A stretch of 64,000 nt of DNA, taken from NCBI GenBank assembly GCA_900708905.1, contig CAADRB010000011.1, positions 660,566 through 724,565 on the forward strand, written 5' to 3'. Shown here piece by piece: positions 1 through 64,000 of this stretch; within the stretch, counting starts at the first letter, position 1, and every line of letters begins with the position of its first letter. The translations under genes were made by a program, and so were the position numbers. The DNA comes from Hymenolepis diminuta (lineage: Eukaryota; Platyhelminthes; Cestoda; Cyclophyllidea; Hymenolepididae). A model generated the notes under the pieces. It was not told the DNA's origin. It did no database searches and was given only the letters and a program-made list of their open reading frames with translations.

Positions 1-3000
1 CTATGTAGCGTTGATGATTAGAAATTACTGACCAGTTAAGTAAAGTGGCCATGATTGTCTGATAGCATGCTGAGGTTTAATTAATTATCCTAAGATATTA
101 AAATAATAAATGAAGGTTGTTTCACACATTGTTCCTCTGCACCACATAACAAGATTTAAGCTCTAAATGTGACGAAAACAAGGAGACACAAATGGGGTAC
201 GCACCACGTCAGAATTAGCACACATGACATGGCGTCATGAGATCAGGTGACAAGAATGTCATCCCGAAATGACGTGGACGTCACAAGTTGCGTATTGACA
301 AAGATTATTAACAAGGCATGTTGAAAAGCTTATACGCAGTTGAAAATTAATACTAGATAAATGGCGTGTAGAAAACTGGGTGTACATTGGTTTAGATCTT
401 AATTAACTATATCTTCAGTGAGATGGAAACAGAATTTATCCGGATAGCTCATTTACAAATATTAGCTCTTCGTTGAATGAATGAGGCCAAGATGAAAATT
501 TTGTAAAGTTTAATATCACGTCAAGAGAGAGCTGGTGGTACCCAGCCCATTACTTTTGATTAGAACTCGAGCAGAATCGTTTGAAACATTCGTTGAGCCT
601 GTTCTACTTTACAGTTGTCTACTATTATTTATCGCAAGGTGGATGATAACGGATGACGAATGATACTGAACCTGTACAGCCGAAGGTAAATGAACGTTGA
701 AGTGCTAATAGTAAATGTTTGTTTGAGGAACCTCATCACATAACTTTGGAAGTTTTGACGCATTCCCTGGGCACGCCAGCACCGGCAGGTTGGCGCAGTT
801 GTCAAGCTTTTATTAGATTTCCAATCACCCAAATGTCGAAAACTTAAAGTCTCCAATCAAAAGAGTTGGCTTAGGAAGCTCAGCGCTTATGTGACGCAGG
901 TGGTTGGTGAGAAAGAGTGTACAGTTTGGATGTGGAATGCCAAATGGGTGTGAGAGTTAAATAGAAATAGTCTGTGTGGACGACCGGTGTCAACGACTCC
1001 TCAAAAGCACATGTAAGATTAGAAGGCTCCAGTGAGCAGATCATCATCGAATGACATCAAAATCACCACCAAGTCGTCAGAATTTCATATCCAATGGATG
1101 GGTGTTTTAAGACCTATGTCAAAAGAGTTTGATCATGATGTTCGATGAAAACGTACCACCCTGAATTTCATAATAGCGGCGATAGAGGATAATCTAGTGG
1201 ATTGTGAAATAACATAATGAAAAAGAAAGATAGACTGAAAATTTTAGATGTGGATAGTAAAGGTGGGATTCTTGACTTGTTTCTGAAAATCCCAGACACT
1301 GCTTGAATCGAGTGAGCAATCTTTTCTGAATAGATGAGTTCTGATTAGAAATTGTTATATTTTTGCTTTGCCATGGATAATAATTTCTAGTACAAGAACT
1401 CTAGTTCGATTGTTCTTTTAAATGTTCTTAAAATGGATTTTTTCCTTCATTTTATAATTTAGAATATTAATAAATTTTTAAATTAAATTATTTCATTTTT
1501 AAAGAAAGAGTCAAAACAAAATGGCAACAGCAAAGGAGAATTTTATATCTCTGCAGTAAATCCTCGAACGCAATATCTCGAAACTAACTTTAATTCCTCG
1601 TTAGTCTGAAAATAGATATTTCTGCTCCCCGTTTATTTCCCTCCTATTCACAAACACATCAATTATCCAGATTTATTGCGTCCTTTTCATGAAATTATTA
1701 AGTACTTCTATTTGCAGACATTGTTGTAATTCATAAAATTTTATGCTAAAAGTGCTAAGTGTACCCTTATTCAGGTTCAGGCCTTTTATCAATTAGCATA
1801 ATCGTTTGTGCTTTTTGTAAAGTGAGGGTAAATATTTCATTATTGAATAAATTTAAAACAATAATCATAACAATATTCAAGATTCTGATCAGCCAATGTT
1901 CTACAAATGTGCTACAAAATTTGAGAAAAGGGAAAAGTGAGAGTTTGTAAGTAAGTTTTATTAATAAACATTTTAAGAACGAGATTTGAGGAATTAGGCG
2001 GTGGACTGGGGGTTTGATAATTCTTCTTACCCAAGTTTTACCTGAACAGTTTGTTCTCAAATATCATAGTTTTAATAGTCACTTTCTTAACTTAAAGAAT
2101 ACAGCTATTTCAAATTTGCTAAATGATCAAATACTTTTTGTGCTGGGTCGAGATTTCAAACGGTTGCGTTATTATTCCTGCTGATATTTCTTATTTTCAA
2201 TTGCTTCTATGCACAGTTTTTAAACTGACGAATGCACTTAAAGGTAAAATGCTGGATATGGTTAATAATTGAAGTACATTTCTTTCGTTTTAAAGGTAAT
2301 TCAAACTATAATCTTTACTCAAAAATAGACAGTTTTATACGTCTTTCGCTTAGGTAAAAATTGTTTCTGGAAATATCCGAATTTGATTTTTTTAATTATG
2401 CATATTCATGTCTGGAAACAAAACTAAATAATGTTGTGTATTTTCTAATTCTGATTCCGTTTTAAAATAATCATAATAAATAAAGACTTGTTTTTTCAGT
2501 CAATTTTCCGGATCAAACTTTATTTTGACCTATCGTTTATAAAAGTTCAAAACTTTTTTATTATCTCTATTAAATATGGTTCCTTAATGGATCTTTAATA
2601 TTTATTCTGTTCAACATCAGTCAATTAAAGTACCCCTACCTACGTTCAAGAAATTATTGGCAAATCTATTACACTGATTATTCTTGAACTAAAACAAAGG
2701 AAACAATAAGCCGACATAAAAGATTCTACACCACTAGGCGTAAATGGATATGTTCAAATTCTAAAAGCCCACACGCAGTTCATATAAAGAATAAAAGAAA
2801 TCTGCCATATGTTTGGATAATTCAATTATTTTTCTTCAATTAAATTTTGTTGCAATGTAAGTAGATATTTAGATGCAAAATAACTGAAACAGTCCCGAAT
2901 GGAAAACTTCAAGAAATAAGGAGAATTTTATTATTAAATTATAAACAACTTATGGTACGACAAATTATAAAGTTTATTGATTTAAATGCTCCCAAAATTA

Positions 3001-4469
3001 TTATAAGTTGAATTTTTACTATGACATACGAAATGAACTATGCCTGATAGAGCATCACAATGTTTGTGACTACAAAGGATTTTGCTATCACTTCAAACCC
3101 AGAGGTATGATAATCAACAAAGATGTTGGTTACAATAGCGGGATATTCAGAGCATGTCTGACTACTACACATCTCCATTAAAGCACTTTAAGAAGTGGAA
3201 GACCAAGCTTACATTAGATGAGCAGTACCTATAGAGCTCTTCAAAATTAAACATTTATCTATCTAAGGCCTGCGGATTTAGGATAATAATAAGCTGCTCA
3301 TTACCAGAGAAGGTCATATTTTTGCTTTTTCAGCCTTGAGAGGGAAATAAATGGAATGAAGTAGCAGCATTTATCACTATAATTAAATAACCAGTCAGTA
3401 ATTATTCAATAGCACAATCAAGAATTCGCTCAATCAATAATACAAAGAATTATTAAATTTGAATTTCGAACATGAATAGCCTTTTAGGAGAATAGAGAAC
3501 AACATAAGTTCAAAATTCTAAGGAAGTAAAACCATTTGATATCAAGATCACAATTTCAATACCTTTCCGATCACCTCCCCCGTACCATTTATTGCTCTTA
3601 CTGATACTCGAATTCAGTTGCTTTTCACAATGAAAGATTGTAAATCATTTCCCACTGTAAAAGTATATAATAAAGAAATGGATCAAACATCTAGAATCTG
3701 ACGTATAATATTGATCAATCGAGTTAAGAAGTGGTTTCTCCTGCATTCTCTCAGCCGCATAATTAAATTAGGCGAAAGAGACTAAAGCATTGCCTTAACT
3801 TCAGCTATCGTGTTTATTTTGTCAGAGCAAGCGTGCATGTTGAACGTTTGTGCGTTTTATAATTTCAGGATTGTTTAACTCCTTGAGACTGCTACAAAGC
3901 TCGGAGAGATTCGTTGCCTTTCATGAAAAAGCCAAATCTGGGTGTTGGATTTTAAATTATTGGAATTAGAAAGTAAGATGATCATAATTTATCCAAGTTA
4001 TTAACATCATATTCTTTCTGCATATAAAAATATATATTAATCATAACTTTAAATATCCGTTTGGTAGCAGAATAAAGTGCTAAATTGGAAATTAAAAGGG
4101 CTATTTTGGTAATTAAGAAGTGTAAAATTGATCTGAATTGCGGTATAATCCTTAGAAAATAATCTGCTTCGACAAATTATTCATTATTTTTAGTGTTTAT
4201 AGAGTTCTGGTATGGAAAAAGCCGGATTAAGCATATTTTAATAGTAGGATTTAATAAAAAATAAAGCTATACACATGTCTGACCCTTGAATACTACTTCT
4301 GAACAGTACGTAATATACATAAATTGGTGTTTGTATTCAAAATTTTATGAAAGGTGAGAAAGTTTTAATTTTCACAATTTTGCATTCTCTGTAATGTAAT
4401 ATATATCCCAAATTTCTATATCAAGATGTGCTGACGAGCCTACAAGTTCAAAAAATAAATGCGGAATTC
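1..4469. other. No gene recognised; downstream flank of gene 1
   Basis: This is AT-rich sequence with scattered short frames. Near 560-600 on the plus strand a stretch reads FETFVEPVLLYSC, similar to the C-terminal VLLYG motif of LINE reverse transcriptases, but nothing around it supports a longer fragment. Around 220-300 there are two short inverted repeats, CATGAC..GTCATG and TGACGTGGACGTCA. Confidence 0.4.
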
Positions 4470-4958
4470 TAAATTATTTTCTCCATTTATTTTTAAAAGT
4501 GCTAACTCTTTGCAGGGTGTGTCATATATATTTAACAAGAGACGCAGAATGCAATGACATTATACTACTCATCGGCAAGCAGACCTTATTAACACAGAGA
4601 AAATTGTAAGCCGAAGAGTGCCCAATTAGTTCTAATGCAGTTAAATCAAACGAGTCTACTTCAGACTTTCGATTACCCATCCTTGTTGAAACATATTTCT
4701 TCAAAGTTGCATTGTGTTCGTTCTCTATAATTGTATAGTGAAATCATTTGATCAATAGAAGTGTACTCCGTCCTCTCGGTAATTGAACATCTGTTCAACA
4801 ATCTTTTGGTGTCATCGACACAACTGCATCTGACTTACACCCAGTAACATAACGCGAAAAATCAAAATGCTGTAACCTCGAGAATATGTTCCCTTAATAC
4901 TGACCAAGCTTTGATATCTTCCATTGAAAGAATGATTTTGGTAGGTTAGACCACTTGA

Positions 4959-5083
4959 TCAATCAAATACTCTTTCTTTATTCTTGTCCGGCTTAATTCC
5001 CAAAAGCAAAGGAGGACTGCAAACTCCTTGGACATGTTCATCTATTGGCAAATCCTGTACTGGCTTCTCTACAACTCTATCAC
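4959..5083 (-). CDS. Gene 1 putative terminal exon (left copy)
   Basis: After a TTTTGTGTAG acceptor (85-bp intron) a frame runs through VQDLPIDEHVQ, CSPPLLLGIKPDKNKERVFD and a TGA at 4961-4959. Phase-correct joining to the preceding exon requires an AG four codons further in (exon 4959-5071, possibly starting at 5066). Use of the first AG in the incoming phase would stop after a few codons. An AATAAA lies downstream at 4486-4491. Confidence 0.4.
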
Positions 5084-8000
5084 CTACACAAAATGACCAA
5101 AAAGTAAGTTTAATTTATAAAGCACCTCATCGTATGCAAACATGTCAATGCTAGAATATTTGAATCACCTCCGAAAGTACATGGGATGCTGGAACAGATT
5201 CAAAAAATAACTCTTTTAATAGGGACTTCCATAATCCACATTCTGCATATGCCTGATACCGTTAACTAGAATTTACTGTTGAATTTCTGAATATAAACGA
5301 AATTTTCCGAATCATTTAAAATTACTCATCCACACGTTTCCATTGTTCTGTTATCTTATTGTGAGACAGAAAGTGCTTCAGTAATTTGAGTGTGAAATCG
5401 TCTTCTCCGGAACATCCTCTTTACGAAATCAAACTGCCTTCCCTGGACGCTCCTAATCGATATAGATTACAAGTAATTTGACACTCAGGAAGCATATTAT
5501 ATTACACATCTGCAGATTTTATTCTTTTTGCAAAATTTGGATAAAGAATTCTACTTTGTCTGCATGTACATAGCAAACAACGCTGCCTATGAGATATTTG
5601 TCGAACTGGTGTGTTATCCAGTCAATTCATGAGAAATTGTCTTGGCTCAGTCTACGTGTCGCCAATCCTATTCTGTCGCCTGTTTCTGCCAGGCTCCACT
5701 ACTGCCGTCTAGAGTTTTACTTCCTTCTCCCTGGACTGAATTGTCTCGCCAAAACTGACAATTTTAGCATCATATCCCTGAAACTATTTTTCATGGTTAT
5801 GATCTGCGTGAAATAGTTCTTCAAACTACTGGATTCTCAGTTATTGTACAAGTATGTCCATGCTTCCAATCATTTCATACGGATAGAAGGTAGATCGTTA
5901 CTGCTAATTCTACCGTCTCGATATTAATAACCGAAATACGTATATCATTCACTGCGATATTTCGTAAAAAGAAGTGTCTACAGATGCTCTTTTTATTCCT
6001 CTGAGTTAAATTCATTTCCCATCGAATCTCATGAGGAAGATTTATTTTAGAGATTAAACTTGAAGCATGAAAACAATTGCTTGCTTGGATCAGTATAGTT
6101 AAAGAAAATTTTCTCTGAAATTGATTCAAGCTCATATCATACTGCCACATATAATTAGTCAGTAATTACCTTTACTAAATGTATGGACCCAGTTCTCTGT
6201 GCCATCTAAGTATTTCATCGTAAAAACCTCGTTGATCAATAATCAGTGCAGTATTAGAAAATTCTGCCCAGAATATTCACACTCTTCAGGGAGCAATACC
6301 AACGGATGGTGCAATTTAAGTGGAGCAATGGAAAGTAATATTTCTTGCACAAACGACTATGGCATAAAAAGGTAGCATTTAGCAATAATGCATCTTCTTT
6401 TCTTTCTTCTCCTTTAGTGATTGATGGCACTCCTAATTAGAGAATGTAATGAACATATTAATTTCTTTCCAATCTGTTGGTCGATAACAAATTTTCATGA
6501 CACCGTATATGATAGTTTTGCATCTAACTATTCAGTGAATAATGCAATACTTTCTAAACCAAGAATGATGACATGTGCAAGTTAATTTCAATATTTTGAC
6601 AAATAAATAGATATACTCAATCTCTTGAACTTTTCCAGATTTCTGAAATTTGAAAAATTCAAAAACAGATTGTTATATGATTTTTTGTCAATATTTATAC
6701 ATATTGGTCTGCGAATAATATGAAATATTTATTATCAACAGTCTAGACACGGTGTATCTCAATCTACTGATTGTTATTTTCTTCCGTTTTCATAGGTTCT
6801 TTGATTAAATTTCAAACACAGAAATTGTTTGCAACTAAACATAGGCCTAGACGTAAACATAGGATCCTAAGTAAAATTAAAATTGTGCAGCGATGCAATT
6901 TTAGTTCAGGGGAATTGATCTGTGTCGTCAATATTCCCTTTTATCTTTGCAGTGTGGTCTCGAGTTCTGAATGATCATATGAAATCATCCAACCCAAAAT
7001 CCAAAAATTCACAATATTAATTTTCATGAAAGTAGCAGAAATCACTGCTACCTTCACGATTTTCCCTTGTGAAAACTGTATCCTTGAGTTTTGAATTTCT
7101 CCACATCGAAATGAGTGTGTTCTTCTGTGATTACCTCTTTCCTACCATAACACCTAAATGAATTGTTTCTAGATTTAATGTTAATAAATCCACTTTATTA
7201 AATATCCCGTCATGAATACGAATCGGACCAAAAAAGGCGTCTACCTCTCTCATTTTTGCTTTCAAGATAGAGTTCAAGAATACTTGACGATTACCTTTCT
7301 AGTTACGACATTATTTTCCAGGATTTTCTTGTAATAACAGAAGGTCGTATTTATGGAAATAATTCTTTCGATTGATTGAACAGCCATGCATTCGATATAT
7401 TTGTTCAAAAGCACACATTTTTGAGCGTAAAGTACTAGAAGAGTGGTTTCATAGCTAATTTCTTCTTTACCAGCTTGTATCCAGTGGTAAAACTGTTAAG
7501 TAAACAAAGTCAAAATGGCGGTTTTATAGCGTAAGAGTGCTGAGATCTTTATGGAGAACTACGTTTTAATTATTTTGCGCATATTTACCTTTTCGTAATT
7601 GTGCATAAGATTTCCCTATAGATATGCAATAAATTAAAAACCTGTGGTACTGTAAGAAAAATTCCATGTCCTTATCCAATCACAGCTGTCGGGATTGATA
7701 GTTCCAATGGATTTTGTATCAAAGGTACTTAACAAATGAGTTGAGTGCCTTAAAAAGACTAGCAGTGAGAATTCAAGATTTTTTAAATCTGCTACACCAA
7801 TGGCCACGCATTTTGTTTTACGGAGTCTAATCGCTTAAAATACCCTTAATTTTGGAAGACGCGCCACTAGCAAGCATTCTGAATACCAGTTGAATGGCTT
7901 TGAAAATGGAGGACATGTTTGGAATAATATTTATAGACACAATTGTTTTAACCAAGATGACAAGGTCTTAAGAATTTGACTACAATCCTTCACTAATTAT

Positions 8001-11000
8001 TAACGCATTATTGCTCTATGCCGACAAAAATAAACGAGAAAATTTTGTTATTTCCTTCCTCTGACCCTCAATTCAAGGGAAGCGAGTCGTGGAATAAGTG
8101 ATAATAAATAAACTGGTTACGTCATTCATGCAAGTGAATTCTCAGTTAAGTGTTCATCTAGTTCGATAAAGCTTTGACTTCGTTTTAAACTAAAAATTTT
8201 TAAATGATTTATGACATTTAGGATTCGCCACAATCTCAAACTCTGACAGTACTTTTAACGAAAATAAAAATTGATTATAAGTGGTATTTCAAATTTTGTT
8301 AAAAGTTTTAGCTGGTTTCACCTCTGTAAATCACATCTTGCATTAGCAAAGTGCCGGGTGAAAATGAAAGCAGAAGTAACACAGCCATACATTCTTTAAA
8401 CTTGTGCAATTTCAGATACTGGCTTTTTCTTGACATCAACTAAATTGAACTTGGATCTTGAAATAGGAGGCCACGAAATTAGGTCAATTTCAATCTTCAT
8501 TCGTACGAAGATTGTCTTGAAGCTAATCTCCAACAGAAATTAATTCCTCAGATATTCTGTTGGCGTTAAGGACAAGACGATAACTGTACCTGCTAAAAAC
8601 GATATCTTTATATTTTTTCTCTTTATTTGGTAACTGTTAAATTGGAAGCTCAAAATCTTTATGTCAAATTCGTATTTATAATACAAGCATTAACTAATTA
8701 TTCTACTGTTCCAATGAACTTAATATGTTGAACACTAATTAAATTAATAAATGATCTCATTTACTGTGCTGGAATTTCCATGTGTGATAAAATGGTTCTG
8801 CTTATATAAATTCCTTTAAGATAGGCTAACATTTTGTTTGTTGCATATCCGGACTCATTAGTTTTTGTAGCATCACATTTATTCAACTTAAGGTAAGAAG
8901 AACAAGGATACCTATGGCCAATATTTGGTCATGGATATGGCATAAATTTTTTTGACATATCTTCTGAATCACCTTTATTCCAGAGGTGTTCCGAATGCTA
9001 TAGGAGTTAGTACTAGCTACCAGTCCAGACTCGGGACTTGAAAAAGGCAAGGTCGATGAATCCTAACTGAAGATGGTTGGAAATGATAAAGCCGATCATT
9101 TGTTTATTAAGAGTGAATGAGACGTATGTAGAAAAATTGAAACACAGAAAGCCATTAGCTCTGAGAACATGGGATCATTCGCTATAGGGATATCTTCAAT
9201 CCAAATGCTGAAGAATGTCAGTATGTTAGACACCATCTGCATCAATACTTCTTTCTGTAACTTTGATGAGAGAGCTGCAGATCGGTAAAAGATAAAGATT
9301 AGCATTTTGATTTCTTTTCCTGCTTAAAGATAGTGATTCTACAATAATACAACAAAATTTATTTTTCATAAAAAAATGAAATCTTGTTTTATGATTAAAT
9401 TACACTGTTAATGTTCAATAGCTTAATATAAACTAGATGGGAATTTTTTCCCCTGTAAAGACATACAATCAATGACTGGCGAACTTATCTAGAACTGCTG
9501 TTTATATTAAGAGGAAAGGAGATTTCCTTTTCTTCAGAGGAAAAAACAATCCAGCCAACTAGGTAGATAATAATTTTACTTTTATGAGGTCCAATAGTGT
9601 AAACAAAACGTGGCCCCTCTCTGTAAGGTCATATTCCGCTTGATTAATGTTCAATAATATTGCGTGTCTGCAAAATGGGAAGTAAAATTATGCAGATTCT
9701 ATGTTGCAAAAACGGAATAATAGCTCCCCAGTATTAAGTACATGTTTGCTCTATATTGTAAAGAACCGATTTTTATAAGATAGAAAAACTTAAAAGAATA
9801 AATTCCCAAAATACTTGTCATTAGTAAGTTTACTTGCCTTCCAATTGTTCAGGCTAAGTTTCTACTTCGCATTCACTTTACCCCCAAATAGGTAATTCTG
9901 TGGGTTGGCAACTAACAACATAATTCCTCACACTTAAGGCTAGTCTTGAGTGTACAGAGTGAAAAAATCTTCTTTTATTTACTTCTAGATGATTCATTTA
10001 TCTTTTATGCAACAGTGCTTTCCTTTGATATTAACTGACAGACGGAAAGTTGCGATAGCACCTGAAGAAAGCAGTAGCTCACTTTTCAAAGTCTATTCAA
10101 ATATTATTTTATTTTAACAAATTCCCTTTATCTTTTTATAAAAATGATTTTCATTCCCAGTCAAAAATTTTACCTAATCAAATTGTTAAAATAAAGTGTA
10201 CTCACGTTAGTTCTTTTATATTAAGTGATAGTTGCTCTTGTCATTTGTTGGTATCTTGGCAATCAGAAAAAAATAAGTATATGAAGCGTTTGACCATTCA
10301 TCTAAACTAATTTAAAGGATACGAAAAGCAATAATTTTGAAGCTTGAATACGGTTGCATTTAAAAATGAATTATATCCAGGAGTGCAAAGACTCTAATCT
10401 TAACGCGAATTCAAATTTTGTTAAAGATTTTGATTCCGATTTTATTTTCTACTTACACTTGATTTTCTTACCTTTTCATTATTATGCTCTTCTGCAAAAT
10501 CAGAGGTAACAGGTTCGATGCGCACTCATTAAGCGAAATAATTACCCGTACTGGTGAAGTTAGACTAATAAAGAGGATGAGAGAATGTGCGTTCCTCACA
10601 ATGATATTACTCCTCTGTCCTAGTTAAGTGTCGGAAAGCACTTCCTGAATGAACTTGAGAGTTATTTTTAATATTGCTGGCTGCATTTTTATCTAAACAG
10701 TATCAAGTTTGCACCTTGTCAGTAATCATTTAGAAGATAGTTTCATAGGTGAGTTGATTTATTTCATTGCATTATAAATCATTCATATATATTATAAAAG
10801 AAACAACCACAAAATGAATCGTAAATGTGTACTCTTAATCTCAGTAATGAATTATTTCCTTCTCTGGTGAGTAACCCCTTGGATTATAAATTTTCATAAC
10901 TTCTATTCTATATGTGTTCAGAAATAATATTTCCTTGTCTTTTTTCATTAATTAACTGAGTAAATTGGATGTTCAAGATTTTTCAAAAAACGGCTTACAG

Positions 11001-14000
11001 AATCGATTCAATTGTTTGAAAAGCCCCCTGATGCTAATAACTTTCGCCTCGTGGACAGACACTTCTCTTCCAATTTTCAGTAATTGCATCGAAACTATTG
11101 AATACATAATAGACACACATATTTTCAATGGCAGATATTAATAAACTGACCATCGTCATTCGGATTGTTCGCATCACCAAGATATTTGATCAGCACTCTT
11201 CTTTAAGAGAAAGGTTGAATCAAAAATTGAGCTCGGGAATAACAATATCAGATTCAATATCCTAAAATATCGCTCCTCCCTAAATACGTAAGTTTAGAAC
11301 TTTCTATTTAATAAGTATCTTTTGTTAGTATTAATAGAGCAATTCCTCTGCAATGTTCTTGGATTTGCGAATACTTTCAAGAATTCTAAATGAGTGACCA
11401 GCGACATATCCGCTGTGCTTGAATTCTGATATACCCATATTCCCTTCTCGTTTCCGCTATATACGCTCTGATACATGCATTCCACTGCACTGCGTGCCTT
11501 TACCCCAAACTATTATTCAACTTATGCCACTTACAAAAATCACAAAATGCTTTTTCAAATATATGGGTCCGGATAACAGGCAAAACTACGAGGATCTCTA
11601 ATTTATCTATGTCAGTGACTCAAATGCTATCTTAATTAGTATCACTACAGCATCCTTTATTCTACCATAATCTGATTTTGATTATTTATTAATATCAGTG
11701 CAACTACTGTTCCTTTAATATCATAAACATTATGATTTTACTGAAATCGACGAGGTGACGTCATCATTTAATAGTTTCCTTCTAATATTTCATTCCAAAC
11801 TTTTGTTCTTATTGCTTTAACACTAAGTAGGGTGATTCAGCTTATTCACTAAAATAGTACTTGACAAATCAGGTTCACTGTTCACTGATTATTTGCAGAA
11901 CAGTAGTTAATAATCAGTTAAACAAAGTTGAGTCTATTATACCCACATCAATGAAAAATAACGATTCTTACCTGAAATCGGTCAACAGAAGGTCAAAAAG
12001 TGTCAAAGAGAAGCGGATTGGGAAGATGCTGGGATTAAAGTCAAAGTTTCAAGACGTCTTACTTTATTTGATTTTTAGATTCGGATTGTATAATATTTAC
12101 TTACTGGATATATCAAGTACCAAAACTCCGATTTTGCGTTTCGTTCTCTAAGTTGCTGATTGAATTCTTGTCTTTGATGTCGAATGTGATTTGCCATTTG
12201 AAATAATAGAAGGAAAAGTACATTTAAATGGTACTCAGCAATTTATACTCGTAAAAGAGCGAAACTCAGTCGAAAATTGAGCCAAAATTCTCATTGGACA
12301 AAGGAATCTAATTATGTTGGATTTAATTTTTTATGTCTTTAACTAATACTATGCTGCAAACTAACGAATTGACAATGTTGAGCATGAGAGTGATGTCATT
12401 CCTCAATCTTTGAAACGTGAAAAATTCCAATTGTGTATTTGCACCGTTTTGTCTGCAAATTATCAATACTTCCATGCAGTTGAACTGCTTCTAAGAACTC
12501 AACTAATTTACCCAAAGCCATGTCATCTTACGAAGTGAATAATCTTTCTGGGGAATAGCAACAAACACATCTTTGCTAAATCAAAATGACGACGTGTTGA
12601 TCGGAACTATGATTATCTTTGACACTAGCAAGAAATAAACGAAAGAAAGGAAGACATGAAAATATGAATTATAAATTTTAATTACAGTGAATAGTCGTAA
12701 CTCCAGAGTGAGTGGAAACTGAGTTATCATAAAGAATCCAAATAATGAAATACTGAGTCAAGTTTATCGTTTTGCGTCATTTGTTAGTCTGAAAAGCAGC
12801 CAAAAATAATCTGACAATTAGGACTGAATACATACATGGAAAACATGTGCATCCGAAGATGCAATACGCATCTTGAAATCAATTATTAAACTAAGCACCG
12901 GCCAAATCAAATAATCCCGAATAACTCAATTAAAAAGAACTAAGAAAAAAGAAACACCTAAAGTGACTGGCTTCTTAGTCCACCATAAGCATTTTCGCCA
13001 TCTACTTTCATCTTCCTTAACAAAATATAAAATTGTATATTATTTACTCTTTGAACAACAACAATTTTGATATAATTTATTATTATTAATATAATTTATT
13101 ATTCAGTGTAGCATAAGATTTCACATATTGGGAACTTTACCGCACGATCTGAGATATGTGAAGAACTTGTAAGGTCGTGTAAAATCATACCGCTTTTCTG
13201 AACTTTTGAATAAATTAAAATGAAGTGGCGACGCAGACCAGCATAATTAAACAATCAGCAATTAAGCACGGATGTTTTTTGATAAGAATTTAATCACTAA
13301 TTCAGGGGACAAATTATGAGTTTTGAATTTTGGAACGCAAAGCAGTAAACTGTTTATGAAATGAGCAATCTAGAGCACGAATCTGAAATTCACTTGATTT
13401 AACTCTTTTGATTCATCTCCTTTTTGAACTCTGCTTACCTAATTTCACTTGCAGCTTTTTTGTTTTCTATGTCCAGATGCCCTCCCAGGGTTATAAGATA
13501 ATAATTTTTTATCCTTCTATCGGCGATAATAATATTAAGAATGTAAAACATGAATAATAGATGCAGCTAGAGATTGCTAAATAACGCCGTGGTTTATTAG
13601 AGAATCAGAAACCCCAAGGATATTGCCATTCTATTTAGCTTATAAAGCTAATGCTTATTAAATGGTATTGTACTTTAAGGGTGCTGAGCACAAAAAAGGG
13701 TAAAATCAACACCATGACTATTAAAATTATTTCCCTTTTCACTTAAAGTCTTGGAATGTAACACTCAGACGGACTTAGAAATAATAAAATTAGGTTCACA
13801 ACAATGACATTATAAATATATTATGTAAAATGATATTATATTCATACAGACCAATGATAAAACCGGTTCAGTATAATAAATGTAAAAACATATAAGAATA
13901 TAATTTGAAGAACTAAAAGAATTTATTTTTCTAGAGAATGTTAGGACGTGGACATAATGAGGCCTTCATGAATAACTAATGTGCAATGTCCAAGGGATGA

Positions 14001-17000
14001 ACCATACAAGTTTACTCAAATTTACTTTTTATTGAAAGTAACTTTTATTATGAATGAAACTCGTAAACTAAATGAGTGCAAGAAATGCCAAATAATGAAA
14101 TGAATTTAATTCATAAATACCAAGATAAAGGGATCAAAGCTAACTATTAAGTAGATGCAATAAGAACTGTCAAAAGTATCATACTTGAGTTTTATTATAA
14201 GGAGAGGTAGAAGATGCCGCTGTAAGATGGAGAAAATCATTTAGTCTTCTTCAACTGTATGAAATCAGCTACCACAAATTAGGAATGCGTGGATAGCAGT
14301 GAGGCGTCAATAATCATATTTCCGTCGGTCCCTTCAACTGACAGGATTTTTGCATCCTGACTTACATTCAGGACGTAGAATATGTCCTAGAAATTCCCCT
14401 GAATTTTTATCCGTGATCGGTTAAAACTGTGTAAAACTGACTGGCTAAAAGCAAGGTAACCTGAAGGGACATATTCAGTTACCTTCAGTCTTCCGTCTCT
14501 GAGTATAATGAGGCTGAAGATTTTGTAACATTGGTTGACTGGATATGTAGTCTTCTCATGTTTTAAAGTCAGTAGCTTAATACTGGTGCATCTTAGAAGC
14601 AATGGAAAGCTCTAATCTTGTCCCTCTACAGCAGAATAAATTACAGAGAAATGAAAAGTTATTCATTGGTGACAAAAAATAGGGGTGTTAGATATAAGGA
14701 GAAACGGTTAACCGTTTTGTTCACGTATGATCGAAATTATAGGGGAAGGTTTTATTTTAATTACAAAATATTAAATCAAAGCAGATTCAACTGATTTAGT
14801 AATAACAAAATGATCCTCGGAATGTTGATGAAGGAAGTCTGCATGATTATGCCTAAAAATTATAAAATTTAATAAAGAATTTATTTGCTTATAAATCACT
14901 AGGGAGAAAGCATGACTGGAAATATAATGACTACACCATGTGGAGCTAAGGTAAACCAAAACTGAGATCCAAATTATGTCAAAGTCCCCGGGGGAATGAA
15001 ACACATATTTGCCTAAAAGGACTCTAATGGAATTTCCGTTTAAATTAAAATGTACGTTCCTTTCCTGGAATTAAAATGAATTTAAAATAAAAGAATAAGA
15101 ATAATTTGGGTTTAAAACAACCTACACTGATTTAAGCTGGCAGATATTAAATTAATACAATCGAGTCGTCTCAATGAAATATTTAATTCTGCTTAAAAAC
15201 AAAAATACCTTATTATAAATGTGTATATTTAAAGAAATACATGGGACTGCAAATGTAAAATGAGATAAACTGAGTTAAATTTATTAGTTTTAGCTTATGT
15301 CAAATGATAGCTCCTACATTCCAGGGACAGCGTATTTAAAACTTTGTTAAATTTAGACGTACCTTTTTTGTTATTCTAGAAACCTTTTGCAATTACTTAC
15401 TTTCCCTCGTAGTTGACAGCAAATTGAAAGACATACATCTCCCCGTCCACAAAACATCTTTGATAAGATTCATTTTGATCAAGCAGACTGAATAGACATC
15501 AATTTCCCACTCAACCTTCAAAATTTGGCTCTGACCAAACTCAAATAACGCAAGTAAAGTTTATCCTAAGAGAAAGGTTGAATCAAAAATTGAGCTCGGG
15601 AACAACGATATCAGATTCAATGTCTTAAAATGTTGCTCCTCCCTAAATACGTAAGTTTAAAACTTTCTGTTCAATACGTATCTTTTATTAGCATTACCAG
15701 GACAACTCTAAGAATGTACCAGTCCTAGTTATGAAAAAACATCTAAACACACAATATAGCAAATATCGCAATAAAAAGTGAAACGAGGGCCAAGAAGGAA
15801 TATATGTTAATGTCAGGAAAATGTGCCCAACCTTGTTTGAATTTGGAAAAACTAAGTTGTCCACTCCCTCACACACGAGAGAAATTCACCATGTAATGTC
15901 TAGATATTTCAAAGCTCAGTTTTCGAAGCAGTAGGTTTCTGGACGTACTCATGTCCCCCAAGTAAGAGCCTGCTAATCCAAATAAATTTCTGGTCCTCAC
16001 AATTTGATTTTATACACCTTCTTATAACCTTGTGCAGGTAGACAGGACTTGCGAAAGCGGCTTAAGCGCAACAAAACTCGTTGGATTGCCCTCATAGAGA
16101 ATTCTTATAATAACGCATATCTTTAATTAAATTCAATTAATAATAAGTAACCATAATGAATATATGTTTACTTTATATTTGCTAGTTTTGTGCCAAATGA
16201 GAGATTCTGAGTAGCGAATATGCGCAGATTTATTCCTTAGTTCCTTTTTCAATTATTTGTAAATCGGAGATTTACTGAGACTTTCGATACATCTAAATCT
16301 TCTTTATATGTTTGTCGGTCTTGTAACGTTGCAACAAGTTTTACTGTTCCACTTTTTCACCACACATCTTTCTTAAAGGAATTTGAATTCATTCCAATGT
16401 TGGAGCGGAAAAAGCATCAAAGCAGACATTTTCCGCCTAACATTTTGCGATTAAATCAATTTACACACCAACTGTAGAGGTAAATTTTGAACAAGCACTT
16501 TTTTTCTAAATTAAAATTTATTTGTGTTTATGTACATGTTATTTCATAAATATTTTATTGAAATTGGATGGAGCATGATATCAGCAATACAATTGATAGA
16601 TTAGCAATTAAATAACAACTTTGAGTGACCTTGGTCCAATCTCCCTTAAATTTTATTTCAATTCACCGACTGATTTTCTTCAGTAATTTACCTCCTCAAT
16701 ATTGTTACAAGTTCACAAAATTAAAACATCAACTCGAGTATACATACTCTTGTATAAAAAAATAAATATTTAAGTAAGAGGTGATTCAATTTTTATGACT
16801 AGTGTTTCGTTGACAATTTTAAAAAAAGATTCCTTTTATTGTACGATGTTTTACGTCGAAAGTACACAAATCATCATACGGATGCCTATCCGACAATATA
16901 TATTTTTAAAATATAACCCGTACTTATTGCTTAAAATCATCTTTGATTTGTTTTTGATTAGTTAGAAAATGGTTTATCTATTGATCTATATTAGGGTAAA

Positions 17001-20000
17001 TGAAATTTTAATGCCTATCTCTTCATTCATAAATATTATAGATTACGTGATTGAGCAGTTCAAACAGGAAATTCGCGCGATTGAAAAGTACTGAGGATAA
17101 GATAAAAATAGAATTTATCATGAGACGTAAAGTGTGATTGCTTAATTCTTAAGTAATTTTATCAAAACGACGAGTAAAACTTGAAAGCAAGGCAGTGATT
17201 GGCAAAAACCATCGCAATTAAGTATTTTGTGAGATGTTACAAAACAGGGGGTTCTGTTTTATTAAATGACAAATTATTTTACTATTTTCAATTTTTCATA
17301 GTAAAAAGACAACTGATTTCAAGCAGAATTAAGGTCTTATTAAGGACAAAGGAAGAAGATCAAAAGGAATAAAGTTAAGATATTAAAAGAATATTAACTT
17401 TACCTATTTTTGGATTCAACTTGCATCGATTGTCTCAAAATGCCGACGTTACGTTTCAAACCTAGAAATTACTGAGATGGTTTCTATTCACAAAGTTCAG
17501 TGTCTATTGATCAATTGATGGTCAACCTTACCACTTCAAATCCGTTTTCCCTTCCAAAAGATGAGAAGGCGCAATAATTTTGCACGACCTTAAGCGATTG
17601 GCATGAAATGAATATAGCAGGAGTCAATGTGAACTTTAATGAAAAAATGGCAAACAGTTAAGACAACTTTGCTAGCACAAACTCTAGTGAACTCTGCTAT
17701 GTTTACTATATCTAAGCAAGTATAAAAAACTTCAAATAAGCCGATAAAGAGAGGTATTATTTTACTATAAATGCCTCGGGACAGTGTAATTTGCCGCATC
17801 CCTTAAATAACGTCTTAGACGTCTAGTCAGACAGGATATACGTATAATTATTAAATAGGTAAAATTCCATTTTAAAACTTCTTAAGAGAGGATTCCATAA
17901 ATTTTTCATGATTGTGCATTCGGTCGCGTTAGCTTATAGGAATAGAATTAAGTTCAGCCAGAGAAGCTTCTTTAGGAGCCTAACTAAATAAGAGATTATC
18001 TTTCCCAGTATTTAGGTAGGCACAGGGAGGATATAAAGAGAAAAATGAAGAAGTAGTCAAGAGCGTTGGAAATTTGGAAAGCAAAGAAATAAGCGTCAGC
18101 ATAGAGAAAGAGAGTGGAAAATGGATCTGTGGTGTGTCAAAGTATGCCAGGTGGAGTTGAATTTTTGTGGTCTTTGATGAACAACAAAAAATCAATCATC
18201 TGGCGTTGGGACAGCGCAGACGTATGAATCAACGCCTACGATCGAGAGAAGGGTGTTATTTAAAATGTAAACAATAGATGTTAGAGACAATGCCAGAGAG
18301 TGAAATTGAATGATCTCCTTGGAAAAAATTTCTATATAATTTTAAAATTTTCGTCAAACTTCATGAACATTTCCATATTTATTTCCAAAATGGACATGTG
18401 ATTTTTCCTTTTGTTCAAGTGAAGATAAGAAATAATAGAATGCCACTTAATTTACGCAGTGCTTTCTGACATTTTCTTCTGGTATAAACAAGGTGTCTTT
18501 GTTGCGCAATGTAAACCTATGGTAAAATATATTTTTGTCCACATAATATGACATCGAAAATTAGGTACCAAGTTGGTGCATGAGCCCTTTTCTGATTTCA
18601 TACGATTTTTTATATAGAAATAGAACAAACAGTAAAATTTGCTGTCAAATAGAACTACATTGAGGCTAATTGAACAGCTCACAACCAATGAAAATAATTC
18701 CTGATTTTGTTGAAAACAATAGGTTCCCATCATTCATATTGGCACCTAGGAATCTCTTTGATAAGAAATTTGTCTCATATTATTCCACCGTCAATTACCA
18801 CTGTTTTAGTCATGGCGATTTGCCATTCGATTCGCCACTGACATCTGACTAATGTAATGTACTTTTGCATATCTGTGGCAGCCTTGCTCCTACCTATGGT
18901 TAAATGTCATCTTTATTTGTTGTCCTTTCTTCCCATATAGCGTCTTTAGATATTTTTCTCCTTCTGCCAATAACTTATTCCTCCTTTCTCTATTTAAACA
19001 GCAATTAGTCTTTGTTGTCTTACTCTGCCATATTGAGATTTATGCTTTTCTGCCTATTCATTTGCCCGTTTCTTTTTAAGGAAATTACTGTTTATATATA
19101 TATACATATTTTTCACATTTTGCTGTGGTAAGCTCGTAACGGTTTTGGAATACCCTCGCTTAAAACTGCCCTTAACATAATTAATGACTATTCTGCTATA
19201 GCCCTCTTATGGTACACCTAATTGACTACAGCATTCCATTATATGGTTGTTATTTTTAGCCAATGAGTATTCCAATTAGTTGAAAAAATTTCTATTAACC
19301 AATTTAATTAGCAATCAAATCGGTATTAATAGAATATTTTCATATTAAACTACTACATTACATTGTTTTAGTAATATATATCAAATTGCAAAGCCCAAAA
19401 ATGTTCAAGCCTTTAAAGTATTTAGTTTGAGGCATTGAGAAATCTAGTTTTATGGTTTCATTTCTTCATGGCAGGTTATTGCTTGGTGTTCATATTATGC
19501 ACCGAAAAATGATAAAAATCATGAAATACGCATAAAATGAAAGCAATCTTCATACAGTTTTTGTGGTTGCACACATTTTTTGCAGGAACAGAAAAAGGGG
19601 TTTTTACACACTACGGCTTTTGCTTTCAGATTTTTGATATTTCCTGTCTGGTTTCCGACATGTTTGTGCTTGGATAAGAGGGTAAATTGTGAGTCCAACA
19701 TTCTATAGTATTGAAGCAATCAATTTCGTTATTTAAACCGAAAATTACAATAGTGAGGCACCCCTAAACTTATGCTAATATAATATTCCAAAATTTTATA
19801 TGATTTATTCCATTCAAAAGATCTGAGTGATAAGATTCTTGAAATTTTCATGAATCTCTTATCCACTGACATCTTAATATTAGCGTTTTGTAACAAATAT
19901 ATTCTACTAACTCTCCCTTAAGAAAGAGGTTTAAATATTCCCTTTAATTGAGTTCCTTGCGATATTTACTCCTGTTCAATTGATTTTCTATGTGTCGAAA

Positions 20001-22757
20001 TTACCTTCCACTCTCCTTTCCATCCAGTCATTACTCATACGCATGTGTTATACTGAATCCTTAAACAAATGCAATCTTCATAGGTCGATTAGCCGGTACA
20101 CACACGTCCGCTTATTTCTATCCACGCTTTGCTTTTATTAATTAAGAATTTTATGAACTTGTGCCTTTCCTAGAGCATCGTCAGTAAGGTTCATCTACCA
20201 CTCTCAAGGTCCATCCATCAAGCCCAATATTGAGAGAGTTAAGATATATAAACTTTAAGAAGGCAGTCAAAAATCGTTCTTGTGAGAAATTCACATTTTA
20301 CTTTCACTATTGCCGATAAAATTTAAGTACGGTAGATGGCTATCCGTTTTACAAGTACAGTGCCAATGTATGTCAATATAGTGACCTCTAACTTGGCAGT
20401 TGCTCAAGATGGTTAGAGTATGCATTAGAGACTAGAGTGAAGCCTTTTCGTTAACAGTCCACTATGAATTTCAAATCAATCTTTTCAAACACGTGAAAAC
20501 ACTTGTTTTCAGCTCTCGCGCAATCCTTGCTGATTATATATCTCTATTAAAGCATAATACTAGTCCACTCTTAAACCTTGAGGAGTAGAAACTTTTCAGT
20601 ATTCGGGAGAAGCGGCTTCCCATTTTACTTATGGGAAGACTTGTGGTTTTTCAGGATAGGGTAGTAAAGCCACATATTTTAAAGCGCGTTTCTTTATAAA
20701 GACTATCATATTCTTCCATACTACACCCAACCAAATCTGTCCATATCTGATACTTAAATTAATTTTTAGGGTGTTTCAATATCCAGTCAAACACATGCCC
20801 TTGGGTTTTCATATATATTAGTGTAATAATCATAAATATTACGTATGTGTAGCATAAGATAATTTGTTTTATTGAATATCATACGAACCATTCTCAGTTC
20901 TGTTTAACTGGTGTACTTTTGTTCAGCAAATTAAATGTCCCGAAAAAACCCCCTACCGAAGCACCATCTTATAGTAGTGTTTAATGTATTAAAAAGCTGC
21001 CTTTATTATTTTGTTTAATAACCAGACGCACACATTACGAGAATAAAGTTCCGTTAATTTAAGCCTGCTAAAAACATTAATAAGTTAGCCATTAATAAAA
21101 TCTCCTCCTTTAATCAAATGGACCTTGACGTATTTAATTAATTAATTTTGTGTTATTAGTCATGGCAAAGCAAGCTCACTTTTACGATTAATCTTGGAAT
21201 GGCAATTAAACAAAATGGCAAAATAATCCATTAAAAGCTGAAAGCGAAGTCGAATAGGGGGGTGTATTAATGAAGTTGGAATGTCAAGAATCTTACCTTA
21301 TTGGATTTCTAGAAGCACTGAGTTGTCTATTTTCTCATATGAAATTTAATTCTATTTGCACTATTCAAATGCTCCAAAGCTGGATTTTCATGATATGATC
21401 CGATATCGTCATTTACGCAACATTCAGTTAGTTTAACAGCTGATGTAATTGGGAGGGTGATCAAATCAATTTGGATAAGTTGTATGCTCTTGCTGCCATG
21501 AGTTGGTAGGTGAGACTATCAAAAGAATAGCTAGCTAGATAGTTATTCCACATAATCGACACTTTTTTTAACTTTATGTTTGTTTATAAATTTATAAGAT
21601 AAAAATAGATTAATTACTTTGATTAACTTACCATCTCGAACATGCGTCCATTCCGGATCATTGGGATACTGCATCTCTAGATAATGACGTAGTGGACTAT
21701 AATCCTTAAAAGAAAAAACTTTACAAGAGAATTTAAAGTTCAAATTAAGTGAAATTCTCTTAGTATCCTAAATTTAGTTTCATCTTCGTCTCTATCATTT
21801 GCCTTTTAATCCTTATTTAGGCAGCTTAAATACTTTTAAAGATCCGTTATATTTTAGCCACTTTATCTCTGACATTTTAAGGATATGTAAGGATATGATT
21901 ATTTTCTTGGCGAATAAGGTGTGTTTGCGAACATTGTCAGTTTTCAAAAACAAAAGTCCGATTTTTATTACATCTTCGCCGCCAGATTTTAAAAACAAGT
22001 TGGTTTATCTTTCATATAAGAATAAAAACGTTTCAACTCGTCTAAGTTTAAGTAATGGTCAAAATCTTATATTCAAATTGCACGCTGTTTAGCTGATATA
22101 TGCGCAGGATTAAATCTTTAATGTTATTAAGGTAGAGACCACTCAAATGCCCTATTATCATTGACCCTGGTACTTCAGTAATGTTTTACGAGATTTAATC
22201 ATGGGGCATTTGAATAAAGGGGAAAATCGAGATAAAAATGAGGAAGAGATTGAAGTTTTCCCCTAATAGCATATAATTATCAGTGTAATATATTTCTAAA
22301 CTTATTTAATGATTTAACACCTCTGTTCACGAGTGAGACTATTTCTGCGGTATTGAGGTCTTGTTGACCAACTGATTGAATTCCATGATTTATCGGTATC
22401 TTCAGTGGATTTTATTTTCCTCTCTCTATAGTTAATTTAGCATTAAAAGCGCCATATCTCTCCAAATATTATTAAAATAACGATTAAAAGCAAATTACCT
22501 AGATAGGGAGAGCGAATTAGAGCGTGGCCATGTATTAATGCTGGCATTTTAGAAACAATTACTGCTCTGTGGACCGATTTTTCCGGTACTTTTCCTGCTC
22601 CAAAGTCGTACAGGGAGGAGAGGGTTAGAAAATTAATAAAATAGTAATCTTTTAAACATACCATTCCAATGGAATTGGGTGTATTTAATGACGAAAAACT
22701 GGGTTTTCCTGAGTGTGTGTGCAGTTCCGGTGTTTTATTGGCAAATTTGGAGGCCAT
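4959..22757 (-). CDS. Gene 1: multi-exon gene, family unidentified (possible calpain-III-like beta modules)
   Basis: This gene-level entry joins exon-like segments on the minus strand. Each has an AG acceptor, a GT donor and one clearly coding frame. Proposed exons, 5' to 3': 22757-22662, 21704-21632, 19668-19608, 17588-17532, 15487-15401, 13516-13439, 12575-12512, 11585-11535, 11467-11375, 10491-10472, 9274-9234, 7833-7651, 7615-7589, 7492-7471, 7298-7135, 6642-6617, 6432-6281, 6227-6170, 6083-5881, 5777-5721, 5252-5169 and 5071(or 5083)-4959. Codon phases agree at most junctions. The join from 7833-7651 to the two micro-exons after it is not resolved. Several exons read like beta strands, and the segment from 6.2 to 5.7 kb vaguely recalls the beta-sandwich part of androglobin or calpain-like proteins. 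That is a weak impression only. The gene diverges from gene 2, with which it shares its 3' end. Transcript data could move individual boundaries. Confidence 0.55.
5169..5252 (-). CDS. Gene 1 exon inside the duplicated block (left copy)
   Basis: An 84-nt, 28-codon exon after acceptor TTAACGGTATCAG, including ECGLWKSLLKELFFESVPA, with phase 0 at both ends. The likely donor is GAG/GTGATT. If it is not used, the frame runs only six more codons to a stop (EVIQIF), so this could be the last coding exon. The predicted structure is helical. Confidence 0.6.
5721..5777 (-). CDS. Gene 1 exon inside the duplicated block (left copy)
   Basis: A 57-nt, 19-codon exon reading GYDAKIVSFGETIQSREKE, with acceptor AAAATAGTTTCAG and donor GAA/GTAAAA, phase 0 at both ends. 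It joins in phase to the exon at 6083-5881. The identical sequence is at 38629-38685 on the plus strand. Confidence 0.6.
5881..6083 (-). CDS. Gene 1 exon, beta-rich segment
   Basis: A 203-nt exon with acceptor TTCTTTAACTATACTGATCCAAG. It is open for 67 codons including LPHEIRWEMNLTQRNKK, RHFFLRNIAVNDIRISVI and VELAVTIYLLS, ending at TCC/GTATGA. A tryptophan followed about 26 residues later by IRISVI matches W and ISIAVI in the gene 2 exon at 37739. The pattern recalls calpain-type beta-sandwich modules (inference). The exon ends 28 bp before the inverted block begins. Confidence 0.65.
6170..6227 (-). CDS. Gene 1 exon
   Basis: A 58-nt exon encoding VFTMKYLDGTENWVHTFSK plus one base, with donor AAAG/GTAATT and acceptor AACGAG after a CTAAT branch-like motif. 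It enters in phase 0 and leaves in phase 1, joining exactly to the exon at 6083. Confidence 0.6.
6281..6432 (-). CDS. Gene 1 exon
   Basis: A 152-nt exon with acceptor CATTCTCTAATTAG, open for 50 codons in phase 1, including VPSITKGEERKEDALLL and CKKYYFPLLHLNCTIRWYC. The proposed donor AGT/GTGAAT leaves a 53-bp intron. Within it, a sub-segment (6300-6356) has its own possible splice sites and a second open frame reading SFVQEILLSIAPLKLHHPL. One of the two readings must be wrong. The longer one is preferred. Confidence 0.45.
6617..6642 (-). CDS. Gene 1 micro-exon, 26 nt
   Basis: A 26-nt exon with acceptor TTTTTCAAATTTCAG and donor GTATAT. It reads NLEKFKRL plus split codons on both sides, phase 2 in and phase 1 out, matching both neighbours. 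Confidence 0.45.
7135..7298 (-). CDS. Gene 1 exon, longest clear coding block
   Basis: A 164-nt exon ending in AAAGAG/GTAATC. It is open from just after an in-frame TAG that coincides with the acceptor (CTAG/AAAGG). It encodes 54 codons including ILKAKMREVDAFFGPIRI, HDGIFNK and TLNLETIHLGVMVGK, and leaves two bases. The composition is convincing protein, alternating hydrophobic and polar as in beta strands. It joins in phase to the 26-nt micro-exon at 6642. Confidence 0.6.
7471..7615 (-). CDS. Gene 1, two micro-exons (27 nt and 22 nt)
   Basis: Two tiny segments have near-ideal splice sites. The 27-nt piece 7615-7589 has acceptor TTGCATATCTATAG and donor GTAAAT. The 22-nt piece 7492-7471 has acceptor TTTGTTTACTTAACAG and donor GTAAAG. 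Read in phase 0 they give GNLMHNYEK and FYHWIQA, then GNRQVFLNS in the next exon if that exon begins at a later AG. Other phases are possible. Micro-exons are well known in parasitic flatworms. Confidence 0.35.
7651..7833 (-). CDS. Gene 1 candidate exon
   Basis: A 183-nt open segment after acceptor TATTTTAAG, ending at ACA/GTACCA. It enters in phase 1, matching the preceding candidate, and encodes 60 codons including KTKCVAIGVADLKNLEFSLL and NPDSCDWIRTWNFSY. The end phase does not fit the next two micro-exons in the only frame open in the 164-nt exon. The donor may therefore lie elsewhere, or an exon may be missing. Confidence 0.4.
9234..9274 (-). CDS. Gene 1 candidate exon with upstream micro-exon
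   Basis: After the acceptor GATCTGCAG, 41 nt run to a GATG/GTGTCT donor. With a 20-nt micro-exon at 10472-10491 (acceptor GATTTTGCAG, donor GTAAGA) the phases chain from the exon at 11375 and give KSIIMK-S-SLIKVTERSIDAD. An alternative frame is open for about 60 codons (9096-9274) and also looks coding (IWIEDIPIANDPMFSELMAF), so either could be the true product. No domain is recognised. Confidence 0.35.
10495..10675 (+). repeat. SINE-like element, copy 1
   Basis: About 180 bp align with 54580-54790. Near the 5' side is AGGTTCGATGC, close to a tRNA-type B box (GGTTCGANNCC). Shared blocks follow: CACTCA.TAAG, CCGTACTGGT, CTAATA.AGAGGAT and TAAGTGT.GG. No A box or poly(A) tail is certain. The 5' part abuts a candidate 20-nt exon whose acceptor lies in antisense SINE sequence. 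Confidence 0.5.
11204..11357 (+). repeat. Family B direct repeat, copy 1
   Basis: About 150 bp beginning TAAGAGAAAGGTTGAATC match 15567-15717 at roughly 85% by eye, in the same orientation. It lies inside the gene 1 intron, 17 bp downstream of the exon at 11375-11467. No terminal structure is seen. Confidence 0.8.
11375..11467 (-). CDS. Gene 1 exon
   Basis: A 93-nt exon after a GTATCAG acceptor, in phase 0 at both ends, with a GTATTC donor. It encodes 31 codons including SGNEKGIWVYQNSSTAD and ending HLEFLK. It is richer in G+C than its surroundings. The frame stays open into the adjacent 150-bp repeat copy (11204-11357), which starts 17 bp beyond the donor. Confidence 0.5.
11535..11585 (-). 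CDS. Gene 1 candidate exon
   Basis: A 51-nt segment ending at a strong GTAAGT donor. In phase 0 it encodes the 17 residues FCLLSGPIYLKKHFVIF after a TCGTAG acceptor. A different acceptor further upstream would allow another frame, in which RTHIFEKAFCDF is read. The donor is convincing, but the frame rests on phase agreement with 12575-12512 and 11467-11375. Confidence 0.35.
11975..12180 (+). repeat. Family A dispersed repeat
   Basis: This copy contains CAAGACGTCTTACTTTATTTG and ATTCGGATTGTATAATATTTAC, matching the family A core (AAAAAGTCTTACTTCATTTG, ATTCGGGTTGTACAAT). It lies in gene 1 intronic sequence. Confidence 0.55.
12512..12575 (-). CDS. Gene 1 exon
   Basis: A 64-nt exon with acceptor TTTTGATTTAG and donor GTAAAT. 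It enters in phase 2, ends in phase 0 and encodes 21 whole codons including VAIPQKDYSLRKMTWLW. Phase agrees with the exon before it (13516-13439) and with the candidate exon after it. Confidence 0.55.
13439..13516 (-). CDS. Gene 1 exon, conserved segment
   Basis: A 78-nt exon with acceptor GCCGATAG and donor GTAAGC, phase 2 at both ends. It encodes 25 whole codons containing NYYLITLGGHLDIENKKAA. The motif resembles NKYLITRISGLELFE in the gene 2 exon at 27837-28000, supporting paralogy. The 1.9-kb intron upstream contains only AT-rich sequence. Confidence 0.6.
15401..15487 (-). CDS. Gene 1 exon, conserved segment
   Basis: An 87-nt exon with a TCTATTCAG acceptor and a GTAAGT donor. It encodes 28 whole codons including YQRCFVDGEMYVFQFAVNY, with phase 2 at both ends. 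It continues in phase into the exon at 13516, giving NYEG-K-RIKNYYLITLGG across the junction. The stretch from DGEMY to the KR and YYL positions resembles the gene 2 exon at 26825-27057 (NGEIL, then VKRKYL). An 85-bp spacer separates it from a 150-bp repeat copy at 15567-15717. Confidence 0.65.
15567..15717 (+). repeat. Family B direct repeat, copy 2
   Basis: Partner of 11204-11357, sharing TTGAGCTCGGGAA, GCTCCTCCCTAAATACGTAA and AACTTTCT. It lies in the intron upstream of exon 15401-15487. Confidence 0.8.
17532..17588 (-). CDS. Gene 1 exon
   Basis: A 57-nt segment with a CTTAAG acceptor and a GTAAGG donor. In phase 2 it reads SCKIIAPSHLLEGKTDLK and leaves two bases, which join in phase to the exon at 15487. 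A second frame is also open, so the call depends on phase agreement with its neighbour. Confidence 0.4.
19608..19668 (-). CDS. Gene 1 candidate exon, basic linker
   Basis: A 61-nt segment after a pyrimidine-rich acceptor (CCCTCTTATCCAAG), ending before GTAAAA. In the phase left by the upstream exon it encodes a basic stretch, QTCRKPDRKYQKSESKSRS, and its phases (1 in, 2 out) bridge the exons at 21704 and 17588. Another frame here is open for 66 codons (19519-19719), so the reading is uncertain. Confidence 0.25.
21632..21704 (-). CDS. Gene 1 exon
   Basis: A 73-nt exon flanked by a textbook polypyrimidine acceptor (TTTTTTCTTTTAAG) and a GTAAGT donor. It encodes 24 codons plus one base, including LRHYLEMQYPNDPEWTHVRD. 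Start phase is 0 and end phase is 1. The YxNDP signature recurs in the first recognised exon of gene 2 (26326-26442), one of the clues that the two genes are paralogs. No domain is recognised. Confidence 0.6.
22662..22757 (-). CDS. Gene 1, putative first coding exon
   Basis: An ATG at 22757 opens 32 codons beginning MASKFANKTPELHTHSGK, ending in ATG followed by a strong GTATGT donor at 22661. A T-rich tract and an AAAG acceptor lie about 10 bp upstream of the ATG (exon edge near 22768), so the ATG may sit in a spliced or trans-spliced 5' exon. The exon ends in phase 0, matching the next exon at 21704. The same frame stays open for 152 codons (22443-22901), but beyond the donor it looks like intron. 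The N-terminus is polar and has no signal peptide. Confidence 0.4.
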
Positions 22758-22768
22758 ATAAATTCCTT

Positions 22769-25621
22769 TCGATATAGACAAATAATAAATGAATAAATAA
22801 ATAAAATTAACTCTTCTTTCTAAGACTATGACTGTTATAAAAGTGTAATTATCTTTGGAGAATTGCAGTCTTATTTTTCTGGTAGAATTGCAGAAATGCA
22901 AAAGATAATCTTAGAGTGGTCTTTACGACTAAATCAAGCTCTGGTCTGTTAACGTATTTCTAATTATTAATAGAAACCAGTGTCAGCTTAAAACACCACA
23001 AATATTGAAACTTCGCACACTAAACTTTTAAGTTATTATATAATGAAACATACCTATCCGGAAAATGCAGAAAACCTATTATTATTATTATTATTATTTA
23101 TTAACTTCTGTTTTACTCACCATTCCCTGTAGATTACAAATTCAGCAATGCTCACTCTGACTCATAGGCATGCTCGGACTCTCTGTATAGTGCGCACCTA
23201 CTTACTCATACTTTTGCTCTGTCAGTTATTCGTTAATGAATCAAAGAACTTGAAATCTGTCAACCGCCTTATCATTTTCCCCTTCACCTATTCCTTATAA
23301 CCCAGGTTGTCCTCGCTGAAAACTGACGTCTTTCTCTTTTTTCGCAGTTCCTCTTCTTACTCTCTCTTCTCTTCTATTTCTTTCCCAATTGTCTAATAAA
23401 CTTGATGTCTTGCCTGAATTTTGGTCTTCTCACTCAAGAAAGGTCATTATAACCCGTTTGTCTTTAATTAAGTCATTCGTTCTGCGAGGGAATCTCAACC
23501 CTGATTTGGCAGACTCCTAAATTATCTTTATTTATCAGATTAAAGCTACTTTACTTTCTCCAGACAAAGATGGCGTTTTTTTAATTTTGCAGTAAAAATA
23601 ATTACAACCATTGCATATTAATTAGAATCGCTCCAATAACAGAGCCACAGCGTTTCTGAAAAATTAATCTGAAATCTGTGGAATAAATTCCCCTATTCTA
23701 GAAACACGGACGCTCGGAATGCAGCTCTCAAGTGCAAGAAGACCACTTGGAGAAATCTTCGAATAATAATTTTAAGCGCATAAACTTACCCGCATTTCCA
23801 GAACCTTTTTAATCACAAAAGTGCAGTTTACGGGACTTTAATTATTTATATTATGCGAAATTTGCAAAAGCATGACTTTATAGTCATTTGTATGCTTGAA
23901 CCTACTATACTTAACAAAATTATTCATTAGGTTGATAAATTATCATTTAATCAATTTTACATGTTAAATCAGTGCCAAATGTTTGGACTATGCAAATTAA
24001 TTGTAAAGGATGACCATGTAAGAGCCTGGGCAAAAGTACGATATCATGAGGATATGACAAACTGTTAATTTAGTAATTCCATTTATTATCGAAAATAAAT
24101 TTTTCTGTACTTTCTTTATCCTGTCCCGGTCTCGAATTCTCCCTAATGTGTGTTTCAATAATACCGAAACTCAGTAAATTAATTTGTGTTTAACTGTAAT
24201 CTTTTGCAAGGAAACTTTAGATCAGAAATTTTCCTTCTGTTACTTCTCTTTTACTAAAATTACTATTTCGTCATTTTGTTATTTTATTAAACAAAAATTT
24301 ATTTAGTGAGCTTTATTCTGAAGCTATGTTATAGGAATACAGAGGTTTGAAGGATCAAGTTAACTGATGAGCGACGCCCCGGATAAAACGCTTAATGCTT
24401 AGGTATTGCCACCCATATGATTGTATCATTTAGAAGCTAACCATGCAGATTAATATCTGATTTTGGCCCCAGTTATTCTGTAGGCTGTACCTCCCATCTT
24501 CTACGAATCTTACTCAGTTAGAAAAGGAAGGCAGTTAAAATCAGCAGATTTATTAATAAAATGCCTTGAAACTAATAGTAAGCAGACCAAATAGAGGTGA
24601 AATGGTCAAAGGTTCTGATTGAGAGCAACAGTTGTTCTTTAGCGGAGCTTGAATTCACAGAAGTGTATCAGACGCTCCAAGCACCGCAATTAGTGCGCAA
24701 TAACAGCTCTGAGGTTGAGGTAATTATGTCCCGGAGAAAATAAGTGAGATTCGAAGGAGGAAATTTTGGTATTAAGAAAAATAATATAGAAATATCTTTA
24801 ATCCCCCTAACTGAGTGACATGTTACTGAGAAGTCTGTGTAATGGAGATTAGAACGCAGATATTTAATGGTTTTTACAAATACCTTTACAGGTATTTATA
24901 ACAAACATTACAAGTAAAGGACTTCAGATATACTTCATTAACCGACTCTCCAATTAGATTAATGCATTATTATAACTGGCAGTAACAAAAATATTTTTAA
25001 ATTTTTAATTTTGGAAGCACCTAAAATCGATACGCAGTGATTTCAACAAACAGCAGAGAAGAGGGGCTCAAAAAGGTCCTAAGATTTACGTTAAGGTCAA
25101 CAGAGGGTCTTAGTTTATTTGGTTTTTTGATTCCAGTTGCACAATTTTGCAAAACTGGTAGTCAAAGTTACCATAAATCACATTTTATCACCCGCATCCA
25201 GGATTTTAGTAAATGCTCGTCTACGATATTCTGTACTTATTGACCATTTTTACTTAAGAAGGACCGGCTTCTGTCAATAGCTGAGAAGGCAAAAGATCCT
25301 ACATAGTATTCAACATCTATAGTTTTAACATAGGATAGATGCGGTAACTGCACGATAGTCATATTCCATATAACTTACCTTGCTAAGAAATTCAAATATG
25401 AATCAAAGAGTCTGCTTTTATCAACCCTTGAAGCCAAAATAGCGCTTGCGATTCCGAATATTTGACGCCACCATATCAAGAAACTAGGGCTCTAAATCAC
25501 TCCTCATGACCAAAATTAATCATTCAGTTTGGTTATTCCTCTCACTGGATGTGCACCGATTTCCTTGACCTCTGATTTACGGGATATAAGCGTTGGCTAC
25601 TGCACTGTCGGCATACTTATG
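22769..25621. promoter_or_regulatory. Presumed intergenic region between divergent genes
   Basis: No exon with splice signals was found on either strand. It holds an ATT trinucleotide tract (about 23079-23098), a CT-rich stretch near 23330-23390 and a family A copy from 24960. It presumably contains the gene 1 promoter, but no core element can be named. Confidence 0.3.
24960..25300 (+). repeat. Family A dispersed repeat
   Basis: This copy shows TTTTTAATTTTGGAAGCACC, GAAGAGGGGCTCAAAAAGGT, GAGGGTCTTAGTTTATTTGG and ATAGTTTTAACATAGG in the same order as the copies at 35520 and 43600. A 68-codon frame through it (25037-25243) is not conserved in other copies. Confidence 0.65.
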
Positions 25622-26182
25622 NNNNNNNNNNNNNNNNNNNNNNNNNNNNNNNNNNNNNNNNNNNNNNNNNNNNNNNNNNNNNNNNNNNNNNNNNNNNNNN
25701 NNNNNNNNNNNNNNNNNNNNNNNNNNNNNNNNNNNNNNNNNNNNNNNNNNNNNNNNNNNNNNNNNNNNNNNNNNNNNNNNNNNNNNNNNNNNNNNNNNNN
25801 NNNNNNNNNNNNNNNNNNNNNNNNNNNNNNNNNNNNNNNNNNNNNNNNNNNNNNNNNNNNNNNNNNNNNNNNNNNNNNNNNNNNNNNNNNNNNNNNNNNN
25901 NNNNNNNNNNNNNNNNNNNNNNNNNNNNNNNNNNNNNNNNNNNNNNNNNNNNNNNNNNNNNNNNNNNNNNNNNNNNNNNNNNNNNNNNNNNNNNNNNNNN
26001 NNNNNNNNNNNNNNNNNNNNNNNNNNNNNNNNNNNNNNNNNNNNNNNNNNNNNNNNNNNNNNNNNNNNNNNNNNNNNNNNNNNNNNNNNNNNNNNNNNNN
26101 NNNNNNNNNNNNNNNNNNNNNNNNNNNNNNNNNNNNNNNNNNNNNNNNNNNNNNNNNNNNNNNNNNNNNNNNNNNNNNNNNN
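25622..26182. other. Assembly gap (561 N)
   Basis: A run of N separates the two paralogs' 5' sides. The first coding exon and promoter of gene 2 may be hidden here. Open frames crossing the N run are artefacts. Confidence 0.95.
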
Positions 26183-26325
26183 GTAATGAATTTTTCCGAC
26201 GACCATTCATTTTTAAGTAGCTGTATTAGATAAGGTCAATTTATGAAACTCAGTAAAATGGAGAATTTTGAAGCGATACACAATACATTTGTTGATCGTT
26301 TTTTTTGTTTTCTTTTCTAAATTAG

Positions 26326-26442
26326 GACTAAGAATGTGTCCTATAAAGGCTCCCTCCCTTTATGATCTGTCTGTTAGAACAATATATAAAAATGACCCTC
26401 AAGCAAAGTTCCTTTATGCATATATTTTATACTCTATAAGAC
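26326..26442 (+). CDS. Gene 2 exon
   Basis: An excellent acceptor (a long T tract, TTTTCTAAATTAG) opens a coding segment in phase 1 including CPIKAPSLYDLSVRTIYK and NDPQAKFLYAYILYSIR. It ends near AGAC/GTGTGC in phase 1. SVRTIYKNDP parallels LEMQYPNDP in the gene 1 exon at 21632-21704. It starts 143 bp after the N run. Confidence 0.55.
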
Positions 26443-29400
26443 GTGTGCAATTGCTCTTTGTTCTTTTAACTTTCTGTATGTTGGGCTTGACGACTTAACA
26501 ATGACTGGGCTCTTACTCATTCCTGTTCATTTCTGTGAGCATTTCAGATAGCAATAGATAGCTCTAATCGTGCGCCGCAACAAAATATTGGTAAAATGTT
26601 TCCAATATTATTTGTTTACTTAAACAAATTTTACAAACGTCATTGCTGACAAACTTCTTCATCGATTATTGGTCTTCCTAGTACATTCCTGGAGTGGAAA
26701 CTTGTCAATGCGCATTTGTCAGTTGATCATTATTAACATAACTCAAGCTATAAAATGCCGTTTATCCTCTTGTATCATTTTTTTGGTTACAATAGTTTTT
26801 ATTTCCTGGTTTTAACAACTCTAGCTCTTGTACCACCTCGATACGCAACAAATATCATTGAGATATATCATCTAGAGATATATAGGGAAAACAGAACTGC
26901 GGGCAAAATTGTGGGACTGAATATAGAATTTTTGTTGCCACAATTTACCGACAGAAAACTAAATGGGGAAATCCTTTGTTCTTGTTGGATAGAAGAACAT
27001 GATAACTATGTGAAAAGGAAATACCTTTCCCAAAATACACCGAAATTACTAAAATACGTGATGGCTGTTCTTAAATTATTATCTTGAAACATTCCATTCG
27101 TCCATAAAAGATTTTACTATTTATGAAAATTCAACACGAATAAGATGTAAAAGGTATTTAAACTAACCCAAGATTCAATATAGGTTAATCAAAGTTCGCG
27201 CAATTTCAAAATTTATAATGTATTTGATTTATGAATTTCACTTAAGTATTTGTTTTATTGCAAGAAATTGGCTTTTAAATTTCGGCGAATTAAAAAATGT
27301 CCGTTTATTAATGAATATAGCATGCAATATAATAATCTGACATGTGGAGAGGAGAAATAGTTTTGGCAAAGGGTAGGGATATTTATTATGTGGTTTCGAG
27401 ACAATTATTTCTTCCCTTCTCAACAATAATAATATAAGCCAATGTCTTCCAAGCGATCTTTTGAAGAGCTCGCACTGAATTCGATGTCAACCTTAAGGAT
27501 GCTATTCTGAAATGTGACGTTTTAATCCTTCTTGTCTTTTATGAGACTTAAAATGATCCCTGAAAGTCTCCTTTGATAGTAAAGTCAGAGAACCAGAGAT
27601 TTTATCAATTGTGCAATACCATTGCTTTGGTTTCGGTAAGCATTCGCATATAGCTGGTAGCTTGGGACTTCATCGTTTCCGTTCGATTTCTCCTATGATG
27701 GGAATTCAAGGTATTGAGGAGAGAAAGCGACGCCGTTGACTGTTTTCTTTAAATTTATGTATTTAACTGCTTAATAATCTAAAGCCATCTTGTCCCTCTG
27801 TTTCCGAAATAGTACTGGCTAAGATTGCAAACTTAGTGGATATTTTACGTCTCCCTACTAATCCATTCATAAAACTGACAATGAAACTAATTGCATCCTT
27901 TGCAATAATAAATGAATGCAAGACGAGAAAGAAATCAATGAACAAGTATTTAATAACCCGGATATCTGGCCTAGAGTTGTTTGAAAGTTTTGCTGAATTG
28001 GTAGCAAGAGGGTGGCATAGCTTTTACTGTCTGAATAAATTTAATTTAAATTTGATGTAGCACGGGCCAGTAGAGTAATGAGTATAGAAAAACAAACAAC
28101 CATTAATTTATACTGAGGCAGGAAGAGAGATGTTGAAGATGGAAGAGAAGGGAACAGTATCAAAACGTAACGTGAAAGCCACACCTTGAGTAGAAAAAGT
28201 AGGCAGATGAGTATGTTAGTACAACAAAATAGAAAACCTAATATAGAAACATGAGGAATTAAAAACAATAATTTTTCATAAATGCCTAATATAAACAAAG
28301 ACATTAAACAATTTATTTTATTCCGTTTTACCGAACTACTAAAATATGAACATAAAGATCAGCACTTAGATATAGGAATAGATTCAGAAAATTGTTCCGT
28401 CACTAATCCCTAAAATGATCAATAAATTACCAAAAGCTTTATTGTTCAATTCCTCACATTGTTATAAAGTAAAATAATCTTACAAAATGTGTGCCTTTTT
28501 GTTGGAATTTTATAATTACAACTCATGAAAATGCGAAAAAAGTGAGCGATTTATAGATCAGTCGTTGAATCAGCTTTAACCTCTTTGTTTAACTTTGTTA
28601 GCACAAAACATACTAGTGGCGAAAATGTATTTTGTAATTAGGGGCCACCATTGTTCCCTTAAAACACCATTGACGAATTTCGAGATGAGCAAGATGAATC
28701 CCAAAATACCAAGTTATAGGAAAATTTTTTACGTTTTAATAATTTTAAAATGAGCAGCGTATACGAAAGTTTAGTTAGTTCATTATACAATATAAAAGTT
28801 GAGCTTCATTGGATAAAATGGTAAGACACAGAAAAAGAAATTTTAATATTGTCAAAGGAAAATATTTAACGTTTATTCTTTATTATATTTTCTTCTAGGC
28901 ATTTCCATTTTTAAGCTGCATCCTCGTCTTCGGGTTTGTTTGTAGTTCACCGGCTGGTTCAGCGTCCCTTCCAGACGCCTTATTTTTTCCAAGAATTATT
29001 CGGAATCAATGATGCATGTTTGGTTTGCTTCTTCCTATTTATTAATTTCATCGAAGATTTTCCGTCAAGTCTTGGATGAGTGGCCGTCCAGAACTTCTCA
29101 TATATAGATTTTTCTTCTAATCCTTGGATCAAAATATTGCGTTCATTATTGTTTTGAAGGAAGATCTCCATTCTCAGTCTTCTCAATAGCATTCACTCTT
29201 GTTTTGCATAGAATCATTTATATCTTCGATGTAGTGGTATTTATATTTACTATAACAATAAGTTTATAAAAATTTTAGACCAAGCGTGGGAAAGAATCAG
29301 TATTCCAGCATCAAAAGAGTGACAAATAGAATCGATGAGATTGCTGTGCCCTGTCTGAACTTTAGTTTGCAGAAATTATGGGTAGCTGATTTCTCAGAAA

Positions 29401-32400
29401 TGAATATAATCCAACCAACACCAACCAAAAGTAGAGATACTCAGTTGCCTACCTGAATTATAGCTTTGATGAGCGTGTCGTAGATGAAGATTAAGCTACT
29501 CTATGTGTTACGGTTAGGGTCATAATTTGAACACCATAAAAAGCAATATAAAGCTCTACTCGCACACTATGGCAACATCTTAAACAGCTTCTACTAGCTC
29601 TTCTGTCGACAATCTCAAGCTATTCAGTCCAAATACTGAAGATTTTAATTTTTCGAAATATGTGGGACAATTTCTAAAGTCCAGACTTTAAAAGATGATT
29701 TCATGATGCAGAGAATCATACCCGCTTATTAACAATAAAAATTCCGATTTCAGATTGATACTCATTTTATGCCCTCAATCACTAACTTCTTTGGAATCAT
29801 TTCATAAAACTCTGTTTATAAACGTTAATCCGTGATTAGAATTACTTACCGAAAGTAATTAAAATTTTTTCAGTAAGGTGATGAATTTATTTCCACTTTG
29901 TTAAATTTCAATGAGAAAAGGAAAGTGCTTTCAGTACAGTCAGTGGAAATGTCTGTTCAAGAGCGACATTACTCTTGCAAGAAGTTCAAAATTTTTGAAA
30001 CCGGTTATCCATGAAAAATTTCGGAATCAAATTCTTTAGGTTGTCATAGAAACATGACTTATCATTTTGCGATCTTGAAAAATATTAGCTTCGACTTCCG
30101 CGAAAATTTGCTAATCACTTTTAATATAGTCAATTATATTTCACGTACTCAAATTACATGCCTTCATATATGATTCAATATGCTTCAAATACTATCATAA
30201 GTCATAAAATGGAAGTAAATGCTTTTTTATTTCGAAGACGTTTTTTCGGTGGATTTGCTTGAGGACTATTCCGGCTTAATAGGTTATACTTAAGCTACAT
30301 TCATTATTACCCCATGGAAAGGCGAATAAATTGCAATATTTATACAAATGAATTGTTCAAATTTGAGGCGCTGTAGAACAATTTAAATAAACGGTATAGA
30401 AGGGAAAAGGATAAAGGAAAAAATGGTTTAAGGAATTAAAATAACTACACCTATCTTAAAGTTATAACGTTCATCATCCTTTTCTTAAGAGGTAAGATAT
30501 GACATTTCAAATGACATATTCACCCCCAAGAGTGCTTTTAAAGAAGAACAATTACTACACTGTTGTAATAATAAGAAGTCTAGTTTCTGTCACTAAGATC
30601 CATGTTCCTACTAGATATGTCCTGACTACAGTTGACTCAGACACGTGGAGAAATAGGACAGAATTTCCTTTACTGAAATACGACTACTAAATCTGCAAAA
30701 ACTATATATGAATACAAGTCATGTTTTTTTAAAACTGATATCAAAAATCAGGACTGAGAAGTGTTTCTGCTTTAACTGTCGAGCTGTCAGGAGCGGCGTG
30801 AGCCAACATATTAATAAGGGCGATGAGTGATTTATTAATCACCTGAGGGAATTGCTCATTCCACAACACAACAACGATGCTGCTTTTATGCTGACTATCT
30901 ATCATGTCCTAACTAGAATATTTGCGTCCTCGGATTCAAGAGATTGTCATTTGCTAAGGATTTCCTTTCCGTAATGTCCTGAGAAGCAAGTTGTTTAACA
31001 TGGTAGAATGGTCATGGCTACGCGGTACATTTAAAAGCTCAAAAACAGCTAGCTAACACAGTCTGAGATGTCAATACTTTAGATATGAAACTACTTTATT
31101 TCCTTCACCATGGCATAATTCGAAGAGCTCAGCAAAGGTATGTTCCAATACCACCTTATAAACTTCGTGGGTATCTATGTGTCCTAATTCTTAAAACTAT
31201 ATTCTCTTCCGAAATAACCTGAGGTCCACCCCGAAAGACATCTGCATCGGGGGATAATTAAACCCCCAGCTGCCTTAGTAACTTGTCAAAGGATAACAAA
31301 TGATAAATAAGGCTTTCCTAATATTTAAATCCCTGAAGTTCCATTGCGGGCACAAATAGTATTCGCGTTTTTAGTTTCATAATAGAAAGTTGCCATTTCA
31401 AAAGAATCCGCCTTTTCAACTGAAACAGTGGGAAACAAAAGGCCTTAAAATGAATGAAACCGATATTTTGTAATTTGCTTTTATGGTTTCTTCATTGTTT
31501 GAATGGTCTCCAAAGGATGTCAATGGCTGGTCATTCAAGTAAATATAAAGTGCTAAAGTTAGGATATGAAAATGCATTTCTAGGCAAATGAATTATTATC
31601 AGTTGGGAAAAATAATCCACAAAGGCAAAGCCACTTCTTACTAAAAATTTTTAAGCATATTTTTATACAAATGCAAAATATTTTGTCATTTCTGTCATGG
31701 TATTTTTAATTTCCATCAAAAAACACAAAAATGAGTTCAATATAATGCAATTTTAGGAGGAAATCGGATACTGAAGATATTTAGATGAGAAGTATATTAT
31801 TTGCAAACGAAACTAATATCCAGTCTAAACTAAAATAAATGATTAAAAATCAACGAAAAATGTCTGGGTCGTCCTCCATCTGAGCTGAATAATAAAAATA
31901 GGAAATTTTTAGCTCTACTAGTCGTTGCTCTTCTCCTCCTTCCCTAAATTAGAGACTTTAAAACTATGCTTCCGCTTGTCCTACTTGTGAAGTGCAAGCT
32001 AACTTTTTAAATAAACAGGAAATTATTATTTCGTCTTTAAACGGCATTTCAAATTTGAAGTTTGTAAAGATTTTAAAATATTTAGAAACTCAGCGTTAAT
32101 TAGCGTCCTTAAATATCAAATATTTGAAGAGCATACAAAAAGTAATGATCTTCCGGTGAAACTTATTCAGTTTGGTTTACTTTTTCCAGCCCTTGTTCAA
32201 AACCTAAATTTTACGAAATGAAACAGCTTCATGTTGGCAGATTTGGCTTATTGAAGTGTTCTTTTCTTAGTTGAAATTCTTTTCTTTCAACAGGGGAATA
32301 AAGACAGTTAAGCATAAACAATTTTAGATAATATTAAATTCAGAAAAGTGATGTTACGAATGTTACGAAAACAATGTTTTATTAACAAGTACTAACAATT

Positions 32401-35400
32401 GAGAACTGTCAGTTCTGCGGTTATCAGAAAGACTAAGATGCCGTAACCAAACCTCTTATTTAATTTATTCGTCAACCAACTCAAGATATTGCGCACAAGA
32501 CTCCTTACTCATGATATCCGAGCTATCAGTGTCAGGCCAAATGGTAAACACCATTTGAGACACATCGAACGAAGTATAATTAGCTTCTGCCTATCGTCAA
32601 GTGCGTCTAATTTGTCTACCTAATCAGTTGTGGTTGACACAACGTAATACGCTGTGCCCTAGAAAAATCGTGGTTTATCAGGGGTCTTCCGAATATTCTG
32701 TGCGTAATTTCCAATAGGTTAGAGGAATAAATAAATTATATTCTGGAGTCCGAACTTTAGACTAATAGGTCGTGTTAAAATGAATTGCATCTGTCAAGTG
32801 AAAACATGGACTACCTAATGAACCAAAATTGAGATAAAATATATGGAATTACGCATCGACTATCATCCTATATCTGCTTCCCCCACACTCCCTCACTCAA
32901 AATCTCCTTTAACCTTCTTCCGTTTCTAAAATTTTGATGATCTCCCATGATTGAGAACTAATAATTTTGCTTCGAAACGTTGAATAAATTAGAAAGTAGA
33001 AAATGAGTAAAATAATAAGACTCAAGATGGAACGCTTACATTTTGCAAATTTTTTGGAAGCTTCTATACAAAATCTGCTTTATAAGGTAACTATCCTCGA
33101 TAGGGAAAGATATAAGTAATTAAAAATGATTGCTTACATTGTAGATCATAACACATCTCTTGAAAATTCTAAGAGATTTATTTTATCCTCCTTTCTACAT
33201 CTCTATCTCCAATATGTTTTCATTAATCGACCACATTCGTCCATGCACCACCGCTTTACCATTGGAAAATAAATAAAAGTATTTGTGTTTCGTCGTGTTT
33301 GCTGATATTTAATATATTGTTAATGAATGTGGGAACGTCCGTGGCCTCTTAGACCGCTTTTCTGTAGAGATGTTGGTGCTGGGTAACCTAGCCTATATTT
33401 ACTACTCTGACTATGGCCAGTACTTCGAGCAACAACTAAGGCATTGGAATGAGAATAACCTTGCTCAAGGCCTTAAATCATAGTTAGAAGAAGAATTCCT
33501 AGTCAACAGGGAGATGAACGGGTGCAGATGAGTGGCGGATTTATGGTCTGTTTGTTAACAAGGATAGCGTACAATGTACAAATTGGACAAGCAGATGCAT
33601 AGCCGAGCAGAGGGGAAATAGTTTTTGAAAAGAGTAGGGAGATTTGATCCACAGGAATCGGAAAAATTACTTCTTTTTTCTCGGTCCAAAGAATCGATGT
33701 TGCTTTCTCAAACGACCTTTTGAGGAGATTCGCACTAAACCCGATATCAAAATTAATGATTTCAATCGTTTTAACCATCCTTGTCCTTCACATAACTTAA
33801 AACAGCAACAAATTTGAAACCGGAAATTTCTGTTGATTATTGCTCCCTAAGAACAATGATTCCGTCGATGGTGCTTTCTTTTCCGTAAACATATGCATAC
33901 GTTGGCAACGTTGCATTTTACTGTTTTCGTTTGGTTTCCCCTAAGACGGAGGTTTTTGGTATTTTGCACTGGATTTCACATTGTTGATTATTTTATTCAT
34001 AGCAGCCCAGTCAAACCGGAGGCTCCACTGGCATCTTGATGAATTTGCTTTAGTTCTGACTTTGTGCAAGTTCCCTCTTTAACTCGCCTTGGTATCTGAT
34101 GGCACAAAAGAGGCTCTTGGAGAAGGAACTTGAGAAGATTTTCTTTAGCAATTCAAAGAAGAAGTCTTCTTTATTAAAGCTTGGCCGTGAGATCTCCCAG
34201 AGGAATCCGCTGAACTAACTCATCGCCTGTCATGACTCAGAGAGAGTAATTCTAAGATCCACCTTCTCACAGTATTAAGAATAGCTTTAAGCCAGTTTTT
34301 ATCAGATACCCTAAGTACTATTGTGAAAAGGTGGTAGTAGAGATTTGTTTCCACAATGATCTAGATAAGCCTTACTTTCACTAATAACTAAGGGCTTTTA
34401 AATTACATCAGAACATTACAATTTGTTGTTTGGAGTAATAGATGCTGCGGGTTACAACTTCACTGACTGGTCCCCTGCATTAATTTGCCATCCTAGATAT
34501 GTAAAGGAGTTCAACTTCTGAATTAAGTTTTGAATAGAGCATAAATGTTGTTTATTTGTAGAAATCGATAAGTCACAGAATGGGAGAACGGCAGAAAGTG
34601 TTGCAGCTTCCAGAGAAGTAAATGTAAAAGTGATTTCATAGATCACATAAGCAAATTAAATTGCAAATTTCGATTTTTCAGTCAAAATAATAACTTCTCT
34701 GTAAATAGAAAAAAGTTCGCTGAATGCAACAATAGGAAACTGGACCTTCAAACGCGAAAAGTATATGCTGTATATATCATCTCAAAAATCACTTACTGAT
34801 TTCCTTATGCCTTCAGCAATAAATATAAATAAAAAAATAGAGCATTAAAATCGATTTCAGAAAAATCACCTCCATTTCATTCATATCATGGAAGTTATCA
34901 GAACCAGAAAGTTTTCACTTAGAAAGAGAATCCTCCCTTAAACGGAAACAATGGGAAATGAATGACCCAAGAATTCCATAAAGCTAGTATTTATATCTTC
35001 CTTTGTTTAAAATCGCCTCATAAGAGCCCAAGATCTGTCTAAAAGTGAGAAAATTATAAGACAAAAAAATGCATTGATAAACATTTTAAGTAAATTATTT
35101 TTATATGGGATAAGCTAATTTAAGATTACTTTCGCTGCCAGAAATTTACATGGAAATCATTTGCATGTGTCGTGGAGATCTAAACGGTATTATTTATTAT
35201 TAGGAAGAGCTTGGGGGGCCTTTTCACTAGCAAGTACATAATTTTTAACAGAAACTGTTCCTGAAGAAATTGAATTTAGGTCATATTTGAAAATTTCAAT
35301 AAGCTTTTATGGTCAACAGTTCTGTTGAATGAAATAAGTGTTTCAGCATTGAAGGGTGTCGAGAATTCAATTTATTTTAAATGATCTTCTTAAAACCTTC

Positions 35401-38400
35401 GGCTGGCGACGGGAAAAATTGTATGCGCTCTATAAAATTATTAAATAAAAATTAAATGTACTTTCAGATCTTAATTAGAGTTAATTTGCCTGATTGCCTG
35501 AAAGTTATAATTCTTTGGAGAGAGACTTGTTATTATTGGCCTCTCAATGATATCATTAATATCACAATAATACAAAAGATATTAGCAGTTTTTAATTTTG
35601 GGAAGCAACTGAAAGCGGGTAGCAGAAATTCTAGTAGATGATAAGGGCGAGGCGATCAAAAAGATTCTGAAAGTAATCTCAAAGCCTCAAAGGGTCTTAC
35701 TTCATTATATTTTTGAGTTTGGGTTTTAAAAAATTGTATAAAGGACACCTGCATGACAAAATTCAAATTTCATAATTCGTACCCTGATTGTAGCGAATTT
35801 TCGTCTAAGATGTCCAATGCTTATTAACCGGTTGTTTTAATCCAAAAGGACCACTTCTGTAGCCTGAAACCATCTTTTTATTGTAATAGTCAAGATGGCA
35901 GAATCGCTTTCTTTGGGTCAGGACACGTAGGATGCAAGAAGTGAAAAAAGTTACCAGTTAGCGGAATACGGGTTGGTTCAAAGTATTAGTTGGTCTGTTG
36001 TTTATTAAGCACTTTTATTTCCTAATAGCTCGAAAATGGGGGATTGGAACTAGTGTCTTTTAAAAAACCTTCATCCTTATTAGAGAGGCTGTATTTAACA
36101 CAGCCTCTCTAGTTATTATCGCTCCTGATTACCACATAAAGTTCAATAAAATGCGGATTGGGAGGACCCCCTATTAAATGTATACATTTCTATGGACGAA
36201 ATCTTATGTTCTTGTTTGTTATTCTCATATTCAATAAACATGTATGAAATTCAGTCATTCGTTGTTTTGCTCTATTTCATATTATTTTCCTACCCCAGTG
36301 TTACGATTATTCAAGGATTTTGTGGGCCAGTTTTTGAATACTGGTTTAGTCTTTGTGTTTTGAAGAGTATCACCACTTAAACACTTAATCATTCAGGATG
36401 AATAAACTAGGGTCTTTCAGCATTTATCAACTGAATTCACTGGCCTAATAAGAGAAGGGTTGGTTTGCATAAATTTGCACCAATTAGAGATATCTGTAGT
36501 ATACTACTCATGAAAGGTGCAGATATGAGGTCGTATCATCTTAATTAAGGATTGTGCATCACATAATGCATCATGAACGTGTACTTTGTACTAGCGTTAG
36601 TAAATAGAGTTCAGGTAAATGCTCAAGGTGCAAAACTTGTTTGAGCAAATGGATATTTGTTCATCAACATGTTTCTGTATTGAACTCGAGTGAGTTCTAC
36701 TTTGTTTAGAATTTTATTATACTTGTGATTCAGAGAACGTTCAGCTGAATCAATGTGACATGACCAGGCATTCATTAAATCAACCAGATTACAATCTCTG
36801 AATATCTTGAACATGTGATCATCCAAAAACCTAGAATACCAATCATGAAAATTGGTCTTTAAATTATTCAAAAATACAACGAGAATTGTACATCTTGTGA
36901 GGAAGTTGATAGCTCAGTATTTTCAGAATTCAAAAAAGAATGATTGCTGATGCTAACTTCATTTTACTTATTATCGACCATCATCTTACGTTTTCAGGTG
37001 TCATTTCAGGATTAAAACGTCCAACATTTTTAGCATTGTCATGGACAATGGGACTAAAAGATTTTGAATGTTTATATCAGAAATCGAAGGTTCTATTGCA
37101 TTTGTCTCTAATTTTTCCTAACTTATGATAAACCGTAATCAGTATTTCACACTTTTATAACCGATAAAATTATTGACCATATAGTTTGAAAAAGTGATTA
37201 AATAAATCGATTTTTACAGGATTCGATTATTAAAAAAGTTTCAATTAAGTTCGTAGATTCTGTTTAACGAGACCTTGATAAGAGTATGTTCAGCCATTTC
37301 GTGAGTTTATTTAGTTACAGTATTTTGCCAAACAAATTAAATATCCTTTGATAAATTAAAAACTTAAATAACTCCATGCTATTTTAGTATTTTTAGAGAG
37401 AAATTTTTGCTTTATTTAAAATTCAATAGTATTTTATTGCAGAAAATTCAATCTAATCTGCTGATTGACATTAAAAAATACTTCTACCTTCATTGTAATG
37501 TTAACTGAAATAAAGAATCATTATTTATAAACTTAGAAAAATATTTTCTTTTTAATGCGGAACGGAAAACTTACGGCTAACATAACCGTCAAAAAATGTT
37601 TAGGTACTTTTTCTGTTCGGCACGTTTCTTCTTGTATTTTGCAATATTCACTATTAATCATGCAGTTTGATTAATCATTATATAAATATAGTTTATCCAG
37701 AAATATTCACAAAAGAATACTTATTAATTTTTGTATAGTCCAGGTACCGAATTCCTTTACTCTAGGGAGAAATTCCAAAATATTATTTGCTCGTGTGTGA
37801 CTGACTACAAAACGTTAAAATGGACTATCTTGGTCAACGTCATCCATATGGATGACTCAGTAGATGAGATTCTCGTTTTTGAGTATAAGGAACAGTTTCC
37901 TATCTCTATAGCTGTCATTCAAGGGTCATCATTATTCGACATATTATTATTGATATAAACAAGTCCTACATAACTCTCTCCATTCATAAGCACATGAAAG
38001 CGTGCAGAGGATATTGGATAGTTCAAAGACTGGGCAAGACCTCTCAAATCTTAATAATGAAAAAATATTAATTTTTCCATCATTAATTATTAATGATTAA
38101 TAAATAATATTAATAAAATAATAATAAATAAATTTTAATAATTCCATTATATCCAGATAATTAAGACTGCTTGATATCTTGCAAGATCATTCCGAATTAT
38201 CAAACGTGGAAGAACAAAGTAAATTGAAATGCTATTTAAATATGCGGTTAAAGGAAAAACCCGGTCTATGTTATTTGAAATATATTGGCTAAGTATATTC
38301 AATCAATACTGCTTTAGGAAAAATGTTAATAATATTAACTGCTTCGCGATTAAATAAAAAAAGGAATGCAGTGGTATTTGGGGAAAAAAATTAATTTTCG

Positions 38401-39447
38401 AGAAGATTGAAGTAATAGGATTTGTATGTGGAGCTTATAAGCTATTTAGTAGCACTCTTCTTAAGTAGGCATTACAGTGTATTTAATCAGTCTTAGATTT
38501 TTCCGAAATGACGGTAATTCCTTGCAAATTGGAAAATATAATTACTAAGTTGCCTTGTACAATAACTGAGAATCCAGTAGTTTGAAGAACTATTTCACGC
38601 AGATCATAACCATGAAAAATAGTTTCAGGGATATGATGCTAAAATTGTCAGTTTTGGCGAGACAATTCAGTCCAGGGAGAAGGAAGTAAAACTCTAGACG
38701 GCAGTAGTGGAGCCTGGCAGAAACAGGCGACAGAATAGGATTGGCGACACGTAGACTGAGCCAAGACAATTTCTCATGAATTGACTGGATAACACACCAG
38801 TTCGACAAATATCTCATAGGCAGCGTTGTTTGCTATGTACATGCAGACAAAGTAGAATTCTTTATCCAAATTTTGCAAAAAGAATAAAATCTGCAGATGT
38901 GTAATATAATATGCTTCCTGAGTGTCAAATTACTTGTAATCTATATCGATTAGGAGCGTCCAGGGAAGGCAGTTTGATTTCGTAAAGAGGATGTTCCGGA
39001 GAAGACGATTTCACACTCAAATTACTGAAGCACTTTCTGTCTCACAATAAGATAACAGAACAATGGAAACGTGTGGATGAGTAATTTTAAATGATTCGGA
39101 AAATTTCGTTTATATTCAGAAATTCAACAGTAAATTCTAGTTAACGGTATCAGGCATATGCAGAATGTGGATTATGGAAGTCCCTATTAAAAGAGTTATT
39201 TTTTGAATCTGTTCCAGCATCCCATGTACTTTCGGAGGTGATTCAAATATTCTAGCATTGACATGTTTGCATACGATGAGGTGCTTTATAAATTAAACTT
39301 ACTTTTTGGTCATTTTGTGTAGGTGATAGAGTTGTAGAGAAGCCAGTACAGGATTTGCCAATAGATGAACATGTCCAAGGAGTTTGCAGTCCTCCTTTGC
39401 TTTTGGGAATTAAGCCGGACAAGAATAAAGAAAGAGTATTTGATTGA
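26326..39447 (+). CDS. Gene 2: multi-exon paralog of gene 1, incomplete model
   Basis: This plus-strand entry joins exon-like segments at 26326-26442, 26825-27057, 27837-28000, possibly 30499-30690, 36998-37089, 37739-37958, 38629-38685, 39154-39237 and 39323(or 39340)-39447. Several resemble gene 1 exons in the same order (YxNDP, NGEIL with KRKYL, NKYLIT, and W with ISIAVI). The last three are identical to gene 1. Middle exons were not found, and the 5' end may be in the assembly gap at 25622-26182. Not all phases join, so the gene may be real but incompletely traced, or partly decayed. Confidence 0.4.
26825..27057 (+). CDS. Gene 2 exon
   Basis: A coding segment after acceptor GTTTTAACAACTCTAG, entering in phase 1 as required by the exon before it. 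It is open for about 77 codons including YATNIIEIYHLEIYRENRT, LPQFTDRKLNGEILCSCWIE and NYVKRKYLSQNTPK. The 3' edge is uncertain: TAC/GTGATG at 27057 leaves phase 0, while the next exon wants phase 1. The frame as a whole is open from 26755 to 27087 (110 codons), so a stand-alone ORF is possible but less likely. Confidence 0.55.
27240..27730. repeat. Family C diverged repeat, copy 1
   Basis: This aligns, interrupted by indels, with 33500-33970. Shared stretches are GAGGAGAAATAGTTTT..AAAGGGTAGGGAT, GATCTTTTGAAGAGCTCGCACT and CGTTTTAATCCTTCTTGTC. On the minus strand both copies keep similar peptides (IFINKRTFFNSP against ILVNKQTINPP), so a decayed coding element is likely. Confidence 0.55.
27837..28000 (+). 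CDS. Gene 2 exon
   Basis: A 164-nt segment between acceptor TTGCAAACTTAG and donor GAATTG/GTAGCA, phase 1 in and phase 0 out. It contains LPTNPFIKLTMKLIASFA and KSMNKYLITRISGLELFES. The NKYLIT stretch parallels the gene 1 exon at 13439-13516. Confidence 0.5.
28818..29012 (+). CDS. Candidate two-exon small secreted peptide
   Basis: An ATG at 28818-28820 is followed at once by a GTAAGA donor. After a 78-bp intron with an excellent acceptor (ATTATATTTTCTTCTAG) the frame gives 38 residues and stops at 29010-29012. The N-terminus is a good signal peptide (MAFPFLSCILVFGFVCSS), then a short tail ending FFPRIIRNQ. The arrangement recalls small secreted micro-exon gene products of flatworms. Against this, the minus strand over the same DNA is also partly open (28980-29192). 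Confidence 0.3.
28980..29192 (-). other. Open frame, coding-like, unidentified
   Basis: A 70-codon frame on the minus strand contains IYEKFWTATHPRLDGKSS and KLINRKKQTKHASL. A shift at its end continues into LEKIRRLEGTLNQPVN near 28960. It could be a decayed mobile-element piece. It overlaps the second exon of the candidate secreted peptide, and both cannot easily be real. Confidence 0.2.
30499..30690 (+). CDS. Candidate coding segment in the gene 2 interval
   Basis: An open frame of 63 codons after a pyrimidine-rich stretch with CTTTTCTTAAG. It includes VTKIHVPTRYVLTTVDSD and TWRNRTEFPLLKYDY and then a stop. It looks more coding than neighbouring frames, but has no recognised relation to gene 1 and no clear donor. 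Confidence 0.25.
   Translation: MTFQMTYSPPRVLLKKNNYYTVVIIRSLVSVTKIHVPTRYVLTTVDSDTWRNRTEFPLLKYDY
33500..34650 (-). mobile_element. Degenerate LINE fragment with reverse-transcriptase motif
   Basis: On the minus strand, 34646-34452 is open and ends IQKLNSFTYLGWQINAG, which fits the FxYLGxxI motif near the end of the RT domain of non-LTR elements (RTE or related clades). Downstream, to about 33500, is a GC-richer tract including the family C sequence. No complete ORF remains. The fragment lies inside the gene 2 interval. Confidence 0.5.
35520..35880 (+). repeat. Family A dispersed repeat
   Basis: This copy has GCGATCAAAAAGATTCTGAA, AAAGGGTCTTACTTCATTA and TTCAAATTTCATAATTCGTA, and is one of the clearest copies. 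It lies in the gene 2 interval. Confidence 0.75.
36081..36111. other. Perfect 12-bp hairpin
   Basis: TAGAGAGGCTGT, a 7-nt loop (ATTTAAC) and ACAGCCTCTCTA form a perfect stem. It is isolated in the gene 2 interval, with no run of T after it. It could be a tiny palindromic element or a structured RNA segment. Confidence 0.7.
36623..36871 (-). other. Open frame, coding-like, unidentified
   Basis: An 82-codon frame on the minus strand lies opposite to gene 2. It includes NFHDWYSRFLDDHMFKIF, NLVDLMNAWSCHIDSAE and KVELTRVQYRNML. Its composition is more protein-like than neighbouring frames, and an AATTTAAAG acceptor-like site precedes the coding-looking part. It may be an exon or a transposon remnant. 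No domain is recognised. Confidence 0.3.
36998..37089 (+). CDS. Gene 2 exon
   Basis: After a strong acceptor (TCTTACGTTTTCAG) the segment reads VISGLKRPTFLALSWTMG then LKDFECLYQKSK, phase 1 in and phase 0 out at AAG/GTTCTA. The donor is weak and the frame remains open 13 further codons. No family is recognised. Confidence 0.5.
37739..37958 (+). CDS. Gene 2 exon, beta-rich segment
   Basis: The acceptor TTAATTTTTGTATAG opens a phase-2 frame that runs to a TAA at 37956-37958. It includes PGTEFLYSREKFQNIICS, TLKWTILVNVIHMDDSVDE and FPISIAVIQGSSLF. The spacing from KW to ISIAVI matches RW to IRISVI in the gene 1 exon 5881-6083. No good donor precedes the stop, except GCT/GTCATT in phase 0. The segment may be truncated by that donor, or the gene may be broken here. 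Confidence 0.5.
38040..38145. repeat. AT-only low-complexity tract with palindromes
   Basis: Runs of TTAATTATTAATGATTAATAA and (TAA)n form several overlapping self-complementary stretches between the gene 2 exon at 37739 and the duplicated block. Confidence 0.75.
38629..38685 (+). CDS. Gene 2 exon inside the duplicated block (right copy)
   Basis: The sequence is identical to 5777-5721, with the same splice sites and a 19-codon phase-0 exon. Whether it is spliced to the exons upstream on this strand is not shown by the sequence. Confidence 0.5.
39154..39237 (+). CDS. Gene 2 exon inside the duplicated block (right copy)
   Basis: The sequence is identical to 5252-5169 (28 codons, helical, phase 0 at both ends). 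The 85-bp intron after it ends at TTTTGTGTAG. Confidence 0.5.
39323..39447 (+). CDS. Gene 2 putative terminal exon (right copy)
   Basis: The sequence is identical to 5083-4959, ending in TGA at 39445-39447 with AATAAA at 39915-39920. The start is ambiguous between the first AG (39323) and the phase-correct AG (39340), as in the left copy. Confidence 0.35.
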
Positions 39448-41019
39448 TCAAGTGGTCTAACCTACCAAAATCATTCTTTCAATGGAAGATATCAAAGCTT
39501 GGTCAGTATTAAGGGAACATATTCTCGAGGTTACAGCATTTTGATTTTTCGCGTTATGTTACTGGGTGTAAGTCAGATGCAGTTGTGTCGATGACACCAA
39601 AAGATTGTTGAACAGATGTTCAATTACCGAGAGGACGGAGTACACTTCTATTGATCAAATGATTTCACTATACAATTATAGAGAACGAACACAATGCAAC
39701 TTTGAAGAAATATGTTTCAACAAGGATGGGTAATCGAAAGTCTGAAGTAGACTCGTTTGATTTAACTGCATTAGAACTAATTGGGCACTCTTCGGCTTAC
39801 AATTTTCTCTGTGTTAATAAGGTCTGCTTGCCGATGAGTAGTATAATGTCATTGCATTCTGCGTCTCTTGTTAAATATATATGACACACCCTGCAAAGAG
39901 TTAGCACTTTTAAAAATAAATGGAGAAAATAATTTAAAATGTCTCACACATTTTTTAGACTTTCGGGCTCGCCAGTACATCTCGAGGGAGAAAATTGAGA
40001 TAAATGTTGTATGAAAATTTGTATGTTTTGGAAAAGATTTCAGCACTGAATGTAATAAATTTTGCAGAAAAATCTGGGTTTTTGTACGGACTTATGACCC
40101 TTAAGGCTTGGCCAACTTATCTTCTTATCATTAAATAAATTCTTAATCTTTTAGTATGCCAATACAGATTTTTCCAACCAAAACTGCAAGGATTCAGAAG
40201 CAACTGAATAAATTGCGTGGTGATAATTGTGACATTTTCCTTATATACTCTCAAAGATGTAATGTTAATTCAGATATATTGCGTATTTCTAACATATTGC
40301 TATCAAACAATTTTAGACCGGTTTTTAAATAGATTTGTTTCAAATAGTGTGATTAAAATTGGTAGGTTTTCACTATTCTATTTGTTCATTCTAACATCCT
40401 TCTCATATATGAATGTGAATTCAACTACCCCAATCATTTCGGGCGCAGGACAAAGTAACGACTATTTGTCAGTCAATCAACACATTGAGTTATATTTTAT
40501 CTTGTTTCAATAAAGTGCGATAGTTCTTCAGGAATTGTTAAATTTAATTTTTCTGTAAGAAGGTTGACTTATTTCTTGTCATTGTCTAAGAGATTATAGT
40601 TTAATGCATTATTACATTTAACTAATCTTCCATTAATGAGTCAAATGTTATTTTCCTGATTATTGCACATCTTTATATTTAATGCTATAGTAAAAATATT
40701 TTCCGATATAGAGAACAAAATATGATATTAAGAACTCACGTAGATTTTATTCTTGATTCTAAAATCTAAAAACTTCCCTCTTTACAGAAGACAACGAATC
40801 TCCCTCATCTGCGTATCAGGAATTTCAGTTTTAAATAATTCTGAAAAACATTCAGTTTACAAATATTCAACAGGAAAATATTTTCTTACTATCAAAACGG
40901 AATGAGCTGAGACAATGTTTTGTTCTCTTTTATTTGACTTGCCTATGGAGATGAGAGCAACTTAACTGCTTATTACCATCAATTAGATATCGGATGGCAC
41001 TGTATATTTATATCTGTAT

Positions 41020-41260
41020 CATATTAGTACTTTTCACTATTATTTTGAACCACGGCAAAACGAAAAATTTCACAGTTTTTACCTTGTGAAAACAACTGAA
41101 ATGGATTGACTAGCAAGTCGAATAATGGAGTGTGGAAGGAGATAAAAAGATATTGAGAATAAAGTGAATATATCAAGGAGTCTTACTTCATTTGACCTTT
41201 GTAATTACTTAGTAGGTAACTCACGTTCCGAAATTCGAGTCTCATGATTCCTCAACTAGA
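41020..41260 (+). repeat. Family A dispersed repeat
   Basis: This copy has CCACGGCAAAACGAAAAATTTC, AGGAGTCTTACTTCATTTGA and CTCACGTTCCGAAATTCGA. An inverted copy follows about 150 bp downstream. Confidence 0.65.
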
Positions 41261-41399
41261 TTACTTAGCATTGGGGGGATGTTAAATTATGATAATCGGT
41301 CTTCCACTGAAATCCATATTTTCTTACAAACCTTGGGAAGGCAGATTCGAGTTGGATGATATTCAGCGGCTTGCATAATCTCAACATAGCAGGGCTGTG

Positions 41400-41600
41400 A
41401 TGGATAAAATTTTTAACTTTATGGAACTGTCTCATTTCTGTCATGGTATTTCGTGAATTCGTGAAAATCATTTGCTCCAATCTGTTTATCAAATTTTGTA
41501 AACCCAAATTCTAAAAGCAAATGAAGCGAGAACGTCTGATACTGTGACATTACTCTCGACATCTTTTCAATCTCATTTTCTTAGGAATTTTCATCTATTT
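41400..41600 (-). repeat. Family A dispersed repeat, inverted
   Basis: In reverse complement this shows GATTGAAAAGATGTCGAGAG, TTCTCGCTTCATTTGCTTTT and AATTTGGGTTTACAAAATTTG, aligned to the family A core. With the copy at 41020 it makes a head-to-head pair. Confidence 0.55.
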
Positions 41601-43454
41601 GTTAACTCATTTTGGTTAATTTGACTTATTTATTTTTTCTCATAATATTTATTATTATATTGATGACATTGGCAAAGATTTGTCAAAATCCCACTAAAAT
41701 TGAACTAAAATTAATTTAAACTTTCTCCAACCGTGACGGTCCTAACCGCAAAGAGGCACCAATCGAAGTTACATCTCTAAAGATCCCTCAAAGGTTTCAA
41801 TTTTTGTCCCGTTAATGAATGACATATTGCTTATTTGAGATCTTCTGAGCATAAAATTATCAAATTCTTGCAGCTGGTTTCCGACTGGGTAAGAGTCTTA
41901 GCCTTTTCAATAAAATGAGTGACTCAATTGGAATATCGATATCATAAAAGTTTTAATCACCCAGAAATGTGAATTTTTGAGGTGGGATAATCAAAATATC
42001 TTAAAATGTAGCTCAATTCATCTTTGTCAAATCAAAGATTACGTGATCGGTGCTCATTGGTGTACATCTGTTGATCTAGGATACATTCCTTCAACCACAG
42101 TCTAGCGTTGTTAACGCTCACATCATTGTACTTTTGAAATTAAAGCATTTATGTTTAATGCCTCATGATGTCTCTTTTACAATTCGAAGCTTCCATATAC
42201 CATCAGTTTTTTCTACCGTTTATTTTTTACAAACTTACCATCACATAAACTGCTTTGCCATCATTATTTTTTCTATCTTCTAAGCATCCTCTTGATTAGA
42301 ACTTCCACGTAAATATTACTTTATATACGTGAAATGTCAGATTGCCACCATTTGTCATTTCCTTCCAAACTCTCAAATTTTAAGTATTTTTTCTTAAAAA
42401 TGACAAGTATTTCCCGCTCTTTTGTGTTCATGTAAAAGGGGCATGAAGAAAGTAATGTCAAAGAACATCAATCAAGTTCCTATACACACTCCCAAAAAAA
42501 TGAGTTCAACGCATGGGCAACATTCTTGGGAGGAATTCGTTGAGTTATGGATTTTCTGGCTGTGCATCTACAATGCGAACTATTTCTGACGTTTAAAAAT
42601 ATTCGAAAACAATTACTTTATTCTTTGTGGTACGATATTTCATATGAATGTTAGAAAAGCAGTAGTGACCTGTGATTTTTCATTTTAATGAGTATTAAAT
42701 ATTCAAATCCTAGTTATATATTCGTTAACTATGAGGAAAATAAATACTTTTAACCTGCCAGATTTAGCGGGAAGAATTTGACTTAAAGCTCTGTCGTTAA
42801 CCACTTTTCGCTGCAACTTATTGGTGTTGTTTATAATATCTACCATCAGTTCAAAAGTGCAAAATATTTCTTTCAAAGGATTATTTCTAAACTGATAAAA
42901 TGTTACATATTAGACATAGAAGAGGACAGTAAACTATAAATCTTTTGCAGGCCTTGACAACAGTGTCTCTCTTAAGGGATACACATGTTTACGTACAGTA
43001 TTTAGTCATCATGCGAAGTTATTTATTACTGAACATGTCTGTTTTGCTAGAGATTTAAATGCAGAAAAAATAACATAGCTATCGTCCTACCGGTCTTCGC
43101 CAGCTTCACCGCCACTAAAGGGAAAGGCGATAGATATGGTAATAGATATATAATAGAAATATATAGATATACATAAAAAATATATATATTTCTTACAAAT
43201 ATTTTTCCAAATCGCATGTTACTTAAAACTAGTTCTATGCAAAACTGTTTTTTTTGTATTTGAATTCAAACTTAAAATGAATGCGATCACTTTATTCTTA
43301 CTCCCAAGTGAATAAATTATAGTTGCTGAATATCGATTGCCTACACGTCCGCATTTCGGAGACAGCTATTTTGCCAGTGTTATCCATCGCATATCAATCG
43401 TAAGACAAGGTGTAAAGACTTGTTTCTTACGCTTTTTCCTCGTTTTTCGTTCTC

Positions 43455-43505
43455 GTTCTCCTCTCTCTCCCCCTCTCTTTCCCTCTCTCTCTCTCTCTTT
43501 CTCTT
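43455..43505. repeat. CT-rich simple repeat
   Basis: A pyrimidine tract of CTCTCTCCCC and (CT)n units. It drives a serine- and leucine-rich frame at 43420-43725, which is therefore not called a gene. Confidence 0.85.
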
Positions 43506-43599
43506 GACCTGCATTCCTCACTCTCACACAAATTTTGGTTGCCTTTTTGCAATTAAATTTGATCTAATCCTAATTCCTGGAATTTTTATCTGGAAACTG

Positions 43600-43960
43600 T
43601 GGTTGTCTATTGTTAGCCTTAACACTAGCCTGTACTATTATTACTGTCCACAGAAAAACAAAAAATTTACAATTGATAATTGTGGAAAACAAGTGACATT
43701 AAATGAAATTAAATCCAACAAATGATAAAGAGAAGGGGATCAAAAAGATTCTGAAGACAACTTTAAATTACCAAAAAGTCTTACTTCATTTAATTTTTGA
43801 ACTTGAATTGTACAATGTTTACTAAATGGGAAGTCCACACTCCAATATTCAAATTTCACGAATCGTGCCATTGTAGTACATGCTTGTCTGCAGTGTTGAG
43901 CGCTCATTGGCCGATATTATTTGATCAAAAAGGGTTAATCTTGCAGCTTCACTCCAATTT
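43600..43960 (+). repeat. Family A dispersed repeat
   Basis: One of the best copies, with AAAGAGAAGGGGATCAAAAA, AAAAAGTCTTACTTCATTTA, GAACTTGAATTGTACAAT and TTCAAATTTCACGAATCGTG. It follows a CT-rich simple repeat. Confidence 0.75.
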
Positions 43961-45169
43961 TTTCCCCTGGTTAAGAAGATAAATGACCCATTAAGATATT
44001 CCGCAGCTTACTGTTTTAACATAAATGAAATACTTCCCAATGAACTTTTGTGACCTGTGTTATGGTAAAATCCTGTTATTGCAAGAAAAATGTACACAAA
44101 ATGGAAATCTCAGCTTTCACCAACTTACTGTTTAAACCCTGCAGGTTAACATTGGACCACAACTGGATCATTTAAATGTTATAAACTGAGGTGGGCATTT
44201 CTCTGTACTCCCAGACAAAATCAAACGGATTCAATCTGATCAGTCACTTCAGATGCATTTTTCTTCTAATAACCAAGGTAATAGAAGAATGAGGAACTTT
44301 TCGTGATTTAGCATAACAGAACCCACCAGAATTCACCAACGGGATTCCACTCTTTTAATAAAATGCATTGCTGTAATTGGTATCTGCTCCTCGACTTCTA
44401 ATTATGACATTACATTCTAGTTCTTATGCCGTCACAAAAATTATCTATACCAAAAATAATTTTTATTTACCTCGAACCTCCATTTGATTTATTAATCTCC
44501 ATAGAATTATCACTTTGTCATAGCCTTTTGGTGAGTAAAAATTCAAAACTTAAGCTGCTCACACTTGTGTTTGTTTTGTTTTTGAAAAAAATATATCAAA
44601 AGGTAGAGTTTGGACACCGTCGCTGGAAATAATATTTGCTAACTATATTCATACAAAACCAAGCGCGCAAAATCAAAACTAGTGGCCTTGGAGGTAAATA
44701 TTGTTGAAATTTGTTTACAAGAGAAATTTTAATAAAAATGGTTTTAACCAGAAAGATATTTCGATTTTTCCCATTAAAGAAATACTATATCTAATGCTGG
44801 TAGCCAGTTTAATTAAGAAAATCTCCTTTGATGATAGGAAAAATTAATTAAGAGAAGGACAATCTTAATTTAACCTTCATAAATTGTTTTTCTTTTATTC
44901 AGTAATTTGCTAGGTTGAGAAACTTGCTATGTACGACTCTGAATTCTAAAAGAATGGAAAATTAACAAATAAATGGGAATTTTGGAGATACATATTTACC
45001 GAACAATCATAATATATATCATTTGGATCTTGTTTAAATTTACATTATGTGGAGTCATATATTAAAGCAATAGCAATATTTTTCCGGCTCGTTCTTGCCA
45101 GTTGTTTAGAATTCCAACTGCTGTTCATATTTTAACAGATTCTTAATCTTTTTTTAATCTTCTTTCTTT

Positions 45170-45430
45170 CCAAGCCACGGGAAGAAGTCAACAAAAAAGG
45201 CCAACTATCATGATTATAAAACCGTTCCATAAGCACAAGATATCGTGAACCAAAAACTTCCTGCAAGCTAAGTAGCAAATCATAAAATTTGTATTCTGGA
45301 ACGTAAACCACCCATTTAGAAAATACCGCTCAACCCGAATCCGCAAATCAAATGATGTAAGACTTTTTGATACCTTGACGTTGCTCTCAGTATCCTTTTG
45401 TTCCTCTACATTTCATCATCTGTTGGACCT
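45170..45430 (-). repeat. Family A dispersed repeat, inverted
   Basis: In reverse complement this reads TATCAAAAAGTCTTACATCA, GATTCGGGTTGAGCGGTATT and ACGTTCCAGAATACAAATTT in the family order. Confidence 0.7.
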
Positions 45431-45609
45431 TCTGTTAACCGATTTTAGTTGCTTTCTACAATCCGTAGTTCTACATGTTCGATGTTAATGTGACTAATAA
45501 CAGTAGATCTACTTGAATTCTAGCGCCAGCTATAAATGAAAATAATATTTTGATGTAATCAAAAGTTAGCAAACGCCAATAGCATAAATTTACATATGTA
45601 TTAGTAAGT

Positions 45610-45830
45610 TTTAGTGAGTATTACCCACGGCAAGATAAAATAATTACTGGTTTTTAACATAGAAAATATAGAATAAAGTCTCGTCGGTTAAAGGGTCTTA
45701 CAAAACGTTTTTTGCTGTTTGTGTTCTAACTTACTCACCACTTGTGTGTAGTTTACGGCCTTATGTTTAATTATTTGGATTTCAGAATGTTTTGGCTGTT
45801 TCATGAGTGAAGTTGTCTGTGACATCCAGA
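45610..45830 (+). repeat. Family A dispersed repeat, truncated
   Basis: The sequence CCACGGCAAGATAAAATAATT is followed by TTAAAGGGTCTTACAAAACG, matching the upstream and core parts of the copy at 41020. The middle is shortened. A 65-codon frame starts near its end (45803-46000), with no recognised product. Confidence 0.5.
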
Positions 45831-48800
45831 GCTTTTGTCGGTTATTAAGTTACTTGATTAATCAGCGAATTCAAATACATTGTTTAATATCCAAGATTTT
45901 AGAAGATAATACGTTCTCACATGATTCAAACATAGCGGAGCTCACTATGGAATTCAATAGAAATCAGTATAATTTTAAGGCCAAGCCTCCCACGTATTAA
46001 AAGTAATCTAAAAGTTCTTAATTGCTTCTTTAATTCACATCTTGACACGATTTGCCGATGAAATGTTTAAAGCGCGTTTGACTTAGTTATTTTAAAAGAC
46101 TATTTAAAATAAAAATAATATAAAATAAATTAGCAATCCTTCTAAAAAGTGCGCTCGTGACTTTAGGGGTTAAACAAAGTTCTGTGCCACTCCTTATTGC
46201 AATTTTATTTCTCATAACCGTTCAGCTTTTTATGCTTCAAGTAATAAAGCATCAAATTTTTCTAAATTTATTTCCAAAATATTTACATAGGTATCATATG
46301 TATATACATCGCAAGTCAATGAGCAAGTAAATTTTTGAGGAAGGCATCGTAGTAAAGGTAAATAAAAAGCGGTAAAAGAAGTAGATTAACGACATCGATA
46401 AGAGTAAATGGTTTCTCTCTGTCGCCTAGGATACGCTCTTGTTGAAAAAATAAAGGATGGGTTATAGTAACGGCGGTGCCAGCTGAATACTAAAATTCTC
46501 TTATCAGTAAAGGATTTGCAACGCAGAAGTAGGCAAGATCACCTTGGATTCCTTTCCATTAATCAAACAGAGGCTTGAATTCCTATTTACTTACCTTTGT
46601 TCAGTTTTACTTTAGGGTGGAATATCATTTTATAGCAGATATATTATTGACTTAATTTTGTTTCCACTTTTTTTAACAAACTTATATTCGGCGATCTATG
46701 TTTCAAATGTCAGAATGTTTGTTAAAAATTCAAACTTTTGATAAGAAATTGCCTTATCACAACGAAATTAAAATGCTTCCTTTAAGTTTGGTTTTACTAA
46801 TATTTACATTTATATAAACATTATTTTATGCATTTAATTAAATATATTATAATTAGGCCTCCAGTGTTTAGTGGATTTTTTTACGCCTGTTTATATGAGA
46901 AATATTTTAAAAGCAAAGAAATTTATTTTGAAATAATTTCATGTCGGTTTCATGTCTCATGAGATGACTTTCAGTGCCTTTTTCGTGTTGACTCAAAATG
47001 GAAAGACTAAGACGAGTTTAACTAAAAAATATCGGACCCTTGAAAATAGCTAAAAATACAAGAAATTGTAAAGCCCAAGCCTTGAGTTTCCCTTAATAAA
47101 AAGAACGGGTTTTATTCATGTTAGTCCCTTAGCGGTATCGATTCCATCTTCCTATCTGGAGTTTTTGAATTCAAAGATCCCATTGGCACACACATAGAGT
47201 ACTGGAAAACACTCTCCATCGATGATCTTGAAAATTTGTACTCACTATTCTGACTTTGAAATAACTGACAAAATTGACAAGTCATCAAATTCTACTAGTT
47301 GATGTTTCTCACGGTTTTAAAAGTAACAATATTGTTGCAAAACTTGTCAAAATGGGACATTACAAAAGCTTTCGTTCAATTTAATATTAAAACTCATTTT
47401 TATATTTAGACCACTTCGTCAAATATTTTGGTCCTAAGATAACGACTTTATGAATTACCATACCCATGAACGTAAATTATCCTTTATGTTTGATTGTGAC
47501 TTATCAACACTATTTCGACCGTTAAAAATAACTGAAGAATCAGAGAACAAGTTTGCTTCAATCCCAAATTTGACAATTCGCAATTTAAGCTGATTCCAAA
47601 ATAAAGGATTCATCGAAGAAGCTAAGTTAATCGATAATATTGCCTTGAATAACATCTGCTTTTGTCTGGTACTAGGGAATGTAAGAAGAAAGTGGTGAAA
47701 GTATTAAATAAAGTTTATTAAATGAATAAAATATGAGAAATGCTGGTACACCTTCAGCCTCATTGTTCTTATCCTGAGGAAATCATAGCAATGGTAAACA
47801 TATTTACCTTCATGTGATCTTCATATAAAGTTGTTTTTGGGGTCACTTTGTGGCATGTCCACAACAATACTAGCTCTAAAGGAATTATTTATAATCTGCA
47901 GTTCACTGATAAGACTTCTTATTTGATTCCAAAGTCCTGTTTCCTTAACCTTTTTATTCCTTTTTAGTTTGAATCATAAGAGACAATTTTTTAAACACAG
48001 TTCAATCTTCACTTGATTATCAACTGTTATTGTTGCTTCATTATATTAACGACTGGAAAAATTTGCTTTCCAGTAAGCCGAAATAGGCCCTATTTTGTAT
48101 TCATTTCTATCAATATCAGTTTACTTTGGCTTTATTCTTCGTAAATTTTGTTTTCTCTGTCCTAGTTATGCTTCTGAATCTCTTTAATACATTACTTGCA
48201 GGAACAGGTGCTTGTAACATTAACTTTATAAATCGAACGTATCCCGTTAGCAATATAACTCCTTTTGAACTTCTGATTTGTGTTTAGTTCGCATGAAAAG
48301 CATTCAAGGTGTTACCTAAAAAGTACAATAGCCTTACTTCGCTCCTTTTAAAGAATTTACAAAATAGCGTACGCCTGCTTACTTTGAAAAATGAAGTCAT
48401 TAAACGCTCGATCAGGTTATGTGGAAACTGAACACAGATGCTTCGATAGAAGTCTTGCACTTTTACTCTAGTTTAATCGGAAATGCTTTTAATTACTCAG
48501 AGCGGATTTTATGAGTCCCTGATAGACTGTGAAAAATGGGACTACTTGATAAATTAAAATAAGTTATTTCGGTCTAAGTAATGAGCTCGCTTTAATCAAA
48601 GTTAGAAAATTTGTCAGACTTCTACCGATTTTCATTAGTTTGATTAAAATTGGGCACTATCGATTACTAACATCTACGAACGAGGATCGTAAAGCGATTG
48701 CGATGTGTACTGAGGGTTCCAAATTCCTCGAAAGTGGGAAAAAGACGCTTTAAAAATGAGATAATTTTTGAATCGTGTTGTACTCAAACCTTATTGAACG

Positions 48801-51800
48801 GGAATACAACCCAAGAATGAAATAGACAGAACAACCACTGCACACCGGTCGAACAATATAATCTAGATTGATACGACTTAATTCTCATCGATACCTAATA
48901 ACTAGAAAGAATTTTTAGGGTAAAAGAACTATGAAGTCTAAGGAGATGTAAAAATTCTGTACCACACGGGTCAAATATTTCTACCCTTCCCTCAAATTAT
49001 ATCTTTATATCTATATATTTGCTTGTCCAGAAGTTGGCATACTATTATTACTCTTCTCTTCTACTTGCGATTCTATATCTACTGTGACCAGTGGTTTCAC
49101 ACATGACTATAATATTCTATGTTTAAATAATTTAAATTAAGCGCGAATGTTCCTTTCAAACTTGCGTAAGGATAGACATTCTTCTAATTTCTTACAGTCT
49201 GTTTGTCTTTCACTTTCACAAACATGAGAGAACGTCATTCGTAAGTTTAAAATACGTCCTTTCAAATTGGTGTCAATTTTGCTTAAATTATTAAATTTGA
49301 TATTTTATTTTGTTTCTTTTATCGTTATCGGATCTAAAAGTTATAAAAATTAAACCCTTTGAACGAAGAGTAAAGTGCTCAATTAATAAAAACAATTTCT
49401 AGAGCCCATTTTTGATGGGATTGTAATTAGGACACTAGTCATTAGGTGGAAAGAGCGTTTCGAAAGCAGTTTGTTTAAGTTAATTAGAACTCGTCAAATT
49501 ATTTTTTGTTCTTTCCTAATTTAATCTGCCCTTTGAAATTTCTGATCAGAACAAATATATGAAACTAGATTATTTTAAATACTTCATGCTATGACCTTCT
49601 AATATATTATGGTATATTCCACTCTGTCATCGATTCGCTACCGATTTGACCTTTAATAAAATTAGTTACAGTGCGATCAATAATTTTTGTCTTAGCTACT
49701 CTGCGGCTATGCAATTCTAACTTCTATCAGTCTTCACCTCAAACAGAATAGAGAACGAGATAAGCAGAAGATCTGTGAGGAGAAATCAGGCTAAAGTTGT
49801 GGTATATCAATAACTTCATGGATTTTCTGCTAATTGTACTACACCATTCAGAAATCTGGATAGGAAATGAATTATTACTATATCTTGTTTATATAACTCT
49901 GATCTATTCAGTCCAGAAGCATTAACATTGTATCAGTTGCCTCGTAGGTCTGCGTATTCCTCGATGAAAGCGAAATGTGGACATATCTATAACTGATTAT
50001 TTCACATTCAATCGTTATTTTGATTTGTGTCCTCAAAAACAGGCTAGAACGTAAATGTACGGACATAACTTAAAACCCAGACATTCACATTAACCTCTTA
50101 AAGCTTCACTGTCCTTGGTTGAACTCCACTATCCTAAATTTAACAAAAATAACCATTACCCTCCGTTGGTACGACATTAACTATGTATAAAATCCAGGAC
50201 GGGTATTCTAATACCTTTTTCTCTATGTATTTTGGATTGTCAAAGCAGAAGCTTAGTTCAGACTCCACCTCTCATAAGAGAGGCCCAAGCAACCTCGCTA
50301 GTGGGCTTGGATTATATCAAGTGGTGTCAATCCTTTCTTTATCGGTGATAAGATGGTAGTGGTAGAGTTTGATTACAATATCAATATCTAGACACATTTT
50401 ATCGACAGAGTTTCCAGGTATACAAATACAGATATACTAGAATTAGACATTTGTCCATTATGTCTGCATTAAATACGACCTCCTTCCTTGGATTAAAATT
50501 AACATAATGCAGGCAGTCAGGTAAGGCAAATTATTTGCAGTTAAAGTGAATTTAAATCTTCCTACCCTTTCCGTCTATGTATTTTAAAATGTGATTCCAT
50601 TCTCAAAATCCAAGTTATTTCTCACACCAATTAATTCATAGTTTAATTTCACTCAGTTAAAAGCACTTGACGAGAACACAGTACATGATTAAATTTAACT
50701 GGAGTCAACCAGACAAAAGTCGAATCAGTTGATTTTTATGACCAGGGAGGATTTAATGGTTTTGTAATCGCCCTTTGGTTCTTTAGGCGTGAAGTAGATA
50801 ATTGCCATGGGTAAAAAAATTCTTGAATATCTTAATTTTCAACAAATCGGACTAAAGAAAGTCAACTTGGTAATGACTTGTTAAATCTTGCATTTTTTTT
50901 TCTAATTTACAAGAACCTTTATGGGGACAAATTTGTGAAAATTTTGTCTTATTTCTATTTAGCGCTTTACTCAGTTACTGAATTTTATTAAACTCGCTGC
51001 GTTGTATCGACCAAGTTCATCTTTTAGATTTGCGGGATTATATCTAATTTGCCTGTTTCAATACAAGTCTCTCTGGGTTTCGTAGGATTTCTTCTGAGTG
51101 TAACTCCCTATCGTCTGATTCTATATTCAAACCATAATGAGGAAGCCAAGATAAGATTAGGACATAATATTTATTGAGGTAAGATAAGTTGGAGTTTTAA
51201 GCGTTTGATTTTAAAACCTAGATTTCTGCTGTGACTGGCATCTATCTGTCATAAAAATATTCATTGTGAGATTCGGTTGGACCTTAACTTCGAAAGCAGT
51301 CTTGTTGCAAGACTTGAATATACGTTAATCTTATATTTCAAAAGCCAATTCAAATACATCTGGTTGCAAAAGAAGGTGATAATTTCATTCATTATTTTGG
51401 AGTTACATGCTTTTAGTCGATAATATAAATCATCTTATAATATATAGCTTATAATACTTTTTATGTAATTATCTTGCCAGCTTCCTTTATTTTGGGGGTT
51501 TTTATGGCCTACGTGTAGCTCGTTAAAACTGAAATGCTTGCCTAAATTGAATTTTCTGCCAATAGAGGTTAAGAGATGAATGCTTATCCACGCACATTCA
51601 ATGATGCGGATGACCAACCATACTAGTTAATAATAATACAATGGGAATTTCTTATAAAGCGACTCCGGAAAAATTCCCTATACTCATATCAGGATTTATG
51701 AATATAAGTGTGAATATCTTTTCCATACTCTGACCTGACAATATGGGAATTATTGTCGTTAATAGTTTAGAAAATTGTGAAGATTACCAATCCATGTGTT

Positions 51801-53389
51801 AACGATATTAAAATTTTCCGAAAAATTACTGACCCTTTGCCCTTTCTAAGTAGATAATGTGACCCAATAAGGTTTAGAAGGAAGTACAAGCCCTTATGTA
51901 TCTAATTTTCTCATATTTATTATACAGGCTCTACCTTCTACTAATCTACACCACGACAGCCACTACAGCTGCAACCAACAAGCAATCTGATTGATGGGGG
52001 GAGATTAAGAAAAATTTAGTGGTTTGTAGATGCTGGTGAATACTCTGCGTGCAGTGAAAGGCATATGTGATTGACTTAGCCAATGTTGTGTATTTACAAA
52101 GAGTGCATATATGCTTTGGAAATGGAGATAAACTAGTTGGGTCAGACGACTGCAAACGCTCGATCAGTCTGGACAAAATGATTTAGAGAGTGAATAGCAT
52201 CGAGTTAGCTAATATTTGGTGCAGTTCAGATTACTTGATTGCAGATCGTGAGTGGCACAGGTTATAAGGGTCGGGTTGACTCACAGTATGAAACTTTTGG
52301 GATATATCAATTAAAGTTTTTATATCGAGGAAAATTTAAATTTGAGCCACTACAAAAATTTCGTTTACCCAATTATTAATTTACCAAATACGCAGTCGAT
52401 TAATTGAAATTGATAAGAACATAAAAAAGTTATAGATACTGTAAATGATCACTAATGAGATAAATGATGTGAAAACTAGATTCTTGGACTCTGAATATGA
52501 ATCAGACCTCTGCACCTTCGTCTTTATTGATTCTGATAAATCGTTTGCTTATAGTCCAGCAACTATATTAAATCTAGAGTATATTAAGTTGTGATCCAGT
52601 CTAGATGTGTTTTATCCAGATCTTCTGGATCTTTTTGCGTATTTTCCAAAAAGCTAAAGAACAAATCTCCATTTACCTAGACTGAGTGTTCCTAACCATT
52701 CATTGGTATATATTTCCCTGTAAAATAAGAATAAGGGTCACTTTCTCCTATTAAGCATTTCATCTGATGATCGATTAAATTAGTTAACTTGGACAAGCTA
52801 ACTGAGTAAAATATATTTAAAAAGGAACGTCTATGCTACTGATCGCAGGCTGCTTCTCAAACTTCACTAAATGGCAATATTGTTTATATCAAATATTAAT
52901 GTCTCACTCTAATGTATAAGCGGTATTCTTCCAATGATTTTGCCGTCAGGTTGTTTCTTTAAAATTAGTATAATCATTGTTAACCCAAAACAGCTTTATG
53001 CAACAATGATTCCTGAATATTCAGCGTTAAATTTAAATTCATTTCTGCATTTTGCAACTATCTTCTCTTCCGTTAAGCTTCTCGCATTTTTGGTGTGTTA
53101 ATTCTCCACTCGTGATCTTATCTACCCAAATTAACAGGAGTAAACTTGTTTTCTCGGGCTTTTGTCTTGTTTTCTTGCAAGCTTACTCCGATTTTCTTCT
53201 TCATCATATAAAGCTCTTCAGTTAAGCAAGTGAGAAGAATTCATTGAGACTACCTTTTAAATCCAAGACCTCTTTCTTCTTTGGCTTTCATTTATCTATG
53301 TAAGTTTAATGTTTTCAGTATTATTTTTCCTCTCTAATTACATCCGATAGTGGTCAATAAAGAGACAATGGTTTTCTATAAAGTGTGTT

Positions 53390-53455
53390 ATACATGACAG
53401 TATACATATATACATGACTGTATACGCATACAGTCTTGTATCACAGTCTATCAGA
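53390..53455. repeat. Short imperfect tandem repeat with palindromic units
   Basis: About three 20-bp units of the type TACATGACAGTATACATATA. GACAGTATAC and its complement-like GTATACGCATACAGTC give local hairpins. Confidence 0.6.
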
Positions 53456-54579
53456 GATTTTTCTTACTAATTTTTGAGAATTTTTATCAACAAAATGGTT
53501 TGAAAGAGAGAAATATATTAGTTAAATGGAATGTTAAGGAGATAATACTGAGAAATACCTTATTATTAGAAATAGGATCAGACAGAAAAGTATATTTTGA
53601 TGAACGCATACAGTAATAAAAATTTAGACGCTTCATATGACTTTCATAGGTATAAATCTATTATAATTAAATATTTAATGCAGCAGTATTATTACAGAAG
53701 CTGATTTAACCTGGTACTTATTAAGATTCAAATAATCTAATAAAAGGGATATCGAAATACCGTCTAGTCTAACATATCATATTCTTTCCAGCCTCGTCGA
53801 TTCTCGTGTCCCGCGTTGTAGATGAAGCACACTGGAACTCAAGCATCTCAAACTGATATATAGAATTCGGAAGTGCTAACCAAGTCAATCTCCTAAACAT
53901 GTGATAACCCCATAAAAATAAATCATCATCGTCCAGACACCTAATCGGCTTGTCCCAATTAAAACCAGTCGTAGTTTACTTATTACTCTCCTCTTAACTA
54001 AGTATATTGATAGTCAAGGATGCATTTGAAGATACCTTAGGCAGTGTTCTCACTTAACACTGATAATGCATTTATTCAATAAAATTTTCAAAATAGATTA
54101 AAATGAAAAATTCTGTTGGATTTTATCTAAAAGCTTGCCACTTCTTCTAGTTCCACTCCCCATTAGTCTCAATTTTAGCAACTTGATGTAAAATGTGCTT
54201 CCTAATTCCGTTTTAGTTAGCGTTAAAAACACCACCTGGCTAGATGGAAGGGATTCACTCTTATGGAAAACTTGCATAATCACCCTTTTTTGGTCTGAAT
54301 CAATCAGTGGTGTTGGACATCCATATTATGGAACATGTGCCGGCGAGCCTCGACTTCGTAGCCTATGACTAAGCAAATTATCACGCTCATCACCGCACTC
54401 TCTCTACACTTTACGTTAGTGAGTCTATCAATCATTTACTGCCTGCGAACATTTTGAATCTGCGCTCTTAAGGTATTCTTTGAATCTGATTGCTTTGATT
54501 TAAATTATTTATCCTTTATTTTTATCCCAATGAAGGAATTTTTACTTTTCTTCTGCGTCGATGACGCATTGATCACCGT

Positions 54580-54790
54580 GATAGTCTGCCATGTTAGATG
54601 AAACGGGTTTGATTCCTATTAACACACACTCAGTAAGTGGAATAGCTAACCGTACTGGTTAAATATGGCTAATACAGAGGATCATAAAATTTGAGTCTCT
54701 CACCAAGAGGACTCCATGCTGCTACTCTCTACCCAAGATAAGTGTTGGGAAAAAGTTTCTTAAATGAGTCTGAGACTTTACGATCTGATA
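54580..54790 (+). repeat. SINE-like element, copy 2
   Basis: Same orientation as the copy at 10495-10675, with GGGTTTGATTCC at the B-box position and the same ordered blocks downstream. It is diverged, so the insertion is old. Confidence 0.5.
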
Positions 54791-55504
54791 AATGGCATGT
54801 AGAACTCGCCTCAAACAAAGCAGCCACTTTCGGATTCGTTCAGAAATGTTAATCTCTCTCTGTAAAAAACACGCTAATCTACCAAGTCCCTTTCTTTTGT
54901 GTTGGTTTTACGACAATATATCCGATTGAACTCCCCGTCAATTTGAATTAATTATCGAACATTTTACAGCTGAATAATTAGCACTATCTTCTCCTTAATC
55001 CATGACCCACTCTTTATTCGCTCGATTCTCCGGTTTTTTCACCAATATGTGAAAATCTTTTCATGCTCCCGTAACTGAAGTGTCAACGCCTTATAATATT
55101 CTTGGGATAAGGGGACTGTATTCAGATAATATCCTATCTTAGGTCTTTTTAATTTTGAACTCTGAATTTCGTCTTCATTTTACTTTGATTGTCATTAATT
55201 TGAATTAAAGTGTGCTGAGTGTACTGTGCTGGTATTATATCAGCAATACCACATGGTTAATGTAAAACCTTTTTAATTGTTACTAATATTAACAAGAATC
55301 TGCGCTTTTATGTAACAGTATTTGATAGTGGTGGTGAAAGTTTAATAATTATTTAGAGCAGAAATGAAACTATAATTACTCAGATTTAAAACTCGATCCA
55401 TTAAAGGTTAGTAAAGCTAAACAGAGAGCGGATAAGGAGGTAAGAATAAAGAAATAAAAACGCAGTGAATTAATTTAATTTCTGCTCAACTAAAAGTTAA
55501 AATT

Positions 55505-55510
55505 TTTATT
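55505..55510 (-). terminator. Poly(A) signal of the kelch gene
   Basis: AATAAA on the minus strand, about 155 bp past the stop codon, in AT-rich sequence. Confidence 0.55.
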
Positions 55511-55663
55511 ATCATCCCATCAATAGCTTTTGAGTCTGCAAATTAAAAAGTTGTAAATTAAAAAGTACAAAAGGGCGAATTATGATTACGAAAATAATTG
55601 CAGAATTTAACATCACTTTTACATTTGCTTGAGCTCTCAAGGCGGAGATGAAAGAACACAGTG

Positions 55664-57514
55664 TTAGAGGAAGCTCTTGATAACATCAAGTCCCTGAACT
55701 CCACAACAACAGTTAGCACTAGCCGGCAAATGTAATTCTTTAACTTGTTCCCATGAGTTGTGTATGCCTGGGACCCACTTTTCAACCATAGAGATTGTGG
55801 AATTTGTCTCATCACTCCAACCCCCCATGACGTAGATCATATCATCAATGTCGACAATGCAAAAATTACTCCTCTGCCGAATCATAGAAGGCATAGTCAC
55901 CCACTGGTTAGTTTCAGGATCATATCTTTCCACTGTTCTCAGTCTCTGAAGTCCATCATTCCCGCCAATAGCATAGAGGCAGTTTTTGAAACTTATCACA
56001 CTAACACCACTTCGAATATTCTGCATTGGAGCTAGAAGAGTCCATTGATTAACTTTGGGATCATAAAATTCGACAGAATCGTAGAAATGATGACCATCAA
56101 ATCCACCACATACGTAAATTTTGCCGTTTAAAGAATCTGCTCCTGCATCACTACGCACTTGTCTCATCTGTTCCACAAAAGTCCAGTTGTTCTGTTCAGG
56201 ATCGTATCTTTCAACGGTATTCAAGCGGTGACGACCATTATGCCCTCCAAGTGCATAGATCGCATCATCCAGAAGACAAGCACAAACATAGTTTCGTTTC
56301 TCGTGCATGGGAGATAGATATTTCCAAATTCCAGTGGATAGTTCCAGAGCTTTGAGCGTCTGAGTTGGTCCACTGGCGACATATCCACCAACAATATAGA
56401 TCCGATTATTGTAGAGAATACATCCAGAATAGGCATGACCTTCGTCAAGAGCAATTCCATTGTTATTAAAACGATTCCAAGAATCACTTCTTGAGTTATA
56501 GACTTGAATAGCTCGAGATGGACCGAAATTCGGATCATCCTGATTGCCTTCCCAGCCACCTACTACAAAAATTGCGGAATGCGGAAGTCTTGGGCGTCTT
56601 AGGTAGGACTCTAGTTCGATTTCGTCTGCTGATCGTTGACCTGATTGATCAGATGGGACATTCTCAGATTGAATAAGGGATTGGGCAATGGATAAAATTT
56701 TAGAACAATTTTCTTGATTTTCAGTAACAATATCGCTGCATTTAAGTTGACTGAATTCGTTCACACTTAGACGACCTAACCGAAGACATCCCAGTATATC
56801 TTGAATGTACTTAACACGATCTGCCTTATCTACCGCTATCCATTTCTCCAGTTGTCTAAATAATTCCAGCTCGTTAGATGTGTTGAGGGCATCGTCAGTT
56901 AAAAATAATTTCAATTTTTCAAATGGTTGAGAAAGAAAGCTGCTTGAATCACAGGTTTTTATAAAGTGATTAAGAAGGAAGTTGCGACAATACTCGGCTA
57001 CATCGGGGGTAATTTCAGGGATTCGTTCAAGACCTGCCCAGTAGGACCATGCATTATCGATCGAGAGTTTTTCTTTCATCGCACCTATGAAATAGTCATT
57101 AAACTCAGGAACTTGAAAATGGAACCCAGCCTTAAGAATTGAAACTAGTTTTGAACTATCTAGAGAATTTGTTAGACCCATTCTCGCTTCATCAGAACAA
57201 TGGGTGAAAGATAGCATAATCTCAAATCCTAGTAGATCATAGTAATTTATATGGAGGGGTTCTATTTGAAGAGTACAAAGACTGCGGGCTCGAGCTCTAC
57301 GAAAGTTTGCATGTTTTTCATCCTCTTCTTCTTTAAGTTTTGATTTCTCGAGTTCGCCTCGACGTAGCTCAATTAATTGGCGTTTAAAGTACTCACTAGC
57401 TTTGGCGAGTTTAAATCCACTCACACGATGTTCGTGAGTACCGTTAATAATTAACACTCGGTCAAGCACGTATTCTGGTAAGGTATATACAAAATTGCAT
57501 TGGTTATTATTCAT
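55664..57514 (-). CDS. Intronless BTB-BACK-kelch protein, KLHL10-like
   Basis: A 616-residue protein from the first ATG (57514-57512). The frame opens only 20 codons upstream, after a TAG at 57577-57575. Near residues 12-40 is a divergent BTB start (LPEYVLDRVLIINGTHEHRV, then ASEYFKRQL). A charged insert, KLKEEEDEKHANFRRARAR, interrupts the BTB fold. The BACK domain follows (about 140-270). From about residue 313 come six kelch repeats, each with a GG doublet (VVGG, IVGG, ALGG, VCGG, AIGG, VMGG) and YDPExNxW-type ends. RPRLPHSAIFVVGGW and the C-terminal CCCGVQGL closely resemble KLHL10 of animals. BTB-kelch proteins act as substrate adaptors of Cullin-3 ubiquitin ligases, and KLHL10 works in spermatogenesis in mammals and flies. 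Orthology here is inferred from remembered similarity. There are no introns or internal stops, so it could be an active retrocopy or an ancestrally intronless gene. Confidence 0.9.
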   Translation of the reverse strand: MNNNQCNFVYTLPEYVLDRVLIINGTHEHRVSGFKLAKASEYFKRQLIELRRGELEKSKLKEEEDEKHANFRRARARSLCTLQIEPLHINYYDLLGFEIMLSFTHCSDEARMGLTNSLDSSKLVSILKAGFHFQVPEFNDYFIGAMKEKLSIDNAWSYWAGLERIPEITPDVAEYCRNFLLNHFIKTCDSSSFLSQPFEKLKLFLTDDALNTSNELELFRQLEKWIAVDKADRVKYIQDILGCLRLGRLSVNEFSQLKCSDIVTENQENCSKILSIAQSLIQSENVPSDQSGQRSADEIELESYLRRPRLPHSAIFVVGGWEGNQDDPNFGPSRAIQVYNSRSDSWNRFNNNGIALDEGHAYSGCILYNNRIYIVGGYVASGPTQTLKALELSTGIWKYLSPMHEKRNYVCACLLDDAIYALGGHNGRHRLNTVERYDPEQNNWTFVEQMRQVRSDAGADSLNGKIYVCGGFDGHHFYDSVEFYDPKVNQWTLLAPMQNIRSGVSVISFKNCLYAIGGNDGLQRLRTVERYDPETNQWVTMPSMIRQRSNFCIVDIDDMIYVMGGWSDETNSTISMVEKWVPGIHNSWEQVKELHLPASANCCCGVQGLDVIKSFL

Positions 57515-57654
57515 CGGCCTGTGAAGGGCTTCCGATTGTTCTTGAACACCACGCCAGGATAGCACACGTGGTCCCTATCAAGGGATTTAAAGTGACTCGG
57601 GACAAATCGATAGGCCATCTCCTTGGCGTCCTTCCGGGAATTTAAATAAAAATT
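57511..57654 (-). other. Upstream ORF or 5' exon overlapping the kelch start
   Basis: Behind a good acceptor (CTCTATTTTATCTTCAG, ending at 57655) a frame with coding-like base use reads KDAKEMAYRFVPSHFKSLDR then VCYPGVVFKNNRKPFTGR. It stops in TGA at 57513-57511, overlapping the kelch ATG as ATGA. An internal ATG at 57618 gives a 35-codon upstream ORF. It could be a translated leader, part of a fused earlier gene, or an N-terminal exon in a shifted frame. No homolog is recalled. Confidence 0.4.
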
Positions 57655-57719
57655 CTGAAGATAAAATAGAGAATGCTTTATAATGCTTCTTCTTCCTTTA
57701 CATATGGGCACAAAGGTAA

Positions 57720-60700
57720 AGGTAAGTTATTGATTTTTGAATGAAAAATGAATGGAGAAAAAACAATAGAAAATTACAATTCCATTAGATAAAACTCTCT
57801 AAAGCACACTTATTCACCATCTTATCTATCAGTTGTTATAAATTACCTGCTCAAAGAGGTCAATGCCAGTCACCAATTGGTCACAGGACAATTTACCTCT
57901 ACTTGGTATACAGACACTAACCCCAGAAGTCAAGCTCTTAATGTAAGTAGGTGCCTTCACAACAATTAATTGTTCGCATTTATACCTATAACATTATTGT
58001 TCTTGCTCTAATCAGTCAGCAGAAAATTCTCGTCTTGATCAATTCTCCTGAGAACTGTCCATGCGTAATCGCCTACATCTCCAGAATCGATGGAACTGGA
58101 TGATAAGTTGTCTTTACTAATTACCTAACTACTCTCGTACCTTTTTCAGCACTCTATCTATGGAAATTTTCATGGAAAGGACTATTTAACAAGTAAAAAT
58201 TCATTTAATTTTAAAATGCAGTGCACATACCATAAATAGAATAACGTAAAAATCTATCAATAGATGAATGAGAAAATGCCGTTTTCTCGTTTGAGAGGTT
58301 CCAGAATGTCATTTTTCTGCCCAACATTTATTTGATTCAGTTTTTCTGTTCGGACAGTTCATAATAGAACTAGATCCGTCCCAAAGCTGGGACGGTTTTG
58401 AACATTGGTAAATGAAAGGGTAGAGAAAGTATGAATGCTAAGTTAAACCAATTTTTTAAACTATGCGCTTTGTTTAGAAAGACTAGAAATTTTAATTTAA
58501 ATTTTAAGCTTTGTTTCTTTCCCAGACTGTGAGTTTAGAATACTATAAATATGATACTCGATTCCAGATGCTTTCACAAAAATGCGATTTTTTATTCAAG
58601 AATGATCAGTTTTCTGCAGATAAAATATATTTAAATTTTCTTATTTGAGTTTTCGAAGCAATTAATTGTCCTTGCCTACTATATTGACCATCATAGATAT
58701 TGCCTTTTCTCCCTTCTGATTAATAGATATCCCAGCCTTCAAGAGGATTTCAAAATTCATTTAGGAAAACGCTTTCTAACACTCGTCTTGGTAACAGAAA
58801 TAGCATTATGTAACTTACCCGTGAGAAACTCGAATTCTGATATCTGTTTTATTAGCCTGACTTGATTAATCCACTCATTGGTTGTACATATATGAACATC
58901 GAAACCGTCGATTCCGCCTTAGCAGTCAAACATTTTTACCATTACGCCACCATTTTCAAGCTTTAAGGTATATTTAGCACAGCTGTGCATTAACAATTCC
59001 GTTTATTTAGGGTCAACAGACATACGGTTGTAGAAGTTCACAACAGCGCTTTAAATTTATCCTCTTGGCAGAAAATAGTCTTTAAAACTATTACACGACT
59101 AATTACTTATACAATGGCATTCTTATTAATAGCAAAAGGAATGACGTTAATGTATTTTCCGTTGAGGAGTTGAATAATCGCTATCGTGGGAGTAAGAATG
59201 AAACAGAGATGAACAGAAAAACTATGGTGACGCACTAATTGGTAAAGAAAAGCGCATAATTATACATATATTTATTTATTTACATTTACAATTGTAATTT
59301 TTCCTTGCTCTCGAAAGTCACTCCAAAATCCACTTGATAAATTTTACATGTAGTTAGACACCTGCGGTTAAACTTGATTCATATTCGTCTAACAAGAAGC
59401 GTTGTCAAAAATAAGTTTTATAATAGAACACCTTAAAGGCAGGGTATAAGAGAATGAAAGAACTCTAAGATTTATGAGAGCGAAAATGACACAAAGGCGG
59501 ACCAAGAAATATTAAATGGTATAACAGTGAGAAAAGCAATCTCGATGGCTGCTTCAATCTTCTGCCGCACGGAATTGTATTTGAACGTATTTTCTTACTT
59601 GTTTACTTAACGTCTAAATTGGTCGGCACGCCGGCAAGTGCTTTCATATTGACCTTGCCAGGCTATTAGCTTAGCCTAATTCCAATTACTCAGGAGCAGC
59701 GTGCTTTGTGGTTTACAGTTTACGTGCTTATGACAGTGATTTGAAGCACTCGCTCTCGAAACCATTGGGAACTGTTGGAGCAATTACACGTGGCTAAATT
59801 AGTTTATGGGTTTTGTCGCCTTCGATTTCTATAAATTGGATAGGAACAGCGATGTAGTTATCCACTTGAGGGTTTTCAGTAAGTGGTCACATCATTATTC
59901 CTAATAAGGAGACGACAACATAGAACCACAATACACCTATGGTGGTGAGGTAATTGTATTATGCCTCGTCATGCCTTGTTAGAGTGAATTGTAGCATAGC
60001 ATAGAAGCAGAACTAGATCTCCAAGCAGTACAGCATAGAAGAATCAAACTTTACAGATATTCCTCTCTATATCCCCTTTTTTTACTCATTTTGTTCTCTG
60101 CTCCTTTATGTAAATATATACATACACAGAAATCCATTGAGTTCGATTTAATGATCCTCTATATACTTCTAATTATACTCAAAAGTACTCTGTTTCCATA
60201 ACAGAACACAAGATGACCAATGTAATAAATGTAGCCGGTAATAAAATGTTGGGGGTGGCGCCACCATCTAATCCTTTAACGTAAATCAATTAAGATGTAC
60301 GCTTTCTACTACAATCAAACGAATTTGAACTGGTTTATGAAATGCATGATTAAGAATGAATAAATGCGAAGCTTCGCTCATAAAAGCCAAAATTTTTGTC
60401 CCACTTGTAAAAAATCTCAAAGAATGATACTTTTAAGGCGATAGGTAGATATCTTGTTTTGAAGACTGAAACGTCTAATTTAACTTTTGCATTCCTCCAC
60501 CCCAATCCAATCCAATATTAATAGGTAAGGAAATGGCAGAAAAAGCCGTATCTTGGGGGCAATTTAACTTATAAATAGCTGCAAGTAATCTTTTATAACT
60601 GATTAGTTGATATTACACTACCTCCTACACTATTGTAGTGCTGATTTTACATTTTTAATATTATTCCAAAATTATTATCATTATAACAAGGCAGAATGTT

Positions 60701-62500
60701 TTACGTTAACTCATATGAAAGCATTAAATGGAAAAGACGGCCTAAAATTTTAGAAGTAGAATAAGAACAGTTGAGTTAAACGCTAAGGAATTAACGGAGC
60801 TCTGCGCTTTCAAGTTCCTTATTCGCTTAATTATTCACGTATTCAATTATCAATCTCAGATTTATTTCAGCCTTTCGATATTTTCTTTTACGTCTGCTTT
60901 ATTCGCCATGTCTAGGTTTACTGTCAAGATCAGAATGTGCGCGTACGCTTTTTATCAATAATTGCTTGGTAGATGACTTATCGACCACTTGCAGGAAGTA
61001 TTTCAGACTTATCAAGACATTTACGACATTGCGTTATATTTTTGGCGTCATAGTCTTTCCCTTCTATTATGAAAGTGAAATTTCAGAGTTATATTTGAGT
61101 AAATTCTATTTTTCATACATTTTAGCAGTATTTTTATACTCTATTCAATTATTTTGTCACTTTCAACGAAAACTGGCTTATTTCACATTTAAAACTCTTT
61201 AAAATAGAAAACTTTTTCAGAACAATTAGTGGATGTTATTTTGAATAAATGTGTTCAGTTTTATTAATTTATTGAATTTGGAGCATTTCATTGTTAGCCT
61301 CTTATTGTGAGATGGGAACACTTGTAGTAATGCACCTGACTGACTTTAATGGTACCATTAGAAGCCTTAACTGATCTTTTCCCTCTCAAATGTTCAATTC
61401 TCATTACTTTTATATTACTCAACAACTTATTCACCGGGTTTAGTTCTATTCATTTTTAGTGCACACGAGTGGGCGTTGAATACCAATGTCACAGTGAGTT
61501 ATTTAATAATGAGCCCATCTATTTAAAGGTCGTATCAATGATGCTAAATGGGCAATAGGTTGCATAGCTTTCAGGTTATCATATATTGAAGAGAGGGAGA
61601 GAGCTATGGGGAGCTTTATGATTACTCGTTTTTTGCATTTGGTGTTTTTCTCCAGCTTCAACTTGTTATGCTTAACTCCGAAATTTATATTAAAGGGACC
61701 AATTTATCCCCATTTCATCGAGCAGCTTCAAATTCGGAATGATTATTTGGAAGTTCATATCTGGTAGCATAAATAAACAAGGAGAGAGTTTGCATGTTCT
61801 GCTTCTTCTTTCCTTGTTTGTTAATTTTTAGCTTACAGAACTCATCAGTTGTAATTAATTAGGAACTATAAGTATTTTTTTAATATTCAAGTTACCTTTA
61901 TTACTCTCATCTTTTTTCTCCGTCCAAATGCAAGAATAAAATGTGTCAAACTTATGTCAATATCATCATACTTTCTTGACCTTTAAAAGAGAACAACCGA
62001 ATTGAAATAACGGATAAAGAAAATCGAAAAAAGGGCAGGAATAGATTCAAGGTACTCAGGAGTTCATCTTATTTTCCCATTCGGATAGTCAACTTATCAG
62101 ATAATTCATAGTTTCGCGTTCTGGAATTCAAAGTGATGAATCATCTCCTGGGATGCTGAGCAAATTCTTGCTCACGATGACCAGTGCCAAGACTGCATCA
62201 AACTAACTGTGGCTAGATCTAGACCTTATGTAGTTTAATTAATCCGACCTATTAAGAGAAATGATCATTTACATTATGTGTATCGAAAGTCGTCACAATC
62301 TGAGTTAATTGGTATCCAACGGAGACATAAAGCTTCATCCAGTATGTTTGTGACGGTACATCGGATAGATAACATCTTTCCACCTTTGCCATTTCGTACA
62401 TAGTCTTAAATGCAGTATATCCTAAATTATTCCTTCTATTTACGAATTGCATATTAAAATGTTGGTCAATCATGTCATGAAAGCAAACTGAAAATTAATT
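57720..62500. other. No gene recognised upstream of the kelch gene
   Basis: This is AT-rich sequence. Frames such as 60966-61202 (plus) and 62252-62473 (minus, AKVERCYLSDVPSQTYWM) are open but unsupported. The latter abuts the LINE relic and may belong to it. Confidence 0.35.
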
Positions 62501-62539
62501 TCTCTAAGTAGACGTATTCGGTCCATCATCCAACTTCTA

Positions 62540-62830
62540 ACTTCCGGTACCTTGGAGTCGACAGTTAGGCGACTGTGTGTTAGTGACGTCCAGGTTAGCA
62601 AGAGAAAGTTCCCAATACCGATATTCAAGTATTTTTCGGCCAGTAACTATTTGTCTATGAACTTACCTAGCTGTCATTAGTGATTAAAGCTGCTCTCTAC
62701 AAATGTTCGATTCAGTTAAATTTCTATGGCGGCCATTTCGTTGTTTTGAGTGTACCTGTAAGAAGCATCGTCCATCGATGATATTCGAGAGTGAACGGTC
62801 ACCTAACATCAAATTCACACGATATAGAGG
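62540..62830 (+). mobile_element. Decayed LINE reverse-transcriptase C-terminal fragment
   Basis: Short pieces in shifting frames on the plus strand match the usual order of a LINE RT tail. FRYLGVD occurs near 62550, a KAALYKC stretch with LNFYGGH near 62700 (compare VRSVLLYGCETW), and RCFECTCKKH near 62740 (compare FDHRCLRxI). The frames are broken by stops and shifts, so this is a relic. The element class is inference. Confidence 0.4.
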
Positions 62831-63901
62831 TTCATATTTGCGTTTGTTTCGATATGTTTATAACTTCGTGCTGATGATGATTATATTCTACACATAGTTT
62901 AATAAACCGTTTTTATGAAGTATGCAAAATCTAATCAAGCCCTCAACTCACGGAACTCGTGTGAGCTAATTAGAAAATACGATGAAGTTCCCATGCGAGC
63001 TTCTTCTTAGGCAAATAACTCGCCAATTAGTAAATTGAAGCCAAACCCAAGGGAAATTGCCGTCTGAACCCAAGTGACAAAAATGAATAACATCAGCGAA
63101 AGGCGAAAACACACAATTTATTTTATTTTTTGGGAAAGCATTCGCCATAGCCATAAAAATTTAGTTTATAAAAAGGGGATATAAAATCAGGGCAGAGGAT
63201 TACGAAAGCGGACACGAGGCAGAGCGGTGATTTCACTGAAATGAGAAAAGAAAAAAGGGTGAAATATTATTATCAATCATTTGCCTCAGTTCGATCTGCT
63301 GATTTGGGCTAAAGTAATAAGTAAACGGGGAACTCGTGGGATCCATTACAAATTACCAACATAAAGTTTGCAAAATACGAGAAGCTTACTAAATTTAACG
63401 AGAGCAAATATTGATTAATAATCAGATTGGAAACAATATGAAAAAGAATTCTCAGGAAGAAAAGGAGCGCAATAATAAAGAAAAACAATGCGATGAGAGA
63501 CTATTTTTGACTTGTATAACCACCTCCAATTACTTGAGCTCATTCTCGTAGGCTTATTGTCCGATAAAGGAAAAATTAAAGACGTCAAGTCACAGTGAAA
63601 TAATACGAAGTCATATGAAAATCATACAAACCACAACCACCTAATCAAAAGACACACGTGTGAATTAAAATGTAATGCAAACTCCGATTATTTAAATAAT
63701 GTCATCTAGTGGATTCCCATTAACCGAGTTTAAGGGTTTCGAACATATCAAGATGAGGTCTAAAGAATAAATAAATAACTACTTGAGATCACAAAAACTC
63801 TTCACATCAAATGAATAGTAGCATTTCACCCTATCATTGTCAGTAAGAATCCGAATAAATGTCATTTTTATCCCAGAAAATGTATTTTTAAACGACTAAA
63901 T

Positions 63902-64000
63902 CAGTGGTTCTTAACCTGGGTTCGATCGAACCCCAGGGGTTCAGTGAGTCGTTTTCTGGGGTTCGACGGTTTGTTTTACGGGACGTCACGCACTGCTTGG
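63902..64000 (+). mobile_element. Left end of a hAT-superfamily transposon, cut by the window edge
   Basis: It begins CAGTGGTTCTTAACCTGGG, the CAGTGGTTCT-type terminal inverted repeat of hAT (Charlie-like) elements. A palindrome follows (GGGTTCGATCGAACCC, 63918-63933), then subterminal repeats GGGGTTC. The eight bases before it, GACTAAAT (63894-63901), are the candidate target-site duplication. Most elements with such ends are non-autonomous, and related hAT families are known for horizontal transfer between animals. The other end lies outside the window. Confidence 0.8.

Follow-up and report, generated by a model that had tools for sequence, protein, structure and literature searches.

Two stretches of 1383 bp that lie about 33 kb apart in the Hymenolepis diminuta assembly, inverted relative to each other, are identical base for base, and we interpret them, with middling confidence, as a tract of ectopic gene conversion within an old inverted duplication. 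The two blocks were analysed within a window of 64,000 nucleotides, by which we mean the whole stretch of DNA under study. In favour of gene conversion are the exact identity over the full 1383 bp, the sharp edges, the recovery of only two copies from the assembly, and homology beyond the outer edges that scores far above shuffled sequence. Against it, the identity drops into diverged homology on one side only, and the inner edge is without detectable homology.

Two blocks of 1383 bp are identical in inverted orientation

The left block (4470-5852, plus strand) was compared directly with the reverse complement of the right, inverted block (38554-39936, minus strand). All 1383 of 1383 bases were equal and there were no indels, just as the original prediction had claimed. 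The block edges are exact, with a mismatch at the very next base past each end of the match. Given the base composition, a chance match is ruled out (log10 of the expected number about -760). Across the whole window the blocks are the sole source of exact inverted 40-mer pairs, and no 40-mer is repeated in direct orientation. When the 170.6 Mb assembly was searched with the block, two copies were recovered and the number was the same at E values up to 10, where "two copies" is to be read as two recognisable copies, because DNA searches of this genome miss old relatives, as seen from the failure of the left outer flank query to recover the right outer flank. The same search of the assembly placed the block in no repeat family.

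Two recent copies of a mobile element would also be exact, and we considered this explanation. It appears extremely improbable, given that only two copies were found in the assembly, that no terminal inverted repeat or flanking duplication was seen by eye at the printed block ends, that the block is without coding signal (see below) and that the outer flanks of the two copies are homologous. Within the block itself, inverted repeats of at least 14 bp were absent.

The outer flanks are diverged homologues in register with the blocks

Outside the outer edges, that is left of 4470 and right of 39936, the exact match gives way to homology of 68-71% identity that continues in register with the block. 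Adjoining the block, the left outer flank at 4173-4469 (plus strand) is related to 39937-40215 (minus strand). Alignment of 4173-4456 with 40215-39950 yielded 176 identical positions among 258 ungapped columns and a score of 43.2, compared with 14.0 +/- 2.0 and a maximum of 23.1 in 200 dinucleotide shuffles; the longest exact run was 8 bp. Further out, a second homologous stretch at 3748-4160 (plus strand) pairs with 40581-40957 (minus strand), and the alignment of 3748-4160 with 40957-40581 contained 258 identical positions in 362 ungapped columns, scored 62.8 (shuffle maximum 30.7) and had a longest exact run of 11 bp, so that no exact run in the aligned outer flanks exceeds 11 bp. Between the two aligned stretches, the right flank carries 365 bp of its own (40216-40580), where the equivalent place on the left holds 12 bp. 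The earlier expectation that diverged homology continues outside the 3' edge is thus confirmed on the outer side, with scores well above those of shuffles. In the one genome compared, identity of 68-71% in the adjoining outer homology suggests that the duplication is old.

The local alignment extends outward into a dispersed repeat (3505-4160 against 41207-40581, 421/591). This repeat is about 300 bp long and has many copies across the genome that are roughly 65-80% alike. One copy sits where the left outer homology ends on the side away from the block (3290-3676; matches in 28 other places, and profile matches as well) and another at the corresponding end on the right (41036-41270, query positions 1100-1334), and genome searches identified further copies in the window at 11950-12204, 24968-25280, 35556-35838, 43583-43893 and 45233-45482. 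When the four flanks were used as genome queries, each returned itself at 100% and otherwise only short matches of 65-88% identity, mostly dispersed repeats; for three of the four, 40 candidates were scored, out of 50, 731 and 142, respectively. At the loci that were fetched, matches of the outer-flank profile elsewhere were confined to its repeat part, reaching up to profile position 413 of 1516, and hence the homology that adjoins the block is not simply the dispersed repeat. The window also holds a 130-bp sequence that occurs twice in direct orientation, with 91% identity (11204-11333 and 15567-15696).

The inner flanks look unrelated

The blocks enclose a spacer of 32.7 kb (5853-38553), the two ends of which are not detectably related to each other. 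Past the inner edges, right of 5852 and left of 38554, no DNA homology was detectable, as alignment scores stayed below the shuffle maximum at all lengths tried. At 100-500 bp the scores were within 1 standard deviation of the shuffle mean, and with 1 kb and 2 kb compared they climbed to z = 1.8 and z = 2.6, respectively, still below the shuffle maximum. In translated comparison, the 12 matches listed outside the block all involved the dispersed-repeat stretches 3450-3681 or 11994-12156. A lenient DNA comparison matched two places within the spacer at 63% (15773-15978 and 36994-36787), and the spacer piece 26183-35500 returned only itself from a search of its own genome.

These data divide the original prediction between the two sides of the block. 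It had looked for a drop from identity into diverged homology at both edges, and had read nested identity as the mark of conversion or very recent exchange as opposed to an old duplication. The outer side fits this reading; on the inner side, no drop into diverged homology was seen. It had also held that unrelated flanks would favour a segmental insertion, which agrees with how the inner flanks look and is at odds with outer flanks that are homologous in register. With its identity nested in old in-register homology, the outer side is not accounted for by a simple recent duplication or by a blunt segmental insertion.

The unrelated inner flanks are better accounted for by one-sided copying than by conversion. 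Here, break-induced or template-switch synthesis would have made one of the blocks a new insertion beside an old paralogous flank: a broken end would have used the other locus as template for 1383 bp of synthesis before being joined to unrelated DNA, leaving an exact and apparently recent copy. However, the outer junction is in register, and the exact runs there, of at most 11 bp, are too short for ordinary strand invasion, which needs longer exact homology. A join through microhomology, on the other hand, would have no reason to land in register, and on balance we regard one-sided copying as rather unlikely. A staggered-break inversion of the 32.7 kb would fit both the inverted orientation and the unrelated inner flanks, given that such an inversion duplicates the break segment, in inverted orientation, at both breakpoints, and the block would then be that segment. 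This event, which we consider very improbable, would not lead one to expect outer flanks that are homologous and in register with the block.

Assembly as a possible source of exact identity

The absence of differences over 1383 bp bounds the divergence of the two blocks only if the assembly has not collapsed the copies. According to the published description of the H. diminuta WMS-il1 assembly (PMC6890685; Illumina reads under project accession ERP113437), ABySS and dnaasm were run on Illumina paired-end and mate-pair reads, and LINKS and dnaasm-link made the links from nanopore reads; heterozygosity is put at less than 0.05%. The assembly that we examined very likely consists of such Illumina de Bruijn contigs joined by long reads, and the zero differences could therefore be, in part, one consensus written twice, in which case the real copies may be less than 100% identical. 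ABySS pops bubbles and fills paths, and both steps would yield exact copies of this sort. In its mild form, such an effect would hide some differing sites between two real copies; in its strong form, there would be one real copy.

Exact duplicates are indeed found elsewhere in this assembly. A stretch of at least 3763 bp that contains a kinase gene is present in three exact copies, one on C20 and two on C106 (1087067-1090829 and, inverted, 1104665-1108427). Both C106 copies terminate at an N run or at a single N, the latter being what dnaasm-link puts between overlapping contigs (PMC6487145). Because both copies end at Ns, the triplicate is probably one contig that was used more than once, and it served as our positive control for contig reuse. 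On C200 (336,654 bp), segments of 3780 and 4500 bp each have an exact mirror copy at the same distance from the opposite scaffold end. The kinase matches on this scaffold and the sequence around them are exact mirror images, which makes much of C200 look folded back on itself. Finally, C133 (53869 bp) has the same 3194 bp, exact and inverted, close to each of its ends in mirror positions, and C59 repeats the sequence exactly near its own end. The symmetric matches had led us to expect C133 to be a full palindrome, an idea that was rejected when the central 2001 bp proved not to be palindromic, leaving the arms only. Whatever the origin of the block, any count of recent gene duplications in this genome should be preceded by a check of the exact duplicates on C106, C20, C200, C133 and C59.

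The blocks resemble the reused contigs of C106/C20, C200 and C133/C59 in being exact copies, several of which are inverted as well. Unlike the C106 copies, which end at Ns, the blocks have no N at any of their four edges, which lie well inside contigs: the nearest N is 12,372-21,152 bp away, none of the four edges lies within 12 kb of one, and the spacer has a scaffold gap of 561 N at 25622-26182. In addition, a misjoin would not be expected to give outer flanks that are, as here, anciently related and in register. For these reasons, contig reuse is unlikely as the source of the blocks. Sparse differences are also not always lost from this assembly, as an 851-bp inverted repeat on C106 (positions 1-851 and 2698-3548 of C106:1097501-1101268) retains 2 mismatches. 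Taking the evidence on both sides together, we think it unlikely that a single collapsed consensus for the block was written out twice. If this is nevertheless what happened, the locus shows that short-read assembly can create exact duplicates. As a side observation, the 851-bp inverted repeat flanks a kinase gene within a cluster of related kinase genes.

Proposed gene conversion within an old inverted duplication

Under gene conversion, the two loci would be old inverted paralogues, as the old in-register homology outside one edge suggests. The inner 1.4 kb would have been rewritten from one copy onto the other, either recently or repeatedly to judge by its identity, while the outer kilobase of the duplication decayed to about 70% identity. 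The inner block edge would correspond to the end of the old duplication, where pairing and copying would stop, and the outer block edge to the place where divergence was high enough to halt branch migration. Since the outer flanks offer no exact run of more than 11 bp, pairing would have had to start inside the block, between blocks that were already alike before the last event. This favours repeated conversion since the duplication, in which the tract probably never diverged far, over a single conversion of a pair that was 70% identical. The reading is built on one genome and assumes that diverged homologues of the block formerly existed at both loci; a conversion event of this sort would be of an ordinary kind and would need no function for the block.

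Base composition is a weak argument in the same direction. The GC content of the block is 36.7%, compared with 27.8-32.2% in the four adjacent flanks of 1383 bp, which is the direction expected of GC-biased conversion, and the argument is weak because, of the 462 overlapping tiles taken from the rest of the window, 14 have a GC content at least as high as that of the block. More speculatively, the block may be a gene-less island of 1.4 kb that conversion has held identical to its inverted partner ever since the old duplication, shrinking over time and perhaps kept for inverted pairing, with the rest of the duplication decayed to about 70% identity or beyond recognition. We put this forward as a tentative idea that is probably wrong.

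Relation to known conversion-maintained inverted repeats

Inverted repeats with near-identical arms have been described in Caenorhabditis, where the arms remain alike across species splits even as orthologues drift apart (Zhao et al. 2007, PMC1803023). The same paper discusses whether the arms are actively maintained and names gene conversion as a candidate mechanism. Like these repeats, the H. diminuta blocks are inverted paralogous stretches in which arm identity is as high as 100% and the surrounding sequence is less conserved (PMC1803023). The Caenorhabditis repeats lie between paralogous gene pairs, have spacers of 126-414 bp in some of the examples given and are shown in related species (PMC1803023), whereas the H. 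diminuta block is without a detected gene, has a spacer of 32.7 kb and was examined in one genome. A second parallel is provided by the palindromes of primate sex chromosomes, the arms of which are reported to be kept alike by arm-to-arm conversion (PMC3723533, PMC8981503). Here too the inverted arms are very similar, in H. diminuta at 1383 of 1383 positions as assembled; the primate arms are described as far larger and sex-linked, and their conversion as shown by variants and species comparison. Within cestodes, signs of ongoing conversion have been reported among TRIM elements (PMC4558846). Among the papers listed for gene conversion in Hymenolepis or Platyhelminthes, none was on this locus, judged by title or the start of the abstract. 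If real, the block is a smaller, apparently gene-less and widely spaced member of the known class of conversion-kept inverted repeats. It would then provide a clean conversion tract in a flatworm, and its identical arms could also flip the intervening 32.7 kb.

Gene content of the blocks and the window

According to the original prediction, the blocks carry the 3' ends, introns included, of two divergent genes. This was not borne out, as the block gave no exon-like signal and the ORF pieces searched gave no protein homologue. For the minus strand, 12 of 18 ORF pieces (496 aa) were searched against 3563 candidates, and for the plus strand 10 of 22 pieces (517 aa) against 4826 candidates; no homologue was found at E values up to 1 on either strand among the eligible proteins, which were limited to 0.55-1.75 times the lengths of the ORF pieces. 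We also scanned the block with codon log-odds scores. The training set consisted of 20 kinase stretches (13,722 bp) from this genome, which were what remained of 30 loci after leaving out 7 that were too short and 3 exact duplicates. The best score in the block was 8.6, a value reached by 92 of 500 shuffled blocks (shuffle 95% point 10.0), while a Kelch gene in the window scored 86.0. A coding block was rejected on these grounds, the score being within the shuffle range and the ORF pieces searched having no protein match, and the block looks non-coding by sequence criteria. For held-out kinase pieces, the fraction that reached a score of 10 was 0.73 at 80 codons and 0.12 at 40 codons; for Kelch pieces it was 0.57 and 0.07, respectively. 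Exons of less than about 80 codons are thus often missed by the scan, and short exons in the block could escape it.

Rfam models gave no match in the window at gathering scores and none in 4100-6100 at E values up to 1, and no tRNA was found in the window. The Kelch-like (KLHL10-like) gene has a single exon at 55664-57574 on the minus strand and spans 636 codons from stop to stop. Residues 20-330 of its product are 96% identical to a Hymenolepis weldensis protein, and proteins of other relatives match it at 86% (Rodentolepis nana) and 85% (H. microstoma).
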